Part shown: piece after piece, positions 1 through 64,000 of the stretch | Layout: each line of letters opens with the position of its first letter | How positions within the stretch are numbered: the first letter of the stretch is position 1 | DNA from: Bacteroidota bacterium | Lineage (GTDB): Bacteria > Bacteroidota > Ignavibacteria > UBA10030 | Assembly (NCBI GenBank): GCA_025454835.1 | Contig: JALONQ010000016.1 | Span: forward strand, 1-64,000 | Length of the DNA stretch: 64,000 nt | Reading direction: 5' to 3' | Translations under genes and position numbers: made by a program | Notes under the pieces: generated by a model | What the model was told of the DNA's origin: nothing | The model's input: only the letters and a program-made list of their open reading frames with translations | Databases searched by the model: none

Positions 1-54
1 GAAGCGAACGTTGTCGACCAGATAGCTTGTGCGGCGGAGCGAGGCGGTGTCCAT
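1..54 (-). CDS. korB: 2-oxoacid:ferredoxin oxidoreductase, beta subunit (5' end only)
   Basis: Only the first 18 codons are in the window, reading MDTASLRRTSYLVDNVRF. The ATG at 52-54 lies three bases after the stop of the alpha-subunit gene, the usual alpha-then-beta order of these two-subunit enzymes. The beta subunit would bind thiamine diphosphate and a 4Fe-4S cluster, but its CPGCG-type motif would lie beyond the window edge. The assignment therefore rests on position rather than on domain evidence. Confidence 0.5.
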   Translation of the reverse strand, partial: MDTASLRRTSYLVDNVRF

Positions 55-57
55 GGG

Positions 58-1200
58 TCAGCGCTGGATGGCGGCGAGGATCTCGCTCGGGGTGATCATA
101 GTGCCGATGGAATTGACGCCCACCATGGTGTGTCCGTCGGCGACCCGCTCGATCACGGACCGGTAGAGGCCGTTCATGTTCTCCTCGGCGACGATGACGC
201 GGTCGGCCGTCGCGAATGCCTCTTCGAGGGCGTAGGTCGGGACGGGGAAGAGGGACTTGATGCTCATGAAGGCCACGCGTTGTCCCTGCGCACGCGCCTT
301 GGCCACGGCGGTCCGTGCCGCGCGGGCCGTAATGCCGTAGCTGATCACGAGCGTGTCCGCCTCGGGGTCTGGGTCGGCGTCGACGACCTCCATGTCACCG
401 GCGCGCCATCGGATCTTCTCCTCGAGGTGGCGGAGGACGTCGAGCGTTTCGGAGGAGTTCTTCTGCAACGTGCCTTTCTTGTCATGAGCCGAACCGGTGG
501 CGATCACCCGTTCGTCGCCACCGACGGGAGCGAACGCCGGGATGTCGGCCGGTTGGTCGAACCAGTAGGTTCCCTTGCTCAGATCAGCCCCATCGGGCAC
601 GGCGAAGGTGGAGACGTCGCTCTCGGCGGGTAAGAGGCCAAGGTCCACGCTCTCGATCGTCATGCCGGTCTCTTTGTCGCTCAGCACGATGACGGGCGTA
701 CGCAGCTGCTCGGCCCACTCGAATGCCTTGAGCGTCAGGCTGGCGCACTCCTGGGCGGTCTCGGGGCAGAGGATCGGGATCGTGTAGCCGCCGGAGGTGG
801 CGTACTCGGCCAGCAGAATATCCCCCTGCGCCCCTTGGGTGGCGCCGCCGGTGCTGGGACCGAGGCGTTGCACAAGCGCGACGACGAGCGGCGTTTCGGT
901 CATCAGCGCGTATTGGACCGATTCGATCATCAGCGCCCATCCGGGACCGGACGTGGCGGTCATGGCTTTGTACCCACGCATGGCGGCACCGATGCAATAC
1001 GCGATCGCTGAGATCTCGTCGGGGGCGCTGAGTGCCAGTCCCTTTCGGGATGGGAGGGCATCGATCATGGCTTTGAAAATACCGGTGGCCGGAGTGATCG
1101 GGTAACCGGCAAAGAAACGGCAGCCGGCCCGCAACGCGCCATCGGCGACCATCTGGTTGCCGCTGCGGAGGACGATCGACCGGGAAGCTTCGGAGGACAT
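58..1200 (-). CDS. korA: 2-oxoacid:ferredoxin oxidoreductase, alpha subunit
   Basis: This 380-residue protein is the alpha subunit of a 2-oxoacid:acceptor oxidoreductase, which oxidatively decarboxylates a 2-oxoacid to an acyl-CoA and reduces ferredoxin in the cytoplasm. The N-terminal pyrimidine-binding domain shows AGYPITPATGIF near residue 30, followed by SGPGWALM near residue 84 and QGAQGDILLAEYA near residue 121, all typical of KorA/VorB/PorA proteins. The length matches the short alpha type without a fused gamma domain. I chose the ATG at 1200 (MSSEASRS) because the upstream in-frame extension has no family resemblance and would overlap the preceding gene. It sits between a small Cys-rich gene and the beta gene, with gaps of four and three bases. 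The substrate (2-oxoglutarate, branched-chain oxoacid or pyruvate) cannot be settled from sequence alone; leucine dehydrogenase elsewhere in the window makes a branched-chain oxoacid possible. Confidence 0.88.
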   Translation of the reverse strand: MSSEASRSIVLRSGNQMVADGALRAGCRFFAGYPITPATGIFKAMIDALPSRKGLALSAPDEISAIAYCIGAAMRGYKAMTATSGPGWALMIESVQYALMTETPLVVALVQRLGPSTGGATQGAQGDILLAEYATSGGYTIPILCPETAQECASLTLKAFEWAEQLRTPVIVLSDKETGMTIESVDLGLLPAESDVSTFAVPDGADLSKGTYWFDQPADIPAFAPVGGDERVIATGSAHDKKGTLQKNSSETLDVLRHLEEKIRWRAGDMEVVDADPDPEADTLVISYGITARAARTAVAKARAQGQRVAFMSIKSLFPVPTYALEEAFATADRVIVAEENMNGLYRSVIERVADGHTMVGVNSIGTMITPSEILAAIQR

Positions 1201-1204
1201 GGCG

Positions 1205-1444
1205 TCAGCACCCGGCAGGATCGAACGTGGTATACATACGATTGATGCGGTCTTCCAGCATGCGCACACGGGTCCGCTGCTCCGCCAAGGACTCAGCGAC
1301 GAAGTGCTGAATGTCCGGAAAGTCGCACTCCTGCAGGAGCTGTTCGTACATGCGTTCTACAGCGAGCTCGCGGACGAGTGCCTGATTCAGTTGCGGGCAG
1401 TCCCTCGGGCACGTGTGGTCGCATTCATGCTTGGTCTGGTCCAT
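1205..1444 (-). CDS. Small Cys-rich hypothetical protein upstream of korA
   Basis: This is a 79-residue protein that I do not recognise. It begins MDQTKHECDHTCPRDCPQL, with three closely spaced cysteines and two histidines in the first 16 residues, then a charged, probably helical body and a final cysteine. The start at 1444 is preceded by a clear GGAGGG ribosome-binding site; the longer in-frame start at 1477 lacks one. The stop lies four bases before korA, so the two are surely co-transcribed. A metal- or cluster-binding accessory role for the oxidoreductase is a guess from the cysteines and location. Confidence 0.65.
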   Translation of the reverse strand: MDQTKHECDHTCPRDCPQLNQALVRELAVERMYEQLLQECDFPDIQHFVAESLAEQRTRVRMLEDRINRMYTTFDPAGC

Positions 1445-1598
1445 GCGTCCCTCCCTGTTCGATGAAGGGATACGCACAAGAGCCGTACCGCGGACACGTC
1501 CGGTCTCAAGTTGGATTTTTGAACGAATTGGGGGTTCTGATTCCGAGCAGAAGAGGGAAATCGGGGGCAGTTCTCAGGATTTGGAAGTCGGGCCGAAC

Positions 1599-2762
1599 CT
1601 AGTGACCGCTGGCAGTCGCCCTTGAGGGCACGCGCAGTCGTTCGACAACGTCGAAGAGAATGTTCTGTGCGGCGCGGGGACATCCAAGGCGCCGGGCATG
1701 ACGGGCGGCGCGTTGGAGTTCGGCCGGTTCGTTCAAAAGGCGCTGGAGTTTGAATCTGAGGTGATCGAGGCTGGTCGCCTTCCAGCCGGCCCCGTGATCT
1801 GCGATCAGATCTGCGTTGCGGCTCTCCTGGCCCGGGATCGGGTCCACGATGAGCATCGGAAGGCCTTTGGCGAGTGCCTCCGACGATGTCAGTCCGCCGG
1901 ACTTCGAGACGAGCAGGTCCGCAGCATCCATCCAGTCGTGCATATTCTGGACGAAACCGAGCGCACGCAGGTCGACATTGGACCGGACAGGCAGTCGGCG
2001 CACACGGTCAAGAGCCGAGGCGTTCCTTCCGCAGACGACAACGAGCTGGCTGCGGAGTCCTCGGATCGAGCCGAGCGTGTCGGCCGCGGCTTTTGCTATG
2101 TCGACGATCTTTCCCATCCCAAAACCGCCGGCCACGACCAGTACCGTGCGCCTGTGGGGACTCAGCCCAAGCTCGCGGCGCGCAACGTCCCCCCGGGTTC
2201 GGGTCGCGAATTCCGGCATAACAGGAATACCCGACACCGCGATCCGCTCTTCATCGACCCCTTTGGCCGTCAGAAGGAAGCGAGTTTCCTCATGAAAGAC
2301 GAAGTAGCGGTCCACGATCGGGTCGATCCACAGCCGATGGACGTCGAAGTCGGTGGTGACGGCGGCGATCAACGGCGGCCGTCGTTCGCGGGACAAGCGT
2401 GGAGCGATCGAGAGATACGGAAGAAAATGCGTACAGACGAGTGCATCGGGCCGGAAGTCCTGAAGCGCCCGCCAGTAGGGGAGGTAGTTGACCCGGTCGA
2501 AGGCGCGAATGAATGCAGGGTTGTGGTGCGGATGGCGCTCGGAACGCTCGTAGAAGAATCCCCACAGCTCGGGGGCTCGATTGACCGCCTCCAGATATGA
2601 ACCGGCATACAACCTGCGAAACCAGGGAGGCGTGAAGGAGAGCACGTCCCACGACGCCACCTCGATAGGGAGACGACTTCGTCGGGCGGCGGCGACAAGC
2701 GCTTCGGCGGCGCGCAGGTGTCCGGCACCTCCCGTGCAGGCGACGACGGCGATCCGTTTCAT
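1599..2762 (-). CDS. MGDG-synthase-like diacylglycerol glycosyltransferase
   Basis: The 387-residue protein resembles processive diacylglycerol glycosyltransferases of the MGDG synthase/MurG (GT28) type, which add a sugar from a nucleotide sugar to diacylglycerol at the cytoplasmic membrane. The N-terminal acceptor domain starts with the glycine-rich ACTGGAGHLRAAEAL and contains TTDFDVHRLW near residue 160. The C-terminal donor domain has VVAGGFGMGKI near residue 209 and the signature SKSGGLTSSEALAKGLPM near residue 290, followed by PIPGQESRNA. The start at 2762 was chosen because MKRIAVVACTGG fits the family N-terminus. The gene is divergent from the transporter at 2885. Which sugar is used is not visible; glycoglycerolipids are well known in Chlorobi relatives. 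Confidence 0.8.
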   Translation of the reverse strand: MKRIAVVACTGGAGHLRAAEALVAAARRSRLPIEVASWDVLSFTPPWFRRLYAGSYLEAVNRAPELWGFFYERSERHPHHNPAFIRAFDRVNYLPYWRALQDFRPDALVCTHFLPYLSIAPRLSRERRPPLIAAVTTDFDVHRLWIDPIVDRYFVFHEETRFLLTAKGVDEERIAVSGIPVMPEFATRTRGDVARRELGLSPHRRTVLVVAGGFGMGKIVDIAKAAADTLGSIRGLRSQLVVVCGRNASALDRVRRLPVRSNVDLRALGFVQNMHDWMDAADLLVSKSGGLTSSEALAKGLPMLIVDPIPGQESRNADLIADHGAGWKATSLDHLRFKLQRLLNEPAELQRAARHARRLGCPRAAQNILFDVVERLRVPSRATASGH

Positions 2763-2884
2763 ACCATGAATGCTACGAAGGCGAGACCGCACGCGCAAGC
2801 CTTCTCCGACCCTTGCAATTCAGTCCTTTGTTCTGAATCTTGCCCTACGCGTTCACGGAGCTACCTCCTCATCGACCGATCAAC

Positions 2885-4222
2885 ATGACCCCCGACGCCA
2901 AGCCCGTCCGCCGCTGGTGGCATCTCTCCCTCATGCAGCAGATCATTCTCGGACTCGCCGTCGGCGTGCTCGTAGGATGGCTGTGGCCCGACATCGGCAC
3001 GGAGAGCGCCTGGATCCGGACGATCTTCATCAATCTCATCAAGGTCATCATCGCCCCGCTGATCTTTTCGAGCATTGTGGCCGGGATCGCGGGAGGGGGA
3101 GAATTCAAGCAGGTCGGGCGGATGGGCGTGAAGGCGCTCGTCTACTTCGAGGTCGTCACGACGCTCGCGCTCGTCATCGGCCTGGTCGTGGTGAACATCA
3201 CGAAGCCCGGCGTCGGCGTTCTTTTGCAGGGAGGAGACCCGAACGCCCTCGGATCGATCCGTGGGGCGAGGCCCATGACCTTCATTGAGACGATCGTCCA
3301 CGCGTTTCCATCGAGCATCATCGATTCGATGGCTCGAGGCGACGTACTGCAGATCGTGGTCTTTTCGGTCTTCTTCGGCGCGGCGGTCGGGGCCATCGGC
3401 GAAAAAGGGAGGCTCGTTCTCGAATGGTGCGACGCGCTCTCGCAGGTGATGTTCAAGTTCACCGCGTACGTCATGAAGTTCGCACCTTTCGGCATCGGAG
3501 CGGCGATGGCCGTGACGATCGGTCACATGGGCCTCGGGGTGCTCGTCAACCTCGGCATGCTGGTGCTCACGCTGTATGTGGCCCTGATCATTTTCGTCGT
3601 CCTCGTGCTCGGAGCCGTCGCTTGGATCATTCGGCTGCCCGTGCGGCAGTTCGTCAAGGCGGTCTGGGAGCCATTCACACTGGCGTTCTGGACGACGAGC
3701 AGCGAGTCGGCCCTCCCGATGGCCATGGAACGGATGGAGCGGCTTGGCGTACCCAAGCGGATCGTCGGGTTCGTCCTTCCAACGGGCTATTCATTCAACT
3801 TGGACGGCAGCACGCTCTACCTGGCGGTGGCGTCGGTTTTCGTCGCACAAGCTGCCGAGATGACCACGGGCGTGCACTTCGGGTGGGACCAGCAGATCTT
3901 GCTGATGCTCACCCTGATGGTGACCTCCAAAGGCGTGGCCGCTGTCCCACGTGCGTCTTTGGTCATTCTTCTGGCCGCCCTTCACTCCTTCGGCCTTCCC
4001 CCCGAAGGGGTGGCCGTGATCTTCGCGGTCGACGAGTTCATGGATATGGGCCGCACTTCCGTCAATGTGCTCGGGAACTGCCTCGCGACCGTTGCGATCG
4101 CCCGATGGGAGGGGAAATTCGATGACGATCGCGCACGGGTCTACGGCACACCAGCAGAGGCCCAATACGACCTGCAGGCTGGTGAGCCCGCATTTGCCCA
4201 GTCTGTCGCTGACCAGGCCTGA
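2885..4222 (+). CDS. Dicarboxylate/amino acid:cation symporter (DAACS family)
   Basis: The 445-residue inner-membrane protein belongs to the GltP/DctA/GltPh family, which imports glutamate, aspartate or C4-dicarboxylates with H+ or Na+. Family landmarks appear in order: the serine-rich hairpin TTSSESALPMAM near residue 275, the FNLDGSTLYLAVA segment of TM7 (the NMDGT equivalent) near 305, the second hairpin TSKGVAAVPRAS near 345, and DEFMDMGRTSVNVLGN of TM8 near 385. The aspartate and asparagine of the last motif are the substrate-contacting residues in GltPh. Length and about eight hydrophobic segments are normal. The start at 2885 (MTPDAKPVRRWW) is followed directly by a typical TM1; no good ribosome-binding site is visible. 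The cation and exact substrate are unresolved. Confidence 0.9.
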   Translation: MTPDAKPVRRWWHLSLMQQIILGLAVGVLVGWLWPDIGTESAWIRTIFINLIKVIIAPLIFSSIVAGIAGGGEFKQVGRMGVKALVYFEVVTTLALVIGLVVVNITKPGVGVLLQGGDPNALGSIRGARPMTFIETIVHAFPSSIIDSMARGDVLQIVVFSVFFGAAVGAIGEKGRLVLEWCDALSQVMFKFTAYVMKFAPFGIGAAMAVTIGHMGLGVLVNLGMLVLTLYVALIIFVVLVLGAVAWIIRLPVRQFVKAVWEPFTLAFWTTSSESALPMAMERMERLGVPKRIVGFVLPTGYSFNLDGSTLYLAVASVFVAQAAEMTTGVHFGWDQQILLMLTLMVTSKGVAAVPRASLVILLAALHSFGLPPEGVAVIFAVDEFMDMGRTSVNVLGNCLATVAIARWEGKFDDDRARVYGTPAEAQYDLQAGEPAFAQSVADQA

Positions 4223-4246
4223 AGCCGTCAAATCGTGTTCTTCCCC

Positions 4247-4277
4247 TTTCTTCCGTCTGCTTAACCAACTATATTTA
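4247..4277 (+). promoter_or_regulatory. Possible Bacteroidota-type promoter for hppA
   Basis: TTTC at 4247-4250 is followed after 19 bases by TATATTTA at 4270-4277, resembling TTTG-N19-TAnnTTTG. It lies just after the symporter gene. If used, the transcript would start near 4284 and carry the hairpin at 4296-4318 in its 5' leader. This is pattern-based only. Confidence 0.35.
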
Positions 4278-4295
4278 GCCCACTTTCGCTGACCG

Positions 4296-4318
4296 AGGAC
4301 CCTCACCCTGAGGGTCCT
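4296..4318 (+). terminator. Perfect 10-bp hairpin between symporter and hppA
   Basis: AGGACCCTCA and TGAGGGTCCT form a perfect 10-bp stem around a CCC loop. The following sequence, GTTGTCTTCTCTTCCC, is pyrimidine-rich but not a clean T run. It could terminate symporter transcripts or be a protective stem in the hppA leader; the sequence does not decide. Confidence 0.5.
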
Positions 4319-4358
4319 GTTGTCTTCTCTTCCCACCGTTCTTCAATCTGGAGTTGTC

Positions 4359-6911
4359 ATGATCCATCAGCTGATGGAGGACATCAGCATGTCCGGTCTT
4401 GTGTCCTCATTGCATCGTATGGGACGACGCATCGTCACGGCAGCTGCCGTGGTCGTCGTCCTCGGTCTTGCATCGGCCCCCGTGCTCGCCGCGGACGGGA
4501 CCTCCGCTCCCGCCGTACAGCACCACGCCGGCGGCGAAGCCAATCTCAAGCTGCCCGACCTGCGGACGGTCACCTTCGTCGGCGGGTTCGACGGACACAC
4601 GCTGCTCCTCTTTGGTCTGATCGTCTGCGTCTTCGGAGCGGCCTTCGGCCTCTATTCGTATGCCCGGCTGAAGAACATGCCTGTCCATGCAGCGATGCTC
4701 GAGATCTCCGAGCTGATCTACGAAACGTGCAAGGCGTATCTCATCCAGCAGGGCCGCTTCCTGATGGTCCTTTGGGCGTTCATCAGTGCCATCGTGCTGG
4801 TGTACTTCGGCTGGCTGGCCGTGACGGGGATCGACGCCGTGACGGGAGAGGTCATGCGTGGCTTTCCCGCATCGAAGGTCGCGATCATCCTGGCCTTCAG
4901 CCTGATCGGCATGGGCGGGTCGTACGCCGTTGCCTGGTTCGGCATTCGCATCAACACCTTCGCCAATTCGCGCACGGCGTTCGCGTCGCTCACTGGCAAG
5001 CCCTACCTGGTCTACGCGATCCCCCTTCAGGCGGGCATGAGCATCGGCATGATGCTCATCTCAGTCGAGTTGTTCCTGATGCTCGTCATCCTGCTCTTCA
5101 TCCCCGGCGACCTGGCGGGCCCGTGCTTCATCGGGTTTGCCATCGGGGAATCCCTCGGAGCCGCCGCGTTGCGCATCGCCGGCGGCATCTTCACGAAGAT
5201 CGCTGATATCGGCGCCGACCTCATGAAGATCGTCTTCCGGATCAAGGAGGACGATGCCCGCAACCCCGGCGTCATCGCTGACTGCACGGGCGATAACGCG
5301 GGCGATTCGGTCGGCCCGAGCGCTGACGGGTTTGAGACCTACGGCGTCACGGGCGTGGCGCTCATCACGTTCATCCTGCTCGCCGTGTCCAATCCGATCG
5401 TGCAGGTCCAGCTGCTCGTCTGGATGTTCGCGATGCGCATCATGATGGTCATCGCGAGCGGCGTGTCGTACCAGGTGAACGAATGGGCGCATCTTGCCGT
5501 TTTCGGGCGCGCGGAGAAGATGAACTACGAGATCCCGCTCTCCCGGCTCGTGTGGTTGACGTCGCTCGTGTCGGTCGCGCTGACGTTCGTCGCTTCGTAC
5601 TTCCTCATTCCCGAGTTGGGGGGCGATACAACGCTGTGGTGGAAGCTCTCCGCCGTCATCTCGTGCGGAACGCTGGCAGGGGCCATCATCCCCGAGCTCG
5701 TCAAGATCTTCACCTCCGTTCATTCCAAGCACGTCGAAGAGGTGGTGACGTCATCCCGCGAGGGCGGCGCGTCGCTCAATATCCTGTCGGGCCTCGTGGC
5801 CGGCAACTTCAGCGCCTACTGGCTGGGCCTCGTCATCATGCTTCTGATGGGGGTGGCCTATCACGTAAGCCTGATGGGGCTTTCCGGTATCATGATCGCT
5901 CCGGCGGTCTTCGCGTTCGGCCTCGTGGCCTTCGGCTTCCTCGGTATGGGGCCGGTGACGATCGCCGTCGATTCGTACGGACCCGTGACGGACAATGCAC
6001 AGTCCGTCTACGAGCTGTCGGTCATCGAATCGCTCCCCAACATCAAGGAGGAGATCAAGACGACGTACGGGTTCGAGCCGGATTTCGAGCGTGCCAAGCA
6101 CAACCTCGAGGAGAATGACGGGGCGGGAAACACGTTCAAGGCGACCGCCAAGCCGGTGCTGATCGGTACGGCGGTGGTCGGAGCGACGACGATGATCTTT
6201 TCCATCATCGTGACGCTGACCGAGGGACTGAAGCCGGAATATCTCATCAACCTGTCGCTGCTCTATCCTCCGTTCCTGCTCGGCCTCATCGCGGGCGGGT
6301 CCGTGATCTACTGGTTCACGGGGGCATCGATGCAGGCGGTGACCGCGGGAGCCTACAAAGCGGTCGAATTCATCAAGAAGACGATGAGGCTCGAAGGCGT
6401 CACCAAGGCCTCCGTGGAAGACTCGAAGAAGGTCGTGGAGATCTGCACGCAGTACGCGCAGAAGGGGATGTTCAATATCTTCCTGGCCGTCTTCTTCGGC
6501 ACGCTGGCGTTCGCTTTCTACGAACCCTTCTTCTTCATTGGCTACCTGGTGTCCATCGCACTGTTCGGCCTCTTTCAGGCCATCTTCATGGCCAACGCCG
6601 GCGGCGCGTGGGACAACGCGAAGAAGATCGTGGAGGTGGTCCTCAAGGACAAGCACTCACCGCTCCATGAGGCGACGGTCGTGGGTGACACGGTCGGCGA
6701 CCCCTTCAAGGATACCTCCTCGGTGGCGATGAACCCGGTCATCAAATTCACGACCCTCTTCGGTCTTCTGGCGGTGGAGCTGGCCGTGTCGCTCAGCCGC
6801 GAACAGGGTACCGAACTGACGCTCGCCCTGGCGCTTGTCTTCTTTGCGATCTCGCTGTTCTTCGTGCACCGCTCCTTCTACGGCATGCGCATCGGGATCT
6901 CGCACTTTTGA
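4359..6911 (+). CDS. hppA: Membrane-bound H+-translocating pyrophosphatase (divergent type)
   Basis: The 850-residue polytopic protein is a membrane pyrophosphatase, which couples hydrolysis of cytoplasmic PPi to cation export. Three catalytic blocks are clear: KEDDARNPGVIAD followed by GDNAGDSVGPSADGFE near residue 300-330; MGPVTIAVDSYGPVTDNAQ near 530; and GGAWDNAKK plus VVGDTVGDPFKDTS near 750-790. GNTFKATAKP near 590 has lysine where K+-dependent enzymes have alanine, so K+ independence is expected. The wording of the blocks departs from canonical enzymes (PSADGFE instead of MAADLFE), which fits the divergent, Na+-inhibited H+-PPase group known from Chlorobium limicola and Cellulomonas fimi. 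The start at 4359 has GGAG five bases upstream; ATG 4389 also has a GGAGG and would give a more compact signal-like N-terminus ending ASAPVLA. A terminator follows. Confidence 0.9.
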   Translation: MIHQLMEDISMSGLVSSLHRMGRRIVTAAAVVVVLGLASAPVLAADGTSAPAVQHHAGGEANLKLPDLRTVTFVGGFDGHTLLLFGLIVCVFGAAFGLYSYARLKNMPVHAAMLEISELIYETCKAYLIQQGRFLMVLWAFISAIVLVYFGWLAVTGIDAVTGEVMRGFPASKVAIILAFSLIGMGGSYAVAWFGIRINTFANSRTAFASLTGKPYLVYAIPLQAGMSIGMMLISVELFLMLVILLFIPGDLAGPCFIGFAIGESLGAAALRIAGGIFTKIADIGADLMKIVFRIKEDDARNPGVIADCTGDNAGDSVGPSADGFETYGVTGVALITFILLAVSNPIVQVQLLVWMFAMRIMMVIASGVSYQVNEWAHLAVFGRAEKMNYEIPLSRLVWLTSLVSVALTFVASYFLIPELGGDTTLWWKLSAVISCGTLAGAIIPELVKIFTSVHSKHVEEVVTSSREGGASLNILSGLVAGNFSAYWLGLVIMLLMGVAYHVSLMGLSGIMIAPAVFAFGLVAFGFLGMGPVTIAVDSYGPVTDNAQSVYELSVIESLPNIKEEIKTTYGFEPDFERAKHNLEENDGAGNTFKATAKPVLIGTAVVGATTMIFSIIVTLTEGLKPEYLINLSLLYPPFLLGLIAGGSVIYWFTGASMQAVTAGAYKAVEFIKKTMRLEGVTKASVEDSKKVVEICTQYAQKGMFNIFLAVFFGTLAFAFYEPFFFIGYLVSIALFGLFQAIFMANAGGAWDNAKKIVEVVLKDKHSPLHEATVVGDTVGDPFKDTSSVAMNPVIKFTTLFGLLAVELAVSLSREQGTELTLALALVFFAISLFFVHRSFYGMRIGISHF

Positions 6912-6936
6912 TCGCGTGCACGGCCTTCGTACAGCG

Positions 6937-6974
6937 AACGGCCCCCCCGAGGTTGGGAGGGCCGTTCTTTTTTC
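6937..6974 (+). terminator. Rho-independent terminator of hppA
   Basis: GAACGGCCC and GGGCCGTTC form a GC-rich stem around a short loop, followed by a run of T (6968-6974). It lies 26 bases after the hppA stop and faces the convergent surface-protein gene at 6993. Confidence 0.85.
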
Positions 6975-6992
6975 AGGAACTGGTGCGGTCGT

Positions 6993-9900
6993 CTATTTGA
7001 TGAGCACTAACCGCTGGACCGCTGTGAATCGTCCTGCCGTCATCCGGCAGAGGTAGGTGCCGCTTGGCATGTGGGCGGCGTTCCACCAGGTCTCGTACGT
7101 TCCCGCCGGCAGGTCGGCGTCGATGATCCGCTCCACCTCCGCTCCCGCGATCGTGTAGATCGTCAGCGTGACCGGCGACGATTCCTTCAGAAGGAACGTG
7201 ATCTGCGTTGAGGGATTGAACGGATTGGGATAGTTGGGCTCCAGCCCGAAGCGATCCGGCACGATACCACGGTCGCCGACCACTGCGTCCGTCGTGGTCG
7301 TTGTGAACTGCCAGACCTCGGAATATGCGCTCGTTTCGGCGACGTTCATCGCCCGCACCCGCCAGTAGTACAGGCGCAACGGCTGCAGCGGACCGATCGG
7401 ATAACTGGTGTCGGGGATCATCGTGGCGTTCACGATCGGGCTCGAGAATCCGGGATCGTCGGAGACCTGTATGTCGTATGCCTGTGCGGCCAGCGCGCGA
7501 TGCCACTGCAACAGCGGCATCAACGAAGTACCGATGGCCCCATTCGCTGGATACGCCAGGACGGTGACGCCTGGTGTGCCCATGATCGTTTCAAAGGACC
7601 ATACGTCCGACCAAGCCCCGTCGCCGGAGGCATTGACTCCCCGGACCCTCCAGTAGTACATGTGCGCATGCTCAAGCCCCGCGATCGTCAGGGTCGTGTC
7701 CGTGATGCCGGCGGAGTCGGCGACGATCTGCGTGAACCCAGCGTCGCCAGCCAATTGCAGTTGATACGCAGCGGCCACGCTGACGGCATTCCAGCGGAAC
7801 GTGGCGGCGATGCTGACCATGGTCAAGCCATTCGAAGGCTGGCTGAGGAACGGCGCATCGGCCGGTGCCACGATCGTACGGAAGGACCACGCCCCGGACC
7901 AAGCGCTCCAACCTGCCTCGTTCACAGCCCGCACGCGCCAGAAGAACCGGCGCGAATGATCCAGCATGCTCAATTGGTTGGTCGTGTCGGTGATGTTCCC
8001 GACCAAACGCACATCTGTGGCGAATGTCGAGTCTTCTGAGACCTGGAGGTCATAGGAGGTCGCCTGAGCCGATGGATGCCAAGCGAGCGTCGGGGTGGCC
8101 GGCATGTCTGAACTTCCATTCGCGGGTGCGGCGAGAACCGGCGGCAGAGGAAGCGATACGACCGTTCGGAAACTCCAATCGTCACTCCAGAGACCGATCC
8201 CGAGACTGTTGCGGGCGCGGACCCTCCAGAAATACAGCTTGCCGTTCTCGAGCGCCCCCGATATGACAGTGTTGGATGTCAGCGTCGAATCCCACATGAC
8301 GGGCGCCGTGAAGAGCGCATCCTCGGCGATCTGCAGCTCATATCGTTCTGCGAACTCGACCGTCGACCAAGAGAGTGGCTGGTCGAGCGGACGCTGCGTC
8401 CATCCATCACCGGGCGACCAGAGCGACACGCGCCCCGGGGGTCCAGCGATCCGGACCCGTCCATTCCAACGATCGACATCCGGGAGCCCCTCATTGAGCA
8501 GTACGTGGTCGACGTTCAGAGCCGCCTCCCAGTTGAGGGGGATGGAGGGAAGGACGGCGAACCGGACGATGCAGAGCGTCCCGGTCCCGGTCAACGAACC
8601 GGCCGTCGCTCCCGCCACGGTGATGCTGGAACCGGAGACATGATGCGTCGTTGACCACGAAGCGGTCGCCGTTCCCGCGGTGGTGACGGATTCGAACGCC
8701 AGCATGTCGGCATTGTAGGACAGCTTCAATTGGTAGGATGACCATTGACGGCCGGAAGCCAGACGGGCGAGCCGCACGGGGACATCGACCCATCCTGGTG
8801 AGGCAGCCAATCGGTCTTCGAATTTGACGGCGCCGTCGAAGACCCGGATCTCGTTCGAGATACCGGTCGCTCCCTGCGCGTCGCGCACGGTCACGCGCAC
8901 GCGGCCGCTGCGCAAGCCGACAAGCCGTCCGTCGGCCATCATATGCGCCACCAGCGGATCGGAGCTCGTCCACGTGAACGGAGCTACGCCACCCCATACG
9001 TTGAACTCCAACGTGTCCTCGGCGAGCAGTCTGTCGCCTGAGGTCCCCAGGCTGATCGTCGCCAGACTGGTGACGGAGATGGAGCCATGGTCGAACTTCG
9101 CCGGCAGGTCTTCATTGAAAAGACCTTCTGCGACATCGAGGTTCGACCAACCAGTCGTCGAGCGCGTCTGGAAGCGGATGATGAAGAGGGCCCCCTGCCC
9201 CAGGACCGGCTGATCGGAGGCGAACGACAGGCGCACGGCCCCGGCGGTCGACAGATTCACGGCCGGCGAGTGGCCTTCGAGCAATGTGCCGTCCGTAATG
9301 ACCCCAACCGGTGTCAGCACATCGGCGTTGAAGTTGACCCGGACTGTTCCTGCTGTGACCGTCCATGGCGTCAGTGAGGTGACCCGAACTGGAACGTCGA
9401 TCGTGTGCGTGGCCGGTACCGAAGTATCGGGAAGGGAGATGCCAATGGCCCGCACCACCACCCAACGGTCCGTTTGGCCCTGCTTGCCGGCGGTGTCATG
9501 CACGGAAACCTGGACGCTCCCGCGACTGACGGCCGTCAGAAGCCCATTGGCGTCGATCGTGGCGATCGCCGGGTCACTGGTCGACCATGTATAGGGAGCG
9601 GCCCCACTCCCGGTCGAAAACTGCATCTGCTCACCGACGCCTAGCACGCCGTCATCGGGCCAGACATCCATCGACGGTGGCTGGATCGTCTGGATCCAGC
9701 AATTGCGCAGCGTCACCGCCGGCTGGCCTTCGTTCAGGAGATTGGCGGCCGTGCCGGAGAACTGGAAGTCGGACCATCCGGTCGTCAAGAGTTTGATCCG
9801 GATCCTCAGGATCGGCCCGCTACCCGCCAGCGGTGTCGTGCCGGCGGCTGCGATGCGTATCACACCGACCGAGGGACGATGCATCGTCACGGTCCACCCC

Positions 9901-10148
9901 TGCCCATCTAGAAGTGTCCCCGTCAGGATGACCGAGTCAGGTTCGACGAGGTTTCGGTTGTAATTGAACTGCAACTGCAGCGACGTGACGTTCAGTCCCG
10001 TCACGCTGGAATCGGCCCGGACCGGCAGCCAGAGGTCACTGCCGAGGGCTACCGTAGTGTCGGGCAGGCTCAACCCGATCACCTGCGCGGTAGCCACTGC
10101 GGGCCAGAGACCGGCCGCCAGCAGAAGGCACCAGAGGAACTGTTTCAT
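6993..10148 (-). CDS. T9SS-exported surface protein with cohesin-like, Ig-like and FnIII domains
   Basis: The 1051-residue protein has a signal peptide (MKQFLWCLLLAAGLWPAVATAQ) and should be exported and then anchored or released by the type IX system. Three cohesin-like modules come first, each with a SLQLQFNYN-type strand and ending near LLNEGLPD or LFNEDLPA, at about residues 25-150, 235-365 and 450-570. Between them are two bacterial Ig-like (BIG2) modules with WSTSDPAIATIDANG and WTSSDPLVAHM. Four FnIII-like repeats follow (about 575-960), each opening with a phrase such as APANGSSDMPATPTLAW. The C-terminus (about 970-1051) is the T9SS sorting domain with LEPNYPNPFNPSTQITF. It is next to a protein with a dockerin-like module. 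No catalytic domain is seen, so a structural or binding role is likely. Confidence 0.85.
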   Translation of the reverse strand: MKQFLWCLLLAAGLWPAVATAQVIGLSLPDTTVALGSDLWLPVRADSSVTGLNVTSLQLQFNYNRNLVEPDSVILTGTLLDGQGWTVTMHRPSVGVIRIAAAGTTPLAGSGPILRIRIKLLTTGWSDFQFSGTAANLLNEGQPAVTLRNCWIQTIQPPSMDVWPDDGVLGVGEQMQFSTGSGAAPYTWSTSDPAIATIDANGLLTAVSRGSVQVSVHDTAGKQGQTDRWVVVRAIGISLPDTSVPATHTIDVPVRVTSLTPWTVTAGTVRVNFNADVLTPVGVITDGTLLEGHSPAVNLSTAGAVRLSFASDQPVLGQGALFIIRFQTRSTTGWSNLDVAEGLFNEDLPAKFDHGSISVTSLATISLGTSGDRLLAEDTLEFNVWGGVAPFTWTSSDPLVAHMMADGRLVGLRSGRVRVTVRDAQGATGISNEIRVFDGAVKFEDRLAASPGWVDVPVRLARLASGRQWSSYQLKLSYNADMLAFESVTTAGTATASWSTTHHVSGSSITVAGATAGSLTGTGTLCIVRFAVLPSIPLNWEAALNVDHVLLNEGLPDVDRWNGRVRIAGPPGRVSLWSPGDGWTQRPLDQPLSWSTVEFAERYELQIAEDALFTAPVMWDSTLTSNTVISGALENGKLYFWRVRARNSLGIGLWSDDWSFRTVVSLPLPPVLAAPANGSSDMPATPTLAWHPSAQATSYDLQVSEDSTFATDVRLVGNITDTTNQLSMLDHSRRFFWRVRAVNEAGWSAWSGAWSFRTIVAPADAPFLSQPSNGLTMVSIAATFRWNAVSVAAAYQLQLAGDAGFTQIVADSAGITDTTLTIAGLEHAHMYYWRVRGVNASGDGAWSDVWSFETIMGTPGVTVLAYPANGAIGTSLMPLLQWHRALAAQAYDIQVSDDPGFSSPIVNATMIPDTSYPIGPLQPLRLYYWRVRAMNVAETSAYSEVWQFTTTTTDAVVGDRGIVPDRFGLEPNYPNPFNPSTQITFLLKESSPVTLTIYTIAGAEVERIIDADLPAGTYETWWNAAHMPSGTYLCRMTAGRFTAVQRLVLIK

Positions 10149-10186
10149 GGCTCATGCTCCAGGGAAGTGCGCAGGGAAATGGGCGA

Positions 10187-13100
10187 TCACTTCACGAGCG
10201 TGAGTTTTTTCGACTGAACGACGTCCTTCGTCCTCAGTTGGTAGATGTAGGTCCCGGTGCCGACGGATTCTCCAGCGTCATTCCGGCCATCCCACACGAC
10301 GTGGTGTGTGCCTACCTCCCGCGTACCGTCCACAAGCGTCCGGACCGCCTGGCCGAGCATATTGTAGATCGTCAGCCGGATGTCCGTGCGTGCGTCGGGA
10401 ACGCGGAACTCGATCGTCGTCGTCGGATTGAACGGATTGGGATAGTTCTGGAGCAATTCAAAGGAGGTCGGTACATTCGCGTCGTCCACCGTCACACCAG
10501 TGGCCGTCGTGGCCATTTCCACTTCATTGATGAGGAAACTCGCGATGCGCACGGGCGTTGTGGCGGACAGGCGCGACTCATCCAGGACCTCGAGGACAAC
10601 CTCGGCCAGCGAACCGCTGGCGTCCGTCGGGGCCGATGCCGCCGCCGCGATCCGCAGGCGACCGTTCTCAACGGCTGATGCCAGTTGCATGTCGGTCGTG
10701 ACGCCGCGCGGCATCACGCCGACGGCCCGCACGGCCATCGGATCATAATCAATGACGGCCTGCCATGAGGCCATTCCTTCCGCCCGGTCGATGGATACAG
10801 GGACCGTGATCAAACGTCCGACCTTGGTGGAAGTGAGCGTCACGGCGACGCGTTGCTTCGCCGGAGCGGCCGGGAGTTCCCTTCGATTGACCTCGATCGG
10901 GAACGCACCGACGATCCCGACGACATACTGCAGCACGAGTGAGGCGTCGTACGCGGTGATCGCCACGGTATCGACGCCCCCGTTTCCGCTAACGTCGGCC
11001 GTGCTCCGCTGGAGCAGGTTGAGCGAGTCGGATCCGTGCGGGTTGACGACGTACTTCAGGATCAAGGACGCATCGAATGCCTGCACGTGGCCATTGAGGG
11101 AGACATCGCCGGCGGCCGGGTTCGAAGCCCCAGAGGTCAGGAACGGTGTGTAGTTCACGCTGCTGGACACCTTGTCACCCGTACCGCCGGGATTACCGCT
11201 GTGCGTAGGGCCGGTGTTGCTGCCCCACCAGTTCCAGCGGGCGTCGAGCACGAAGGCCGGCGCGGGATAGCTGATCCCAGAAAGCCGGTTGTCCGAGATG
11301 TCCGAATAGTTGATGATAGGATTCGACGCTCCGAGGACCCGGAGGCCGTGCTTATTGTACGCGATCGAACTGTTCAGGATCGTCGGGCTGGCGCTCGTCG
11401 TCATGATGCCTGCGGCGTCGTCGTTCCAGGAATTTCCAGCATATCGTACGATGACATGCGACAGCCGGCAGAGTGGATCGAGGGCTTCGTCCTCGAACCG
11501 GAGCCCCCGCCAGCTATCCCAGAAGTACTCGTCATACGGGACCGTCGCAGTGGTGTCGGCATTTGTATCACCGCCATAGAAATCGTCGCGTACGTCGGTG
11601 AAGACAATCGTGCTGTCGGGATGTGCGCCGCCTTCAGCAATAAGTCCCTTGCGGACCTTCAGCCAGCCGTCCCCACTGAACTTCAGAATGACACCAGGCT
11701 GCACCGTCAGGACCGCGCCCGTGCCGACTGTATACTGGTGGAGCAAGTACGGAATATTCTGTATGCCGGCTAACGTGCGTCGTGGCAGCGTCACGTCCTG
11801 CGCGAGGGTCTCGTTCAAGACCGCGATCGCCCGGAACGTTGTGCCACTGATCGTGTTCGCCTCTGTTGAACGCGGATACGACACCAAGGAGACATTGATC
11901 GGAGCAAGGTCGAGGTCGTCGAAAGCGCAGCTATCGACGGCCGGCGTCGAGACGCCATTCAGCATGACCCCCCAGCGATCCCGGTAGAAGCGCCCGTGTA
12001 CGATCGTCGGCGAGGCCGACTGCAGGTAGATCCCCAAGTCCCGGTACCTCATTTCGAAATACCGGAGCACACAGAGGCTGTCCAAGCTCACGTCCCAGAT
12101 GTCCATGACGGTGGCGCTGGTGACCTCCGGCTTCGTCGCAAAACCATCGCCATTGGTGTCTCCCGGATTGCCGGCGCTGTCGTCGCGCGGGTCGGTGAAG
12201 ATGACCGGTGCCGATTCTGTTCCGCTGATCCGGAGGGCGCCGTTCACCGTAATTGTAGGTTGGCCAGAATTCAGCGGGTAGTACTTGAATACGACTCCTT
12301 CCGGTATGGTCAGTGTTGTTCCTGAATTTATCGTGAACCGATTCTCGGAATATCCGTTCATCAACAGGTACGTGATGTTGGAATATCCTGCAAAGTCGCG
12401 CCGTGGCACCGTTGCGTCGACTGCGTATATCTCCGGCACGATGCCAAGGGCCATGTAGCCGACGTTGAGTGCGAGGTTGTTCGCGAACGTCGGCTCAGCG
12501 AACATACTCATCATAATCGGCGTCAGGTTCACATTGCTGATCTGGCAGTTGGTCACCGACGGGTCGGCGCTGCCGTAGATGGCCAGGGCGCTCGTCGGGG
12601 ATTGCTGGAAGTAGCAACTGTCGACAACCACGCGGGTGCTGTGCAGCTGGACCATGCCGTGGTCCTTCAGCGTCGCGTCGCCAAAGGTTGCACCTCCATA
12701 CCGAAAATCACAATTCCTCAATGCGTTGATCGTGTCATTGCTGGTGGTCGTAAACTTCACCGCAGACCAATCCCCCTTTGCCGGGGAACTGGCGTTACCG
12801 TCGTTGTTCGTGTCTCCGCCGTTCGAGTCGTCGTTGAGGGATGTGAAGATGATGCGCTCAGCTGCGGTCCCGTTGGCAACGAGGGCGCCGTCGATTGTGA
12901 TGGAGCGATAATACCAGCCAGCGGGCAACTTGATCACAACGCCGGGATCGATCGTGAGGACCGCATTCTGGCCGATCGTGAGGTATTCCACGATGTAGGC
13001 GATGTTGTTATAGCCGGCCACATCACGTTTCCGAAGACGGGCATTCGAGGACAGCGTTCCCTCGAGGATTCGAATGCCATTGCTCCTGTTTGCGGAGAAC

Positions 13101-14482
13101 GTGATGTTCGTAAAGCTCGGGTCGGCTTTCAAGGACATGGCAATGGGATCGAGGCGACAATTGCGGATGTCAACCCTATCGATTGTCGCGATCGAGGCGC
13201 CGTCGCACGAGACGCCGTACTGGTCTGAGTCGGTGATGGTGGAGTTTGACAACGTACCACTGGCATCCACGAATGACACAATGCCCCAAGTCCCGGACTG
13301 GTCCCCTCCGTATTTCAGGACGCAGCTGTCAAGGATACAAAAGGCGTCATCGCTCGAAGCACGGAAGCGGATCGTTTTCCAGTCGCCTCGAGCTGGCGGC
13401 GCGGTAGACCCGTCGCCGTTCGTGTCATTGGGATTCCCGTAGTTGTCATCCTTCAAGGACGTGAAGATGATGGTTCCACCAGCAAGCGTGCCCTTGGCTC
13501 GGAATCCTCCGTTGACGAAGAAGCCGGATTCGTTGCACTTGATCACCACACCCGGATCGACCGTCACATACGTTCCGGAGTTGACCTGGACATCCTCCAG
13601 GAGCACGTACGTAATGTTCGTGTAGCCAGCCACGTCACGCTTCCGTATGGTTCCGTTGAAACCGACATCCTCTCCGATGATCCCCAGTGCACGCCAGGCC
13701 ACATTGACGAAACTGATGTCCGTCAGGATTGGGTCGGCAGAGACCGACATCGCCACCGGCGTATACTGAGTGTTCACGAATGCAACATTTGTGATGTTGG
13801 AAATGACGGGGCTGGCGTTCACCAGGGTCACAGCTCCGTCGCCGATCCACCGGGTATTGTAATAGGTCGACGGCATCGCGGCGTACTTGATGAGGCAGTG
13901 GTTCAGGATGGACGTCGTATCACTGCTGGCCTCGAACACGATGCCGCCCCAGTCGCCGCGCTGCGGCGAGGTCGACGTGCCGTCTTTATTTGTGTCGAAG
14001 GGGTTCCCGTAGTTGTCGTCCCGCGCTGACGTGAAGACAATGGCCGTGGCTTCGGAGCTTGCATTCGCAACGAGCTTGCCCTTAACGGTGATGCGGGGCG
14101 AGACGTTGACATATCCATTGTCATATAGTCCCTTGATGACCACGCGCTCGTGAATGGTAAGTGTGCGTCCTGCCGGGATGGTGACATCTTCGAGGAGGAG
14201 ATAGGTGACATTTGGGATCGACTCCACGGATCTGACTGGAAGCACAGCGTCGGCCGGCAGGTTTCCGCCGAGCAAGCCGATCGCGTCGTATCGATTGTCG
14301 GACAGAGAGAAGGTGTTGTTGGACATCACCGGATTTGCCGAGAACGACATGGCGATCGGCGTCAGTCCACTTGACCCTATGATATTGTTCGAGAAGACTG
14401 GATTTGATACTCCTTGGAACACCACTCCGAACCAACTATTGTTGAAGTTGCAGCTGTCGATCGTGGGGCTTGCCGTGTTCAT
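10187..14482 (-). CDS. Beta-helix T9SS protein with dockerin- and cohesin-like modules, C-terminal fragment
   Basis: This 1431-residue open frame is the larger part of a giant surface protein; the N-terminal part with the signal peptide is at 14436-15416 in another frame. It holds five repeats of about 170-190 residues. Each begins like RDVAGYTNITYVLLEDV, continues to DPGVVIK, and contains a DTNGDG-type calcium loop before right-handed beta-helix rungs. A dockerin-like module follows near residue 1135 (GDVSLNGHVQAFDASLILKY and ADVSGNGGVD), then a cohesin-like module (about 1210-1340) and a T9SS sorting domain (LLQNYPNPFNPTTTIEF to the end). Taken alone it lacks a signal peptide and could not be exported. 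The ATG at 14482 is probably not a true start, because homologous rungs extend upstream of it. Confidence 0.75.
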   Translation of the reverse strand: MNTASPTIDSCNFNNSWFGVVFQGVSNPVFSNNIIGSSGLTPIAMSFSANPVMSNNTFSLSDNRYDAIGLLGGNLPADAVLPVRSVESIPNVTYLLLEDVTIPAGRTLTIHERVVIKGLYDNGYVNVSPRITVKGKLVANASSEATAIVFTSARDDNYGNPFDTNKDGTSTSPQRGDWGGIVFEASSDTTSILNHCLIKYAAMPSTYYNTRWIGDGAVTLVNASPVISNITNVAFVNTQYTPVAMSVSADPILTDISFVNVAWRALGIIGEDVGFNGTIRKRDVAGYTNITYVLLEDVQVNSGTYVTVDPGVVIKCNESGFFVNGGFRAKGTLAGGTIIFTSLKDDNYGNPNDTNGDGSTAPPARGDWKTIRFRASSDDAFCILDSCVLKYGGDQSGTWGIVSFVDASGTLSNSTITDSDQYGVSCDGASIATIDRVDIRNCRLDPIAMSLKADPSFTNITFSANRSNGIRILEGTLSSNARLRKRDVAGYNNIAYIVEYLTIGQNAVLTIDPGVVIKLPAGWYYRSITIDGALVANGTAAERIIFTSLNDDSNGGDTNNDGNASSPAKGDWSAVKFTTTSNDTINALRNCDFRYGGATFGDATLKDHGMVQLHSTRVVVDSCYFQQSPTSALAIYGSADPSVTNCQISNVNLTPIMMSMFAEPTFANNLALNVGYMALGIVPEIYAVDATVPRRDFAGYSNITYLLMNGYSENRFTINSGTTLTIPEGVVFKYYPLNSGQPTITVNGALRISGTESAPVIFTDPRDDSAGNPGDTNGDGFATKPEVTSATVMDIWDVSLDSLCVLRYFEMRYRDLGIYLQSASPTIVHGRFYRDRWGVMLNGVSTPAVDSCAFDDLDLAPINVSLVSYPRSTEANTISGTTFRAIAVLNETLAQDVTLPRRTLAGIQNIPYLLHQYTVGTGAVLTVQPGVILKFSGDGWLKVRKGLIAEGGAHPDSTIVFTDVRDDFYGGDTNADTTATVPYDEYFWDSWRGLRFEDEALDPLCRLSHVIVRYAGNSWNDDAAGIMTTSASPTILNSSIAYNKHGLRVLGASNPIINYSDISDNRLSGISYPAPAFVLDARWNWWGSNTGPTHSGNPGGTGDKVSSSVNYTPFLTSGASNPAAGDVSLNGHVQAFDASLILKYVVNPHGSDSLNLLQRSTADVSGNGGVDTVAITAYDASLVLQYVVGIVGAFPIEVNRRELPAAPAKQRVAVTLTSTKVGRLITVPVSIDRAEGMASWQAVIDYDPMAVRAVGVMPRGVTTDMQLASAVENGRLRIAAAASAPTDASGSLAEVVLEVLDESRLSATTPVRIASFLINEVEMATTATGVTVDDANVPTSFELLQNYPNPFNPTTTIEFRVPDARTDIRLTIYNMLGQAVRTLVDGTREVGTHHVVWDGRNDAGESVGTGTYIYQLRTKDVVQSKKLTLVK

Positions 14483-15416
14483 AGTCTACGCTCGTGTTCT
14501 GGAATATCACGCCCCCCCAGCCTGAGGATGGCGTGGTCGCCGTGGCGTCGCCGTTCGTATCGCCGCCCGCGTTGTCGTCCGTGGCAGAGGTGAAAAGGAT
14601 CTCTTCACCGGGGAGTGCTTCAGCGACGAGGGTGCCTTCGATATTGAGAGCCGCCCATGAGGGGAATTTCAGTGTGTTGCCCGACGAGACCTGCAAGACC
14701 GACCCCCATTGGCGGACAGTGAAATTGCTCGAGAAGACATACGGGACTGCGGTCTTCGGCAGTGTCATCGGACCCCAGAGTTCGTCTTGGTTCACATAGA
14801 TCGCGTTGTGTGCGTTCCCGGTGAGGGTGTTGACGCCATTCAAGAATAGATAGGCCGTATAACGATAACGGATCGGCCAGTCGCACGAGAAGATGCTGCA
14901 GCCCGTCAGAGTCACCGTCTGAGGACCGCTTCCGCCCCCCATCATGATCCCGGAATTCTTCGAAAACGAAATGTCGCAGGCTCGCATCGTCAGGGTGCCC
15001 GAGTAAGCGAAGATGTTCGCAGCGTCACTGGGGAAGGTGGTCGACCCTCCATATCGCACGACGCAGGTATCGAATGTTCCCGTCGAAGGGTTGCTCCCGT
15101 CGCCGATCTGGATCTGATTCCAATTCCCCTTCGCGGGAGTACCTCCGATCGTATCTTTTCTCGAGGTGAAGAGTGCGTGCCGAGCGTTGACCGTTCCGTA
15201 GACGATAAGTCCTGTGTTGTCGGCGAAGAGCACGACAACGCCGGAATCGACTTTCAGTATTTTCGTCGCTGCGATAGTGAGGTTGCCCGTGACGATGTAT
15301 GGGCTGGCTGCCAGAGTCCACGTGCTGTCCTGATTGATGGTTCCGGACACGGTGGTCTGCGCTTGGATGGGCAGGGCGATAACAATCAGGGCGCACAGGG
15401 TGGCAAGAAGCTTCAT
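14436..15416 (-). CDS. Beta-helix surface protein, N-terminal fragment with signal peptide
   Basis: This fragment (326 residues) begins with a signal peptide, MKLLATLCALIVIALPIQAQ, from an ATG at 15416 with GGAG eight bases upstream. It carries two more copies of the beta-helix repeat found in the downstream frame, including the loop GGDTNGDATATTP. Homology ends at WGGVIFQNTSVDY; the last residues (EHGKPHDRQLQLQQ) are out-of-frame reading of the sequence that encodes NTASPTIDSC in the next frame. Comparison with intact repeats suggests that about 25-35 codons, not a multiple of three bases, are missing at the junction near 14480. This could be a real deletion, making the locus a pseudogene, or an assembly collapse in a repeat. 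Confidence 0.75.
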   Translation of the reverse strand: MKLLATLCALIVIALPIQAQTTVSGTINQDSTWTLAASPYIVTGNLTIAATKILKVDSGVVVLFADNTGLIVYGTVNARHALFTSRKDTIGGTPAKGNWNQIQIGDGSNPSTGTFDTCVVRYGGSTTFPSDAANIFAYSGTLTMRACDISFSKNSGIMMGGGSGPQTVTLTGCSIFSCDWPIRYRYTAYLFLNGVNTLTGNAHNAIYVNQDELWGPMTLPKTAVPYVFSSNFTVRQWGSVLQVSSGNTLKFPSWAALNIEGTLVAEALPGEEILFTSATDDNAGGDTNGDATATTPSSGWGGVIFQNTSVDYEHGKPHDRQLQLQQ

Positions 15417-15825
15417 GGCGGGTCTCCTGGAGGTCGGTACGACGACAACGCGGGGGAGCAGAATAGAGAGGACTATGGGCGGCGGACGATGGACATGGAA
15501 CAACGAGCCGCCGAGTCGGCCTCATACGTTAGCCAAGGTCTGTGCGAGAAGCAATCATCGTGAGCGAACGATTGATTGTCCGCACGTCACTTCTGAGAAG
15601 ATGAATGCAACGGGGAAGTCTGTTACACGACCGAAATATTCTGAGAACAACGGATGTGCGATGGTGGAGCATGTGCTTACGACCTTCGTCGATCGCCCTC
15701 AGACAACGATGTTGTCGTGCGCGTTCCTAATTCTGAGACGATGATCGATCGAGGTCATCGGTTGATGCAAAAACGAAAGGCCCGGACGAACAGTCCGGGC
15801 CTCTGAACAACAACGATACGTTGAA
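15417..15825. other. Gene-free stretch between beta-helix protein and tricorn-like protease
   Basis: About 410 bases lie between the start of the beta-helix gene and the end of the tricorn-like gene. Apart from the terminator hairpin at 15768-15801 I see no tRNA, convincing small gene or strong promoter. It presumably holds the promoter for the beta-helix gene. Confidence 0.5.
15768..15801 (-). terminator. Rho-independent terminator of the tricorn-like gene
   Basis: GGCCCGGAC and GTCCGGGCC form a perfect 9-bp stem with a five-base loop. On the minus strand it is followed by TTTCGTTTTTG. It lies 25 bases beyond the stop of the tricorn-like protease gene. Confidence 0.85.
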
Positions 15826-18800
15826 TCACCGTTTCGGATACGGCGGAGGCGGCGCCAGCTTCGGCGGTGCCTGCTTGAGCGATTCGAGTACGAGTTCGAT
15901 GCCTTTGTTCAACTGCTGGTCTTCGCCTGCGAATTCTCTCGCCGGGTCGTTCTCAATAATGATATCGGGATCGACGCCGTACCCTTCCATGATCCATTCC
16001 TTCCCTTCAAGGTCGTAGCGCGAGAACTCCGGACGGTTGAGCGAACCGCCGTCGAGCAGCGGCAACGATCCCCGGATCCCCACGACGCCGCCCCACGACC
16101 GCTTGCCGACGATCGGGCCCATCTGGTAGTGCTTGAACCGATAGGCCACAATGTCGCCGTCGGAGGCTGAGAATTCATCCAACAGCATCACCTTCGGGCC
16201 GACGTGCGTACCTCCCGGGTCGATGGAAGGGGAGGCGTTCCGCGAGATACCGACCATCGCCGCCTCACGCCGCAGGCGCTCGATGATCTGGGGGGAAACA
16301 TTGCCGCCGCCGTTCCCCCGGACGTCGATGATGAGCGCGTCTTTGCGAAGCTGCGGATAGTAATACTTGACGAACTCATTGAGGCCGGCCACCCCCATGT
16401 CGGGGATATGGATGTATCCAACCCGGCCGTTCGTGGCCTTTGAGACCTTGGCGATGTTGCCTTCCACCCAGTCAAAGTAGTAGAGCGGCTGTTCATCGCC
16501 AGTCGGCAGTACGACGGCTGTCCGGCTTCCGGATTCCTTCGGTTGCGCGTTGACGGTTAGCGTGACCTGCTTCCCGGCCCGACCGATGAAGGCCTCATAG
16601 AGGTTCGTCAAGGAACGCGTCGGGACGCCGTCGACCGCAAGGATGTAGTCGCCCTCGCGTACGTCGACTCCGATCTCGGTCAGGGGCGAGCGCAGCGCAC
16701 GGTCCCAGTTCTGGCCCTTCAGGATCTTGTCGATCCGGTAGTAGCCGGAGGCCGCATCGCGGGTGACCTTCGCGCCGAGCAGACCAAGCGTGATCCGTTC
16801 CGGCTTCGGATAGTCCCCACCGCCGACATAGGCATGTCCGACGTTCAATTCAGCGATCATCTCGCCGATGATGTAGGTCAGGTCGATGCGGTGGTTCACG
16901 AACGGGACGAGGGCCCGGTATCGTTCGCGGACGCCCGCCCAGTCGACGCCGTGCATGCCTTGATCATAGAAGAAGTCGCGCATCTGACGCCACGATTCGT
17001 TGAAGATCTGGTTCCATTCTGCCTGGCGGTCGAGTTGTACTTTCATGTCGGCCAAGCTCAAACGTTCCTTCGCATCGATCTTCGCCGAGGGGAGGTCGAT
17101 GATGGCGTACGCATTCCCCTCCAAGCCGACGAGCATCTTCTTGCCGTCGACGGAGATCTCATAGCCGTTGACGTTGCCGAGATCGGTCTCTTTCTCCTTG
17201 GCGAAGTCATACATCAGGAGGACCGGCTTCTCGTCCTTGCTGCCGCGGCGGACGTAGAAGACCTTCTCGCCGACCGATTGAATGTTCCAGTAGTTCGCCG
17301 AGGGAATGGGGAGGACCGCGATGCGGCTCTGGATCCCCTCGACGTCGACCTTCGTCGGCTCCTTCTCGGAGGCTTTGCCCTTGTCGTCTTTCTTCTTCTC
17401 GGGTTCCGCAGGCTTCACTTCGTCGCTTTTCGGCGCGAAGGGCGACTTGGTGTCTTTGGCGAGCGTCACGAGATAGACCTTGGCCATGTCCGAATAGGAA
17501 TGGTTCCATTCTGTCTGGCTGTAGGTCGGGTTCAGCGTGCGGTTGGAGACGAAGAACAGATATTTGCCGTCGCTGCTGAACGAAGGCGAGGTGGAACTGA
17601 ACCATCCGTCGGTGACGGGCGAGGTCTGTTGTGCCCCCAGGGAATACAGATAGACAGTCGTCATTTGCTTCTCTTCTGGCCGCGCATACGCGACCCAACG
17701 GCTGTCGGGCGACCAGTCGTACTGCGTGATCTCGAATGCCGTCGCCTGATCCACCAGCGTGACTGCCTTCGAGTCGATGTCGATGTATTGTAACCGCTGC
17801 TTCCGGTCGGACCAGAGCAGCTTCTTGCTGTCCGGTGACCAGACCGGCTGATACTTGTAGACGTCGCCACCGTTCGTCACACGCACGGCAGGCGACAGAC
17901 CGTCCTGCGCCTGCAGGTAGATCTCGTCTTCGCCCGTCGAGTCGGAGATGTATGAGATCCACTTGCCGTCGGGGGACCACGTTGAATTCCGTTCGTGAAC
18001 GCCGGGGCTCTTGGTCAGATTTCGCGTCGGCCCGTATTTGGCGGGAATGGTAAAGATGTCGCCGCGCGATCCGAACAGGGCGCGATTGCCGTCGGGGGAG
18101 ATCTCATAGTTTGTCACGCTGCGGCTCACGTCAATAAGGCCGCCGCGGCCTGACACGAGATCGGCGTTGATCTGGACCGGCACGTTCGTCACGGAACCGG
18201 AAGCAATGTCGTAGCGATAGAGAAAGCCTCCGTTCTCGAAGACAATGGCCTTGTCGCCGAGCGACGGGAACTTCACGTCGAATTCCGTGAAGGTCGTCAA
18301 CTGTTTCGTCTCGCGAGTCGACAGGTCATACGAGTAGAGATTCATACGCTGGCGCTCGTCGCGGTCCGACACGAAGTAGATCCGGTTGCCGCTCCACATC
18401 GGAATGATGTCCTGCGCCGGGCTGTTGGCGACCTTCGTCGTCTGCTTCGTCTCGAAGTTGTAGATGGAGATGTCGTCGGCCTGACCACCGCGGTACCGCT
18501 TCCACGTGCGAAACTCACGGAACACCTGGTTATAAGCCAGTTGTTTCCGGTCGGGGGAGTAGGATGCGAAACCGCCGCGCGGCAGGGGAAGCTGCTCCGC
18601 CAATCCGCCGTCGATACCGATCACGAACAATTGGCCCTTGAACGAGTTCGGCTCGATCATGCGGGACCGGAACAAGATCGTCCGGTCGTCGCGCCACCCC
18701 ATGACGATGTTGTTGGGACCCATCCGGTCGGAAACGTCGTCGCGGTCGAGCGTTGCCGTCACCGTCAGCCGCTTCGGGATCCCGCCTTCGGCCGGCATGA

Positions 18801-19077
18801 GGTAGACCTCAGTGTTGCCGTCGTACTGGCCGGTGAAGGCGATCCAGCGGCCGTCAGGGGAGAAGCGGGCGAAGATCTCGGTGCCGACGTCATTCGTCAG
18901 CTTGCGGGCGACGCCGCCCGAGGCGGAAACGGTGTAGAGATCGCCGGCATACGTAAAGACGATCTGGCTTCCATGGATAGCGGGGAATCGGAGGAGGCGC
19001 GCTTCGGGAGCGGGTTGGGCGAGTGCTGCTAAGGCGACGAGCAGAGATACGAAGAGAACAAGACAGGATCGTAGCAT
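15826..19077 (-). CDS. Tricorn-type protease (S41 family) with beta-propellers and PDZ
   Basis: The 1083-residue protein has a signal peptide (MLRSCLVLFVSLLVALAALAQ) and is a tricorn protease homologue acting outside the cytoplasm. The N-terminal half has many PD40/TolB-like propeller blades (for example FSPDGRWIAFTG, WSPDGKWISYIS, WSPDSKKLLWS). A Lys/Glu-rich linker near residue 580-600 is followed by the core domain. ELNVGHAYVGG near residue 745 carries the catalytic histidine. A PDZ domain (VREGDYILAVDGVPTRS) and the S41 domain with DEFSASDGD near 970, the nucleophilic serine, complete the protein. Order and spacing match archaeal tricorn. The start at 19077 has GGAG seven bases upstream. 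It probably degrades peptides in the periplasm; bacterial substrates are unknown. Confidence 0.9.
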   Translation of the reverse strand: MLRSCLVLFVSLLVALAALAQPAPEARLLRFPAIHGSQIVFTYAGDLYTVSASGGVARKLTNDVGTEIFARFSPDGRWIAFTGQYDGNTEVYLMPAEGGIPKRLTVTATLDRDDVSDRMGPNNIVMGWRDDRTILFRSRMIEPNSFKGQLFVIGIDGGLAEQLPLPRGGFASYSPDRKQLAYNQVFREFRTWKRYRGGQADDISIYNFETKQTTKVANSPAQDIIPMWSGNRIYFVSDRDERQRMNLYSYDLSTRETKQLTTFTEFDVKFPSLGDKAIVFENGGFLYRYDIASGSVTNVPVQINADLVSGRGGLIDVSRSVTNYEISPDGNRALFGSRGDIFTIPAKYGPTRNLTKSPGVHERNSTWSPDGKWISYISDSTGEDEIYLQAQDGLSPAVRVTNGGDVYKYQPVWSPDSKKLLWSDRKQRLQYIDIDSKAVTLVDQATAFEITQYDWSPDSRWVAYARPEEKQMTTVYLYSLGAQQTSPVTDGWFSSTSPSFSSDGKYLFFVSNRTLNPTYSQTEWNHSYSDMAKVYLVTLAKDTKSPFAPKSDEVKPAEPEKKKDDKGKASEKEPTKVDVEGIQSRIAVLPIPSANYWNIQSVGEKVFYVRRGSKDEKPVLLMYDFAKEKETDLGNVNGYEISVDGKKMLVGLEGNAYAIIDLPSAKIDAKERLSLADMKVQLDRQAEWNQIFNESWRQMRDFFYDQGMHGVDWAGVRERYRALVPFVNHRIDLTYIIGEMIAELNVGHAYVGGGDYPKPERITLGLLGAKVTRDAASGYYRIDKILKGQNWDRALRSPLTEIGVDVREGDYILAVDGVPTRSLTNLYEAFIGRAGKQVTLTVNAQPKESGSRTAVVLPTGDEQPLYYFDWVEGNIAKVSKATNGRVGYIHIPDMGVAGLNEFVKYYYPQLRKDALIIDVRGNGGGNVSPQIIERLRREAAMVGISRNASPSIDPGGTHVGPKVMLLDEFSASDGDIVAYRFKHYQMGPIVGKRSWGGVVGIRGSLPLLDGGSLNRPEFSRYDLEGKEWIMEGYGVDPDIIIENDPAREFAGEDQQLNKGIELVLESLKQAPPKLAPPPPYPKR

Positions 19078-19208
19078 GACGGCTCCGAATTGGTGGAATA
19101 CTCTCCATACGAGGCGGGACGAAGGCGGTTGCGTCAAACGCCGACTGCAAGATCGCAAGAATCCGCTCCAGAAACGGCAACGGCCCCCTCTCGGGAGCCG
19201 CTGATCAT

Positions 19209-19243
19209 TGTAAATTTCCAATCTTCAATTTTCAATTGACAAT
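19209..19243. repeat. Five-copy heptanucleotide array next to tRNA-Leu
   Basis: Five consecutive 7-mers read TGTAAAT, TTCCAAT, CTTCAAT, TTTCAAT and TGACAAT. The AT-rich block lies seven bases beyond the 3' end of the tRNA. Its outer bases (CATTGT and ACAATG) can pair, so it might also act as a weak terminator. Confidence 0.6.
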
Positions 19244-19249
19244 GTTCCG

Positions 19250-19333
19250 TGCCCAGGACAGGACTTGAACCTGCACAGCCTTGCGGCCACTAGACCCTGA
19301 ATCTAGCGTGTCTGCCAATTTCACCACCTGGGC
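19250..19333 (-). tRNA. tRNA-Leu (anticodon CAG)
   Basis: The minus strand folds as a class II tRNA of 84 nt. The acceptor stem is GCCCAGG/CCTGGGC with discriminator A. The D arm has a GTG/CAC stem. The anticodon arm is CTAGA-TTCAGGG-TCTAG with CAG in the loop. A variable arm GCC-GCAA-GGC and a T arm with GTTCAAGT follow. The 3' CCA is not encoded. A partial second copy of its 5' half lies upstream at 19603-19743, beyond the GIY-YIG gene. Confidence 0.95.
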
Positions 19334-19343
19334 AACGAACTAC

Positions 19344-19592
19344 CTACTTCCCCTTCTTGAACTGCCTTCGGATCCAACGCTTGCCGGTACTGCTCTTCAG
19401 GAACTTTTCGCGCAATCGGGCTTCACTGCGTGTCGCGAACGACTCCACGTGAATGAGTCGGAATGGACGGTAGGGCCGTGTTGTGCGTTCTTTTCCGTCG
19501 TTATGCTGCCCGAATCGACGGTCGACGTCATTTGTCAGACCGACGTAAAGATGGTTCCGAACGAGGCTATCCAGAACATATACAAACCACAT
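19344..19592 (-). CDS. GIY-YIG nuclease (82 residues), tRNA-associated
   Basis: The 82-residue protein is a minimal GIY-YIG domain of the UvrC-N/YhbQ (URI) type. FVYVLDS corresponds to the GIY strand and LYVGLTNDVDRRFGQHN to the YIG strand plus the catalytic arginine. SEARLREKFLKSSTGKRW supplies the metal-binding glutamate and the basic tail. The ATG at 19592 was chosen because the family always starts at the GIY strand; the frame is open upstream to 19748 but that part is palindromic repeat and tRNA remnant. The gene ends ten bases before the intact tRNA-Leu and begins ten bases after a duplicate tRNA 5' half, so it lies between two copies of the same tRNA segment. Such small proteins may be nicking or homing enzymes; the cleavage site is unknown. 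Confidence 0.85.
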   Translation of the reverse strand: MWFVYVLDSLVRNHLYVGLTNDVDRRFGQHNDGKERTTRPYRPFRLIHVESFATRSEARLREKFLKSSTGKRWIRRQFKKGK

Positions 19593-19614
19593 TCGCCCCC
19601 ACGAATCTAGCGTG

Positions 19615-19686
19615 CCTGCCTGCCGCCCTGCCGGAAGTGGTCCGCCTAGGCGGCAGGGCAGGCAGGCCTGTCTACCGACAGGTAGA
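19615..19686. repeat. Palindromic insertion in the tRNA remnant (larger)
   Basis: CCTGCCTGCC at 19615-19624 and GGCAGGCAGG at 19657-19666 are inverted copies. A second small hairpin, CCTGTC-TACC-GACAGG, follows directly. The block splits the tRNA remnant between CACGCTAGATTC and GAAATTGGCAGA (minus strand). The same CCTGCCTGCC ends occur at 35358-35410. Confidence 0.75.
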
Positions 19687-19698
19687 TCTGCCAATTTC

Positions 19699-19733
19699 CT
19701 GCCCGACTGACGGACAACTGTCCGGCAGGCGGG
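19699..19733. repeat. Palindromic insertion in the tRNA remnant (smaller)
   Basis: This 35-base block contains the perfect stem CGGACA-AC-TGTCCG, with outer CTGCC and GGCAG partly pairing. It splits the D-arm region of the tRNA remnant. It shares the CTGCC/GGCAG ends of the larger palindrome. Confidence 0.65.
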
Positions 19734-19752
19734 CACCACCTGGTGCATGGAA

Positions 19753-19785
19753 CAAAATATACGAAGATCTGTCCGATTTTCAAAA
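19753..19785 (-). promoter_or_regulatory. Promoter reading into the tRNA remnant, GIY-YIG gene and tRNA-Leu
   Basis: On the minus strand TTTTG, 19 bases, then TATATTTTG closely fits the Bacteroidota primary-sigma consensus TTTG-N19-TAnnTTTG. The tRNA remnant begins nine bases after it. It is most simply the original tRNA-Leu promoter, which would now transcribe the remnant, the GIY-YIG gene and the intact tRNA together. Confidence 0.7.
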
Positions 19786-19798
19786 GACTCAGGTGGGG

Positions 19799-22108
19799 CT
19801 ATCGTGCGAGAGCAATCCTCGTCGTGACGGTTGAACCCGCAGAGTGGAACCTGATCACATAAAGACCCGACGACGATCCTGAGGCGTCGAAGACCCGCCT
19901 CTGCGTCGTGCCCCGCGTGAGCTCGCCGTCAAACATCGTTGCGACGTGCCGACCCAGGAGATCGAAGACGCGCACCGTGGCTGGTCCGTCGACTCTCGAA
20001 GTGAACTCAACCGTCGTCGAAGGATTGAACGGATTCGGAAAGGCGTGCAGCAGGAGAGGGTCCAGAGGCACCAGCGTATTCTCGATCTCCACTTCCCCCG
20101 AATAGGCAAACGCCCCGGTCCGGTCGATCTGGCGGAGCCGATAGGCCACACGACCGATCGGGGCCAAAGCATCCGTGAACGAGTAGACCAGGCCGCTGGA
20201 GTTCGTGCCATGGCCCGGGACGAAACCGATAGCGTCCCACATGCCTTCGACGGAGGACCGTCGACCACCGACAGTCCTCCGTTCAATCTCAAACCCGTAG
20301 TTGTCGACTTCCGATGTCGTCGACCATTCCAAGCGCACCCCATTCTCCCCAATCGCCGCTGTGAAGTGGCTCATTTGGACCGGTAGTGAGCCGGAAACAT
20401 TGTAGCTCACGTCGTCGACATGGAGAGTCCAGTCATTGGCTTGGTTGGGGGCGGTGAAGTAGAGGGCGTCCAGCGTGAACGTCGGGCCGTCGACCGAGCC
20501 GTTCCCTGATGCAAATGACGTCCACCCAGCACCATCCGTGTTGAATTCGTACAGGTGCCACGTACCGTCATTGATGACGTCCAGCATTGGGGATTTCTCC
20601 GTACCGCCGGCGCCATCGTCGACCAGAAGTCCGATCTTGGATCCAGCAGGCGCACTGGAGGTTCGCATCCAGAAGCCGAGATAGCCACCATCTGACAGGG
20701 TGACGTTGTTCGCGGGGGAAGCGCTCCCCGAAACAAGACGCACCTGCCAATCGGTGGCGAGCGAAGTGTTGTCGAGCAATGTGACCGACAGAGAACCCTG
20801 TCCATGGTGGGCTCTGTCATTCGTCCAGGTTGCCGATGAAGCCGCAGAGAGCCCCAGCGTCGATCCGCTCCAGGTGGGGGACTTGTCGAACCTTCCGACA
20901 CCGGTCTCGAAAGCATCCAGCGATGTATGAACCGGGTTTGGCGACGAGGCGAACGCGTTCTTCAGCGCCGTCCACAGTTCCGTGTAGGCATCATCGTATC
21001 CCAGCGCCCACATGCCCGCGCCCGCGAGGCCGTACGCCTTGACGCTGTCGTATTTCTGTGCGAGCGATACTTCGTCGTCATGCCAACCCTGTCGCCAATT
21101 GCCCGTCGAGCTGCTGTCATAACGATACCAGGGAACATGGTACGTCGCGTCGTAGAACTTATCGCTGGCCGAAATACTCGGAAGAAGTGATCGAAGGGCG
21201 CTGTAGGTCCGCGACGATCCGGTCCCGCGCGATGTCACCACGGAGGCCATTCGGCTGCTGCTGGACACCGGCCACTCTATTCCGTAGTAGGGGAACCCGC
21301 CGATCAGTTTCCCGGCCGGGCAACCGACCCCCAGGTAGTACGAAAAACTCCGTGTCACGTGGCGAACGGATGTCCCCGTCGTCACGGGGGCGACAGGTCC
21401 GGCCGTCGGGCTGCCCGACCAGTAGTAGTCGTACGCCATGAGAAAGTAATAGTCGACGACGGAACTGGTCGTGCTGAAGAATGTCGCACCGAAGACGCCG
21501 CTCCAATCGACCGCCGGCAACTCGACGACAAGTTGCTTCCCCTCGGCATGGAGGGCTGTGCCGAGGTCGAAGATGAACGAACGAAATGCGGCCGCATTCT
21601 CCACCGCGACCGCTTCAAAGTCGACATTGCATCCATCCGCATTGCGCAGGTTGATCTGTGAGATGATATTGGCGATGAGGTTCGACCTGCTGGTGCTGTT
21701 GTTCAGCAACGTGCCGTGGCCGCTGAACAGCGTGACGGTGAGGTGCACCTTGACGCCGAACTGCTGCGCCGTCGAGACGACTCCTGCGATCGACCATGAT
21801 CGGGTGGTGATGAAGGAGCCGTCCGTCGCGTTGACCTCCGCCGAAAAATATGCCAGGTGTGTCAGCAGACTGAAGTAGTAATTCGACTCCGAGCCGTTCT
21901 GCCAATACGGATGGAATCCATACACGACAGTGTTCAGGACCCTCGCACCTTCCAGGTCGGACCGGCGTGGAGCTTTCGGCAGCGTGGCGGGAGCGACGGC
22001 GGCCGGGTTGTCTCGATGATACTCCGACTCGACCTGATGGATCGACGGCCGCTCCTGCGCGAGAAGCGAAAAGGTCACCAAGACCGAAAGGATGAGCGCT
22101 CGTTTCAT
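19799..22108 (-). CDS. GH18-family (chitinase-like) T9SS protein
   Basis: The 769-residue secreted protein has a signal peptide (MKRALILSVLVTFSLLAQ) and a glycoside hydrolase 18 domain at about residues 55-400. The active-site strand reads DGCNVDFEAV (residues 158-167). It keeps the key aspartate 163 and glutamate 165 of DGxDxDxE but has asparagine for the middle aspartate. MAYDYYW near 235 and GMWALGYDD near 370 are further GH18 marks. A jelly-roll carbohydrate-binding-like module (about 400-590), a short strand-rich module and a T9SS sorting domain (AFPNPFNPSTTVEF near 690) follow. Chitin, peptidoglycan-related or other GlcNAc polymers are possible substrates. The stop lies just beyond the promoter that serves the tRNA region. 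Confidence 0.87.
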   Translation of the reverse strand: MKRALILSVLVTFSLLAQERPSIHQVESEYHRDNPAAVAPATLPKAPRRSDLEGARVLNTVVYGFHPYWQNGSESNYYFSLLTHLAYFSAEVNATDGSFITTRSWSIAGVVSTAQQFGVKVHLTVTLFSGHGTLLNNSTSRSNLIANIISQINLRNADGCNVDFEAVAVENAAAFRSFIFDLGTALHAEGKQLVVELPAVDWSGVFGATFFSTTSSVVDYYFLMAYDYYWSGSPTAGPVAPVTTGTSVRHVTRSFSYYLGVGCPAGKLIGGFPYYGIEWPVSSSSRMASVVTSRGTGSSRTYSALRSLLPSISASDKFYDATYHVPWYRYDSSSTGNWRQGWHDDEVSLAQKYDSVKAYGLAGAGMWALGYDDAYTELWTALKNAFASSPNPVHTSLDAFETGVGRFDKSPTWSGSTLGLSAASSATWTNDRAHHGQGSLSVTLLDNTSLATDWQVRLVSGSASPANNVTLSDGGYLGFWMRTSSAPAGSKIGLLVDDGAGGTEKSPMLDVINDGTWHLYEFNTDGAGWTSFASGNGSVDGPTFTLDALYFTAPNQANDWTLHVDDVSYNVSGSLPVQMSHFTAAIGENGVRLEWSTTSEVDNYGFEIERRTVGGRRSSVEGMWDAIGFVPGHGTNSSGLVYSFTDALAPIGRVAYRLRQIDRTGAFAYSGEVEIENTLVPLDPLLLHAFPNPFNPSTTVEFTSRVDGPATVRVFDLLGRHVATMFDGELTRGTTQRRVFDASGSSSGLYVIRFHSAGSTVTTRIALAR

Positions 22109-22206
22109 GCCACTATCGTACGGACAAAGTCCAAATGGTCAAATCGTCCCCCTCACACCCCCGTTGGAGCGGTGTCCAGTCGAATGCACACTCCGATTGG
22201 AGGTGC

Positions 22207-22236
22207 TTGAAAATCTGGCTATATTGAGTAGAATTT
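22207..22236 (+). promoter_or_regulatory. Promoter for the heptose/TamB/RNase R gene group
   Basis: TTG at 22207-22209, 19 bases, then TAGAATTT at 22229-22236 fits TTTG-N19-TAnnTTTG. The same bases also read as TTGAAA-N16-TAGAAT. It lies 25 bases before the first start codon of a tightly packed plus-strand gene group. Confidence 0.6.
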
Positions 22237-22260
22237 CCGGAATTCCAGAAAGGCACGAAT

Positions 22261-23262
22261 GTGGTGAGCTTTGAATCTTCTAGGCTGGCGGCGCTCTTCG
22301 AGGCCTTCGAAGGCAAGAGGATCGCCGTGGTGGGCGACCTGATGCTCGACCGTTACTATTGGGGAACGGTCAATCGCATCTCTCCAGAGGCACCGGTGCC
22401 CGTGGTGGAAGTGGATGAGGAATCGACACGGCTGGGCGGCGCGGCGAACGTGGCCAACAACATTGCCTCGCTGGGCGGCACGCCGTTCCTAGTCGGCGTC
22501 ATCGGTTCCGACGATGGCGGGATCCTTCTCCGAAAGACGGTCGAGTCGCAGGGATTCTCTCCCGACGGTCTCGTGACGGACACCGGCCGTCCGACGACCG
22601 TGAAGACGAGGGTCATCGCGCACTCGCAACACGTCGTGCGCATCGACCAGGAAGTGAAGTCAGACATCGGTGCCGCCGTTCAGCAGCGCGTCATCGAGGT
22701 CCTGACGTCGCATCTGTCGTCGATCGACGCGATCATCCTCGAGGATTACAACAAAGGCGTGATGACGAGCGGCCTGATCCGGACGGTCATCGAGCTGGCC
22801 CGAACGCACGGACGCATCGTGACCGTGGACCCCAAGTTCAACAACTTCTTCGAATACCGGCAAGCAACGGTCTTCAAGCCGAACCGAAAGGAGACCGAAG
22901 AGGCGCTCGGCGTCAGGCTGGGATCGATGGCCGACGTCGAGGCGGCCGGGCGATCGCTCCTGGGACGATTGGAGGCCGAGAATGTGCTCATGACCCTCGG
23001 AGAGCGCGGCATGGCGTTGTTCGAGCGCTCGGGCGAAGTCAGTATCGTGCCGACGCATGCACGACATGTGGCCGACGTTTCTGGGGCAGGAGATACCGTC
23101 GTTTCGACGCTCACGATCGCGCTGGCCGCCGGTGCTCGCACCAAGGAGGCGGCTGCTCTTGCGAACCACGCCGGCGGTATCGTCTGCGGCGAGGTCGGCA
23201 TCGTGCCGATCAACAAGCAGGCGCTGTATGAGGCGGTCCTCAATGATGCCAACGGAGCCTGA
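22261..23262 (+). CDS. rfaE1: D-glycero-beta-D-manno-heptose-7-phosphate kinase
   Basis: The 333-residue cytoplasmic PfkB/ribokinase-family enzyme phosphorylates heptose-7-phosphate at C1 in ADP-heptose synthesis for lipopolysaccharide core. The N-terminal signature GDLMLDRYYWGTVNRISPEAP, the GGAANVANNIASLGG motif near residue 60 and the anion-hole motif DVSGAGDTVVSTL near 273 are all intact. It corresponds to the first domain of HldE. The start codon is GTG, either 22261 or the adjacent 22264, with AGAAAGG upstream. The second HldE function follows as a separate gene two bases after the stop, so the bifunctional enzyme is split here. Its presence indicates heptose-containing lipopolysaccharide. 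Confidence 0.93.
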   Translation: MVSFESSRLAALFEAFEGKRIAVVGDLMLDRYYWGTVNRISPEAPVPVVEVDEESTRLGGAANVANNIASLGGTPFLVGVIGSDDGGILLRKTVESQGFSPDGLVTDTGRPTTVKTRVIAHSQHVVRIDQEVKSDIGAAVQQRVIEVLTSHLSSIDAIILEDYNKGVMTSGLIRTVIELARTHGRIVTVDPKFNNFFEYRQATVFKPNRKETEEALGVRLGSMADVEAAGRSLLGRLEAENVLMTLGERGMALFERSGEVSIVPTHARHVADVSGAGDTVVSTLTIALAAGARTKEAAALANHAGGIVCGEVGIVPINKQALYEAVLNDANGA

Positions 23263-23263
23263 G

Positions 23264-23740
23264 ATGGGCACAGTCGTCACACGGGAACAGTTGATCGGCA
23301 TCCGACGCCGGCTGCGCGACGAAGGCCGGCGGGTGGTCTTCACGAACGGATGCTTCGACATCATCCACCGCGGCCACGTGGAGTACCTCGCCAAGGCCAA
23401 GGCCAAAGGAGATGTGCTCGTCGTCGGTTTGAATACCGACGCGTCGGTCCGACGGTTGAAAGGACCGACACGCCCTGTGGTCATGCAGGACGACCGCGCT
23501 ATCGTGATGGCGGCCATCGGCGTGGTCGATCTCGTGTGCCTGTTCGACGAGGACACGCCGTTGGCTCTCATCACCGCCATCGTCCCGGATGTGCTCGTCA
23601 AAGGGGCCGACTGGCCCATCGAAAAGGTCGTCGGCCGTGAAGTGGTCGAAGCGGCCGGCGGCCAGGTACAGACCATTGAGTTCATTCCGGACCGTTCGAC
23701 GACGTCGATCATCGATCGGATCCGTTCTTCGGCCGGCTGA
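23264..23740 (+). CDS. rfaE2: D-glycero-beta-D-manno-heptose 1-phosphate adenylyltransferase
   Basis: The 158-residue cytidylyltransferase-like enzyme transfers AMP to heptose-1-phosphate to give ADP-heptose. FTNGCFDIIHRGHVEYLAKA carries the HxGH nucleotide-binding motif, and IPDRSTTSIIDRI is the C-terminal family signature. It matches the second domain of HldE in length and content. I chose the ATG at 23264, with GGAG six bases upstream. In-frame ATGs at 23243 and 23246 would overlap rfaE1 and add seven residues. It is co-transcribed with the kinase and precedes tamB, so outer-membrane lipid and protein assembly functions are grouped. Confidence 0.93.
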   Translation: MGTVVTREQLIGIRRRLRDEGRRVVFTNGCFDIIHRGHVEYLAKAKAKGDVLVVGLNTDASVRRLKGPTRPVVMQDDRAIVMAAIGVVDLVCLFDEDTPLALITAIVPDVLVKGADWPIEKVVGREVVEAAGGQVQTIEFIPDRSTTSIIDRIRSSAG

Positions 23741-23782
23741 TCGCCGGTCGACACAAGCGTCACGTCCATCCCTTCACGCATC

Positions 23783-26700
23783 GTGCGCAAGGTCATCCGC
23801 GGCGTCTATTATGCCGGCACGATCATGCTGTTCGTGCTGGCGACCCTGGCCGGTTTCAGCCAGACGCAGGCCTTCAAGGCTTGGCTGCTGGACCGCGTCC
23901 ATGCCGCCACGGATGAAGGCCTTCGCGGTCGATTCCGAGCCGACCGGTTGACGGGAAACCTCGTGACGGGCTTGCAGCTCGAGGGCGTTCGGCTCGAGGA
24001 GGCCGGAGTCCCCGTTCTGACGGCGGAACGGATTGACGTGCGCCATGATCTCCTGGGGCTGTTGTTGCGGCGGGCGAGCGTCCGATCTGCCGTCATCGTG
24101 CGGCCCGAGGTCTTCATCTATCGATCGCTCGATAGCGTCTGGAATGTTGCGCGCCTGGTGGCTCCCGCCGAGCCAGATTCGACCCCATCAGCGTGGACGA
24201 TCGATCTCGGTCGCGTGGTACTGGAACAGGCCCGGGTCCGTGTCGTGGATTCCCTGGTCCTGGCTGAGCGGGCCCGATCGAGAATCGTCCGGCCCGATTC
24301 GGCCGTCGACTACGCCGACGTTCTGTTGACCGGTGTCAACCTCACGGCCGGAGCCGAGATCACACCCGACATCATTTCGGCGCGCATCGACCGCCTCGAA
24401 GCCCTCCTCGATCGTCCTCGCATCCGCATTCGCGACGTTGTACTGACAGCCCGGTTGACGCGGAATGTCGTTAGCGTCGAGGGGCTTCGTATCGAAACGG
24501 ACCGTTCCCGGCTCACGGGGACGATATCGCTGGGCAAGGATCTTCGGACGCTCACCACGTTGGCGGAGTTGGAGAAGGCGCCCGTCCGTATCGACCTGCG
24601 GGCCAACCCGGTCAGCCTTCGTGAGCTCCGACAGTTTCTGTATCCGCACATCGAGTTCCTGGACAATGATGTCTCGCTCGGACTGGCGGGACGCGGCACG
24701 TTCGGCAATCTGGTCGTCGAACGAATGACGCTGCAGGCCCGCCGGACCTTTCTTCAGTTGCGCGGCTCGATCATCAATCTGCACCGGCCGGAGGACCTCG
24801 TGCTCGAGATCGAAGGGGGAGAATCGGTCGCCAACAGTGACGACGTTCGTGCGCTGGTGCCCGGGTTGACGATCCCCGATTGGTCGCGGTTTGGCGACAT
24901 CCGGTTCTTTGCCTCGTTCAACGGCCGGCCGGCGTCGACGTTCGACGCACATCTCTACGCGGCCTCCGAGCGTGGCACGATCGACGCCAAGACGCGATTG
25001 GACTTCGGCTCGCTCTTTCAGTACAAGGGTAGCATTGCCTTCCGGAAGCTCGACCTGGGCGGATTCATTGGCGATGGCACGGAACTCTCTAACCTGAACG
25101 GGAAGATCACGTTCGACGGATCGGACCTCGATCCCCGCCGGATCATCGGCGTTGTGCGCGCGGAGCTGGATTCCTCGAGCATGAGCGATCTGCCCACCGG
25201 ACAGACCGTCGCCATCGTCAACATGGCTGACGGCGTGCTTGGATTGAACCTCTCGGTCGCTTCCTCGCTCGGAAGGTTGCGGTCCTCGGGACGACTCGAT
25301 CTGGCCCGCCTCGACGAGACCTCGTATCAGATTCGTGCCGAGCTCGAAGGCTTCAACGCCGCCCGGGTCCTTGGCCATCCCGCCTACGAAAGCGACTTGA
25401 ACCTGACGCTCGCCGCCGGAGGTTGGCTTTCGTCACACGGGCCTCGTCATGACTCGGTCCGGGTCAAGGTCGAGCCATCGACATTCGCCGGCAGTGCTCT
25501 CGATCGTTCAGAGATCATCGCCTCGTATCGCATCGAGGACGATGGCCGCCAGGTCCTCGACCTCGAATCTGCGCCGATGGCCTTCATGATCGAAGGGCGG
25601 TATACGCCGTCCTCCCTCGTCGGCGTCCTGTCGCATGCCGGTCGGTCGATCGGCGACTATTTCACGTCGACGTTCGGCGTCCTCGATTCGCTCCGGGCCT
25701 TCAGCGTCAGCAAGCCCCCGGTGCCCACGTCGGTCGTCCATGACCATGCGATCGACTCGGTCGATCTGCGGATGGCGTTGGACATCCGCGACCTCGTCCC
25801 GGTCGGCCAATGGTTGCGGGCCGACCTCAGCGGCGATGCGATGGGTCTTGTGGAAGCGGTCGGACCGGTCTCGGACCCACGCATTCGTGTCGATCTCCTC
25901 GGAGGTCGCGTGGCCTATGCTGATTCCGTCGTCGAGATCCTCGGGAAGGACGTGGAATTGATGGCCGAAGTCTCTCGGACCCATGACGCATGGGTCCGGG
26001 ATTCTCTGGATCTGTCGGTGACGGTCGCCTCGAGCGTGTTGCACATCAACGGCCGTCGATTCGATGATGCCAGGGTCGAGGCCACTATGCAGGGTCTGTC
26101 GGGCACCATCGCGTCGGGTGCTGTCATGGACTCGACCCTCGCATTCGAGCTTCGCGGCAGGACGTCGCATCGCGAGCATCTCTGGGAGGTCATACTCGAT
26201 TCGGTGGCCATCGGCGTGAACGAGTACCGGCTGACGAATGTCGAACCCGCGGCCATTACGGTTGGACGCGACGGGTTCCTCTTCCGATCGATGCTCTTGG
26301 CGTCGGAGGCACAGGACTTCAGCGTTGCCGGCACCTTCAGCCCGGCGGGCGTGTCTGACATGTCGATCTCGTTCTCGAATTTCCTCGCGGGCGACCTTCG
26401 GCATCTGCTTCGCCGTACCTCTTATGCGGGCCTCGTCAACGACGTCGGCGGCATCGTAACGGGAACGGCGTTGTTCCGCGGAACGCTTGATCATCCGAAC
26501 CTCCGGCTGGAACTTGGCGCCGACGGCGTCCGGTTGCAGGAGACCGTGTTTGGCCGGTTTGACGTTCGGATGTCCTATTTCGAAGAGTCGCTTGACCTGT
26601 TTGTTCGGCTTCAGAGCCGGACGGACGTGCTGCGGACCAGGCCGGACCTCCTGGTGGCCGGCAAGGTCCCGATCGCGCTCTCGCTGAAAGGCCCGGCTCG

Positions 26701-28321
26701 CGAGATCCCGAATGATGCGCCGTTGGACCTTGAGATCAATTCACCGGGCTTGGATCTTCGCTTCCTCGAGCCATTCCTCGTGGATGTCACGCGCGCCATG
26801 CGTGGCACGCTCGTGTGCGATCTCCGGTTGAAAGGCACCGTCTCCGAGCCCTTGTACGAGGGATCGGCCTCCATCCGGAATGCCCGATTCCTGTTCATGC
26901 CGACGAGGTTCGAGTATCTGCTCGACGGCGACCTGCGTCCTGAAGGCAAGCAGTTCCGTCTGCACGAGGTCGTCCTTCGGAATACGCCCGAGGACTTCCC
27001 CGATGGCCGTATGCAAGCCGCCGGCTCGTTGACACTCCACGGCGTTTCGCTCCGTGGATTCGACCTCCGGTTCGACGGACAATTACAGTTGATGAGGGAA
27101 GATTCATCGCGACTCATGGGCCAGTCGTACTATGGCGACCTGACGGCTGAGACGGGCCAGCAAGGACTCGTCTGGCAAGGTGACCTGGATCGATCGTTGT
27201 TGAAAGGGACCGTTCTGGTCCGCAACGCCCAGATCACGCTGCCGCCGGAACGGGAAGTTCCCCGCTACTCGGTCCGGTTGATCGATGTCATCCGGGCCCA
27301 GGATCCCGACATGGCCACGGCGAGGCTGGAAGTGAGCGAGGACGTCCCGGCGCCGGCGCCGGCGACGCAAGCAGCTGTTCCAAAGAGGTCTTTTGTCGAC
27401 CGCATCGACTTCGATCTGGTCCTGCAGACACAAGGGAATACGCAGGTTCGCTTCGTCTTCAACCGGCAAACGAACGACGTTCTCTTCGCGGACCTCCGGG
27501 GACGCCTCGGATTCCAGCGGGATCCCTCGGCAACGCGATTGACGGGCGAAGTGGAGGTGACCAACCGGTCGTATTACAACTTCCTGAAGCGCTTCGGCGC
27601 AACGGGCAAGATCATGTTCACCGGAGATCCGCTGAATCCCGAGCTCGACATCACCGCGCGATACGAGGGCATCCACCGCACCCTGGCGGCGCCGGGGAGC
27701 ATTGAACAGCCCGGCGGGTCCGCGGGACGCGAGGAACGCGTGGCAGTCATCCTGTATCTGAAAGGTCCTCGCTCGAAGCTCGAAACGAGGTTCGACCTTG
27801 AGATCGAGAAGGCCGACGGGAGCAAGCTCCTGAAGTCAGCTTCGGCGGCGCCAGGAGACATCGAAGCCGACGCTATCGCGTTCGTCATGAGCAACCAGTT
27901 CCGCGACGAATTGAGTGAAAAGGAACGAACGGCGATGCTGGGCCAGAACCTGGGCTACGGACTTGCCTCAGGGCTCATCACCGGTCCGTTGAGCGAAACG
28001 CTGCGTCGTTCGACGCGGGGCAGCATCCAGTCGTTGGACGTGATCTACTACGGCGGAGGACAGTTCGGAGAGGGAACCGATATCCGTTTGACCGGCCAAT
28101 TGGGCGATGCGATCTACCGCATCGGAGGCCGGGTGTTTGGCGAAGGCGGCATCGATCGTTCGAATGTCATCGTCGAGCTTCCGTTGTCGGCCGTTCTGAA
28201 TTCTCCCAAGCTGCGGAATCTGGTCCTCACGCTGGAGCGGCGCGCCGACGATACCGGGAACCTGGGCAATCTCTACCGGACGTCGAGCGGCGCGAAGATC
28301 TTGTACCGGTTCACGTTCTGA
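23783..28321 (+). CDS. tamB: TamB-like translocation and assembly module protein
   Basis: The 1512-residue protein has a single N-terminal membrane segment (residues about 8-27, VYYAGTIMLFVLATLAGFS) followed by a very long beta-rich body and a C-terminal TamB (DUF490) domain. In the last 400 residues LTGEVEVTNRSYYNFLKRF, ELDITARYEG, VAVILYLKGP and QSLDVIYYGGGQ match that family. TamB-type proteins are anchored in the inner membrane, span the periplasm as a hydrophobic groove and help move phospholipids or assemble outer-membrane proteins. The start codon is a GTG at 23783 without an obvious ribosome-binding site. No TamA is next to it, although the barrel protein at 30522 is downstream in the same group. 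Confidence 0.88.
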   Translation: MRKVIRGVYYAGTIMLFVLATLAGFSQTQAFKAWLLDRVHAATDEGLRGRFRADRLTGNLVTGLQLEGVRLEEAGVPVLTAERIDVRHDLLGLLLRRASVRSAVIVRPEVFIYRSLDSVWNVARLVAPAEPDSTPSAWTIDLGRVVLEQARVRVVDSLVLAERARSRIVRPDSAVDYADVLLTGVNLTAGAEITPDIISARIDRLEALLDRPRIRIRDVVLTARLTRNVVSVEGLRIETDRSRLTGTISLGKDLRTLTTLAELEKAPVRIDLRANPVSLRELRQFLYPHIEFLDNDVSLGLAGRGTFGNLVVERMTLQARRTFLQLRGSIINLHRPEDLVLEIEGGESVANSDDVRALVPGLTIPDWSRFGDIRFFASFNGRPASTFDAHLYAASERGTIDAKTRLDFGSLFQYKGSIAFRKLDLGGFIGDGTELSNLNGKITFDGSDLDPRRIIGVVRAELDSSSMSDLPTGQTVAIVNMADGVLGLNLSVASSLGRLRSSGRLDLARLDETSYQIRAELEGFNAARVLGHPAYESDLNLTLAAGGWLSSHGPRHDSVRVKVEPSTFAGSALDRSEIIASYRIEDDGRQVLDLESAPMAFMIEGRYTPSSLVGVLSHAGRSIGDYFTSTFGVLDSLRAFSVSKPPVPTSVVHDHAIDSVDLRMALDIRDLVPVGQWLRADLSGDAMGLVEAVGPVSDPRIRVDLLGGRVAYADSVVEILGKDVELMAEVSRTHDAWVRDSLDLSVTVASSVLHINGRRFDDARVEATMQGLSGTIASGAVMDSTLAFELRGRTSHREHLWEVILDSVAIGVNEYRLTNVEPAAITVGRDGFLFRSMLLASEAQDFSVAGTFSPAGVSDMSISFSNFLAGDLRHLLRRTSYAGLVNDVGGIVTGTALFRGTLDHPNLRLELGADGVRLQETVFGRFDVRMSYFEESLDLFVRLQSRTDVLRTRPDLLVAGKVPIALSLKGPAREIPNDAPLDLEINSPGLDLRFLEPFLVDVTRAMRGTLVCDLRLKGTVSEPLYEGSASIRNARFLFMPTRFEYLLDGDLRPEGKQFRLHEVVLRNTPEDFPDGRMQAAGSLTLHGVSLRGFDLRFDGQLQLMREDSSRLMGQSYYGDLTAETGQQGLVWQGDLDRSLLKGTVLVRNAQITLPPEREVPRYSVRLIDVIRAQDPDMATARLEVSEDVPAPAPATQAAVPKRSFVDRIDFDLVLQTQGNTQVRFVFNRQTNDVLFADLRGRLGFQRDPSATRLTGEVEVTNRSYYNFLKRFGATGKIMFTGDPLNPELDITARYEGIHRTLAAPGSIEQPGGSAGREERVAVILYLKGPRSKLETRFDLEIEKADGSKLLKSASAAPGDIEADAIAFVMSNQFRDELSEKERTAMLGQNLGYGLASGLITGPLSETLRRSTRGSIQSLDVIYYGGGQFGEGTDIRLTGQLGDAIYRIGGRVFGEGGIDRSNVIVELPLSAVLNSPKLRNLVLTLERRADDTGNLGNLYRTSSGAKILYRFTF

Positions 28322-28341
28322 CCTGAAACGACCCGACCGTC

Positions 28342-30525
28342 ATGACCCACGACGACATCCGCGGCCGCATCCTCGAGTTCCTCGCGCGCTTCCCGAACGA
28401 GACGTTCAAGTCGCGCGAGATGGCGCGGCGTCTGGGCTTCAGGGACGAGATGGCCTACGTGCGTTTCAAGGAAGCCTTGCGCTCGCTGCAGGACGAACGC
28501 CTCATCGAACGGGTGAAGGGCAAGATGTACCAACATCTCTCGATCCTCCAGCAGGCCGTCGGAGAGCTGAGGCTCACACGCCAGGGTTTCGGGTTCGTCC
28601 GGCTCGAGGGGAGCGACGAAGAGATCTACGTGGCCAGGGGCGATACGGCGGGAGCGACGCACGGCGACGTCGTGGAAGTGGCGCTCTACGTCCAAAGCGA
28701 GAAGGAACGGCGCCGCAAGGAGCGCCGCGAAGGAGAGGTGACGAAGATCGTCCGACGCGGACGCAGTGAGGTCGTCGGAACGCTCGAGCACGAACGAAAG
28801 ACCTACTTCGTCATCCCGGACGACGTGCGCATCGCCCCGGCCATCACGGTGGCGCGCGACGACTTGAACCAGGCGGCGGAGGGGGACAAGGTCGTTGTGG
28901 CCGTCGAGTCATGGGGGCGGGGACATTTCCATCCAGAGGGCCGGATCGTCGAGGTCCTCGGCCGCGCCGGTGAGGCGAACGCCGAGGTCCTGTCGGTCCT
29001 TCGGGAATTCAATCTGCCGCGAGAGTTTCCAAGGCCTGTCTTGAACGAGGCCGACGCGATCCCGGCAGAGATCGCGGCCGAAGAGGTGGCCCGTCGTCGC
29101 GACCTGCGAAACACCCGTTGCGTCACCATCGACCCGGTCGATGCGAAGGATTTTGACGACGCCGTTTCGCTCGAGCCGATGGAGAACGGCAACTGGAATC
29201 TCGGCGTCCACATCGCAGACGTGTCGCACTACGTTCGCGAGGGGTCCGAACTGGACCGGGAGGCGGCAAAACGTGCGACGAGCGTCTACGTCCCTCGCGG
29301 AGTCATCCCCATGCTCCCCGAGAGGCTGTCGGGCGGTCTGTGCAGCCTTCGGCCGAACGAGGACCGGCTGACCTACTCCGTGTTCATGGAAGTCACGCCG
29401 CGCGGGGCTGTGAAGGCGTACGAGATCACAGCGTCCGTCATCCATAGCGATCGTCGCTACACGTATGAGGAGGTGCAGAGGATCCTCGACGGCGACGGGT
29501 CGATCCGGGATGATGAGCCGCCGGAGCGCGTGGCGATGCTCGAGCAGATGCAGAAACTGGCTTCCGTGCTGACGGCCAAGCGACTTCGGGAAGGGGCGAT
29601 CGATTTCGAATCGCCCGAGGCGGCCTTCGTATTCGACGAGAAGGGACAGCCGACGGAGATCAAGGTCAAGCAACGACTCCAGAGCCACCGCCTGGTCGAA
29701 GAGTTCATGCTCTTGGCCAACCGGACCGTGGCCAGGCACATCGGACTTCCGCACGGAGAGAGGCATCCACAGCCCTTTTTGTATCGAATTCACGATGTTC
29801 CGGACCCGGCCAAGGTCGCGGAACTTGCGACCTTCGTTGCGAAGTTTGGATATAAGCTCCACGTGGACGGAAACGTGCGCTCCAAGGACCTTCAGCGCCT
29901 TCTCGAACAGGTCCGGGGGTCGGAGGTCGAGAACCTCATCAACGAGGTGGCTCTGCGGGCGATGGCGAAAGCGGTCTACAGCGAGCAGAACATCGGACAT
30001 TTCGGCTTGGGCTTCGACTACTACAGCCATTTCACGTCGCCGATCCGGAGATACCCGGACCTCGTCATTCACCGGCTTCTGAGGGAATACGCCTCAGGGA
30101 TGGCGCCGGAGCGGCGTGAGGCGGTGGCGCGAAAGCTTCCGTTCACGGCGAAGCATTCGTCTGACATGGAGCGGAATGCGATGGAGGCCGAGCGAGCCGC
30201 CACGAAGGTGATGCAGGTCGAATACATGCAGCGGCATCTGGGCGATGATTTCGAGGCCGTGATCTCGGGCGTGCAGCATTTTGGCCTTTTCGTCAAGGTC
30301 CAGGAGATGCTCGTCGAAGGCATGATCCATGTTCGAGACCTGGACGACGACTACTATATATTCGACGAGAAGAAGTATTCATTGACGGGGCGCCGCTCGG
30401 GTCGGGAACACCGGCTGGGCGACAAGCTCCGTGTGCAGGTCACGCGGGTGAGCACGGAAGACCGGCGCATCGATTTCCGCATTGTGGACGATGGCGCCCC
30501 TAGGAAGCGGAGACAGCGATCATGA
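28342..30525 (+). CDS. rnr: Ribonuclease R
   Basis: The 727-residue RNB-family 3'-to-5' exoribonuclease degrades structured RNA in the cytoplasm. An N-terminal winged helix (residues about 1-70) and cold-shock domains precede the RNB domain. The catalytic cluster TIDPVDAKDFDDAVSL near residue 262-277 has all the expected aspartates, and GGLCSLRPNEDRLTYSVF and SHFTSPIRRYPDLVIHRLL are signatures of the family. A C-terminal S1 domain (about 630-715) and a basic tail (PRKRRQRS) complete it. The stop overlaps the start of the next gene as ATGA, indicating translational coupling with the metalloprotease/barrel protein. Start chosen at 28342. Confidence 0.95.
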   Translation: MTHDDIRGRILEFLARFPNETFKSREMARRLGFRDEMAYVRFKEALRSLQDERLIERVKGKMYQHLSILQQAVGELRLTRQGFGFVRLEGSDEEIYVARGDTAGATHGDVVEVALYVQSEKERRRKERREGEVTKIVRRGRSEVVGTLEHERKTYFVIPDDVRIAPAITVARDDLNQAAEGDKVVVAVESWGRGHFHPEGRIVEVLGRAGEANAEVLSVLREFNLPREFPRPVLNEADAIPAEIAAEEVARRRDLRNTRCVTIDPVDAKDFDDAVSLEPMENGNWNLGVHIADVSHYVREGSELDREAAKRATSVYVPRGVIPMLPERLSGGLCSLRPNEDRLTYSVFMEVTPRGAVKAYEITASVIHSDRRYTYEEVQRILDGDGSIRDDEPPERVAMLEQMQKLASVLTAKRLREGAIDFESPEAAFVFDEKGQPTEIKVKQRLQSHRLVEEFMLLANRTVARHIGLPHGERHPQPFLYRIHDVPDPAKVAELATFVAKFGYKLHVDGNVRSKDLQRLLEQVRGSEVENLINEVALRAMAKAVYSEQNIGHFGLGFDYYSHFTSPIRRYPDLVIHRLLREYASGMAPERREAVARKLPFTAKHSSDMERNAMEAERAATKVMQVEYMQRHLGDDFEAVISGVQHFGLFVKVQEMLVEGMIHVRDLDDDYYIFDEKKYSLTGRRSGREHRLGDKLRVQVTRVSTEDRRIDFRIVDDGAPRKRRQRS

Positions 30526-33500
30526 CACATGGGTTGACAGGCAGCGGGCGCGTTGGCGCGCTCATTCTGGCCGGTCTCTTGCTGGCAACGGCGGCGACGG
30601 CCCAGTACTCGACCTACGGCAAGAACAAGGTCCAGTACAAATCGTTCGAGTGGGAGTACATCCAGAGCGATCACTTCGACGTCTATTTTGCGCAGGGCGG
30701 GTACGAGCTCGCCACTTTCGCGGTCGAGGCCTCGGAGGACGCCTATCGGTCGATCCAGCGCCTCATGCGGTACGAGATCAAGGACCGCATTGCGCTCATC
30801 ATCTACAACTCGCACAACGAGTTCCAGCAGACGAACGTCATTGGCGAGTACCTCGAAGAAGGGGTCGGAGGGGTCACCGAACTCTTCAAGAACCGCGTGG
30901 TCGTGCCGTTCGAGGGGAGTTATCAGCAGTTCCGGCACGTCATCCACCACGAACTCGTGCATGCCGTTGTCAACGACATGTTCTACGGCGGCAGCATTCA
31001 GGCGCTCCTGTCGAGCCGCGCGCCTGTCACCCTGCCAATGTGGATGAACGAGGGACTGGCGGAATACGCCGCTTTGAAGTGGGATACGAACTCAGACATG
31101 TTCATCCGTGACGCGGCGACCAACAACTACCTGCCGCCGATCGACTTCCTCGGCGGTTACTTCGCGTATCGTGGCGGCCAGGCCGTATGGAACTATATTG
31201 CGACGAAGTACGGCGAGCAGAAGATCGCGGAGATCCTAAGCCGTATCAAGGGAACGCGGAGCGTCGACCAAGGCTTCAAATCGACGATCGGCCTGACCGT
31301 CAAGGAACTGTCCGAGCGATGGCAGAAGGAGATGAAGGTCCAGTACTGGCCTGACGTTGCCAAGCGGGAGGATCCGACCGACTTCGCGCACAAGCGGCTG
31401 ACCGATCATCGGAAACAGTCGAACTTCTACAACACCAGTCCGGCCATCAGTCCGCAGGGGGACCGATTCGCATTCTTGTCGGACCGGGACGACTACTTTG
31501 ACGTCTTTGTCGCTTCGACGATCGACGGCGAGATCATCGACAAGGTGGTGGACGGAAATCGCACGAACGATTTTGAGGAGTTGAAGCTGCTGACCCCGGG
31601 TATTGATTGGTCGCCCGACGGCAAGCGGATCGCGCTGACCACGAAGGCGGGGGAGCGGGATGCGATCATCCTCATCGACGTGGAGTCGGGACGGCAGGAA
31701 AAGATCGACCTGGACCTGGACGCGGTCTACTCGGTTGATTGGTCTGCGGACGGACACCAACTCGCGTTCCAGGGAGTCAAGGCGCCGCAGTCGGACATCT
31801 ACACCTACGACCTGCGCACCAAGGCCCTGACGAACCTGACGCAGGACATCTTCAGCGACTTCGACCCGGTCTTCTCCCATGACGCGTCGAAGATCTACTT
31901 CGTCTCCGACCGACGCGACATGGTCGACCCTTCCCGGGTGGCGCCGTCATTCCGGATGGTGCGTTTCGATTTCAACCAGACGGACGTGTATGAGCTTGAC
32001 GTTGCGACGCGGGCCATGCGCCGGCTGACCGACGACGAGCGGAGCGACGAGACCACGCCCGTTCCGTCGCCCGACGGGCGTCAGTTGCTCTACATCTCCG
32101 ACCGGTCGGGCATCAACAATGTCTACGTTCGCGACCTGACGACGGGCGAGGACCGTCCGATCACGAACTCGATCAGCGGCATCTACCAACTCTCGGTCTC
32201 CGCGGACGGATCGAAGCTCCTCTTTTCGTCCCTGCACCAGGCCGGGTTCGACGTGTATCTGCTCCTGAGGCCGTTCGAACGCCGACTGACGGTCACGTCG
32301 CTCGAGCCGACGGAGTACGTCAAGTCGCTCCTCGGCATGCCGAAGGCTGAACTGCCGAAACCGATCTCGCTGGCCGACAACCCGTCGGATACGGTGGCCG
32401 TCAGGAAGAACGTCGTCGTCATGGCCGACACGGCCGACGCCGAGATGCGCTACCGCACGAACACGCGCGTGGACCTGCGGAACTACATCTTCTCGGAAGA
32501 GGGCGTGCGGCGGGATACGACGAACGTGCGTCCATCGCAGAGCGTGACGGACGTCGTCGACAATCTCGACGAACAGGGCAACTACATTCCGCGGAAGTAT
32601 AGGCTGAACTTCACTCCCGATCTCGTCTACGGGAACGCGGGTTACAACACGTTCTTCGGCCTTCAGGGTTCGACGATCATGGCCTTCAGCGACATGCTCG
32701 GAGACCATCAGATCGTGTTCCAGACGAACCTTCTGCTCGACCTGAAGAACAGCGACTACGGCCTCACCTATCTGTATCTGCCGAATCGCGTCGACTACGG
32801 CTTCAACGGCTTCCACAGTGCGCGGTTCCTCTTCTTCGGCGACACCCTCTTCCGGTTTCGTATGTGGGGAGCAGGAGGCATCGCGTCGTATCCGATCGAC
32901 CGCTTCAACCGCATCGACCTGAACCTCACCTGGCTGAACCTGTCGCGGGACGACCTGGATGACCCGCAGAACGCGCCCCAGCGGCGGTCGTTCATCCTGC
33001 CGTCTGTCACGTACGTCAACGACCATTCGCTCTGGACCGGCGGGTGGTTCGGGCCGAACAACGGATCGCGCTTCAATCTAACGATGTACGGGTCCAGCAA
33101 GGCCATCACACCGGCGCTCGACCTGCAGACCGTCATGGCCGACTACCGTTCCTACGCGCGGCTCTGGCAGGACTTCGTCTTCGCCTACCGGTTCGCGGGG
33201 GGTTTGAGCAACGGGAGGGACCGTCAGCACTTCTTCATTGGCGGCACGGAGGGGTGGATCAACCGGAGCTTCGACGGCGGGTACATTCCGCTGCGGAGTG
33301 CTGACGACTACCTCTTTCTGACGCCCGTCCTGCCGATGCGGGGGTTCAACTACAACGCTCAGAACGGAACGCGGTTCGCGGTGATGAACTTCGAATTCCG
33401 GTTCCCGCTCGTGCGCTACCTGATCCTGGGTCCGCTTCCGATCGGTTTCCAGAACATCCTCGGGACGGCCTTCCTGGACATTGGTTCGTCGTGGACGAAC

Positions 33501-33692
33501 ACCGCCACCTGGAAGGGCTTCGGGAAAGACCCGCAGGGCTTCACGCAAACCAAGGATCTTCTGATGGGCATGGGCTACGGAACCCGGCTTTTCTTCTTCG
33601 GATTCCCGCTGCGCATCGACGTCGCGTGGCGATGGAGTTGGAAGGGGTTCAGCGAGCCGATCTACTACTTCTCGATCGGGCCCGACTTCTAA
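30522..33692 (+). CDS. Metalloprotease-like (HELVH) protein with TolB-type propeller and C-terminal barrel
   Basis: The 1056-residue envelope protein has an N-terminal signal sequence (ALILAGLLLATAATAQ). A gluzincin-like domain at about residues 30-280 contains HHELVHAVVND near 141, matching the zinc motif HExxH, and the downstream NEGLAEYAA near 174 supplies a plausible third ligand, as in the peptidase MA clan. About six PD40/TolB-like blades follow (300-620), for example DWSPDGKRIALTT and VPSPDGRQLLYIS. The last 350 residues are rich in alternating strands and end in YYFSIGPDF, a terminal phenylalanine as in outer-membrane barrels of the Omp85/D15 type. Family members with propeller and barrel are annotated but not characterised to my knowledge. 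The start overlaps rnr by four bases. Confidence 0.8.
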   Translation: MTHGLTGSGRVGALILAGLLLATAATAQYSTYGKNKVQYKSFEWEYIQSDHFDVYFAQGGYELATFAVEASEDAYRSIQRLMRYEIKDRIALIIYNSHNEFQQTNVIGEYLEEGVGGVTELFKNRVVVPFEGSYQQFRHVIHHELVHAVVNDMFYGGSIQALLSSRAPVTLPMWMNEGLAEYAALKWDTNSDMFIRDAATNNYLPPIDFLGGYFAYRGGQAVWNYIATKYGEQKIAEILSRIKGTRSVDQGFKSTIGLTVKELSERWQKEMKVQYWPDVAKREDPTDFAHKRLTDHRKQSNFYNTSPAISPQGDRFAFLSDRDDYFDVFVASTIDGEIIDKVVDGNRTNDFEELKLLTPGIDWSPDGKRIALTTKAGERDAIILIDVESGRQEKIDLDLDAVYSVDWSADGHQLAFQGVKAPQSDIYTYDLRTKALTNLTQDIFSDFDPVFSHDASKIYFVSDRRDMVDPSRVAPSFRMVRFDFNQTDVYELDVATRAMRRLTDDERSDETTPVPSPDGRQLLYISDRSGINNVYVRDLTTGEDRPITNSISGIYQLSVSADGSKLLFSSLHQAGFDVYLLLRPFERRLTVTSLEPTEYVKSLLGMPKAELPKPISLADNPSDTVAVRKNVVVMADTADAEMRYRTNTRVDLRNYIFSEEGVRRDTTNVRPSQSVTDVVDNLDEQGNYIPRKYRLNFTPDLVYGNAGYNTFFGLQGSTIMAFSDMLGDHQIVFQTNLLLDLKNSDYGLTYLYLPNRVDYGFNGFHSARFLFFGDTLFRFRMWGAGGIASYPIDRFNRIDLNLTWLNLSRDDLDDPQNAPQRRSFILPSVTYVNDHSLWTGGWFGPNNGSRFNLTMYGSSKAITPALDLQTVMADYRSYARLWQDFVFAYRFAGGLSNGRDRQHFFIGGTEGWINRSFDGGYIPLRSADDYLFLTPVLPMRGFNYNAQNGTRFAVMNFEFRFPLVRYLILGPLPIGFQNILGTAFLDIGSSWTNTATWKGFGKDPQGFTQTKDLLMGMGYGTRLFFFGFPLRIDVAWRWSWKGFSEPIYYFSIGPDF

Positions 33693-33897
33693 GACATTCA
33701 CCGCCAAGGCGCCAAGGCACGGAACATCATCACTTCGCCAAGTGAGCATGCGCAAAACGCTATTCCGAATCAATTTCTACAATCACCTTGGTGAGTTTGG
33801 CGGGTTCGGTTCTGGCTTCCAAATGGATCTTTCAGCACCCTGCCAAAGCCCTCACCGCCAAGGCGCCGAAGCGCAAAGCAGTTTGGCAGAAAGACGA

Positions 33898-33926
33898 AGC
33901 CGCCATCAGAGATCCTGGTGGCGGCT
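33898..33926 (+). terminator. Terminator-like hairpin downstream of the metalloprotease gene
   Basis: AGCCGCCA and TGGCGGCT form an 8-bp stem around a 13-base loop, followed by TTGCATTTG. It lies about 205 bases beyond the stop, and the T run is interrupted, so it is only a candidate. Confidence 0.4.
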
Positions 33927-34117
33927 TTGCATTTGCGGCGAATCACGATCCTGGTCCTCCCGTTCCTCACGCCTGAACTCGGCCCAAACTCCCTCACTCT
34001 ATCTTTCCCTTCTTCGCCGGCATCTTCACTCCATATCTTCGCTCTCCGCCCGTCCTTTGTTGGCCCGCCAGTGCTCCATCCTCAGATTGCCATCCATGCT
34101 TCATTCGCTGGAGGTCT

Positions 34118-34228
34118 CTGCCCCGGAATGAATTCCGGGGCAGTTAGTGCCGTTTCCCATAGCTCTTATTGTGCGGCATGTGAGAGAAGCATGGGAAACG
34201 AGCCTGTCTGCCGCGAGGCAGGCACTAG
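34118..34228. repeat. Composite palindromic repeat block
   Basis: CTGCCCCGGAAT and ATTCCGGGGCAG (34118-34129, 34132-34143) form a perfect 12-bp hairpin with a two-base loop. CGTTTCCCAT and ATGGGAAACG (34151-34160, 34191-34200) are a second pair enclosing 30 bases. TAGTGCC (34145-34151) pairs with GGCACTA (34221-34227) around the whole second part. A GCCTGTCTGCC/GGCAGGC hairpin lies near 34202-34223, related to the palindromes at 19615 and 35358. Confidence 0.75.
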
Positions 34229-34348
34229 AACACAAACCCTTCAGGTTCCATCCCAACATGCTCGAAGTCGGAATCCCGATATCGAATTGAACTCCTGCAC
34301 TCCAAACCTTCGTTCGCCGCAGCCCTCCGATCCTCCATCCCCGTCTTT

Positions 34349-35281
34349 CTATTGTCCGCCTCGCAGTTTGATGGGCTGCGTTCCCGGGACCAACCCGGCG
34401 TCCAAAAAGATCCGCTGACCCTCCTTATTGGCCACGAACGTGCCAAAGCCCGAGGCGATGTCGCCGCGGAGGGACTTTGTGTACATGAAGATCTTTCGCC
34501 GGAACGGGTAATAGTTGCGATAGACATGCGCCGGATGCGGGGCAAAGAACTTGCCGACGGATTCCGGGACGAGCGCGAAGGAGGTATCGGCCGGCTGTTC
34601 GGTGGCGGCGACATCGAGCTGCTTTGCCGGAACCCGGGCGGAGTCGATCCAGCTTTGTCCGACGATCCCAAGTGCGTTCTCGTCGGCGACGACGGCACGC
34701 AGGAGCGGGATCGCCTCAGGCCAGGCCCGATGCGGCGTGATGACATCCGAGGAGGCGAGGAGACGGGCCCGGAGGTAGGAGGATACGTCGGCGCTGTCCT
34801 GCAGATGAAGCGCGATATTCCCTCGCTTGCCGTTGGGCTTGCCGAGTTGCTCCCATCGCCGCAATCTTCCCGCGATGATATCGCGCACCTCCGCCGTGGT
34901 GATCCGATCGACGGCGTTCCGATGGTGGACGACGACGGACACCGCGTCATAGGCAACGACGATGACGGACAGGGAACCGGCGAGCCGTCGCACGGCGGCC
35001 TCTTCGTCGGCCGACAGCGGGATCGGGGTAAGGATGAGGCGGGTCGTATCGAGGATCAGCCGGCTGACGGCGAGCTCCGCCGGGACAACCCGGGCCGTGA
35101 GCTGCGCTCCGTGCGATCCGTAGATGCTGTCGAAGGCGACGACCTGCCGCAGGACCGGCGGAGCGATCGACTCGGCGACGAGGATCTGAAGGCGGCCTTT
35201 GGTGGGGGTCTCGGTCTTTTCGGGTGGGCAGCCGAGCAGAAGAAGGGCGGCCAGGAGGAGCAGGTGCCATGTACGGTTCAT
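34349..35281 (-). CDS. PstS-like phosphate-binding lipoprotein (orphan)
   Basis: The 310-residue protein has a lipoprotein signal, LLLLAALLLLGCPPEK, with the lipid-accepting cysteine near residue 18. It resembles PstS-type substrate-binding proteins. RLQILVAESIAPP opens the fold, ITTAEVRDIIAGRLRRWEQLG near residue 127 is the typical PstS phrase, and YRNYYPFRRKIFMYTK and the C-terminal EGQRIFLDAGLVPG are also family features. The start at 35281 was chosen because it begins the lipoprotein signal. No pstC, pstA or pstB is adjacent, and both flanks are gene-free repeat regions. It could feed a transporter encoded elsewhere, or act as a phosphate sensor or scavenger. Confidence 0.8.
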   Translation of the reverse strand: MNRTWHLLLLAALLLLGCPPEKTETPTKGRLQILVAESIAPPVLRQVVAFDSIYGSHGAQLTARVVPAELAVSRLILDTTRLILTPIPLSADEEAAVRRLAGSLSVIVVAYDAVSVVVHHRNAVDRITTAEVRDIIAGRLRRWEQLGKPNGKRGNIALHLQDSADVSSYLRARLLASSDVITPHRAWPEAIPLLRAVVADENALGIVGQSWIDSARVPAKQLDVAATEQPADTSFALVPESVGKFFAPHPAHVYRNYYPFRRKIFMYTKSLRGDIASGFGTFVANKEGQRIFLDAGLVPGTQPIKLRGGQ

Positions 35282-35357
35282 CGTGGACGGGGTGATGTTG
35301 AAGGGACTCTGGTGTTGCGTACCGGAGATACTTTGAAAAAGGTCGACCGCGAATTGA

Positions 35358-35410
35358 CCTGCCTGCCACGTTCGTCGTTCGGTCATTGAACGTGGCAAGC
35401 GGCAGGCAGG
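35358..35410. repeat. Dispersed palindrome with CCTGCCTGCC ends
   Basis: CCTGCCTGCC (35358-35367) and GGCAGGCAGG (35401-35410) are inverted ends. Just inside, TGCCACGTTC and GAACGTGGCA form a 10-bp stem. The ends match those of the palindrome inside the tRNA remnant at 19615-19666. Confidence 0.75.
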
Positions 35411-35574
35411 CGCGAATGAACGCTAATTGTTTTGACGACGGACCCGATATTCGCGTTGATTGGCGTGTATTCGCGGTTTGTTTTTGGGGAGAACCTATTG
35501 AAGGTACCTTTGGGACACGGCACTAGCAACGTACGTCATTTTCTGTCACGGTTCATCCGTCCGTCGAACGGGCA

Positions 35575-35612
35575 GAAAAAAAGAAGGACCCCGGGGATGA
35601 CCCGGGGCCCTT
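35575..35612 (-). terminator. Terminator of the long envelope operon
   Basis: On the minus strand AAGGGCCCCGGG and CCCGGGGTCCTT form a strong GC stem around TCATC, followed by CTTTTTTTC. It lies 26 bases beyond the stop of the large T9SS protein gene. Confidence 0.88.
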
Positions 35613-35637
35613 CGGTACGGCTTCAGCCAGGACCGCG

Positions 35638-38600
35638 TTACTTCAGCAGCAGCATCTTGCGCGATTCTGTGAATCCGCTCGCGTTGATCCGGTAGAAGTA
35701 GACGCCCGTCGCCACGGCGTTGCCCGCAGCGTTCCGGCCGTCCCACGTGACGCTATGCACGCCGGGTGCGAACTGGTCGCCCCGGACGAGCGTCCGGACC
35801 TCACGACCCAACAGGTCGAAGACCTTCAGATCGACATTCGCCCGGATGGGCAATGCAAACCGGATGGTCGTGCTGGGGTTGAACGGATTCGGGTAGTTCT
35901 GGTCGAGCGCGAATTCCGTCGGGATCTCGCTCTCTTCCACGCCCGTCGTGCCGCTGGCCGGCGGCTCGAGTTCGCGAATGATCACAGCGTCAGCCACGAG
36001 TGCCAGCGTATCCGTGCCGGCGAAGTTCGCCGCTGCGGTGTCGGCCGATACGCGCACATGGCCAAAGATACCACTACCGCCGCCGCTCAGCGTGTCGGCC
36101 GCCCTGAACGCATCCTGTCCGCCGCGGATGAACCAGTAGTTGCCGAGGAACACCTCAGCCACGCCGCGCGCGATCGCCGTGCGGCCATTCTGGCTCACGA
36201 CGGTATCCCGTCGGGGAGCACCGCCACCCGGGAAGACCGAGTACTTGGCCGCGGGCGCAGCGCCTGACAGGCCCGCCGGAATGGCGGCGTAGACGCCGAC
36301 CCACATCGAATCGCTCTGGCCGAGTTCAGCCGGGAGGAGCGGATACCATTCGAAATAGCCCTTGGTGTTGAGCTTCATCGGGAGCATCCGACGGCTGTTG
36401 CCGATGCCGATGCTGTCGGCCACGCCGACCGTCTGGATCTGCCACCGCGTCATCTTCGTCTTGTCCCAACCGTTCAAGTAGAGACCGTCGAGCGCCGGGT
36501 AGGAACCGCGGTCGGTCACCAGACCGCCGTCGTCGACCGTGAAGATGCCGCCGATGCCATTGCCGACCACCCGGACGAGGAGCAGGCTGTCGCGCGTTGA
36601 GTTCGAGACGATCTCGAGCGTGTCAACATAGCCCGGGGTGATGCGATTCGGCGCAAAGGCCACCGTCACCTTCAACTCGCCGCTGATGGCGCGCAGGAAG
36701 GTCGGATACGCCGGCGCGCTGACAACGGAGAAGCTGCTGCCGTTGCGGAACCGCATGTTGCTGATGACGAGCTGCGATTCACCGCGGCTTCCGATCGTGA
36801 ACTCACGTTTGTTCAGCGTGCCCGTCGGGCCCGCCGGGTTGCGGAAGTTCACGTCGCCGAAGTCGATCGATGTGGTAGGTGCGACGTTGACGCCGATAAG
36901 GGCGCCCGTCGGGACCTTGCGCACCCGAAGGAGGTCAACGCGCAGCAGGACCGAGGTCGTACCTATGTCCAACTCACTCTTGCGGGCCACGGTCACCCTG
37001 ATCGGTCCGCCTGGCGACAGCTTAAAGGTCTTCAATGAATTGCCGACCTGTATGAAGCCCGCCGCTTGGTTAAAGGTCGAGAAGAGGGCTGTATCCTGCG
37101 GAATGCCGAACGTGTGATTCACCCGCATGATGCCCTGTGTGTGGCCGTTCGAGGAACCAGCAGGACCGCTATGTTCGAGAATGTAGTCGCCGAACGTGCT
37201 GATGGTATTGTAGACCAGATCGGGCAATTCGAAGTCAAAATATGCCTCATGGGGCGTGGTCGCTGCACCAGCGGTGTTCACTCGGCTGCTGAGATTTGCC
37301 CCCGTGATGGGGAACATCGGTGAGGCTGTTGAGTTCGCCCAAGTCCCGGTCGCAAGTTCAGTGTAGCGCGGAAGTGTTGTGACCGAAGGAGGAGCCGGGG
37401 CGCGGAAGTGCGGTTCCGTGCCGCCAACGGAGGCGTTGAGGATGAAGTTGTAGTTCAGACCCTCGCCGGACCAGATGATGTAGGCCTTCGGCTCCTTCGG
37501 GTCGTTGCTGGTGATGACCAGCGAGTCGCGCGCGAAGCCCTCTTGGAAGGGATTGAACGCAATCTGCACGTCGAAGTATCCACCCGACTCGATGCCGCCG
37601 CTGACCGTCATCGGCGGGATCGCCAACGTTGTGCCCGCGGTGTAGTTCTTGAAGTAGAACCACGGGACCGGCGTGAGCGTCGGGAAGAAGGTCATGTCGG
37701 TGACCTTCAGCGTGTCCGTACCGAGGTTGTACAGTCGGTAGTTCCGGACATTCTCGTCGCCGACCGTCACCTGCGGAGCATCCTCCTGCACACGGACCGC
37801 GGTGAAGTTGATGTCGCGGCGGCCGAACTCCAGGTCAGCCGGCAGGCGGCTGCGAAGCAGCCGGATGGCGTCGAGTCGCATGAAGGTGGAGCTGCGCTCG
37901 TCGGCCCCGATCGTGACCGACATGGCCTGTGGACCCACGCCGGCGTAGTAGTGCACCGCCATCGGCAGCCACGTCCCGGTCGCGTACAGGGCCGAGTTGT
38001 GGTCGAGCAGGTTCAGGCGGAAGCTGTCGATGATGCCGCCGAAGCCGAACTTCCGGAAGTGTACATAGTAGTTCGCGCCGGCGTTCGGGCTGTTCAACAT
38101 GAAGTGATAGGCCAGATACGTGCCCGTCGAATCAAGATTGAACGTCCACCGGGCGGAGGATCCGTTCGCAGAACCGGAGAGGTTCGGTGAACGGCGGTGC
38201 GTGCCTCCATAGCCGGCAGCATTCTGCCAGAACGGACCGGACTCCTGGTAGCTCGAATCGGGGCTCTGGATCGAATAGCCCTCGATACCGGAGGCGTTGT
38301 CCACCGTCCAGTAGTCGAGCGGGTCGGGCTGATAGTTGATGTCGCCGCGGCCGTTCAGCGCGATCCGGTAGGGGTTCGTCGCCAGGATCGTCGTCGGGAT
38401 GTTGTTGCTGATGACGAGCGTGTCACGGAAGAGCCCGTCGGCCGTCGGCGTGAAGCGGATCACGATGCTGACCGAGTCACCCGCGTTCAGGGCCTGACTG
38501 GCGGTGTTCGTCAGGATGACGAATTGCTGGCCGCGCGTAAGCGTCAACCCGGTGAGCGTGTAGTTCGTCTTCGTCCGGTTGAAGACCTTGATCGTCGTGT

Positions 38601-40605
38601 CTTTTGAAGAGGCGACCGGAACGCCACCGACAGCGATGGGCGAAGCCGAAGGCACAAATATGATGTTCGTGAGGACCGTGGCCGAGACCGGGACACGGAA
38701 CGGTGCCGCCTGGTATCCGGCGGCGTAGACCAGGACGGTATCGCGGATCACCTGGCCGTTCGAATCCGTGGGCTGCGTCGTGAATTGCACACTGAATTCG
38801 CGCGTCAATCCGGCTCCGACGATTTCAGCCGTGGGTTTGGCGATGAACGAGTAGTTCGGCGACTTCTCGTCGAAGGCGACGCTGTCGACCGTCAGCGTGA
38901 TGTCCTGCAGGTTGAGGATACGCAGCGGAAGTGTCGAGGTCAGGCCGAAGGAAACGTTGCCGAAGGCGAGGGTGGAAGCATTGGCCGTGTTCACAACGTG
39001 TGCGCGACGCGTTCCCTGACCCTTGATGACAAGCTTGATCGGGCTGCCGTTCGGGTCGTTGCTCCAGACGAAGATCGTGTCGGTGTAGACCTTCGCCTCT
39101 TTCGGCCGGAACGTGAAGGAGAGCACGCGGTCATACGCAGCGCCAACACGATGAAGATACGGGGTGGGGACGAGACTCTTCCACGCCGTGCCCGTGATGG
39201 TGATGCTGTCCACGAGGACAGAGTCTTTCAGGTCGTTGAAGACCTGGACCCTTGCCAACTTCAATGAATCGATGCCGACGCCCGGGACCGTCGAACCGTT
39301 GGTGACCTGCGTCTGCCAGACGGCCAGTGTGGGTGATGTGAGCGTGGTATACGAGCGCGTGAAGTCGAGCCCGGCGTTGATCGTGTAGTAGCTGGTCTCA
39401 TCGATCGTGGTGGTGCGGTTGGTGTTGCCCGAGTGCGCGCCGAACCGTAGTGAGGCGCTCGTCCGGGCCGAGAGGGCCAGCTTCAGCGGGGAGCTGTTGA
39501 GCACCGCGCTGTTGTGCGTGATCACGAGCGTGTCGAGGTCGCGGCCAGGGGCCGTGCCCACGTACGACGTGTAGACCCACACGGTGCTCGTTTCGGGAAC
39601 GGCGAACGGTGGCGCCGGTGTGAACGTGAATTCATCGTTCACGTTCGCAAAGCCGGTCACGTTGATCGACGCCAGCCCGTTGTTCCGGATCTGGAAGCTG
39701 TCGAGCTTCGCGACGCCCGGACGCAGCGTATCGCTCACCCATGACAGACCCGTGATCGCGGCACCGGCCGAGTTGCGGGTCAGGATCGGATTGGTCCCCG
39801 TGCCGCTGAGTGGTATGGCGATCGTCCCGGCCGCATAGGTCAACTTCACCGTGTCGGCGACGGCGCCGACCGCATCGGGAGTGAAGGTGACATAGTACCA
39901 GGCTGAATCCTTTGAAGCCAGGGTCGGCGTCAGGTTGCCATTCTTCGCCGTGACGACATACTGCGTCTTGGCGTTGGTGACGGCCGTAATGGTGGCCGAC
40001 GTGGCCGACGTGTCCTTCACGAAGAAGGAGTCAACCTTGGCGACGTTACCGAGGACCGAACCGAACGCGATCGACGTCTTGCTGACGGTGAGCTGCGGCG
40101 GGAAGTATTCCGTCACCAGCACATCGTCGACGTAGAATCCGCCGGAGACATAGTTCACCGTCGCGAACTTGATGTAGTAACTGCCGAGAAGGTTGAGCGT
40201 GATCGACTTCTGGAAAAACGTGAGGCCAAAATCGCCACCCGCCCCTTTGCTCGGGTAGGTGCCCTTGTCGGTCCACGTTGTGCCGTCGGTCGAGACCTGG
40301 ACCCTGACCGACAGATTCGAAGCATCATTGAACGCGGCGAGCCAGAAGGTGAGCGTGCCGGGATTGGTCACCAGCGGACTGCGGACCGCATGGCTGTCGG
40401 CAGTGACCTCCCCCCATCCGGCGTATTTATCTGAATTGTGCCCATAGCCGGCGAGATTCCAAGTTTGGGCGTTCTGGAACACCCATCCCGGGACCGCCTC
40501 ACCGCTGGCCGCAATGGACTCGAAATTCTGCTGCAAGACGTACGTCTGGCCGACTGACACCGATACCAGGAGCACGACCATGCAGAACGTGGTAAGAAAT
40601 CGCAT
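35638..40605 (-). CDS. Giant T9SS cargo with choice-of-anchor/HYDIN-like repeats
   Basis: The 1655-residue protein starts with a signal peptide (MRFLTTFCMVVLLVSVSVGQ) preceded by GGAGG. A lectin-like jelly roll (about 25-165; WVFQNAQTWNLAGYGH, STDGTTWTD) is followed by many ASH/HYDIN-like Ig modules of about 110 residues that share phrases such as VSIVIRFTPTADGLFRDTLVISNN. In the middle (about 750-920) is a golvesin-C-like module containing DSTGTYLAYHFMLNSP. The C-terminal 85 residues are the T9SS sorting domain with ALDQNYPNPFNPSTTIRFALP. No enzymatic motif is seen. It is the last gene of the operon that begins with exbB, which suggests that it is exported by, or decorates, the envelope machine encoded upstream. 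Confidence 0.85.
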   Translation of the reverse strand: MRFLTTFCMVVLLVSVSVGQTYVLQQNFESIAASGEAVPGWVFQNAQTWNLAGYGHNSDKYAGWGEVTADSHAVRSPLVTNPGTLTFWLAAFNDASNLSVRVQVSTDGTTWTDKGTYPSKGAGGDFGLTFFQKSITLNLLGSYYIKFATVNYVSGGFYVDDVLVTEYFPPQLTVSKTSIAFGSVLGNVAKVDSFFVKDTSATSATITAVTNAKTQYVVTAKNGNLTPTLASKDSAWYYVTFTPDAVGAVADTVKLTYAAGTIAIPLSGTGTNPILTRNSAGAAITGLSWVSDTLRPGVAKLDSFQIRNNGLASINVTGFANVNDEFTFTPAPPFAVPETSTVWVYTSYVGTAPGRDLDTLVITHNSAVLNSSPLKLALSARTSASLRFGAHSGNTNRTTTIDETSYYTINAGLDFTRSYTTLTSPTLAVWQTQVTNGSTVPGVGIDSLKLARVQVFNDLKDSVLVDSITITGTAWKSLVPTPYLHRVGAAYDRVLSFTFRPKEAKVYTDTIFVWSNDPNGSPIKLVIKGQGTRRAHVVNTANASTLAFGNVSFGLTSTLPLRILNLQDITLTVDSVAFDEKSPNYSFIAKPTAEIVGAGLTREFSVQFTTQPTDSNGQVIRDTVLVYAAGYQAAPFRVPVSATVLTNIIFVPSASPIAVGGVPVASSKDTTIKVFNRTKTNYTLTGLTLTRGQQFVILTNTASQALNAGDSVSIVIRFTPTADGLFRDTLVISNNIPTTILATNPYRIALNGRGDINYQPDPLDYWTVDNASGIEGYSIQSPDSSYQESGPFWQNAAGYGGTHRRSPNLSGSANGSSARWTFNLDSTGTYLAYHFMLNSPNAGANYYVHFRKFGFGGIIDSFRLNLLDHNSALYATGTWLPMAVHYYAGVGPQAMSVTIGADERSSTFMRLDAIRLLRSRLPADLEFGRRDINFTAVRVQEDAPQVTVGDENVRNYRLYNLGTDTLKVTDMTFFPTLTPVPWFYFKNYTAGTTLAIPPMTVSGGIESGGYFDVQIAFNPFQEGFARDSLVITSNDPKEPKAYIIWSGEGLNYNFILNASVGGTEPHFRAPAPPSVTTLPRYTELATGTWANSTASPMFPITGANLSSRVNTAGAATTPHEAYFDFELPDLVYNTISTFGDYILEHSGPAGSSNGHTQGIMRVNHTFGIPQDTALFSTFNQAAGFIQVGNSLKTFKLSPGGPIRVTVARKSELDIGTTSVLLRVDLLRVRKVPTGALIGVNVAPTTSIDFGDVNFRNPAGPTGTLNKREFTIGSRGESQLVISNMRFRNGSSFSVVSAPAYPTFLRAISGELKVTVAFAPNRITPGYVDTLEIVSNSTRDSLLLVRVVGNGIGGIFTVDDGGLVTDRGSYPALDGLYLNGWDKTKMTRWQIQTVGVADSIGIGNSRRMLPMKLNTKGYFEWYPLLPAELGQSDSMWVGVYAAIPAGLSGAAPAAKYSVFPGGGAPRRDTVVSQNGRTAIARGVAEVFLGNYWFIRGGQDAFRAADTLSGGGSGIFGHVRVSADTAAANFAGTDTLALVADAVIIRELEPPASGTTGVEESEIPTEFALDQNYPNPFNPSTTIRFALPIRANVDLKVFDLLGREVRTLVRGDQFAPGVHSVTWDGRNAAGNAVATGVYFYRINASGFTESRKMLLLK

Positions 40606-40701
40606 GTCGGACCTCCGTGATGTATGAGTGGAATGAAGGATGATGCCGTTGACAATGTGAAGAGGGTACAGGCTACTGCCCCGCGGCGCCTCGCACGCGG
40701 C

Positions 40702-41157
40702 TCAGCGGGGGACGATCACATGCAAGATGGCGGACGGGCGTCCTACGTAGTTGCGCAGGTCTCCGTTCGGGATGACACGGTAGTACACATCAAGACTGTC
40801 GCTCTGGATACCCTGGAATTGCGACGATGAATCGGCGTAGAAGGGAGAACCGAGAGCGGGCTTACGGACGAAATCCAGGAAGCTGAGAGAAGCGATGGTG
40901 GTGTCGTTGATGGACCGTTGGATGTCCCAGGTCCGGATGTTCGTATTGAGGGTGTCATACCGCCACGTAAGAAGCACCCGGCGCTTGCCGGCGGAGGTGG
41001 AGCCCACTTGCGCCTGAAGCTCCAAGACCTCGGGTACGAACGAGAGGTGGATCGGGTCGACGACGTCGACGGGGCCGGTGCAACCCGCCCCGACAAGATA
41101 GGAGAATAATCCAGCAAGGCAAGTGACGACGAGGGGGTTGAGCGTTGTGCGTTTCAT
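40702..41157 (-). CDS. Small lipoprotein, FnIII-like, unknown role
   Basis: This 151-residue protein has a lipoprotein-type signal, VTCLAGLFSYLVGAGCTGP, with the cysteine at residue 26. The rest reads like one fibronectin/Ig-like fold (KRRVLLTWRYDTLNTNIRTWDIQRS). I do not recognise a family. It lies seven bases downstream of the DUF5683-like gene and 96 bases before the giant T9SS protein, within the same transcription direction. A small outer- or inner-membrane accessory lipoprotein of the operon is the best description. Confidence 0.65.
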   Translation of the reverse strand: MKRTTLNPLVVTCLAGLFSYLVGAGCTGPVDVVDPIHLSFVPEVLELQAQVGSTSAGKRRVLLTWRYDTLNTNIRTWDIQRSINDTTIASLSFLDFVRKPALGSPFYADSSSQFQGIQSDSLDVYYRVIPNGDLRNYVGRPSAILHVIVPR

Positions 41158-41164
41158 GGGCGTG

Positions 41165-41740
41165 TCAAAATCGATACGTCAGGGTTGAGACCATTCCACG
41201 ATCAGGGTCGACGGAGAGGCCCATGGTCGGTCCTGGGGCCTTGAAAGCGCTTCCAAACGCCTGTTCTCCCAGATCTTCGGAGAAAAGGACCGCATCCACG
41301 ACACTCGCCAGCCAGAACGCCGCCGTGAATTTCAGGAACAGGTCGCGACGTTTGACATCTTTCTGCTGAATATCTCTCGTTTCGAGCATCTGACGCCAGA
41401 GAGCCTCTGCCTCGACCCAGTTCACCGATTGATTGTACAGCGCCGACAACTCCGTCAGGCGTTCGTTCCTGCCGATCGTGTTGTTCTCGGCGAGAACGGT
41501 GACGAGTCCGCTGCCAAAGAACCCCAAGGTCAGTATCGTCCCCTTCGTCGAATGGCCAAGATACGACTGGCCGGAGCCGGGAATGATCGTCGAGAGGAGG
41601 ACGGCTCGCGCTTTTCGCGTCGACCAGCCGAAGACGGTCGTGTCGCGCATTTGAGCGGCCAGATCGCCGGTCATGCCGGCGACGAGCAGCATGACGAAAG
41701 CGGCTCGGGTGAGGCCCGTTGCATTGGGTCGAGAGGTCAC
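41165..41740 (-). CDS. DUF5683-like membrane protein
   Basis: The protein (about 191 residues from a GTG at 41740) has a signal-like N-terminus (AAFVMLLVAGMTGDLAAQ). The core LSTIIPGSGQSYLGHSTKGTI is typical of DUF5683-type Bacteroidota proteins, and a second hydrophobic segment (LTLGFFGSGLVTVLAEN) follows. The last third has another hydrophobic stretch near FLKFTAAFWLASVVDAVLF. A longer reading from 41866 would overlap the preceding gene by 65 bases and is less likely. The function is unknown; the family is often found with envelope or cell-shape genes. Confidence 0.6.
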   Translation of the reverse strand: MTSRPNATGLTRAAFVMLLVAGMTGDLAAQMRDTTVFGWSTRKARAVLLSTIIPGSGQSYLGHSTKGTILTLGFFGSGLVTVLAENNTIGRNERLTELSALYNQSVNWVEAEALWRQMLETRDIQQKDVKRRDLFLKFTAAFWLASVVDAVLFSEDLGEQAFGSAFKAPGPTMGLSVDPDRGMVSTLTYRF

Positions 41741-41801
41741 ATTGTCACCGTGTTTTCGATGTCGTTCATTCACGAAATGGCATCCGGTCCGGGACCGAAT
41801 G

Positions 41802-43256
41802 TTACCGGGTGATGGCATACTGGATGATGTTCGCTCCGAGGGTGAACTGGTCGACGCTTCCGGCATCGCCCCGGTCCCAGACCATGGAGTACGCCTTCGT
41901 CGACATGATGGCGACGAGACGGTTCCTGTAGGTCAGACCCATCAAATAGTCACGCCGGCCCGGCATGTTCTCACGGTCGTCCATACCTTCGGGAAGTGCG
42001 GTCAGTTTCTTCCAGGAGCGGAAGATCGCATGGTCGGTCGCGATCGCGCCCACGCGGGCCTCCGGTCCGATCTTCGCGCCGATGACCTCGAGAAGTTGTT
42101 CGCCTCGCTGCGGATACTGATACTTCGTCGAGAAGGCGGCATTGTCGATGACAAGCACGGACCCTTTCTTGAGGACATCGGCGATCCCGGCGACCTCCAC
42201 TTCCGTCAGCACGGGGTCAGACGGTCCCGCTAACAAGAAGAGGATCTGGGCATTGGGAAGGTCCGACGACTCGCCGCTGCTCGTCTTGATCGTCGCTTTG
42301 ATCTTCAAGCTGTCGCGCAGAAAGCGGCTGAGTGACGCCAGCGCCCGCGGTTGAGCGTTCCACTCCTCGGTCCCGGCCGCCACCTCGTCTTCGCTCGGCG
42401 GTCGATATCGGATCTGATGGATCTCGACGTCCCGGTAGTCATCCGGCCTCGTCGTGTCGGCCACCACCGCGCGAACCTCGATCGTCTCCTTCCGGAGCGG
42501 AACACGCTTGAAGTAGAAGCTGATCGTCGTGAACTCGCTCGGCTCGTTGTTCTCGTCGTAGCCGAGGATGAAGTCCTTGAACACCAGCTTCGCCTGCTGG
42601 ACCGATTCGTCGAGCGGGTCGTAGACGACGAACCCTTCACGGTTGTCGCCGGCGTAGACGGGGCGGCCCAGGTAGAGGACGGTGGTGCGGATGATCCCCA
42701 TGCGGCGCTCGAAGATCTCGTCCTCCACGCCGCTGGCCCCCTTGCGGCGCTTGTAGTACGCTTCCAGACTGAAGCTCTTGCTCGTCTTTTCTTCCCGTCC
42801 GTACCCGCTGAACAGGTCCCCGCGGTCTGAAAGCAGGAACGAACGCTCCGGGTCGAAGTTCAGCTTCGGGGCCGAATAGTTGTAGATGCTCACGCGGAAG
42901 ACGGAGAACCGGTTGGGGGTGATGCCCGCCTTGGGGTCGACCCAGTTGGCGTAGGTGAACGGGTTCGAGGAGAACTCGTAGTCCCGTGATTCCTCGGGGA
43001 ATTCGACGTTGTTCAACTGATAGTCGGGCACGTATTTCACCTCGACCTTGAAGCTTCCCCGGCTGAAGACGATGGCCGTGGTGTCGCGATTGACGCCGAG
43101 CGACGTGTCGCTGAGCGAAGCGATCATCTCGAGGTCGGGGACGAGCGTGTATTCCTCGACCTCCGGGGGGAAGAAAAGATAGCGGTAGGCGTGGTCACAC
43201 CCGGCCGCCAGGGTCGCAAGGAAGAACGCGAGGAACAACTGTCTCCGTCGGGTCAT
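41802..43256 (-). CDS. DUF4159-like lipoprotein
   Basis: The 484-residue protein starts with a lipoprotein signal, LFLAFFLATLAAGCDHAYRY. Its N-terminal part (about 20-260) is strand-rich with no family I recognise. The C-terminal part (about 330-484) matches DUF4159 in order: AQILFLLAG, then the loop VLKKGSVLVIDNAAF, then ATDHAIFRSW, then NRLVAIMSTKAYSMVWDRG and the final LGANIIQYAITR. The domain has a class I glutamine-amidotransferase-like fold but I see no catalytic Cys-His-Glu set. The stop of the upstream DUF4159/TM gene is only four bases before its start, so the two are a matched pair, one lipid-anchored and one in the inner membrane. Confidence 0.75.
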   Translation of the reverse strand: MTRRRQLFLAFFLATLAAGCDHAYRYLFFPPEVEEYTLVPDLEMIASLSDTSLGVNRDTTAIVFSRGSFKVEVKYVPDYQLNNVEFPEESRDYEFSSNPFTYANWVDPKAGITPNRFSVFRVSIYNYSAPKLNFDPERSFLLSDRGDLFSGYGREEKTSKSFSLEAYYKRRKGASGVEDEIFERRMGIIRTTVLYLGRPVYAGDNREGFVVYDPLDESVQQAKLVFKDFILGYDENNEPSEFTTISFYFKRVPLRKETIEVRAVVADTTRPDDYRDVEIHQIRYRPPSEDEVAAGTEEWNAQPRALASLSRFLRDSLKIKATIKTSSGESSDLPNAQILFLLAGPSDPVLTEVEVAGIADVLKKGSVLVIDNAAFSTKYQYPQRGEQLLEVIGAKIGPEARVGAIATDHAIFRSWKKLTALPEGMDDRENMPGRRDYLMGLTYRNRLVAIMSTKAYSMVWDRGDAGSVDQFTLGANIIQYAITR

Positions 43257-43260
43257 GCCG

Positions 43261-44694
43261 TCACTTTCGCTGGTATTCTGAAGCCACCTTGGCCCGGATC
43301 TGGTCCATGAGACCCCCCTTGGCAGTGCTGGCGTAAACGATGATGTTGATGCCGAAATGGAGCTGTCGTGTGTTGTCGAGCGGACCGCCATTGGCCGACG
43401 AGACGAACCGCCACTCGCTCCAGGCGTGCGTGTAGCCCTTGCTGGAGTAGAGCACGGCCAGCCGGCCGTTGAGGAAGATGCCCTCGAGGTACGGATACCG
43501 CTCGTTGAACCGCGTCGGGACCGCCGAACCGCCGACCGAGGTCAGCGGGACGTTCGCGTTGTCGAGACCCGGGGGCGGACCGTCAAAGTCCTCCCACGAA
43601 TGGTAGAGTTGGTGCTTCGACTGGAGCCGTTCGAACTCCGCGTCGTACCCGAGCGCGTCCTTCAGCAAGGCGCGGGAACTCTTGTTGAAGGCGCCCGGTA
43701 TGTTGGCGAATCCGTCGTCGATGAAGAGGAAGCCTCCGGCACGCAGCCACTTGCCGAGGTTCTTGGCCTCTTGCGGCGTGTACTGTACCGCGGCCGTTTG
43801 ACCCATCATGATAATGATGGGGATGGAGAAGAGGGCCTGGTCGTCGAGACGCACATTGCCGGACAGCGTGATCTTGATATCGGTGCTGTCCATGGCGTAC
43901 GCCATCAGCGCCGGCAGGGCACGCGGATAGACATTCCAGCCGTCCTCGCCGTTCGGTTCAGATTTCGACGCCCGCCAGCGCAACTGGTAGAAATTCAGGT
44001 GGCCCGAGATCTTCTTTTTGTTCGTGCGGTCCTGAACGACGAATCCTTCGAACCGGTCGGAGAAGTTCGTATAGTCGACGAGGTCGTCGCGCATCGTCTG
44101 CAGGCCCGTGCCACCTCCGCGCAGATTCACGATATCGTCGGCGATGTCGGGCTGGAAATCGACGCCGCCGGTCTGTCCTTCGCCCCATCCCAACCGGCCT
44201 CCCGCGGAGAGGCTCCGGCCGAAGGCGACCGCGCCGCCGGGAATGCCCCACGATGCTTCCGCCGCGCCCGCCCCACCCGTGAGCGCGCCGTAGAAAATGC
44301 TACCCTCCGTCCGGTTGCCGCGCGCCGACGCCCGTGCGGTCGGGGTCGTCGTGGTCTGTTCGACCCGCGTGACCTCCGTCGGCGTGAACTTGATCTCGCG
44401 CGGCGTAAAGGTCTGGGCGTACGACGGCGTCTTCGACACCGAGAACGACTTCGCGAGCCGGGGCGCGCGCAGTTCGAACCGAATGGGCGGCTCGACGAGG
44501 TCGTACCCGTCGCCGTCGGCCTGCACGGACGCTTCATGCGCACGTTCCGTCGTCGCGACTCGGAATGAGAAGGTCAGAATGAGGTGCATGCCCGCGGCGA
44601 TAAGAAAGCCGAGGGCGAACATCTTCTGGTATGTCCGCTTCCACTGACCGAGCTGAATGCGCGGTGCAGCCGGAGCGGTCGTGGATTCGCTCAT
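43261..44694 (-). CDS. TonB-like transmembrane protein fused to DUF4159
   Basis: The 477-residue protein has a short cytoplasmic N-terminus, one transmembrane helix (residues about 25-44, FALGFLIAAGMHLILTFSF) and a periplasmic remainder. The histidine at residue 37 inside the helix and the following VEPPIRFELRAP/ SYAQTFTPREIKF stretch resemble the N-terminal part of TonB-family energy transducers. A Gly-rich linker (about 120-175) leads to a C-terminal DUF4159 domain (about 280-465). This contains SIPIIIMMGQTAAVQYT, LRAGGFLFIDDGF, HQLYHSWEDFDGPP, LEGIFLNGRLAVLYSSKGY and LHFGINIIVYA. There is no TonB C-terminal domain. Because exbB and two exbD genes lie in the same operon, it may be the element they energise; this is inference. 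Confidence 0.78.
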   Translation of the reverse strand: MSESTTAPAAPRIQLGQWKRTYQKMFALGFLIAAGMHLILTFSFRVATTERAHEASVQADGDGYDLVEPPIRFELRAPRLAKSFSVSKTPSYAQTFTPREIKFTPTEVTRVEQTTTTPTARASARGNRTEGSIFYGALTGGAGAAEASWGIPGGAVAFGRSLSAGGRLGWGEGQTGGVDFQPDIADDIVNLRGGGTGLQTMRDDLVDYTNFSDRFEGFVVQDRTNKKKISGHLNFYQLRWRASKSEPNGEDGWNVYPRALPALMAYAMDSTDIKITLSGNVRLDDQALFSIPIIIMMGQTAAVQYTPQEAKNLGKWLRAGGFLFIDDGFANIPGAFNKSSRALLKDALGYDAEFERLQSKHQLYHSWEDFDGPPPGLDNANVPLTSVGGSAVPTRFNERYPYLEGIFLNGRLAVLYSSKGYTHAWSEWRFVSSANGGPLDNTRQLHFGINIIVYASTAKGGLMDQIRAKVASEYQRK

Positions 44695-44731
44695 GTACTC
44701 TTGATGATGTCAGCGTCCGGACCGGACGGCG

Positions 44732-47700
44732 TCAGCGGCCGGCTTCGATCCAACGCTTGTGCAACTCGGCAAAGAAGACCGCCGGACGGGCAGCCTCAAT
44801 GTCCTTCCACTGCTCGATGATCTCGTCGAACATCTGCACCGCGCGGCGCCGCTCGCCGAGTTGGGCATGCGCCGAGGCGATGTTCGCCTTGCACCCGTAG
44901 ACGACGTCCGTCCCGGGGAAGCTCTCCATGACCTTGGTCAGCTCCTCGATCGCGACCTTCCAGTTCTTCGCGTCAAAGAATTCCATCGCCGTTTCGTAGG
45001 CTTTGAAGGCTTCGACCTGACTCAGTTCATGAATGAGCTGTTTGGCCTCTTCCGCGCGTGGATTGTCGGGGAAGCGGTCGACGAAATGCTGGTACGCGAC
45101 CAGGGCCGAGTCGTACGACTTGTTGTTGTAGAAGTAGTCGCCGACGGAGAAGCCGGCGTCGGCCGCCAGGGGCGATGCGGGATAGCGTTCCGCGAGGCGG
45201 TCGAAGATCTCGATCATCTTGCCGGGATCGCCGGCTTGGTAGTAGCTCCAGCCCTCGTTCAACATGGCAAGCGGCGCGTTGTCGTTCTTCGGGTAGCGCT
45301 GGTAGACCCGCGCATACGCGGCCGCGGACTCCGCGAAACGGTTCGTGTTGAAGTAGGCCTCGCCGATCTGTAGCAGCGCTTCGGGCACCCGGTCGGACGT
45401 GTCGTGCTGCGCAACGAACGAGCGCAGCTGTTCGATGGCCCGGTCGGCCTGGCCCGACGAATAGAGCGACATGCCGTACAGGAACTTCGCCTCGGCGATA
45501 GAGTGTCCCGACGGATGGCTCGTGAGGTACTGCAGGTAGGCCTCGGCGGCGTTGCCGTAGTCGCCGGCCGTGAAGTAGAGGCCGGCGAGTTGGAAGAACA
45601 CGTCGTCGAGGAACGGTTGGTTCGGCAGGCGTTTTGACGCCTCGACCATCGTTCCGATCGCCTGCGACGGTTGCTGCTGGTTGCCGTGGCCGTTGGCGAC
45701 GGCGGCGTAGGCGCGGGCCAGGGCGGTCGTGTCGGGTTCCGACAGCGAAGTGGCGCGCCTTCCCGTCGTGACCGCGGCGGGGAAGTCGCCGGCCTTCAGC
45801 CGGAACTCGGCCAGCGCGGCGAGATACCGGCTTCGTTCCTGGTCAGACCCGGCCTCCTTGACGAGCTGCTCGATGATCTTCTCTCCGTCGGCCTTCTGGC
45901 CGGTGCTCATGAGCGAGAAGGCCATTTTCTCTTGCGCGCTCGGTACGAGAGCCGGGAAGACCTGCGTGAAGACGGCCGACGAGAGGCATCGCCGCAGGTC
46001 GGCGATGGCTTTGGGATGCGTCCCCATCTCTGCGTGCAGCAGGCCCCGTCCGTAGAGCGCTTGCATCCGCGTGTTCTCTGTCAGCGTCGTATCGGCTACG
46101 ACCGCATCGAATTCTGCGACGGCCCCCGGGAGGTTCTGCTGGGCGGTCAGGAATTCCGCCCGCGCCAGGCGGATGAACGGCTTGATGGAGGAGGAATCCT
46201 TGCCGCCTGAGGCCAGCGAACGGTCGAGGAACGCCTTGGCCCCGTCGGTGTCGCGCAGCGCTCCGTAGGCGCGCGTGATCCGTGCGAGCGTGAAGGGATA
46301 GTAGCTCGACGAGGGCTGGACGCGTTCGAGGTGTTCGATGGCGGGACGGTATTCTCCGAGCCCGTAGTATGACAATCCGAGGAAGTACTCCACTTCGCTC
46401 GAATCGATCCGGACGGTCTCACGTTGGAGGAGCGTTTCGAACTCGCGCACCGCTTCGCGATACCGGCGTTCGTCGAGGTACGACTTTCCGAGCTGTGTCC
46501 GGGCGATGACCGCCTCGTCCGATGCCGGCGCGGCTTCGATGACGAGCCCAAAGTCGGCGCGGGCATCGGCAAAGCGGACCTGCGACGATCGCGCCAGTCC
46601 GCGATAGAGCAGCACCTTGGGCCGCAGGTCGCTCGTAGGATAGAGCGTGACCATGGAGTCGGCGATCCGGACCGTATTGGCGTAGTCGCGAGCGTTGAAG
46701 TAGCTGCTCGTGGCAAGGAACATCGCCTGCTCGACGGGGAACTTGATCTCTTCGGCCTGCTCGGCGTACGCCTCGCCGTAGAACAGATACGCACCGGCGG
46801 CCTTGGCGTAGAACTTCTGCTCCTGGTACGTGCGGGCGATCTTGTATTGCAGCTTGGCTTGGAGCGGCTTGTTGCTGAAACTCTGGTCGATGGCCTCTTG
46901 GTACACCCGGATGCCATCCTCCAGGCCCGAATGCTCCGTCGTGTATTCGGCCATCTTGATGATGGTCGCTTCGACGAGCGACGGCATGAGCGAGAAGGTG
47001 GTCACCACCTTCCGGTAGTTCACCATGGCGCTGTCGTAGAGTCCGCGCGCGCGGTAGGCGTCGCCGATGCGGACCTGTGCTTTGGCCGTGAGTTCGAGCG
47101 TCGTCAGGTCGACGTCCTTGCCCGACACCGCTTCGAAGAGCTTGCGGTCGCGCAACGCCTTCAGCTCCACGTTCTCCCATTCGCTCTTGGCGAAGCTCTC
47201 GGGCCGGTACTTGTCGATGAGACCGTTGAACGCTCCGATGGAACGGTCCCAATGCGCCTGCTCGAAGTAGATCTCCGCGAGCTGATAACGCGCGCGAGGG
47301 TCGAGCGGATGGTCGGGGAACTGGCCGATCAGCTGTTCAAACGCCGTGGCCGAGCTGTCGAGTTGTTTCAGCTCACGGAAGCACCATCCGACGTCATAGA
47401 GAGCCTGGGGCGCCTTGTCGCTCCCGCCGTGCCGGTCGATGAGCACCCGGGCCTCCGCGATCGCCCGCGCGTAGTCCTTGTCGGAGTACGCGATCTCGTA
47501 GATCTGGTATTGCGCCAAAGCGGACAATCGGGGAGAGTCTTCGCGTTGTTCGACGATCCGATACAGGCTGATGGCGCTGTCCTTCTGTCCCAGGTTCCGG
47601 AGGGCGTTCCCCTTCTGATAGTACGACGCCGTCCGGACGCCCACGTTCAACTCGTTGTTGAGGAGCAGCACCCGGATGCTGTCCTCGTTGAGCAGGTCGC

Positions 47701-47869
47701 TGTTCGACCCGATGATCTCATCATACTGTTCGATCGCCCGTACGTAGTCCTTGGCGGCGTAGAAATCCTGGCCGCTCTTGAAGCGCGACTGCAGCTCGCC
47801 GGGCGTGGGAGTGAACCAGGCCGCGATCGAGATGCCGATGGCGATGATGATGATGGTCTTGAAGTCCAT
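44732..47869 (-). CDS. Giant TPR protein, membrane anchored
   Basis: The 1045-residue protein begins with an uncleaved-looking membrane segment (MDFKTIIIIAIGISIAAWF) and then consists almost entirely of tetratricopeptide-type helical repeats, with phrases such as AIEQYDEIIGSNSD, AYYQ/ALYDVGWCFRELKQLDSS and AEAYLQYLTSHPSGHS. About 20 or more repeats can be counted by eye. Such proteins act as periplasmic scaffolds in envelope machines, comparable to YbgF/CpoB in the Tol-Pal system. It lies 37 bases upstream of the TonB-like gene. On the upstream side, a 24-copy heptanucleotide array directly precedes its start codon, so translation or transcription may be influenced by that array. Confidence 0.82.
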   Translation of the reverse strand: MDFKTIIIIAIGISIAAWFTPTPGELQSRFKSGQDFYAAKDYVRAIEQYDEIIGSNSDLLNEDSIRVLLLNNELNVGVRTASYYQKGNALRNLGQKDSAISLYRIVEQREDSPRLSALAQYQIYEIAYSDKDYARAIAEARVLIDRHGGSDKAPQALYDVGWCFRELKQLDSSATAFEQLIGQFPDHPLDPRARYQLAEIYFEQAHWDRSIGAFNGLIDKYRPESFAKSEWENVELKALRDRKLFEAVSGKDVDLTTLELTAKAQVRIGDAYRARGLYDSAMVNYRKVVTTFSLMPSLVEATIIKMAEYTTEHSGLEDGIRVYQEAIDQSFSNKPLQAKLQYKIARTYQEQKFYAKAAGAYLFYGEAYAEQAEEIKFPVEQAMFLATSSYFNARDYANTVRIADSMVTLYPTSDLRPKVLLYRGLARSSQVRFADARADFGLVIEAAPASDEAVIARTQLGKSYLDERRYREAVREFETLLQRETVRIDSSEVEYFLGLSYYGLGEYRPAIEHLERVQPSSSYYPFTLARITRAYGALRDTDGAKAFLDRSLASGGKDSSSIKPFIRLARAEFLTAQQNLPGAVAEFDAVVADTTLTENTRMQALYGRGLLHAEMGTHPKAIADLRRCLSSAVFTQVFPALVPSAQEKMAFSLMSTGQKADGEKIIEQLVKEAGSDQERSRYLAALAEFRLKAGDFPAAVTTGRRATSLSEPDTTALARAYAAVANGHGNQQQPSQAIGTMVEASKRLPNQPFLDDVFFQLAGLYFTAGDYGNAAEAYLQYLTSHPSGHSIAEAKFLYGMSLYSSGQADRAIEQLRSFVAQHDTSDRVPEALLQIGEAYFNTNRFAESAAAYARVYQRYPKNDNAPLAMLNEGWSYYQAGDPGKMIEIFDRLAERYPASPLAADAGFSVGDYFYNNKSYDSALVAYQHFVDRFPDNPRAEEAKQLIHELSQVEAFKAYETAMEFFDAKNWKVAIEELTKVMESFPGTDVVYGCKANIASAHAQLGERRRAVQMFDEIIEQWKDIEAARPAVFFAELHKRWIEAGR

Positions 47870-47883
47870 GGTGAAGCGAGAGG

Positions 47884-48051
47884 CCAGAGGCCAGAGTCCA
47901 GAGGTCAGAGGCCAGAGTCCAGAGGTCAGAGGCCAGAGTCCAGAGGTCAGAGGCCAGAGACCAGAGGTCAGAGGCCAGAGACCAGTGGTCAGTAATCAGT
48001 GATCAGTAATCAGGGATCAGTGATCAGTAATCAGTAATCAGTAACCAGTGG
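47884..48051. repeat. Heptanucleotide tandem array, 24 copies
   Basis: The 168 bases divide exactly into 24 consecutive 7-mers that all begin YCAG. The first part cycles CCAGAGT, CCAGAGG, TCAGAGG as a 21-base higher-order unit. The last part uses TCAGTAA and TCAGTGA, and the array ends in CCAGTGG. A 25th, decayed copy (CGAGAGG) may precede it. It fills the gap between the outer-membrane barrel gene and the TPR gene, with only 14 bases on each side. Confidence 0.95.
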
Positions 48052-48065
48052 ACGGTTGCCGTCTT

Positions 48066-51000
48066 TTAGAAACCAGCGTAGACCGTCACGAACAGCAACG
48101 ACTCGTCCAGGTGCCGATACCGCGGGTCGGGGAGCCGGGGGAAATCCCGCGTCGTGAACTTGTAGCCGAAGTCGATGACGACGTTGTAGCCGCCGTAGGA
48201 TGACTTGTTCGTCAGCGTCACGGCAACGGTCCGGCGGTTCTCGTCGAACGCGGGGGACCGGATGTTCTTGATCTGGTAGATGAGCGCGTCGCCGAGTCCC
48301 GCGATGCCCTGGAACCCGACCCGGAGGAACGTCCGGTCGGTCAGGCTGTAGTCGAGACGGAGGATCGGCATGACCTCTTGAACGTGGCTCGTGACGGTGC
48401 TGGTGCGGATGCCCGTCGGGAGCTCTTCGTTCTTTACCGTCTTGGCCGTCCGGACCTTGAACTGCGGGATCACGAGGAGCTTGTTGTTCAGGAAGCGGAA
48501 GGTGTAGTCGATCTTGTTGACGACGCCGAGCTTCGTGATGCGGCCGTCCTTCTGGTCGTTCGGATTGAGGAAGGCCCCGCGGATATCGCGGAGCCCGTTG
48601 CCCACGTTGTCCTGCTCGTTATTCTCGAACCGGACGTTGTTCTCGATGCGCAGGTCGGGGATCTGGGTGTAGACCGTTCCGAGGTAGAGCTGGTCGACTC
48701 GGCTGCTGCGGTACTCGAGCGGGTCGAACACGAACTCGGGAACCGCGGAGTTGATCGTGAGCGCGCCGGTGAACTGGTAGCCGTTGTTCGGGATGTTGTC
48801 TTCGACCCGCTTGCGGACGAAGAAGAGGTTCATCGTGCCGAATCGAGGGGTCCCGGCCTCATAGGTCCACTTGAGGTAGTCCGAGTTGTTCTTGCCGCCA
48901 TGCGCCGGTGCGCGTTCGCGGATCGTGCCGACGCGCAGATTCATCGACCGCATCAGCTCGATGCTCGAGAAGAGGTGATACCCGTCCAAGTCGGGATTAT
49001 AGGCCATGTCGGGCAGGATGTCGTTCTCCTGGACGTCGATGACGCCATTGTTGTTCCAGTCGTCGCCATAGATGAAGAAGGGGGGGTCGACGTAGAACGT
49101 CAGGAAGTCCTGCTGATAGTCGGGGATGCCGTCCGAGTTCCGGTCATCGTCGGGGATGCCGTCGCGGTCGGCGTCGCGTCCGGGGAAGATGCCGGCGTCG
49201 GGTTTGCGGATGATGTCTGAGAGTCCGATGAGCTCATTCGAGTTCTGCCGATAGCCGAGGAAGAAGGGGTCGCCAAATCCGGGCAAACCGACGCGGTAGT
49301 TGTAGTTGACGACGTCGCCGTTCCGGATGTCGGGGAAGGCCCGGACATTGTAGTGGTAGAAGCCGTCCTCCCACCGGTCGTTGTCGTCGTTGTCGTCGAC
49401 CAAGGAGAAGATCGCGCCTCCGCCGTTTCCCGGCGTGTAGTTGCCCGGGGTCGGTTCCACGGTCTGGTCGGCGTCGAACGTGACCTGATCGGGCCTGATG
49501 GGGACGTTCTGCGAGCCGTAGAAGGAGTTGTCGACGGTGTACATGTCGAGCCGGCCCGTATAGCCGGGGTCGATGCGATAGCGTTCCGCGCCAAAGCTCA
49601 CCCGTCCGACGCGTTTCGTGCCGCGCACATAGAACGCGTTGCTCTTCTTCTCGAAGCGCGCACCGGGCAGGATCGGGTATTTGTTGAACTCGCCCATCGT
49701 CGCGAACTCGCCTTCGATGTCGAAGCCCTCCCAGCTGAACTTGAAGTTCAAACCGTAGGTCTGCATACCGGTCGTCAGGCCGTACGAGAATCGTACGACC
49801 CTCTTGTTTGAAGCGTCCTTGACGTTGCCGTCGGCCCGGAGAGCGGTCTTGAACGGCGTCACGTAGGGCGGGTATCCAGACGTCACGACACTGTCGGCGT
49901 GCGACCGGAAGCGCTGTGAGCCGGTCAGGTTGTACTCGTCGAGGTAATTGACCCAGTCCTGGCTCAGGTCGATCTTGTAGTCGTTCGCGAGGACGACGGA
50001 GAAGTCGACGCTTGTGACCTCGGAGGGCATGACGTAGGCGTACGTCACATTGTAGTCGATGTCACGACGGTCGCTCGGCAGCTCGTACGGATATCGCAGG
50101 TTCACGGCTCCGGAGCGCACCTTGTAGAACACGTGGTCCGTCTGGCTGACCGTGTCGCGCGCGGGGAAGGTGGCGACGTACAACGGTGCATAGTCGCGGA
50201 ACACCCAGTACTGTATCGGATGGCGGATCGTCGTCCGGTTCGGGTCGGGGACCTGGTTCTTGATGTTCGTCGTCGGCATCGCCTGGCCGTTCACATAGAT
50301 CTGCGGCGGGCCGAAGATCAGCGGACCGGAGTTGTCGCCCGGCGTGTCGTCGCGAACTGTCACAAAAATGACCCGCGGGATCGCGCTCGGAGGGATGCCG
50401 CGGAAGTCGGTATTCCGTCCGTCGGCCGTGGTGCGGCGCTGATGCTGGTTCACGTACGTTACGCCAACGGTCAACACGTCGCCTAGGTCGGTCTCGAAGT
50501 GGCCGCCGAGCAGGTAGGTCGTCCATTCGCGGAGCCTCAGGATCTGCTGGCGCGAGGTGAGGACGTTGTCGGGGTCCATGCGGATCGGGTCGGACACGCG
50601 CGACGACAGGACGGTGGCACGGTACTTCGGCGTGGAGGCGTCCCAGCGGATGCCGTTGAAGCGGGCCTTGTCGAGGGTCAGCGATGTGAACTTCGTCCGG
50701 ATGGCGTCGCCGACCATGAGACGGCTGGTCAGGCCGCTGTAACTGTCGTTCATGATGACCAGGTTCGAGAAGTACGAGCTGTAGAAGCGCGTTTTGCTCA
50801 TGCTGCTGACAGGCACGTCGAGCACGCTCGTCGCGGGCCGCTGTTCTTCGTTGAGGGCATAGACCGTGACGCCGTCCACGAGAAAGTTGCCGAACCCGTC
50901 GTAGAACTTGCGGCGCAGCAGTCCGGTGCTGTAGTTCTCGTAGTTGCGGCCCGAATAGTTCAGGTACGTGCCGCGGTCCTGGTCGTCGGAGATGAACTGC

Positions 51001-51083
51001 GCCTGCGCGTCCGGTGCGAGGGCGCCGCCGGCGAGTACCACCATCGCCAGGACAAACAGCGGATGACGGAGGGAGGGTCGCAT
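48066..51083 (-). CDS. Large outer-membrane barrel protein, unknown family
   Basis: The 1005-residue protein has a signal peptide (about residues 1-28, VLAMVVLAGGALAPDAQA) and a strand-rich body ending in VTVYAGF, with the terminal phenylalanine of outer-membrane barrels. A calcium-loop segment of the thrombospondin type 3 kind (DADRDGIPDDDRNSDGIPDY) lies near residue 645-665, with a second Asp-rich loop at DDWNNNGVIDVQEND. The first third has LTSRLMVGDAIRTKFTSLTLD and GVTYVNQHQRRT. It is four bases downstream of a PorV-like gene. I considered SprA, the T9SS translocon pore, but the length is less than half and I do not see its signatures. A dedicated pore or large surface barrel served by the ExbBD complex is possible. 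Confidence 0.7.
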   Translation of the reverse strand: MRPSLRHPLFVLAMVVLAGGALAPDAQAQFISDDQDRGTYLNYSGRNYENYSTGLLRRKFYDGFGNFLVDGVTVYALNEEQRPATSVLDVPVSSMSKTRFYSSYFSNLVIMNDSYSGLTSRLMVGDAIRTKFTSLTLDKARFNGIRWDASTPKYRATVLSSRVSDPIRMDPDNVLTSRQQILRLREWTTYLLGGHFETDLGDVLTVGVTYVNQHQRRTTADGRNTDFRGIPPSAIPRVIFVTVRDDTPGDNSGPLIFGPPQIYVNGQAMPTTNIKNQVPDPNRTTIRHPIQYWVFRDYAPLYVATFPARDTVSQTDHVFYKVRSGAVNLRYPYELPSDRRDIDYNVTYAYVMPSEVTSVDFSVVLANDYKIDLSQDWVNYLDEYNLTGSQRFRSHADSVVTSGYPPYVTPFKTALRADGNVKDASNKRVVRFSYGLTTGMQTYGLNFKFSWEGFDIEGEFATMGEFNKYPILPGARFEKKSNAFYVRGTKRVGRVSFGAERYRIDPGYTGRLDMYTVDNSFYGSQNVPIRPDQVTFDADQTVEPTPGNYTPGNGGGAIFSLVDDNDDNDRWEDGFYHYNVRAFPDIRNGDVVNYNYRVGLPGFGDPFFLGYRQNSNELIGLSDIIRKPDAGIFPGRDADRDGIPDDDRNSDGIPDYQQDFLTFYVDPPFFIYGDDWNNNGVIDVQENDILPDMAYNPDLDGYHLFSSIELMRSMNLRVGTIRERAPAHGGKNNSDYLKWTYEAGTPRFGTMNLFFVRKRVEDNIPNNGYQFTGALTINSAVPEFVFDPLEYRSSRVDQLYLGTVYTQIPDLRIENNVRFENNEQDNVGNGLRDIRGAFLNPNDQKDGRITKLGVVNKIDYTFRFLNNKLLVIPQFKVRTAKTVKNEELPTGIRTSTVTSHVQEVMPILRLDYSLTDRTFLRVGFQGIAGLGDALIYQIKNIRSPAFDENRRTVAVTLTNKSSYGGYNVVIDFGYKFTTRDFPRLPDPRYRHLDESLLFVTVYAGF

Positions 51084-51087
51084 GGTC

Positions 51088-52020
51088 TTAGAACGAGGTG
51101 CGGAAGGTCACATGATGAGTGCCGCCCACGTGGTCGAGACGGGTCGGCTGTCCATACGCATAGTCAAGGCGAAAGCCCGCCACTTCCACGCCCACGCCGC
51201 CGAACAGGTCGCCTTGTTGCGCGGGGCTCAGCGCCGCATTGCCGCCGGCGCGCACCGTGAACGAGGCTTCCTGCCCAAGCACGGTCCCGCGGGCGGCGAC
51301 GATCTCGACGCCCAGAGCCATCTGGTGGAGGTCGCCGGCAGTGAGGTAGTGCGCGTGCACGATGTAGTCGAGCGCCCTTGAAACGTACGCGACGCCGAAG
51401 GTGGCGGCGAGGTCGAGCTTGCCGTCGGGTGAGCCGTTCGACGCGATCGACGGACGGGTGATGTCCTGTACGGACGCGGCGACGATGACATCGTTCTCGG
51501 GCAGAAGGTCGGCGAACTTGGCCTGCACGCCGGCGTCGAACGACAACGTCGTCTTCGAGAGCCCGTCCTCGGGGACGGCCAGCCGTCCTGACGGAGCCGC
51601 CGATGACCAGTACAGCAACTTGACGCTGCCGCCCACCGTCAGGATGTCGAACAGGTTCTGGGCATACGATCCGACGAGCTCGCCTTCCTTCCAGGCGTTC
51701 GAGCGGAACGCTTTGATGCCGACCCCGACGTTCCCGATGAGTCCGAGGTTCGCCACGACCGAGCCCGAAAGATAGCTGAGCTGGTCGCCGCTGATCCCTG
51801 GGAACAGGTTCGTGTAGGACGTCGAGAGGGTGAGGGAACTGAGGCTGCCGATCGCGGCCGGGTTGAAGAACAGGGCGTTCGGGTCGTCTTGAATGGCGAC
51901 GAGCGAACCGCCGAGGGTCACGGCCCGCGCGCTGACGGGCAGCTTCCCGAATCCGCCGGCCGAGACCGCGGTGGCGGTCACGGCGAGTGCAAGAGCCAAG
52001 GTGAGCGGTCGAAGGGGCAT
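51088..52020 (-). CDS. porV: PorV/PorQ-family outer-membrane protein
   Basis: The 310-residue protein belongs to the PorV/PorQ (UPF0164) family of FadL-like barrels. A signal peptide (LALALAVTATAVSA) is followed by the characteristic ARAVTLGGSLVAIQDDPNALFFNPAAI. The mature chain ends in VTFRTSF. In T9SS, PorV shuttles cargo from the translocon to the attachment complex, and several paralogues usually exist. Its place directly before a large barrel gene and after a discoidin/FlgD-like protein suggests that this copy is a specialised partner of the adjacent barrel. The specific symbol is tentative because PorV, PorQ and other paralogues cannot be told apart here. Confidence 0.75.
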   Translation of the reverse strand: MPLRPLTLALALAVTATAVSAGGFGKLPVSARAVTLGGSLVAIQDDPNALFFNPAAIGSLSSLTLSTSYTNLFPGISGDQLSYLSGSVVANLGLIGNVGVGIKAFRSNAWKEGELVGSYAQNLFDILTVGGSVKLLYWSSAAPSGRLAVPEDGLSKTTLSFDAGVQAKFADLLPENDVIVAASVQDITRPSIASNGSPDGKLDLAATFGVAYVSRALDYIVHAHYLTAGDLHQMALGVEIVAARGTVLGQEASFTVRAGGNAALSPAQQGDLFGGVGVEVAGFRLDYAYGQPTRLDHVGGTHHVTFRTSF

Positions 52021-52045
52021 GGCGAGACTCGATTCCGATGACGTC

Positions 52046-53698
52046 TTAGTACGCGATCGTGACCGTGCGGGTCAGGACCGACGGATTCAGTCCGTCCGTC
52101 TCGACCCGGATCTGCAGCAAGTAAAGGCCCGGCGGCAACAGGCGGCCGTTGTCATCTCGTCCATCCCAGATGATGGCGTCCTGTTCCACGTAGGCGCGGG
52201 CGGAGGACGACTGGTTCAACAGGGTGCGGACGAGACGGCCGCTGATATCGAACACCTCGACATGCACCGGACGGGGGACGACGAGATTGGTGACGATGAA
52301 GGAGACGTGGGTCTGGTCATTTCGGCCGTCGCCGTTCGGCGTGAACGGGTTTGGGTCGATCTCCGCCGTGGAAATGATCTGGTCGGGAACGCCGGTGGTC
52401 AGCAGCGTCCAGCCTTCCTCACCGCCGGCCATCTGCACGTCCACGCGTTGCGGGTTGTCGGGCCGGAGCGACGAGATGATCTGCGCCGGGAGACGGTTCG
52501 TGAGCAGGACGGGCGTGAGCTTGATCTGGGCGACCAAGCGCGACCCTGAGGATACCCGGGGCGAGAGGCCGATCGCGATGCGTCCGGGCGTGCTGCGGGC
52601 CGAGTACCCCACCGGCGCGTTGTCGAGCAGGACGCCGGTGACCACGATCGGAACGGCCGTCTGGAGCACGAGGGTGTCGATCCCGAGTGAGCGCGCATCC
52701 AGCGTCAACGTCACTTCGTAGTTGACGATCGCTTCTTTAAGGATCTCGACGGTCTGTGGCGTGACGCGGGCGCGGGCGGCGGTCGCCACGAGCGACGTAT
52801 CGTACCACATCCGGAACGAATCGAGCCTGGGGGTTTCGAGCGTGCTCGTGTAGAGGATCGCGCGGTACTGCATGTACCTCCGCGGCTCAAACACTTCGAA
52901 AAGCGCCCCCGTATCGGCGATCTCCTGGCTCCAGGGGCTCCAGGTGTCGTTCACGGTCGAGGCGCCTCCCGTGCGGACCTGGAAGGTCGTGAACGTCTCC
53001 GGCGGAAAACCGCCCCACCAGCGGATCGATCCCCAGTTGACCGTCCGCCCCATGTCGACCACCTTCGACGTGTAGCGTCCGCCGGAGAGAAAGCCGACGG
53101 AGAAGATCCGGATTTCCGTGATGACCGTGCTCAGGTTGGACGGCGGTCCGTCCATCCGGTCGACTTGGATGACGACAAACCGAGCCGTGTCGGGGTTGAA
53201 CGTATCGTTCGTGACGGTGGTGTCGTTGATGGGCACTGATTTGGCGCGGCGGAAGCTGATGCTGTCCTGTCCCAGCCAGAGGCTGTAGCCGCGAAGACGA
53301 AAATCCTTGGACGGGGTGAAGATGTCGATCCGGTTGACAAGACGGAACGCCCCGAGGTCGATCATGAGGCGGGTCTGTTCCTGGCCGGGGACCAGCTCGA
53401 AGATGCTCGAGAAGCTGACGATGCCGTCGGTCAGCCGCTGCGGATTCGAGAACGAGGGGGACACCCGTGCCGGATCGACGTTGCCGTACTTGACCGAGAC
53501 GAGACGGCTGAGGGCAATGTTCGTGTTCTGACCGGTCTTGAGAATGGCGCGGTTCGGGATGGTCGACAGGTCGGTCTCGGTGCTGTCGGTCTGCGCGTTC
53601 GCCGCCGTCAGGGCATTGACATTGAAGGTCAACTGCGCGAACGCAACGGTGAAGCTGAGGCAGCAGAGAAGGAGGATGGCGAGCGATCGTCGGCTCAT
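52046..53698 (-). CDS. Secreted protein with discoidin-like and FlgD/gliding-type C-terminal Ig domain
   Basis: The 550-residue protein has a signal peptide (LAILLLCCLSFTVAFAQ). Residues about 60-200 resemble an F5/8 type C (discoidin) domain (RLTDGIVSFSS, MIDLGAFRLVNRIDIFTP, FVVIQVDRMDG). A second beta-sandwich region follows (VVDMGRTVNWGSIRWWG). The C-terminal 100 residues are an FlgD-like/gliding-type Ig domain with IDPNPFTPNGDGRNDQT, VHVEVFDISGRLVRTL and IWDGRDDNGRLLPPGLY. This is related to, but not the same as, the NYPNPFNP sorting domain. Carbohydrate or surface binding is plausible. It lies between exbD and porV, with gaps of about 25 bases on both sides. Confidence 0.75.
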   Translation of the reverse strand: MSRRSLAILLLCCLSFTVAFAQLTFNVNALTAANAQTDSTETDLSTIPNRAILKTGQNTNIALSRLVSVKYGNVDPARVSPSFSNPQRLTDGIVSFSSIFELVPGQEQTRLMIDLGAFRLVNRIDIFTPSKDFRLRGYSLWLGQDSISFRRAKSVPINDTTVTNDTFNPDTARFVVIQVDRMDGPPSNLSTVITEIRIFSVGFLSGGRYTSKVVDMGRTVNWGSIRWWGGFPPETFTTFQVRTGGASTVNDTWSPWSQEIADTGALFEVFEPRRYMQYRAILYTSTLETPRLDSFRMWYDTSLVATAARARVTPQTVEILKEAIVNYEVTLTLDARSLGIDTLVLQTAVPIVVTGVLLDNAPVGYSARSTPGRIAIGLSPRVSSGSRLVAQIKLTPVLLTNRLPAQIISSLRPDNPQRVDVQMAGGEEGWTLLTTGVPDQIISTAEIDPNPFTPNGDGRNDQTHVSFIVTNLVVPRPVHVEVFDISGRLVRTLLNQSSSARAYVEQDAIIWDGRDDNGRLLPPGLYLLQIRVETDGLNPSVLTRTVTIAY

Positions 53699-53722
53699 AC
53701 GCGTAGGGGGTCGGTGTCCGTC

Positions 53723-54220
53723 TCAGCCTTCCTCAACGATCCCCAGGATCTTCTTGTCCTGGTCGAGCAGGGGGGCGAGGCTGAAGCGGGTGATCTGGGC
53801 CATGTAGAGCTCGTCGATGATGCGGACCGAGTTCTCATACGGGCTCTTGCGGTCCACTTTGACGAGCGTGATCAGGTTCGGGTTCGCCTGGCCGCGCTCA
53901 CGCAGGAAACCGCGCAGCTCGTTCCAGGGGATCGAGCGAGGATTCTCGGTGCCGAGGTTCCAGAAAACGCGCCCGTCGGCCACGACGCGAAGCAGGAGGA
54001 GCGTCGATTCCGTCACTTCGCTCTTCGACTCGCTCGGCGGCAGGTTGATCTCCATGACCTGCGGCAGGCTGAAGGTCGTCGTGAGCATGAAGAACGTCAG
54101 CAGGAGGAACGCCACGTCGACGAGGGGCGTCATGTCCATGTGCACGCCAAGCCGCCGCGCCTTCTTGCGCTTGCCTTTCTTGTGGGAGCGTCCGCCCCCC
54201 AGGTTCATTCCTCCGGCCAT
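53723..54220 (-). CDS. exbD: ExbD/TolR-family protein (second copy)
   Basis: The 165-residue protein has a basic cytoplasmic N-terminus (SHKKGKRKKARR), one transmembrane helix in MDMTPLVDVAFLLLTFFML carrying the proton-path aspartate, and a periplasmic domain. ExbD works with ExbB to convert proton flow into mechanical work on a TonB-like partner. It follows the first exbD by three bases. ATG 54208 (MNLGGG) is an alternative start. Two different ExbD proteins with one ExbB are common in Bacteroidota and imply a heterodimer. Confidence 0.92.
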   Translation of the reverse strand: MAGGMNLGGGRSHKKGKRKKARRLGVHMDMTPLVDVAFLLLTFFMLTTTFSLPQVMEINLPPSESKSEVTESTLLLLRVVADGRVFWNLGTENPRSIPWNELRGFLRERGQANPNLITLVKVDRKSPYENSVRIIDELYMAQITRFSLAPLLDQDKKILGIVEEG

Positions 54221-54223
54221 CGG

Positions 54224-54688
54224 TCAATCCGTCTGCACGGTGGTGACCAACTCGAATCGGGCGATGTTGGCTTTCTGCAGGGCGTTCATGACGTCCTCAG
54301 CCGGACCGTACGGACCGGTACGATCGCCCTTGATAATGGTCCTCAATTTCGGGTTGGCGCTGCGGGCTTGTTGCGCCAGGTCGGTCATTTCTTCCAACGT
54401 CACGGGGATCGAAGCCTTCAGTTTGTTCCGTTCGCCGAACAGCTGTGCGCGAAGCTGCTGAGAGTCGAGGCCGAAGTAGTATTTGCCGTCGGGGCTGAAC
54501 GTGATGGTAATGACGTCCGACTCCGGCATCTTCGACTTGGCATGCGACGGCGGGAGCGAGACCTGAATATCTTCCGGGGGCCGGAACTGGGTGGTGAGCA
54601 TGAAGAAGGTGAGCAACAGAAAGGCCACGTCGACGAGCGGTGTCATGTCGATGGCGATGCTCATGCGGTGCTTCTTCACCTTCGGCAT
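54224..54688 (-). CDS. exbD: ExbD/TolR-family protein (first copy)
   Basis: The 154-residue protein shows the same design as its downstream neighbour: a basic start (MPKVKKHRMSIAIDM), a helix in DMTPLVDVAFLLLTFFML with the essential aspartate, and a periplasmic domain that includes LRTIIKGDRTGPYG. It starts three bases after the exbB stop. The two ExbD copies differ throughout their periplasmic parts, so they are not a recent duplication. Confidence 0.93.
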   Translation of the reverse strand: MPKVKKHRMSIAIDMTPLVDVAFLLLTFFMLTTQFRPPEDIQVSLPPSHAKSKMPESDVITITFSPDGKYYFGLDSQQLRAQLFGERNKLKASIPVTLEEMTDLAQQARSANPKLRTIIKGDRTGPYGPAEDVMNALQKANIARFELVTTVQTD

Positions 54689-54691
54689 CGG

Positions 54692-55435
54692 TCACGCCTC
54701 CTCTTCCTCTTCGCCGGCCTGCACTTTGACCGTTTGCACGATGTTGTAGACAGCCTCGTCCAGCTGATACGTGAACGTGTCCACCTTGTTGATGAAGACG
54801 TTGTAAGCCACGATCCCCGCGATGGCCGACACCAACCCTCCGGCCGTGTTGACCAACGCCTCCGAGATGCCGAGCGAGAGTTGGACGGCGTCGGGGGAGC
54901 CGGTGGTGGCCAGAGCCTGGAACGCCCGGATCATGCCGAGCGTCGTGCCGAGCAGCCCGACCATGGTCGCGACGGAGGCGATCGTCGCGATGGCAATGAG
55001 GTTCTTCTCCAACAGCGGCATTTCAAGCGAGGTCGCCTCTTCAAAAGCCTTCTGCAATTCCGCGATGAGCCGATCGGGTGACAAGGGCTTCTTGCGCTTC
55101 TGCAGCTCCCGGTATCGTGTCAAGCCGGCTTTGAGGATGACCGCCAAGGACCCCTGCTGTTGATCGCACAGGGCAACCGCATCCTCGAGTTTCTGCTCCT
55201 CGAGGGATCGTTCGACAGCCTTCAGGAATTTGGGGAGAGGTCCTTTTCCGTTCGCCTTGTGCAACGACAACGTCCGTTCGACCGTGAAGGTGAAGACCAT
55301 GATCGACAGGGCGATGAGGGCGATGACGAGCGGGCCGCCGTCTCTGATGAACTGGGGGAGAGCGTAGAAATAGATGATCGCGGAGACGACGAACGCGGAG
55401 ATGATGAGGCCCGAGACGAAGACCGACTGCTTCAT
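54692..55435 (-). CDS. exbB: MotA/TolQ/ExbB-family proton channel
   Basis: The 247-residue inner-membrane protein has three transmembrane segments: residues about 7-28 (GLIISAFVVSAIIYFYALP), a pair around 33-50, and the conserved C-terminal pair with GLLGTTLGMIRAFQAL near 157 and NTAGGLVSAIAGIVAYNVF near 195. These last two blocks are signatures of the ExbB/TolQ family. It forms the pentameric channel around the ExbD dimer. The start at 55435 begins the first helix; a longer reading from 55549 would run through the intergenic hairpins. It heads the operon that extends to 35638. Confidence 0.92.
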   Translation of the reverse strand: MKQSVFVSGLIISAFVVSAIIYFYALPQFIRDGGPLVIALIALSIMVFTFTVERTLSLHKANGKGPLPKFLKAVERSLEEQKLEDAVALCDQQQGSLAVILKAGLTRYRELQKRKKPLSPDRLIAELQKAFEEATSLEMPLLEKNLIAIATIASVATMVGLLGTTLGMIRAFQALATTGSPDAVQLSLGISEALVNTAGGLVSAIAGIVAYNVFINKVDTFTYQLDEAVYNIVQTVKVQAGEEEEEA

Positions 55436-55527
55436 GGAGGGGGTCCTGCGCGTTGAAGTGGAGGGTTGGGAATCCCCGGGAAATGGCTGAAAAAATATCA
55501 GCCCATTTTCGTCGAATTGCAAGGAAG

Positions 55528-55547
55528 GCGCGCACGTGCAGGCGCGC
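55528..55547 (-). terminator. GC hairpin between MFS gene and exbB
   Basis: GCGCGC and GCGCGC flank an eight-base loop immediately beyond the MFS stop. On the minus strand CTTCCTTGC follows. A second stem, GGCTGA-N7-TCAGCC, lies at 55485-55503. Together they mark a likely transcription boundary before the exbB operon. Confidence 0.4.
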
Positions 55548-55557
55548 AATCCGCCCG

Positions 55558-56826
55558 TCAGGAAGGCACTTCTGGGCCGCTGGACGTCGGCACGTGCACC
55601 CGTCGCAACAACAGGAGCCCCGCGAGAAGAAAGAAGCCGACCGAAAGTATCGCGAGGCGCTGATTCAGGAGGGAGGAGACAAGGCCGAAGACAACAGGAC
55701 CGAGAATGGCTGAGGCCTTGCCAAAGAACGAGTAAAAGCCGAAGAACTCGGTCTTCTTGTCCTTCGGGATGATCCGCGACATCAGGCTACGGCTGGTGGA
55801 TTGCGAAGACCCAAGCGCGATCCCGGCGAATGCTCCGATGACGGTGAAGGCGAGCTTGGAGGTCACGAAGAACGCGGCGACCGTGATGGAGAGCCAGAGA
55901 AGAAGGGTGATGACGAGCGTGCGCTTGTGGCCGAGGTGGTCGGCCAGAACGCCAAAGGCGATCGATCCCAGCAGGGCCGTCGTCTGAATGATCGCGAAGA
56001 ACACGACGATCTCACCGATGTCGAACCCGAGCGTCTCGCGCGCGAAGATCGACGAGAAGATGATGATGGTGTTGATCCCGTCGACGTACAAGAAATACGC
56101 TCCGAGGAACCACGCGATGTTGCGATATTGAGCGAGCGAACGGAAGGTCCCCGCTAGCCGGGTGAATCCCGATTGCAGGACCTCGAGGTCGAGGCGATGG
56201 ACCCGCTGGCGGTCGGGAAGGAAGAAGAACAGAGGAAGCGAGAAGAGGAGGAAGATCCCCGCCGCCATCAGGAAGCTGAGCCTCACGTTGCCGAGGTTCT
56301 CCTCGCCAAACCCGCCGGCGTACAACGGGAACGCCGCCGCCAGCGTCAGCAGCGAACCGGCGTAGCCGGCGGCGAAGCCGTAGCCCGACACGCGGCCGTA
56401 GCTTCGTTCGGTCGTGATCTCCGGGAGGAACGCATCATAGAAGACGAGTCCCGCCTCGAACCCGATGTTGGCCAGCACGAGCAGGGCGATGCCGGCGGCG
56501 ACCATGCCTGGCAGCACGCCCGACAACGCGGCCGTGGCGATGACACAAAGCGCCGTGAAGAGCGCGAGAAATGCCTTCTTCCCACCGCCGGCGTCGGCCA
56601 CGGCGCCGAGCAACGGCGAGACGAGGGCGACGACGACCATGGAAATGCTGAAGGCCATCCCCCACAGGGCATCGGCGTACGGCCCCCCTCCGGCCACGAT
56701 CTCGCGGAAGTACAGGGGATAGCCGACGGTAAGGATCGTGACGTAGAACGCCGTGTTGGCGAAATCGAAGAGGGCCCACGACACGATGGAACGGCGCGTT
56801 CCGGGTCCGGTGGACGGTGGCCTCAT
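55558..56826 (-). CDS. MFS transporter, UMF1-like
   Basis: The 422-residue inner-membrane protein has about twelve hydrophobic segments. The opening SWALFDFANTAFYVTILTVGYPLYF and GSSQSTSRSLMSRIIPKDKKTEFFGFYSF near residue 340 are characteristic of the UMF1 (unknown major facilitator, Atg22-like) family. Some eukaryotic members export amino acids from the vacuole; bacterial substrates are unknown. Its ATG overlaps the nusB stop as ATGA, so translation is coupled. The stop is followed by a GC hairpin. Confidence 0.88.
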   Translation of the reverse strand: MRPPSTGPGTRRSIVSWALFDFANTAFYVTILTVGYPLYFREIVAGGGPYADALWGMAFSISMVVVALVSPLLGAVADAGGGKKAFLALFTALCVIATAALSGVLPGMVAAGIALLVLANIGFEAGLVFYDAFLPEITTERSYGRVSGYGFAAGYAGSLLTLAAAFPLYAGGFGEENLGNVRLSFLMAAGIFLLFSLPLFFFLPDRQRVHRLDLEVLQSGFTRLAGTFRSLAQYRNIAWFLGAYFLYVDGINTIIIFSSIFARETLGFDIGEIVVFFAIIQTTALLGSIAFGVLADHLGHKRTLVITLLLWLSITVAAFFVTSKLAFTVIGAFAGIALGSSQSTSRSLMSRIIPKDKKTEFFGFYSFFGKASAILGPVVFGLVSSLLNQRLAILSVGFFLLAGLLLLRRVHVPTSSGPEVPS

Positions 56827-57305
56827 GCGCGTGCGCGGGTCCTTCGGGGCGCGGGGAGGTCGAGGAGGCCGCGTCCTGATTTGGTCAGCTTGCCGTCGGA
56901 CTTCAGATGGCCGAGGACGGAGTCGAGAACGCCGTTGACAAACTTGTCGCTCTTCTCCGTGCTGTAGGTGCGGGCGATCTCGATCGCTTCGTTGATCGAG
57001 ACCTTCGGCGGGATGTCGTCAAAATAGAGGAACTCGCAGATGGCGATGCGGAGGATGATCTTATCCAGCACGGCAAGCCGCGTGAACTCCCAGTGCTCCA
57101 CCTGTCCTCGAATGAGCTCGTCCAGCTCCTTGCTCGTGTCGTTGACCTTGATGATGAGCGAGCGCGCGAATCGAAACGCCACGTCGTCCACTTCGAGCCC
57201 CGCGAGGAGTTCATCCACGGCGGGGTTCTCGGGGTTTTTCGAGACCTCACAGGCATACAGGGCCTGTAGAACGCGTTCTCGGACGCGGCGGCGTTTTGCG
57301 GTCAT
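56823..57305 (-). CDS. nusB: Transcription antitermination factor NusB
   Basis: The 160-residue helical protein matches NusB, which binds boxA RNA with ribosomal protein S10 in ribosomal RNA antitermination. RRRVRERVLQALYACEVS at the start, LDKIILRIAICEFLYFDDIPPKVSINEAIEIARTYS in the middle and KFVNGVLDSVLGHL near the end are typical. The start at 57305 gives the usual length plus a short basic tail. It lies 13 bases downstream of leucine dehydrogenase. Confidence 0.93.
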   Translation of the reverse strand: MTAKRRRVRERVLQALYACEVSKNPENPAVDELLAGLEVDDVAFRFARSLIIKVNDTSKELDELIRGQVEHWEFTRLAVLDKIILRIAICEFLYFDDIPPKVSINEAIEIARTYSTEKSDKFVNGVLDSVLGHLKSDGKLTKSGRGLLDLPAPRRTRARA

Positions 57306-57318
57306 GGGGGCCGATCGA

Positions 57319-58410
57319 TCAGCGGGCACGCATGCCGCGCGAGGCGGAGTAGATCTGGTTGATCCGACCCATCGAGGCGATGCGCTCTTCGGCGATCTTG
57401 TTGGCGGCGGCAGAAGTGGAGATCTTCTCCCGTTCCGCGATCTCGAAGATCTTCTGGATGATCTCGTAGATACCTTCGGCCTGGCGCAGCGCCCGCTTCT
57501 CGCTGTATCCCTCGAGCTCGTTCGCCACGTTGATAAGGCCGCCCGCGTTGATCGCGTAGTCCGGGGCGTAGGCGATCTTCCGGTCGATGAGCATCTGCAT
57601 GTGCTTCCGCTCGTCGAGGAGCTGGTTGTTGGCTCCGCCGGCGACGACGGCGCATTTCAGGCGAGAGATCGTGTCGTCGTTCAGGATGCCGCCGAGCGCG
57701 CACGGGGCGAACACGTCCATCGGCTGGTCGTAGATCTTGTCGGGCTTGACGAAGGTGCCCTTCAATCGTTTGGCGAGCGATCTGGCGCGCTCCTCGGCGA
57801 TGTCGGTCACGACGATCTTCGCGCCTTCCTTCGCGAGATGCTCGGCCAGATACGTGGCCACTTTCCCGGCGCCCTGAATGGCGATGCGCTTTCCTTTGAG
57901 CGAGTCGCTCCCAAACACCTTGCGCACGGCCGCCTTCATGCCGACGTACACGCCGAGACCCGTCACCGGCGACGGGTCGCCGCTGCCGCCGAGCGCCCGC
58001 GAGATGCCCGTGACATGCTTCGTCTCCATGCGGACCCATTCCATGTCTTGGACGCTCGTGTTCACGTCCTCCGCCGTGATGTAGCGGCCGCCGAGCGTGT
58101 CGACGAACCGGCCATAGGTGCGGAAGAGCGCTTCGTTCTTGAGGGCCGCGGCGTCGCCGATGATGACCGCCTTGCCGCCGCCGAGGTTGAGCCCCGCGAC
58201 CGCCGCCTTGTATGTCATGCCGCGCGACAGCCGGAGGACGTCGCGCATCGCTTCTTCTTCGGTAGCGTACGACCATAGCCGGGTTCCCCCCAGAGCGGGT
58301 CCGAGGGTCGTGTTGTGAACGGCAATGATAGCCCGGAGGCCAACGAGCTTGTCCGAGCAAAGGACCACCTGCTCGTGGTCGCGCTTGTCGATCTCGTCAA
58401 AGAACTTCAT
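57319..58410 (-). CDS. Leucine (branched-chain amino acid) dehydrogenase
   Basis: The 363-residue enzyme belongs to the Glu/Leu/Phe/Val dehydrogenase family and interconverts leucine, valine or isoleucine with the 2-oxoacid, using NAD. The catalytic lysines fall at residue 68 (GMTYKAAVAG) and residue 80 (LGGGKAVIIGD), the same positions as in characterised leucine dehydrogenases. The dinucleotide fold motif is GAGKVATYL near 180, with lysine in the place where many relatives have asparagine. Length is normal. The products could feed the oxoacid:ferredoxin oxidoreductase at the start of the window. It is the first gene of a leuDH-nusB-MFS group. Confidence 0.9.
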   Translation of the reverse strand: MKFFDEIDKRDHEQVVLCSDKLVGLRAIIAVHNTTLGPALGGTRLWSYATEEEAMRDVLRLSRGMTYKAAVAGLNLGGGKAVIIGDAAALKNEALFRTYGRFVDTLGGRYITAEDVNTSVQDMEWVRMETKHVTGISRALGGSGDPSPVTGLGVYVGMKAAVRKVFGSDSLKGKRIAIQGAGKVATYLAEHLAKEGAKIVVTDIAEERARSLAKRLKGTFVKPDKIYDQPMDVFAPCALGGILNDDTISRLKCAVVAGGANNQLLDERKHMQMLIDRKIAYAPDYAINAGGLINVANELEGYSEKRALRQAEGIYEIIQKIFEIAEREKISTSAAANKIAEERIASMGRINQIYSASRGMRAR

Positions 58411-58460
58411 GGGGTTCTTCCTGCGTCAAGAGGGGGGACGACGACAGAACGAACATAGAC

Positions 58461-58493
58461 AAAAAACCCCGGCGCGGCAACTGCCGGCCGGGG
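58461..58493 (-). terminator. Rho-independent terminator of the cyclase gene
   Basis: On the minus strand CCCCGGCCGGC and GCCGCGCCGGGG pair around AGTT, followed by TTTTTTGTC. It begins six bases beyond the cyclase stop and also separates it from leucine dehydrogenase. Confidence 0.88.
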
Positions 58494-58498
58494 CGGGG

Positions 58499-61474
58499 TC
58501 AGTTGGCCGCCGACCCGTCTGTCAAAGGCCGGGCGAAGAGCGAGCGGAACTCCGGTTCGTCCCTGATCGGACCGAAATCGGGATTGAGTCCCTCGGCGAG
58601 GTCGTAGCGGCGATCGACGGCGAGCTTCAGGGCCTTCAGCGCGTCGTCCTTCTTCTGAATGAGCGCGTAGACATTGGCGATCCGATACCAATGGACGGCA
58701 GAGAGTTCCTCCGTCTGCATCACCCGCTCGACGGCGTCATTGGCTTCAGAGAACTTGCCGATCCGCGCGTAGAGCAACGCCTGATAGATCCAAGCGGAGA
58801 TGTTCTCCGGGTCGACTTCGATGGCGCTGGCGGCGGCCGCAAGGCCGGCCTTGAAGTGCACCTCGGCAGAATCGAGCTGCTCAGCAAACGCGCGGCCGAG
58901 GAGATACTGCGCCCGGTAGGGTTCCGGTGAGACGTCAACCCGCTGTTGATAGAATTCCACGAGTGCCGGCGGCCTCGTGCCCCGCAACCACGCGCTGGCG
59001 AGATACTGGCTCTTGATGTAGCCCTCTGGTCCACCTGCGGCGATCGCTTGCTCGTACAGAGAAGCCGCCCCGGCATTGTCGTTGCTCCAATGGAGGAAGA
59101 GGCCCCGCAGGAACAACGTTCGGGGATGGCGAGGGTCCAGTGCCACGGCCCGCTCAAGCGCCGTGGTGCCGGCCTTCAGATCGCCGGCGATCAACTGCAG
59201 TTCAGCCATCAAACGGTGGCATTCGGGCTGGAATGGATCGAGGGCCAGGCTGCGCCCGAGGGAGGGGGCGACAGAACTGAACCGTCGCCCAGCCATGGCC
59301 ACCACGGCGGCCGCTCGGTGGACCTCGGGCCGGCTTGGCTCGGCCTTTTGCGCCTCTTGCACCCATCCGGAGGCCTGGGCCATCGCTGCATCGGGAAGCG
59401 AGCCGAATCGCACCAGGCGGGCCACCGACTCCGCAAGCAAGGCCCGGGCCGCCGAGAACCCGTTGACCGTATCGAGCAGAGAGGACAACCGGCCCCGCGC
59501 AGAGTCCAACAAGCCAATGTTGTCGTACTCCAGGAGAGACCGTGCTTCGAGGTACGAGCGAAGGGCGCTTCCGTCAACGGCGGGAAGGGGGAGGATCTCC
59601 GGCTCGGCATCGAGCTCGGTGTCCTGAATGAGGGCCAGCATGGCTTGCGCGCGGAACTGGTCGAGACTTGCCACCGTGGTCTTGAAGCGGCGGTTGACCA
59701 GCGGCTGCTGGCTCGCGACATCGACAAGCCGGATGGCCACTTCGTAGGTCTCACCGCTCCGGGACAGCATCCCCATGACAACGTGACGCACCTTGAGGTC
59801 TGCGGCGATCGGCTCGATGGAGGATGAGCGGGGCTCTGCGGAGCGGGTCGAGCCGAAGCTTCGGACCTCGACATGGTTGAGCCGAGAGAGGTCCTGCAGG
59901 AGCAAGGACGGGATCGCCGCAAGCAACGGATCGCCGACCGCTTCGTCGTTGGCCGGTGCGAATGTCAGGGCGGCGACATCGAGCGTGACGGGGAACGCGA
60001 TGCGCCAGGCCATGGGCGCGACGACGAAGAGGGATCCGACGAGCGCAAGGACTCCGATGACCAGGAGCACTTGCTTGATGGGGAACGGCCGGCGCGGTGT
60101 CGGTTCCGCGGCCGGTCGGACCGATCGTGTCTCCTCGAGCCGACGTTGCACGGCGGCCTGCCGGGCCTCGGCGTCGCGCTGGGCCTGCTCCTCGGCGGCC
60201 TTCTGATCCTCCTCTGCGCGGTGTTCTTGCCGGTCTTTGATCTCCTGCTCGAGCTCCCGCGCCGCGAAGTTGTTCGGGTCGAGGACGTAGATCTCGCGCA
60301 ACGTGTACACGGCCTGGGTGTAGTTGCGTTGGTCGAGCTGGTAGCGGACGGCGGTGATGAGCTCGTCGATCTTCTGCTGTTGCTGCTTTCGCACTTCTTC
60401 CTGGTCCTTGCGGCTCTTCTCGACCCGCTTCGCCCGGAGCTCCTGTTCCACGCGATACCGTTCCTCCTCGATGCGGAGGAGCACCTGCTGAGCGCCGACG
60501 TGGAGTGGGAAATACTCGAAGACACGGTTCGTCTCGCGCTCGGCCTCTTCCAGCTTGCCTTGGGCGATCAGTTCGCGCGCCGTCTTCAGGAAGACCTGGG
60601 CTTTCGACTCGTGCTCCTCTTCCTCCTTGCGCTTCGTCGTGGAGGTGGCGAAGCCCGGGTCGATGTCGTCGATCTTCCTCAGCTCTGTCTCAGCCTCTTC
60701 GATGTGGCCCAACTGGTAGAACTTCTCGGCCCGAGCGTAGTACTCGGCGACAAGCTTGTTCCGTTCTTCTTCGCTCAGCTGGCCGGCGGCCGCCCGTCGT
60801 TTGGCCTCTTCGACCTTATGGGCCTCGTACTTCTCGTCCCGTTCAAGCTTCGCGCTCACTTCGACGGTGGTCGCGTGCGAATGCTCGACGGCCGATGGAG
60901 AGGGTTGTGCGAAGTCCGCGATCTCGTCGATGAGGATCTCATGGATCTCGACGGGCTCGGGGATATTCTTGAGCCTCGTCTGTCCGATCCGGAAGGTCTT
61001 CAACGCCATCTTGTTCCGGACCTGATGGAAGACGTCGCCCGAGATGCAGATGCGGGTGGGCTCGGTGATCGACTCGATGCGCGAGGCGACGTTGACACCG
61101 TCGCCGATGATGTCATCGCCGCGGATGATCACGTCTCCGAGGTGGATGCCGATCCGGATCTCGATCCGGTCGAACTCAGATTTGCTGCTGTTGTAGGAGT
61201 GGAATTTCTTCTGCGCTTCGATGCCGCATTTCACCGCGTTGACGGCGCTGCTGAAGTCGATCATGAATGAATCGCCGATCGACTTGATGACGCGTCCACT
61301 GAACTTCGTCGTCAGTACGCGCATGAGCGCGTCATGCTTTTTCAACAGGTCGAACGCCCCCGTCTCGTTCTCGGCCATCTTGCGGGAGAATCCCTTGATG
61401 TCCGTGAACATCACGGCCGCAAGCTTGCGGGTCGATTCTTCTTCGGGGGTCAGTGACGCTTCGGTCGGTGTCAC
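58499..61474 (-). CDS. Class III adenylate cyclase with TPR and TolB-like regions
   Basis: The 991-residue protein has an N-terminal class III nucleotide cyclase domain (about 15-190). VMFTDIKGFS carries metal-binding Asp25 and KSIGDSFM carries Lys64 and Asp68. VNVASRIES carries Asn128 and Arg132 of the transition-state pair. All catalytic residues are present, and Lys64 favours ATP. A charged, partly coiled region with TPR-like helices (230-465) follows. One transmembrane helix (about 470-492, VLLVIGVLALVGSLFVVAP) separates a cytoplasmic cyclase from a C-terminal part with a TolB/FlgO-like domain (about 500-620) and further TPRs. The start is GTG at 61474 with a weak ribosome-binding site. 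An 18-bp palindrome lies 21 bases upstream. Confidence 0.88.
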   Translation of the reverse strand: MTPTEASLTPEEESTRKLAAVMFTDIKGFSRKMAENETGAFDLLKKHDALMRVLTTKFSGRVIKSIGDSFMIDFSSAVNAVKCGIEAQKKFHSYNSSKSEFDRIEIRIGIHLGDVIIRGDDIIGDGVNVASRIESITEPTRICISGDVFHQVRNKMALKTFRIGQTRLKNIPEPVEIHEILIDEIADFAQPSPSAVEHSHATTVEVSAKLERDEKYEAHKVEEAKRRAAAGQLSEEERNKLVAEYYARAEKFYQLGHIEEAETELRKIDDIDPGFATSTTKRKEEEEHESKAQVFLKTARELIAQGKLEEAERETNRVFEYFPLHVGAQQVLLRIEEERYRVEQELRAKRVEKSRKDQEEVRKQQQQKIDELITAVRYQLDQRNYTQAVYTLREIYVLDPNNFAARELEQEIKDRQEHRAEEDQKAAEEQAQRDAEARQAAVQRRLEETRSVRPAAEPTPRRPFPIKQVLLVIGVLALVGSLFVVAPMAWRIAFPVTLDVAALTFAPANDEAVGDPLLAAIPSLLLQDLSRLNHVEVRSFGSTRSAEPRSSSIEPIAADLKVRHVVMGMLSRSGETYEVAIRLVDVASQQPLVNRRFKTTVASLDQFRAQAMLALIQDTELDAEPEILPLPAVDGSALRSYLEARSLLEYDNIGLLDSARGRLSSLLDTVNGFSAARALLAESVARLVRFGSLPDAAMAQASGWVQEAQKAEPSRPEVHRAAAVVAMAGRRFSSVAPSLGRSLALDPFQPECHRLMAELQLIAGDLKAGTTALERAVALDPRHPRTLFLRGLFLHWSNDNAGAASLYEQAIAAGGPEGYIKSQYLASAWLRGTRPPALVEFYQQRVDVSPEPYRAQYLLGRAFAEQLDSAEVHFKAGLAAAASAIEVDPENISAWIYQALLYARIGKFSEANDAVERVMQTEELSAVHWYRIANVYALIQKKDDALKALKLAVDRRYDLAEGLNPDFGPIRDEPEFRSLFARPLTDGSAAN

Positions 61475-61494
61475 GGGATCTCAGGTTGAGGTCG

Positions 61495-61512
61495 CATTAC
61501 AGCGCTGTAATG
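61495..61512. promoter_or_regulatory. 18-bp perfect palindrome upstream of the cyclase
   Basis: CATTACAGCGCTGTAATG is identical to its own reverse complement. It sits between the cyclase start (61474) and the glgP stop (61594), where the cyclase promoter should be. Perfect symmetry of this length is typical of an operator for a dimeric helix-turn-helix regulator; the regulator is unknown. Confidence 0.6.
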
Positions 61513-61593
61513 TCTGACGACGTGGCAAGATATCGATGACCGTCCGGAATGTCAACGCAAGGACTGTGCGGCCCGTCAACCTGCCGGCCGAGG

Positions 61594-63723
61594 CTAGGCA
61601 AGGTAGAATTTCTCGGTGTATTCGGCCACCATGCGGTCCGTGCTGTATCCGGGAATGAGCGTTTCCATCGCGTTTCGGATCCTCGCGATCCATCCCCGCG
61701 GGATGCCATGTTCATCGCGGTGGTAGAACTCCGGGATCACCTGGTCTCGCAACACGGCGAGAAGATTCACGGCGTCAATGGCGTCCTGACGCTCGGTGTC
61801 GGGGTCATTGGCGTCTTCGCCGATGGCCCAGCCGTTCTTGCCGTCATAGCCTTCGCGCCACCAGCCGTCGAGGATGCTCACATTCAGGCCCCCGTGAATG
61901 CCCACCTTCTGTCCGCTCGTTCCGCTCGCCTCGAGCGGTCGCCGCGGATTGTTGAGCCACACGTCGCATCCGGAAATGAGATGACGCGCCACGCCGATGT
62001 CGTAGTTCTCCAGGAAGATCACCTTGCCGAACAACTGCGGGTGACGTCCGTACTCGATGATGCGCTGGATGAACCGTTTGCCCTCGTTGTCGCGAGGATG
62101 GGCCTTGCCGGCGAAGATGAGCTGCACGGGACGCTCGGGGTCCGTGAGCAACGGCAACAGGCGGTCGAAGTCGCGGAAGATAAGCGGAGCCCGCTTGTAG
62201 GTCGCGAACCGACGCGCAAACCCGATCGTGAGGGCGTCGGGCGAAAGGGCCTTGGCGAACGCCGCCGCGCCGTCGCCTCCGATGCGTTGGTGTTGCTCCC
62301 GGAGCCGCCGCCGCGCGTACTCGACCAGGTCGCGCCGCAAAGTGTACCGGAGCGCCCAGAGTTCCTCGTCGGTCGCCAGGTCCTGGTCCTGCATCTTCTT
62401 CCAGAAGCGGCGATCCATGAGCTTCGCGGTCCAGTCGGAGCCCAACCGCGTGTTCCAGAAGTCGTGAGCATGGACCGAGGCCCAGCCGGGCGTGTGGATG
62501 CCGTTGGTCACGTGTCCGATCGGGACACGATCAGCGGAGAGGCTTGGGTAGAGTTCTTTCCACATTTCCCGTGAGACGCGGCCGTGCAACTCGCTCACGC
62601 CGTTCGCGTGACGCGACATACGCAGGGCAAGCACGGTCATCGTGAACGGCTCATCGGGGTTGTCGGGGTGCACGCGGCCGTATGACAAGAGATCGTCGAT
62701 CGAACTCCCGGTCGACGACCAGGCCGCTCCAAAGGTGTGCTCCATCAGCTCGCGCGAGAAGCGGTCGTGACCGGCGGGAACCGGCGTGTGTGTCGTGAAG
62801 AGACAGCGCTTGCGAACATGCTCTTCGGCGGCCGCACGGTCGAGTCCGTCTTTCATCGCTCGCTGCAACAACTCGACGGCCAGGAAGGCTGAATGACCTT
62901 CGTTCATGTGATACACCGACGGCTGCACGCCGAGCGAGTCGAGCAAGCGCACGCCGCCGATGCCGAGGACGATCTCCTGACCGATGCGCGTGTCGATATT
63001 GCCGCCGTACACGTGGCTCGTAAGACCCTGGAAGTGGAAGTCGTTCTCCGGCAGGTTCGTGTCGAGCAGATAGAGAGTGGCGCGTCCGACCTGCACCTTC
63101 CATGTCTGAAAGAACACCGTGCTGTGGCCGATCTGCACGGAGTTGAGGAGCCGTCCGCCTTGTGCCGTCATCACAAGCTCGAGCGGCAGGTTCTCAAGAT
63201 GGTTCGGCAGATAAACCTCCTGCTGCCAACCGTCGGCGCCGACACGCTGCTGGAAATATCCTTCACGGTAGAAGAGCGACAGGCCGATGAACGGGATGGC
63301 CAGGTCGCTGGCCGACTTGATGTGATCGCCCGACAGGATGCCGAGACCGCCGGAGTAGATCGGCAGGGACTCGTGAATGCCGAATTCGGCGCTGAAATAG
63401 GCCACCGGATGCTTGAGATGTGCGGCATGCTGTGAAGCCCACGTGTCCGTTGCCCCCATGTAGGCGTCGAAATCGGAGAGCACCGAACGCACTTTGCGGG
63501 CAAACTCGGGGTCGTGGAGGCGGGCCGTCAATTCCTGCTGCGAGATCTCCCGCATCACCGCGACGGCGTTGTGATTCGATTCCCGCCAGAGCTGCGGAGC
63601 GAGCCGGAAGAAGGTCCGTTGCGCTTCCGGATTCCAGGTCCACCAGAGGTTACGGGACATGGCGCGAAGGCGCTCGGCCAGGTGATTGTGTCCGATGTGT
63701 TTCTTGGGGTGTGCGTTGGACAT
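61594..63723 (-). CDS. glgP: Alpha-glucan (glycogen) phosphorylase
   Basis: The 709-residue enzyme is of the shorter bacterial/archaeal alpha-glucan phosphorylase type (GT35) and releases glucose 1-phosphate from glycogen or maltodextrin in the cytoplasm. RNLWWTWNPEAQRTFFRL opens the N-terminal domain. PVAYFSAEFGIHESLPIYSGGLGILSGDH near residue 108 and HMNEGHSAFLAVEL near 270 are family blocks. EASGTSGQKVGIHGG near 600 carries the pyridoxal-phosphate lysine. It lies 51 bases after acetate kinase on the same strand, so glycogen use and substrate-level ATP formation may be expressed together. Confidence 0.93.
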   Translation of the reverse strand: MSNAHPKKHIGHNHLAERLRAMSRNLWWTWNPEAQRTFFRLAPQLWRESNHNAVAVMREISQQELTARLHDPEFARKVRSVLSDFDAYMGATDTWASQHAAHLKHPVAYFSAEFGIHESLPIYSGGLGILSGDHIKSASDLAIPFIGLSLFYREGYFQQRVGADGWQQEVYLPNHLENLPLELVMTAQGGRLLNSVQIGHSTVFFQTWKVQVGRATLYLLDTNLPENDFHFQGLTSHVYGGNIDTRIGQEIVLGIGGVRLLDSLGVQPSVYHMNEGHSAFLAVELLQRAMKDGLDRAAAEEHVRKRCLFTTHTPVPAGHDRFSRELMEHTFGAAWSSTGSSIDDLLSYGRVHPDNPDEPFTMTVLALRMSRHANGVSELHGRVSREMWKELYPSLSADRVPIGHVTNGIHTPGWASVHAHDFWNTRLGSDWTAKLMDRRFWKKMQDQDLATDEELWALRYTLRRDLVEYARRRLREQHQRIGGDGAAAFAKALSPDALTIGFARRFATYKRAPLIFRDFDRLLPLLTDPERPVQLIFAGKAHPRDNEGKRFIQRIIEYGRHPQLFGKVIFLENYDIGVARHLISGCDVWLNNPRRPLEASGTSGQKVGIHGGLNVSILDGWWREGYDGKNGWAIGEDANDPDTERQDAIDAVNLLAVLRDQVIPEFYHRDEHGIPRGWIARIRNAMETLIPGYSTDRMVAEYTEKFYLA

Positions 63724-63774
63724 GATTGACGGATGAATGGTGATGGATCGACGGTTGATCGAGTGTGCGTCCGG

Positions 63775-64000
63775 CTACCAGCGTCGCGGCGCGTCTTTGA
63801 CGCACCGGACCGTGTCGCGAGCGATCAGCAGCTCTTCATTGGTCGGGATGACATGGATGTGGACCCGGCTATCGGCGGCATGAACGACGCCTTCCGTCCC
63901 GCGCGGCAGGTCGGCATTCGTCTTCGGGTCCAGCTTGATCCCAAGCCAGTCGAGCCCGTCGCAGACGCGCTCGCGGATCGTGGAGGAGTTCTCTCCGATG
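63775..64000 (-). CDS. ackA: Acetate kinase (3' end only)
   Basis: The last 74 codons are in the window. They read GENSSTIRERVCDGLDWLG, IKLDP and, after a variable loop, IPTNEELLIARDTVRCV before the TAG at 63775-63777. These are the well-known C-terminal phrases of acetate kinase (GENSxxVRxxxCxGLxxLGI and IPTNEELxIAxDT). The enzyme converts acetyl phosphate and ADP to acetate and ATP. The gene runs off the window edge and is upstream of glgP on the same strand. Confidence 0.93.
   Translation of the reverse strand, partial: IGENSSTIRERVCDGLDWLGIKLDPKTNADLPRGTEGVVHAADSRVHIHVIPTNEELLIARDTVRCVKDAPRRW

Follow-up and report, generated by a model that had tools for sequence, protein, structure and literature searches.

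Why does the gene for an 82-residue nuclease lie between a broken and an intact copy of the same tRNA gene? The question is raised by one locus in a window of 64,000 nucleotides (the whole stretch of DNA that was analysed) from a Bacteroidota bacterium. On the minus strand, a promoter-like site is followed in order by a partial copy of tRNA-Leu, a GIY-YIG gene, a 10-base spacer and an intact tRNA-Leu(CAG) (Table 1). This layout recurs at many tRNA genes in several bacterial phyla, and it suggests a mobile element of very small size, one that leaves its host with a working tRNA.

Layout of the locus

Table 1. Features of the tRNA-Leu locus, numbered from the first letter of the window
Feature	Position	Strand	Basis or remark
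Promoter-like site, TTGAAA, 16-18 nt, TATATT/TATTTT	19754..19783	-	Consensus match only
Partial tRNA-Leu copy, block 1 (tRNA positions 3-12)	19734..19743	-	Exact match
Palindromic hairpin insert 1 in partial copy, ~36 bp, CCCGCCTGCCGGACAG...GGGCAGG	19699..19733	-	
Partial tRNA-Leu copy, block 2 (tRNA positions 12-23)	19687..19698	-	Exact match
Palindromic insert 2 in partial copy, 72 bp, two hairpins	19615..19686	-	
Partial tRNA-Leu copy, block 3 (tRNA positions 24-35)	19603..19614	-	Exact match
82-aa GIY-YIG nuclease gene, including stop codon	19344..19592	-	Pfam, residues, structure model
Intact tRNA-Leu(CAG)	19249..19333	-	Starts 10 bp past the nuclease stop codon

The preliminary description had listed a good promoter, an 82-residue GIY-YIG gene and an intact tRNA-Leu, with about 270 bases between the duplicated halves, and all of these were found again, the promoter as a promoter-like site (TTGAAA-16-TATATT at 19783-19756 on the minus strand, with 10/12 consensus matches). 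The region holds 3 such sites against 0.5 expected, and the partial copy adjoins this one, which is just upstream. The partial copy ends at 19603 and the intact tRNA begins at 19333, and the sole ORF in the interval is the GIY-YIG gene; no integrase gene lies between the two copies, and Rfam found no group I intron at the locus. The duplicate had been read as one stretch of 34 nt ending in the anticodon loop. Its content and its anticodon end hold, but it is not continuous: two palindromic inserts divide it into three exact colinear blocks that repeat tRNA positions 3-35, 33 nt in total, and stop at the first anticodon base.

The 82-aa ORF matches the Pfam GIY-YIG family (E=2.6e-17), the catalytic-type residues Y5, Y16, R26, H30 and E62 are conserved, and the structure model reaches a pLDDT of 95. 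The closest solved structures by E value are UPF0213 (E ~3e-13) and SLX1 (E ~1e-7); a fold search also puts these two first, with the catalytic domain of I-TevI after them. A median dN/dS of 0.14 over 34 pairs shows that purifying selection acts on the nuclease. A PHROG match was weak and partial (E=2.7e-4 over 31 residues), and the NCBIfam group I endonuclease family gave a weak match, below cut-off, for one relative only. A phage or plasmid as the vehicle was rejected: only 3 phage records, all weak, and no plasmids match the protein, and two loci with a nuclease relative are on viral contigs, one of them bearing a hairpin-carrying 3' copy of tRNA-Ser.

Recurrence at other tRNA genes

The window's own genome holds 5-8 GIY-YIG matches, the number varying with the query. 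A full second example occurs at tRNA-Ser(GCT), with a 5' copy carrying a hairpin insert of ~60 bp, the nuclease gene and an intact tRNA; contigs C15 and C12 break within it and overlap by ~100 bases. A third, decayed copy adjoins tRNA-Pro. A further GIY-YIG gene lies a few hundred bases downstream of a tRNA gene that a group I intron interrupts (L005:2009-2283, G000 C34; 84.7 bits to Rfam RF00028), the only such intron found and at another tRNA than that of the window. Two members of a second GIY-YIG subfamily in the same genome (G000 C45:22384-22581 and C18:1501-1701; L293 and L294) have no tRNA gene nearby and lie near a different dispersed palindrome, CCCGTCATCCCTCGGCT..CGCTCGGGATGAC.

Within the order, 74 of 98 genomes carry a relative of the nuclease. 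Loci with a named host are spread over Bacteroidota, Ignavibacteriota, Chlorobiota, Balneolota, Fidelibacterota, Omnitrophota, Zixiibacteriota, Planctomycetota, Nitrospirota and several Patescibacteria-type lineages, with cultured Flavobacterium, Pedobacter and Reichenbachiella among them. The genomes surveyed are mostly metagenome assemblies; an assembly artefact is unlikely, because single-contig genomes show the same layout and arrays. Of 198 distinct nuclease loci, collected through their resemblance to a nuclease that had first been noticed next to a tRNA, 166 have a same-strand tRNA gene no more than 400 bp away, and more distant GIY-YIG branches may be located elsewhere; by arithmetic on 38 tRNA genes, roughly 0.5% of a genome lies in such a position by chance. 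The remaining loci are mostly inner members of arrays, contig ends, or sites with tRNA remnants only. Tandem arrays reach 5 units or more. The tRNA-Leu originally named as the target is one of many: at least 12 tRNA isotypes, in several phyla, have a relative at their genes, and its strand is always that of the tRNA.

The nuclease lineage tracks tRNA isotype across phyla. On the nuclease tree, which has few alignment columns and many unresolved forks, isotype changes number 29 against a shuffled mean of 90.5, a figure to which near-copies contribute; a thinned, named set gives 21 changes against 38.4 when shuffled, and isotype clades span phyla.

Two mirror forms and the source of the spare half

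Which part of the tRNA is duplicated? At 92 loci, as in the window, the nuclease gene is preceded by a 5' copy and followed by the intact tRNA (5' form); at the other 74, about 45% of those linked to a tRNA, the tRNA lies upstream and a 3' copy downstream (3' form). The preliminary description had proposed a search for relatives with the nuclease between a partial and a full tRNA copy, and such relatives abound: a colinear far-side copy with 20 or more matched bases was found at 134 of the 166 tRNA-linked loci, against 2 of 166 control regions from other loci and none of the shuffled sequences. As to chance, the match of 33 nt in the window can be set beside shuffled controls, which reached 16 nt or more in 0/166. 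Of the 5' copies, 73 of 79 start with base 1-3 of the tRNA; of the 3' copies, 48 of 55 finish within the last 5 bases. Break points had been expected in the anticodon loop, and 36 of 79 5' copies do end between -4 and +3 of the first anticodon base; as a universal rule this was rejected, since under half of the 5' copies fit, and a break at that place is common in the 5' form only.

It had also been proposed that the module carries its own replacement 5' half. This cargo model is disfavoured, because the host's flanks and species-specific acceptor sequences are duplicated as well: the promoter-side flank was copied along with the tRNA part at L033, L053, L094 and L096, and the terminator at L213. 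Copies agree with their own host's acceptor sequence at 98% and with the same isoacceptor elsewhere at 73%, although the former value is inflated by the similarity-based selection of copies. These comparisons favour a spare half that was host DNA, probably duplicated at insertion.

Empty and filled sites

The clearest empty sites, a check that had been called for, are in Flavobacterium, at a tRNA-Arg(TCG) gene beside an ORF that we take to be yqeY. Among 30 genomes, 27 are clean empty sites with a single tRNA, where copy, hairpin and nuclease are all missing together, two are filled (L217 with the 5' form, L213 with the 3' form) and one, L207, is scar-like, with a hairpin-bearing copy but without the nuclease gene. 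The nuclease genes of L131 and of L104 and L141 (yqeY–tRNA-Arg(TCG) locus) are ~80% identical in DNA, lie on opposite sides of the tRNA and belong to different Flavobacterium species, which would mean separate insertions or a switch of side.

At tRNA-Leu(CAG), the nuclease is present in 2 of 30 genomes of the order, with hairpin-bearing copies lacking the nuclease in three more. Empty tRNA-Leu(CAG) genes were found elsewhere in the order, not at the locus syntenic with the window's. Within the family, the search for a syntenic empty site through the neighbouring tricorn-like protease found none, and orthologues of that protease (~70% identity) have no tRNA-Leu adjoining.

A probable homing-type element in tRNA genes

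How might such an arrangement arise? We hold it rather probable that a minimal mobile element of the homing type, ~0.3 kb in size, resides here and in other tRNA genes; that the nuclease cleaves the tRNA gene and that the element moves are inferred from sequence comparison. The nuclease would cut the tRNA gene, and the broken end would copy the element from a donor by means of homology in the tRNA. Repair would duplicate host tRNA sequence, sometimes along with a promoter or terminator, leaving one complete tRNA. In the 5' form seen in the window, the old 5' half would remain upstream with its promoter, from which the restored tRNA is probably read through. A hairpin within the homology arm may, as a guess, shield that arm from the nuclease, and repeated cutting of the intact copy would account for the tandem arrays.

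The very small, integrase-free element that had been suggested, aimed at a tRNA gene and leaving one good tRNA behind, is upheld by its recurrence in many genomes and by the existence of empty sites. Some observations count against the homing reading. The intact tRNA in an occupied genome still offers an uninterrupted site that the nuclease might cut, no donor-recipient pair was caught among the loci, some hairpin-bearing copies lack the nuclease gene, and hairpins are dispersed away from tRNA copies.

Hairpins and dispersed palindromes

The hairpins suggest another order of events, which we regard as unlikely though deserving of real weight: the hairpins themselves would be the mobile units, moved by the GIY-YIG protein into the loops of tRNA genes, with duplication of the tRNA rescuing the host. 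In this doubtful scheme, the protein would act on stem-loops and only cells with a duplicated tRNA would survive; SLX1, among the nearest solved relatives of the window protein, is a structure-specific nuclease. Inserts of at least 14 bp occur in 110 of 134 copies (~80%). Of the well-placed ones, 82/104 fold better than 95% of their own shuffles, and, in keeping with hairpin mobility, 81/104 lie in the D-, anticodon- or T-loop, against an expectation of ~34% from the share of tRNA positions in these loops. Hairpin type also follows isotype, as this alternative would have it (Arg 38/40 CC..GG; Ser 26/40 T..A; Pro 5/5 T..A). Past the hairpin, on the nuclease side, a stretch with a median length of 12-13 bases follows.

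A 20-bp palindrome, CCTGCCTGCCGGCAGGCAGG, is also scattered in genomes away from tRNA copies. It is commoner where the nuclease is present (48/74 genomes against 7/24 without; Fisher p=0.004, a test that ignores shared ancestry), which speaks for hairpin mobility; its presence in 7 of the 24 genomes where no nuclease was detected speaks against, as does the lack of a nuclease gene near the dispersed palindromes of the window's genome. A dispersed palindromic repeat of ~120 bp with a CCTGTCTGCCGCGAGGCAGG-type core occurs at 34203-34222 of the window and at L188 and L190, and a further palindrome, of CCTGCCTGCC..GGCAGGCAGG type and apparently intergenic, at 35358-35410.

Two kinds of locus had been named in advance as evidence against a tRNA-targeted element, and both are mostly absent. 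A 5'-half copy without the nuclease was one; hairpin-bearing partial copies without a detectable nuclease gene do exist at L184, L207, L258, L265 and L278, which may be scars or nuclease-independent copies and which would suit mobile hairpins. A nuclease gene away from any tRNA copy was the other, with L062 and L181 as exceptions. At L062 (G050 C116), the GIY-YIG gene is within an inverted repeat, TTTACCCCGTGAGAT..ATCTCACGGGGTAAA, which seems to interrupt a protein-coding gene. At L181, the GIY-YIG gene adjoins what resembles a duplicate of the first part of a sugar-epimerase-like gene, and there the mechanism may have acted on a protein gene. The inverted repeat at L062 again agrees with mobile hairpins. 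That alternative would, if true, enlist a nuclease class not known for such a role, and alone it leaves the position of the nuclease gene at the tRNA copies unaccounted for.

Very unlikely is a passenger role, in which tRNA-flanking regions tolerate insertions and the copies were left by integrases or recombination. tRNA genes are well-known integration hot spots and nuclease-free copies exist, but the proportion of loci beside a same-strand tRNA (166/198 against roughly 0.5%), the joint absence of copy and nuclease at the 27 clean empty sites, the tracking of isotype by the nuclease lineage, and a span of ~270 bp that is too short for an integrase all argue against it. Least credible of all is that the locus is retained as a cellular or defence device (for example, a nuclease expressed from the tRNA promoter and acting on tRNA or invading DNA): the same-strand layout agrees with read-through from that promoter and purifying selection is in keeping with it, but patchiness at orthologous tRNA loci, the many tRNA targets, the arrays and the decayed remnants better fit a mobile element, and a defence library gave no match for the window protein and only weak partial ones for others.

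If the homing-type reading is right, a small GIY-YIG gene that is very common in Bacteroidota and several further phyla would be one of the smallest autonomous mobile elements. Its targets would be essential tRNA genes, of a dozen isotypes, and lethality would be avoided by duplication rather than by splicing or integration. Such an element would account for many partial tRNA copies and for contig breaks at tRNA genes, would be a possible source of dispersed palindromes of unknown origin, and would be testable in culturable Flavobacterium and Pedobacter.

Comparison with known systems

A search of the open-access literature found no description of a GIY-YIG gene with tRNA copies or palindromes, and several known systems share parts of the pattern. 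Integrative elements at tRNA attachment sites likewise leave a partial and a restored tRNA, but their insertion depends on an integrase and they span kilobases. REP hairpins are dispersed short palindromes associated with a small nuclease, the RAYT transposase, which is thought to mobilise them; RAYTs are Y1 (HUH) enzymes, whereas the window protein is GIY-YIG. In the gene-restoring mobile ORFs of fungal mitochondria, such as the Allomyces atp6 insertion, insertion of a nuclease ORF likewise results in a complete gene beside a surplus part of it, but there the target is a protein gene in an organelle and hairpins are lacking.

As in a free-standing GIY-YIG homing endonuclease, the window protein has a GIY-YIG domain with conserved catalytic-type residues and lies outside any intron or intein, and empty alleles exist, at the tRNA-Arg locus in Flavobacterium and not at the window's own. 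A comparable enzyme is SegB, which is larger than the 82-aa protein and was reportedly studied by Brok-Volchanskaya in 2008, in work cited in PMC3984707. Group I introns with homing endonucleases also occur in bacterial tRNA genes (PMC3984707, a review), and they resemble the window element in their insertion site, their homing nuclease and the preservation of the tRNA product; in the introns, RNA splicing restores the tRNA, whereas here a second DNA copy does so.

According to the passages of PMC13096335 drawn on here, SegB is a free-standing GIY-YIG homing endonuclease of T-even phages that lies beside phage tRNA genes and was shown experimentally to drive tandem amplification of the tRNA-nuclease unit through breaks and recombination. 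Because of that amplification in phage, the arrays can be read as the outcome of a SegB-type event. Both systems have a GIY-YIG nuclease outside any intron and among tRNA genes. SegB, however, is phage-borne, and the same passages name microhomology and no hairpin-bearing partial tRNA copies (PMC13096335), whereas the window element belongs to bacterial chromosomes, consists of a bare 82-aa domain, and is accompanied by partial tRNA copies with hairpins in their loops.

Follow-up and report, generated by a model that had tools for sequence, protein, structure and literature searches.

The analyzed DNA, referred to here as the window, is a stretch of 64,000 nucleotides from a genome of the class Ignavibacteria. 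On its minus strand, twelve genes at positions 35638-55435 form an operon (Table 1), and an ORF check confirmed all twelve open reading frames (ORFs) at the place and on the strand given in a preliminary description of this DNA. In the order of transcription, they encode ExbB, two ExbD proteins, a discoidin/CHU_C protein, a PorV-like protein, a large barrel, a TPR protein, a DUF4159 protein with a TM helix (TM-DUF4159, called transducer in the following for its proposed role), a lipoprotein with a second DUF4159, a DUF5683 protein, a further lipoprotein, and a T9SS cargo. The intergenic gaps amount to 3, 3, 24, 25, 4, 196, 37, and 4 bp, followed by an overlap or near-contact and by gaps of 7 and 96 bp. 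The gaps had been described as mostly tiny, which applies to most of them (3-37 bp), with those of 196 and 96 bp as the two exceptions. Since the cargo gene is followed by a strong terminator-like hairpin, the transcription unit plausibly ends there. A scan for sigma-70 promoters yielded matches no more numerous than in shuffled sequences, the sigma-70 model being uninformative for this phylum. Three of the genes have starts that differ from those of their longest ORFs: the ExbB ORF is readable from 55549, upstream of the conserved start; the DUF4159 lipoprotein starts at the internal Met 46 of an ORF extending to 43391; and the true start of the DUF5683 gene probably lies near 41740, judging from the sequence.

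Table 1. Features of the operon and of the region directly downstream of it, with positions in the window.
Feature	Position	Strand	Evidence
ExbB/TolQ-type proton channel, 247 aa from conserved start	54692..55435	-	MotA_ExbB 98.9 bits
ExbD-like protein 1	54224..54688	-	Pfam ExbD 97.4 bits; conserved-Asp helix DMTPLVDVAF
ExbD-like protein 2	53723..54220	-	Pfam ExbD 95.0 bits; conserved Asp present
Secreted protein, probable discoidin-like domain and FlgD/CHU_C-like C-terminus	52046..53698	-	CHU_C 26.2 bits (cut-off 27); synteny
PorV/PorQ-like outer-membrane barrel	51088..52020	-	NCBIfam PorV_fam 58.9 bits (cut-off 90); C-terminal Phe
Large outer-membrane protein, probable barrel, 1005 aa	48066..51083	-	Signal peptide; C-terminal Phe
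Giant TPR protein, 1045 aa, N-terminal membrane anchor	44732..47869	-	TPR families; YbgF-type repeats
Proposed force transducer; TM helix at the N-terminus (AxxxH37), conserved linker, DUF4159 at the C-terminus	43261..44694	-	DUF4159 91.4 bits
Lipoprotein, putative Ig-like domain and DUF4159	41802..43256	-	DUF4159 47.3 bits; conserved GC[DN] lipobox
DUF5683 protein, C-terminal Phe	41165..41866	-	DUF5683 35.3 bits
Small lipoprotein	40702..41157	-	GC lipobox in translation; orthologues in place
Giant surface protein, 1655 aa, ASH/choice-of-anchor-D repeats	35638..40605	-	T9SS type-A tail, TIGR04183 32.9 bits (cut-off 23)
Intrinsic terminator	35583..35613	-	GC-rich hairpin, 13-bp stem then T7, directly 3′ of cargo gene
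PstS-like periplasmic binding protein	34349..35398	-	PBP_like_2 52.6 bits; beyond terminator

Two further genes of the window lie outside the operon. One, on the plus strand at 30522-33692, encodes a protein in which a peptidase-MA domain and propeller repeats of the TolB type are combined with a barrel-like C-terminal part; it recalls the 'OMP-TolB-like' proteins described in PMC12204202. The product of the other (58499-61474) begins with an adenylate/guanylate cyclase domain and contains a TM helix, a stretch weakly resembling TolB_N, and TPRs.

Domain searches agreed with the preliminary assignments of ExbB, the two ExbDs, the paired DUF4159 proteins, and the TPR, DUF5683, and T9SS cargo proteins. 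The label PorV-type is less firm, as the window copy stays below the curated cut-off, with a relative's copy scoring 86.0 bits against the required 90. Similarly, the label discoidin/FlgD-like finds its support in a relative, whose copy reached 34.3 bits for CHU_C and a weak 24.9 bits for F5/8 type C (cut-off 28.2); in the window copy, Pfam made no call of a discoidin domain. For the large barrel protein, no Pfam or NCBIfam match was obtained. Its residues 563-690 contain a nearly invariant Asp/Asn-rich stretch (LVDDNDDNDRWEDG ... DRDGIPDDDRNSDGIPDY ... DDWNNNGVID), which looks like a series of calcium-binding loops, and the protein may act as a pore. The possibility that it is a short SprA was rejected on sequence, since hhalign gave a probability of 0.4% against the host SprA and HMMER found no match.

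If the twelve genes are a functional unit, their neighborhood should be conserved in relatives, and this was observed. In six genomes of the same family, the order is kept gene for gene as far as the contigs reach, and the set of genes is found again in at least five Ignavibacteria families, which is far beyond chance. Profiles of the transducer and of the large barrel match the identical 39 genomes in a sample of 391 from the class, distributed over five families; these carriers are far from independent owing to their relatedness, yet the agreement is informative because presence is patchy within families. Given this co-occurrence (39/39) and the synteny, a chance cluster was rejected. When 85,000 species genomes were scanned by pattern, which also constitutes the coverage beyond the phylum, the TM-DUF4159 protein was found at 20 loci, all of them in Ignavibacteria, 'Bacteroidetes', or unnamed MAGs.

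Across the families, four layouts can be told apart. In layout 1, that of the window's family (f1), the motor genes come first and the module follows. Layout 2 (family f14) has the order discoidin-PorV-barrel-TPR-transducer-ExbB-ExbD-ExbD-PstS-lipoproteins-cargo, with the transducer gene directly before ExbB. In layout 3 (f60, f61, and some other families), the order is TPR-ExbB-ExbD-transducer-lipoprotein with a single ExbD of another subfamily; this arrangement is that of a Ton operon in which the transducer, directly after ExbB-ExbD, occupies the position of TonB. In layout 4 (family f5), no motor accompanies the module in the cluster. Linkage of the transducer to tolQ/tolR-type genes is accordingly present in layouts 1-3 and absent in layout 4, and in all layouts the TPR gene adjoins the transducer or the motor. 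Layout-3 relatives carry an extra cargo-tail-like gene between the genes for the DUF4159 lipoprotein and the DUF5683 protein (L133 12776-14641, L136 6176-8047, L068 2874-4745). PstS-like genes were observed in the company of motors of the ExbB-ExbD-ExbD type (window 34349-35398, L039 4763-5665, L059 13155-14000).

The latter genes bear on the reading of the operon as an uptake system, in which the barrel would be a nutrient channel opened by the DUF4159 transducer, the discoidin-like and surface proteins would capture a polymer, and the PstS-like protein would bind the product in the periplasm. Ton systems do drive uptake, and PstS-like genes are found near the Ton motor, near the layout-1 operon, and inside the layout-2 operon. 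They were not seen in layouts 3 and 4, however, and in the window the gene lies beyond the terminator. The barrel, in addition to being without a Pfam match, has no plug domain, and the most constant partners of the module are the PorV-like, lipoprotein, and T9SS-cargo genes and not enzymes or inner-membrane importers. An uptake function is rather unlikely.

The residues on which a motor of this type relies are intact in the window, namely the threonine motifs GLLGT and NTAGG of ExbB and the proton-carrying Asp of ExbD. In a tree of ExbB sequences, the operon ExbBs of family f1 form a clade of their own (support 99/97) apart from the Ton ExbBs, those of f14 form another (100/100), and those of layout 3 are located far away. 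Since the f1 and f14 clades fall among Ton-type ExbBs of the same order, the motors of these two families are probably paralogues of Ton motors. They may be of one common origin, the tree supporting both clades and not the deeper branching. The module appears to have acquired a motor on more than one occasion, and this repeated attachment of motors from other ExbB clades argues that it needs a motor, while the absence of an adjacent motor in f5 implies that a dedicated one is not always needed. In one relative (G018; L035 13571-14038 and 14044-14784), Asn replaces the proton-carrying Asp of ExbD1 and a channel-motif Thr of ExbB is changed to Val; its ExbB sits on a long branch of the tree and its ExbD2 retains the Asp. 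By sequence, this motor may be degenerate or may work with one active ExbD.

The host genome, which was searched family by family, contains three ExbB homologues. Besides that of the operon (contig C10), one belongs to a separate ExbB-ExbD-ExbD-TonB cluster on contig C16, and one on contig C33 is accompanied by a TolA/TonB-like protein, together forming a TolQ/TolA-like pair. The domain search of the genome revealed four TonB_C matches, on C16, C3, C45, and C33, and 25 TonB-receptor plugs, all on other contigs than C10, so that neither domain occurs on the contig of the operon and the preliminary statement that a conventional TonB and a TonB-dependent receptor are missing here holds. SprA is encoded on C15, outside the operon. 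Together, the separate Ton cluster, the TolQ/TolA-like pair, the 25 plugs, and SprA indicate that the operon motor is an additional one. The idea that the operon's ExbB-ExbD merely serves the Ton system was rejected in view of the separate Ton cluster, and neither of the two findings by which the preliminary proposal would have fallen was made: gene order is kept in relatives, and the operon's ExbB/ExbD does not group with a standard TonB gene, as TonB is encoded with another ExbB-ExbD-ExbD set while the operon ExbB falls into its own clade. The operon hence resembles ExbBD-TonB in having an ExbB plus ExbD motor, probably paralogous to the host Ton motor, and a transducer composed of TM helix, linker, and domain, but differs from it by the absence of TonB_C and of a TonB-dependent receptor and by its separate ExbB clade.

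The protein encoded at 43261-44694 has a single N-terminal TM helix, a conserved linker rich in Pro and Gly, and DUF4159 at residues 250-455. An alignment of 36 transducer sequences, including the copy of the window's own locus and ranging down to about 40% identity to it, contains a His in the TM helix in 36/36 sequences and Ala or Ser at position -4 in 36/36, while the surrounding positions are variable. The His is still conserved in family f5. This A/S-xxx-His corresponds to the S-xxx-H half of the SHLS motif of TonB and TolA, with the residue spacing taken from E. coli TonB. The motif is present only in part, since at +7 the Leu is not maintained and at +11 Thr or Ser predominates. Through SHLS, TonB and TolA attach to their motors (PMC12204202). 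With its single N-terminal TM helix carrying S-xxx-H and its tolQ/tolR linkage, the transducer shares these two features with the class of proteins of TolA/TonB topology. Within the host, the TolA-like protein P0020 has S-xxx-H as in the transducer, and the predicted helix of TonB contains no His.

These features speak against a reading in which the TM-DUF4159 protein is not a transducer, ExbB-ExbD-ExbD is a spare Ton motor for a TonB acting in trans, and the two DUF4159 proteins play a structural part of their own. Family f5, where the module is found without its own motor, and the probable paralogy of the window motor to the Ton motor would fit such a scenario, but it leaves the invariant TM His with A/S at -4, the placement of the transducer in layout 3, where it takes the position of TonB, and the joining of different motors to the same module unaccounted for, and appears scarcely credible.

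At the C-terminus of the transducer, Pfam detected DUF4159 alone, with neither TonB_C nor vWA, and a profile search against the PDB gave 4i66 as the only match (E 3.4e-12). This entry is Hoch_4089, a DUF4159 protein of Haliangium. A search of plasmids yielded one distant match, which covers the DUF4159 part only and is uninformative. For the DUF4159 lipoprotein, the DUF4159 part of an AlphaFold2 model (mean pLDDT 76) matches 4i66 with a Z of 22.8 over 185 residues, followed by amidotransferase, ThuA, and IFT52 domains at Z 8-11; the N-terminal domain gave weak Ig-like matches (yjhA, MPT63). The two operon proteins hence share their fold with ordinary DUF4159 proteins such as Hoch_4089 and the host protein P0022. 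The latter, a protein of about 220-270 aa with a signal peptide, differs from the transducer by having no TM-His helix. A full-text literature search for 'DUF4159', with or without ExbB, found no paper among openly licensed (CC0/CC BY/CC BY-SA) texts, and to our knowledge DUF4159 has no known role as the tip of a transducer.

The closest precedent stems from a 2025 description of proteins with TonB topology that carry SHLS helices and a vWA tip and whose genes have those for TPR proteins, tolQ, and a pair of tolR genes as neighbors (PMC12204202). Common to them and to the operon are an SHLS-type TM helix, a linker, a tip other than that of TonB, and adjacent genes for a TPR protein, one TolQ-like protein, and one or two TolR-like proteins. 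In contrast to them, the operon's transducer has no vWA fold but DUF4159, of amidotransferase/ThuA/GIFT-like fold, as its tip, and the operon has fixed partners, namely the second DUF4159 lipoprotein, the PorV-like protein, the large barrel that matches no model, and the T9SS cargo. The DUF4159-tipped machine looks like a variant of the vWA-tipped type in which the tip and the fixed outer-membrane partners are new. Part of the preliminary proposal was thus preceded by this description of non-TonB tips on motor-coupled TonB-like proteins; the main text of PMC12204202 mentions neither DUF domains nor Ignavibacteria.

Two other known systems offer alternative readings of the same parts. In the manner of Tol-Pal, the motor, the TPR protein, and the lipoproteins might maintain the envelope by tethering or remodeling the outer membrane, with the surface protein being incidental. 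The TPR protein matches YbgF/CpoB-type repeats, and ExbB scores better with the TolQ model than with the ExbB model. Yet Pfam and NCBIfam searches detected no TolB or Pal domain among the twelve operon proteins, a separate TolQ/TolA-like pair exists in the host, and the module is absent from 352 of the 391 genomes of the class, unlike a housekeeping system, so that envelope maintenance is a very improbable function. By analogy to Agl-Glt of Myxococcus xanthus, the operon could also encode a machine for gliding or surface motility that moves a surface adhesin. The Agl-Glt parts comprise AglR plus AglQ/AglS, GltG with TonB_C, TPR proteins, and outer-membrane proteins (PMC3169522), and the operon agrees with this list by category of part only: one TolQ-type and two TolR-type proteins, a TM transducer, a giant TPR protein, outer-membrane proteins, and lipoproteins, together with a giant surface protein. 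Such category matches are weak evidence, however, and GltG carries FHA and TonB_C, whereas the operon transducer is devoid of TonB_C. We consider an Agl-Glt-like gliding machine quite unlikely.

The preliminary description had proposed an uncharacterised proton-driven machine for secretion, surface assembly, or motility. Of this proposal, the conservation of the unit, its own proton motor, and the TonB-like transducer are borne out, whereas secretion, assembly, and motility are candidate functions. With the T9SS (PorV-SprA-GldLM), the operon has in common a PorV-like protein and the type-A tail of its cargo; it differs from it in that SprA is encoded elsewhere in the genome and is without sequence relation to the large barrel. 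The type-A tail of the cargo is conserved in relatives (34-42 bits), and as this tail is of the ordinary type and SprA is present in the genome, export needs no new machine. This suggests that the giant protein is exported by the ordinary T9SS; its anchoring, assembly, or movement may afterwards be the task of the machine.

The twelve genes probably encode a hitherto undescribed machine for transmitting force across the envelope. That it is a trans-envelope force-transduction machine of the Ton/Tol kind, driven by the proton-motive force and with a DUF4159 tip in the place of the C-terminal domain of TonB/TolA, appears fairly probable to us. The basis for this reading is the gene content, the synteny, the co-occurrence of transducer and barrel, the motor residues, the His signature, the DUF4159 fold, and the separateness from Ton. 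In such a machine, ExbB and the two different ExbDs would form the motor, on which the N-terminal helix of the 43261-44694 protein would dock via A/S-xxx-His. Its linker would span the periplasm, with the TPR protein probably giving it stability, and the DUF4159 tip would pull or switch a partner at the outer membrane, most likely the adjacent DUF4159 lipoprotein. The lipoprotein in turn might act on a complex of the PorV-like protein and the large barrel, which would present, anchor, or move the giant T9SS-exported protein on the surface of the cell. Candidate outputs would be assembly, anchoring, motility, or uptake. The narrower version, in which the DUF4159 domains of transducer and lipoprotein meet in the periplasm and the proton-driven machine moves or assembles the T9SS-exported surface protein via a new PorV/barrel complex, is possible and is put forward tentatively.

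Ton and Tol are the classic routes by which energy of the inner membrane is brought to the outer membrane. If the proposed force-transduction machine exists, a different fold has replaced the tip of its transducer and motors of different origin have been joined to the module in different families. This would show that the motor can be plugged in as a source of power and that the tip is an exchangeable tool; DUF4159 would gain a role, and this class of transducers would gain outer-membrane partners.
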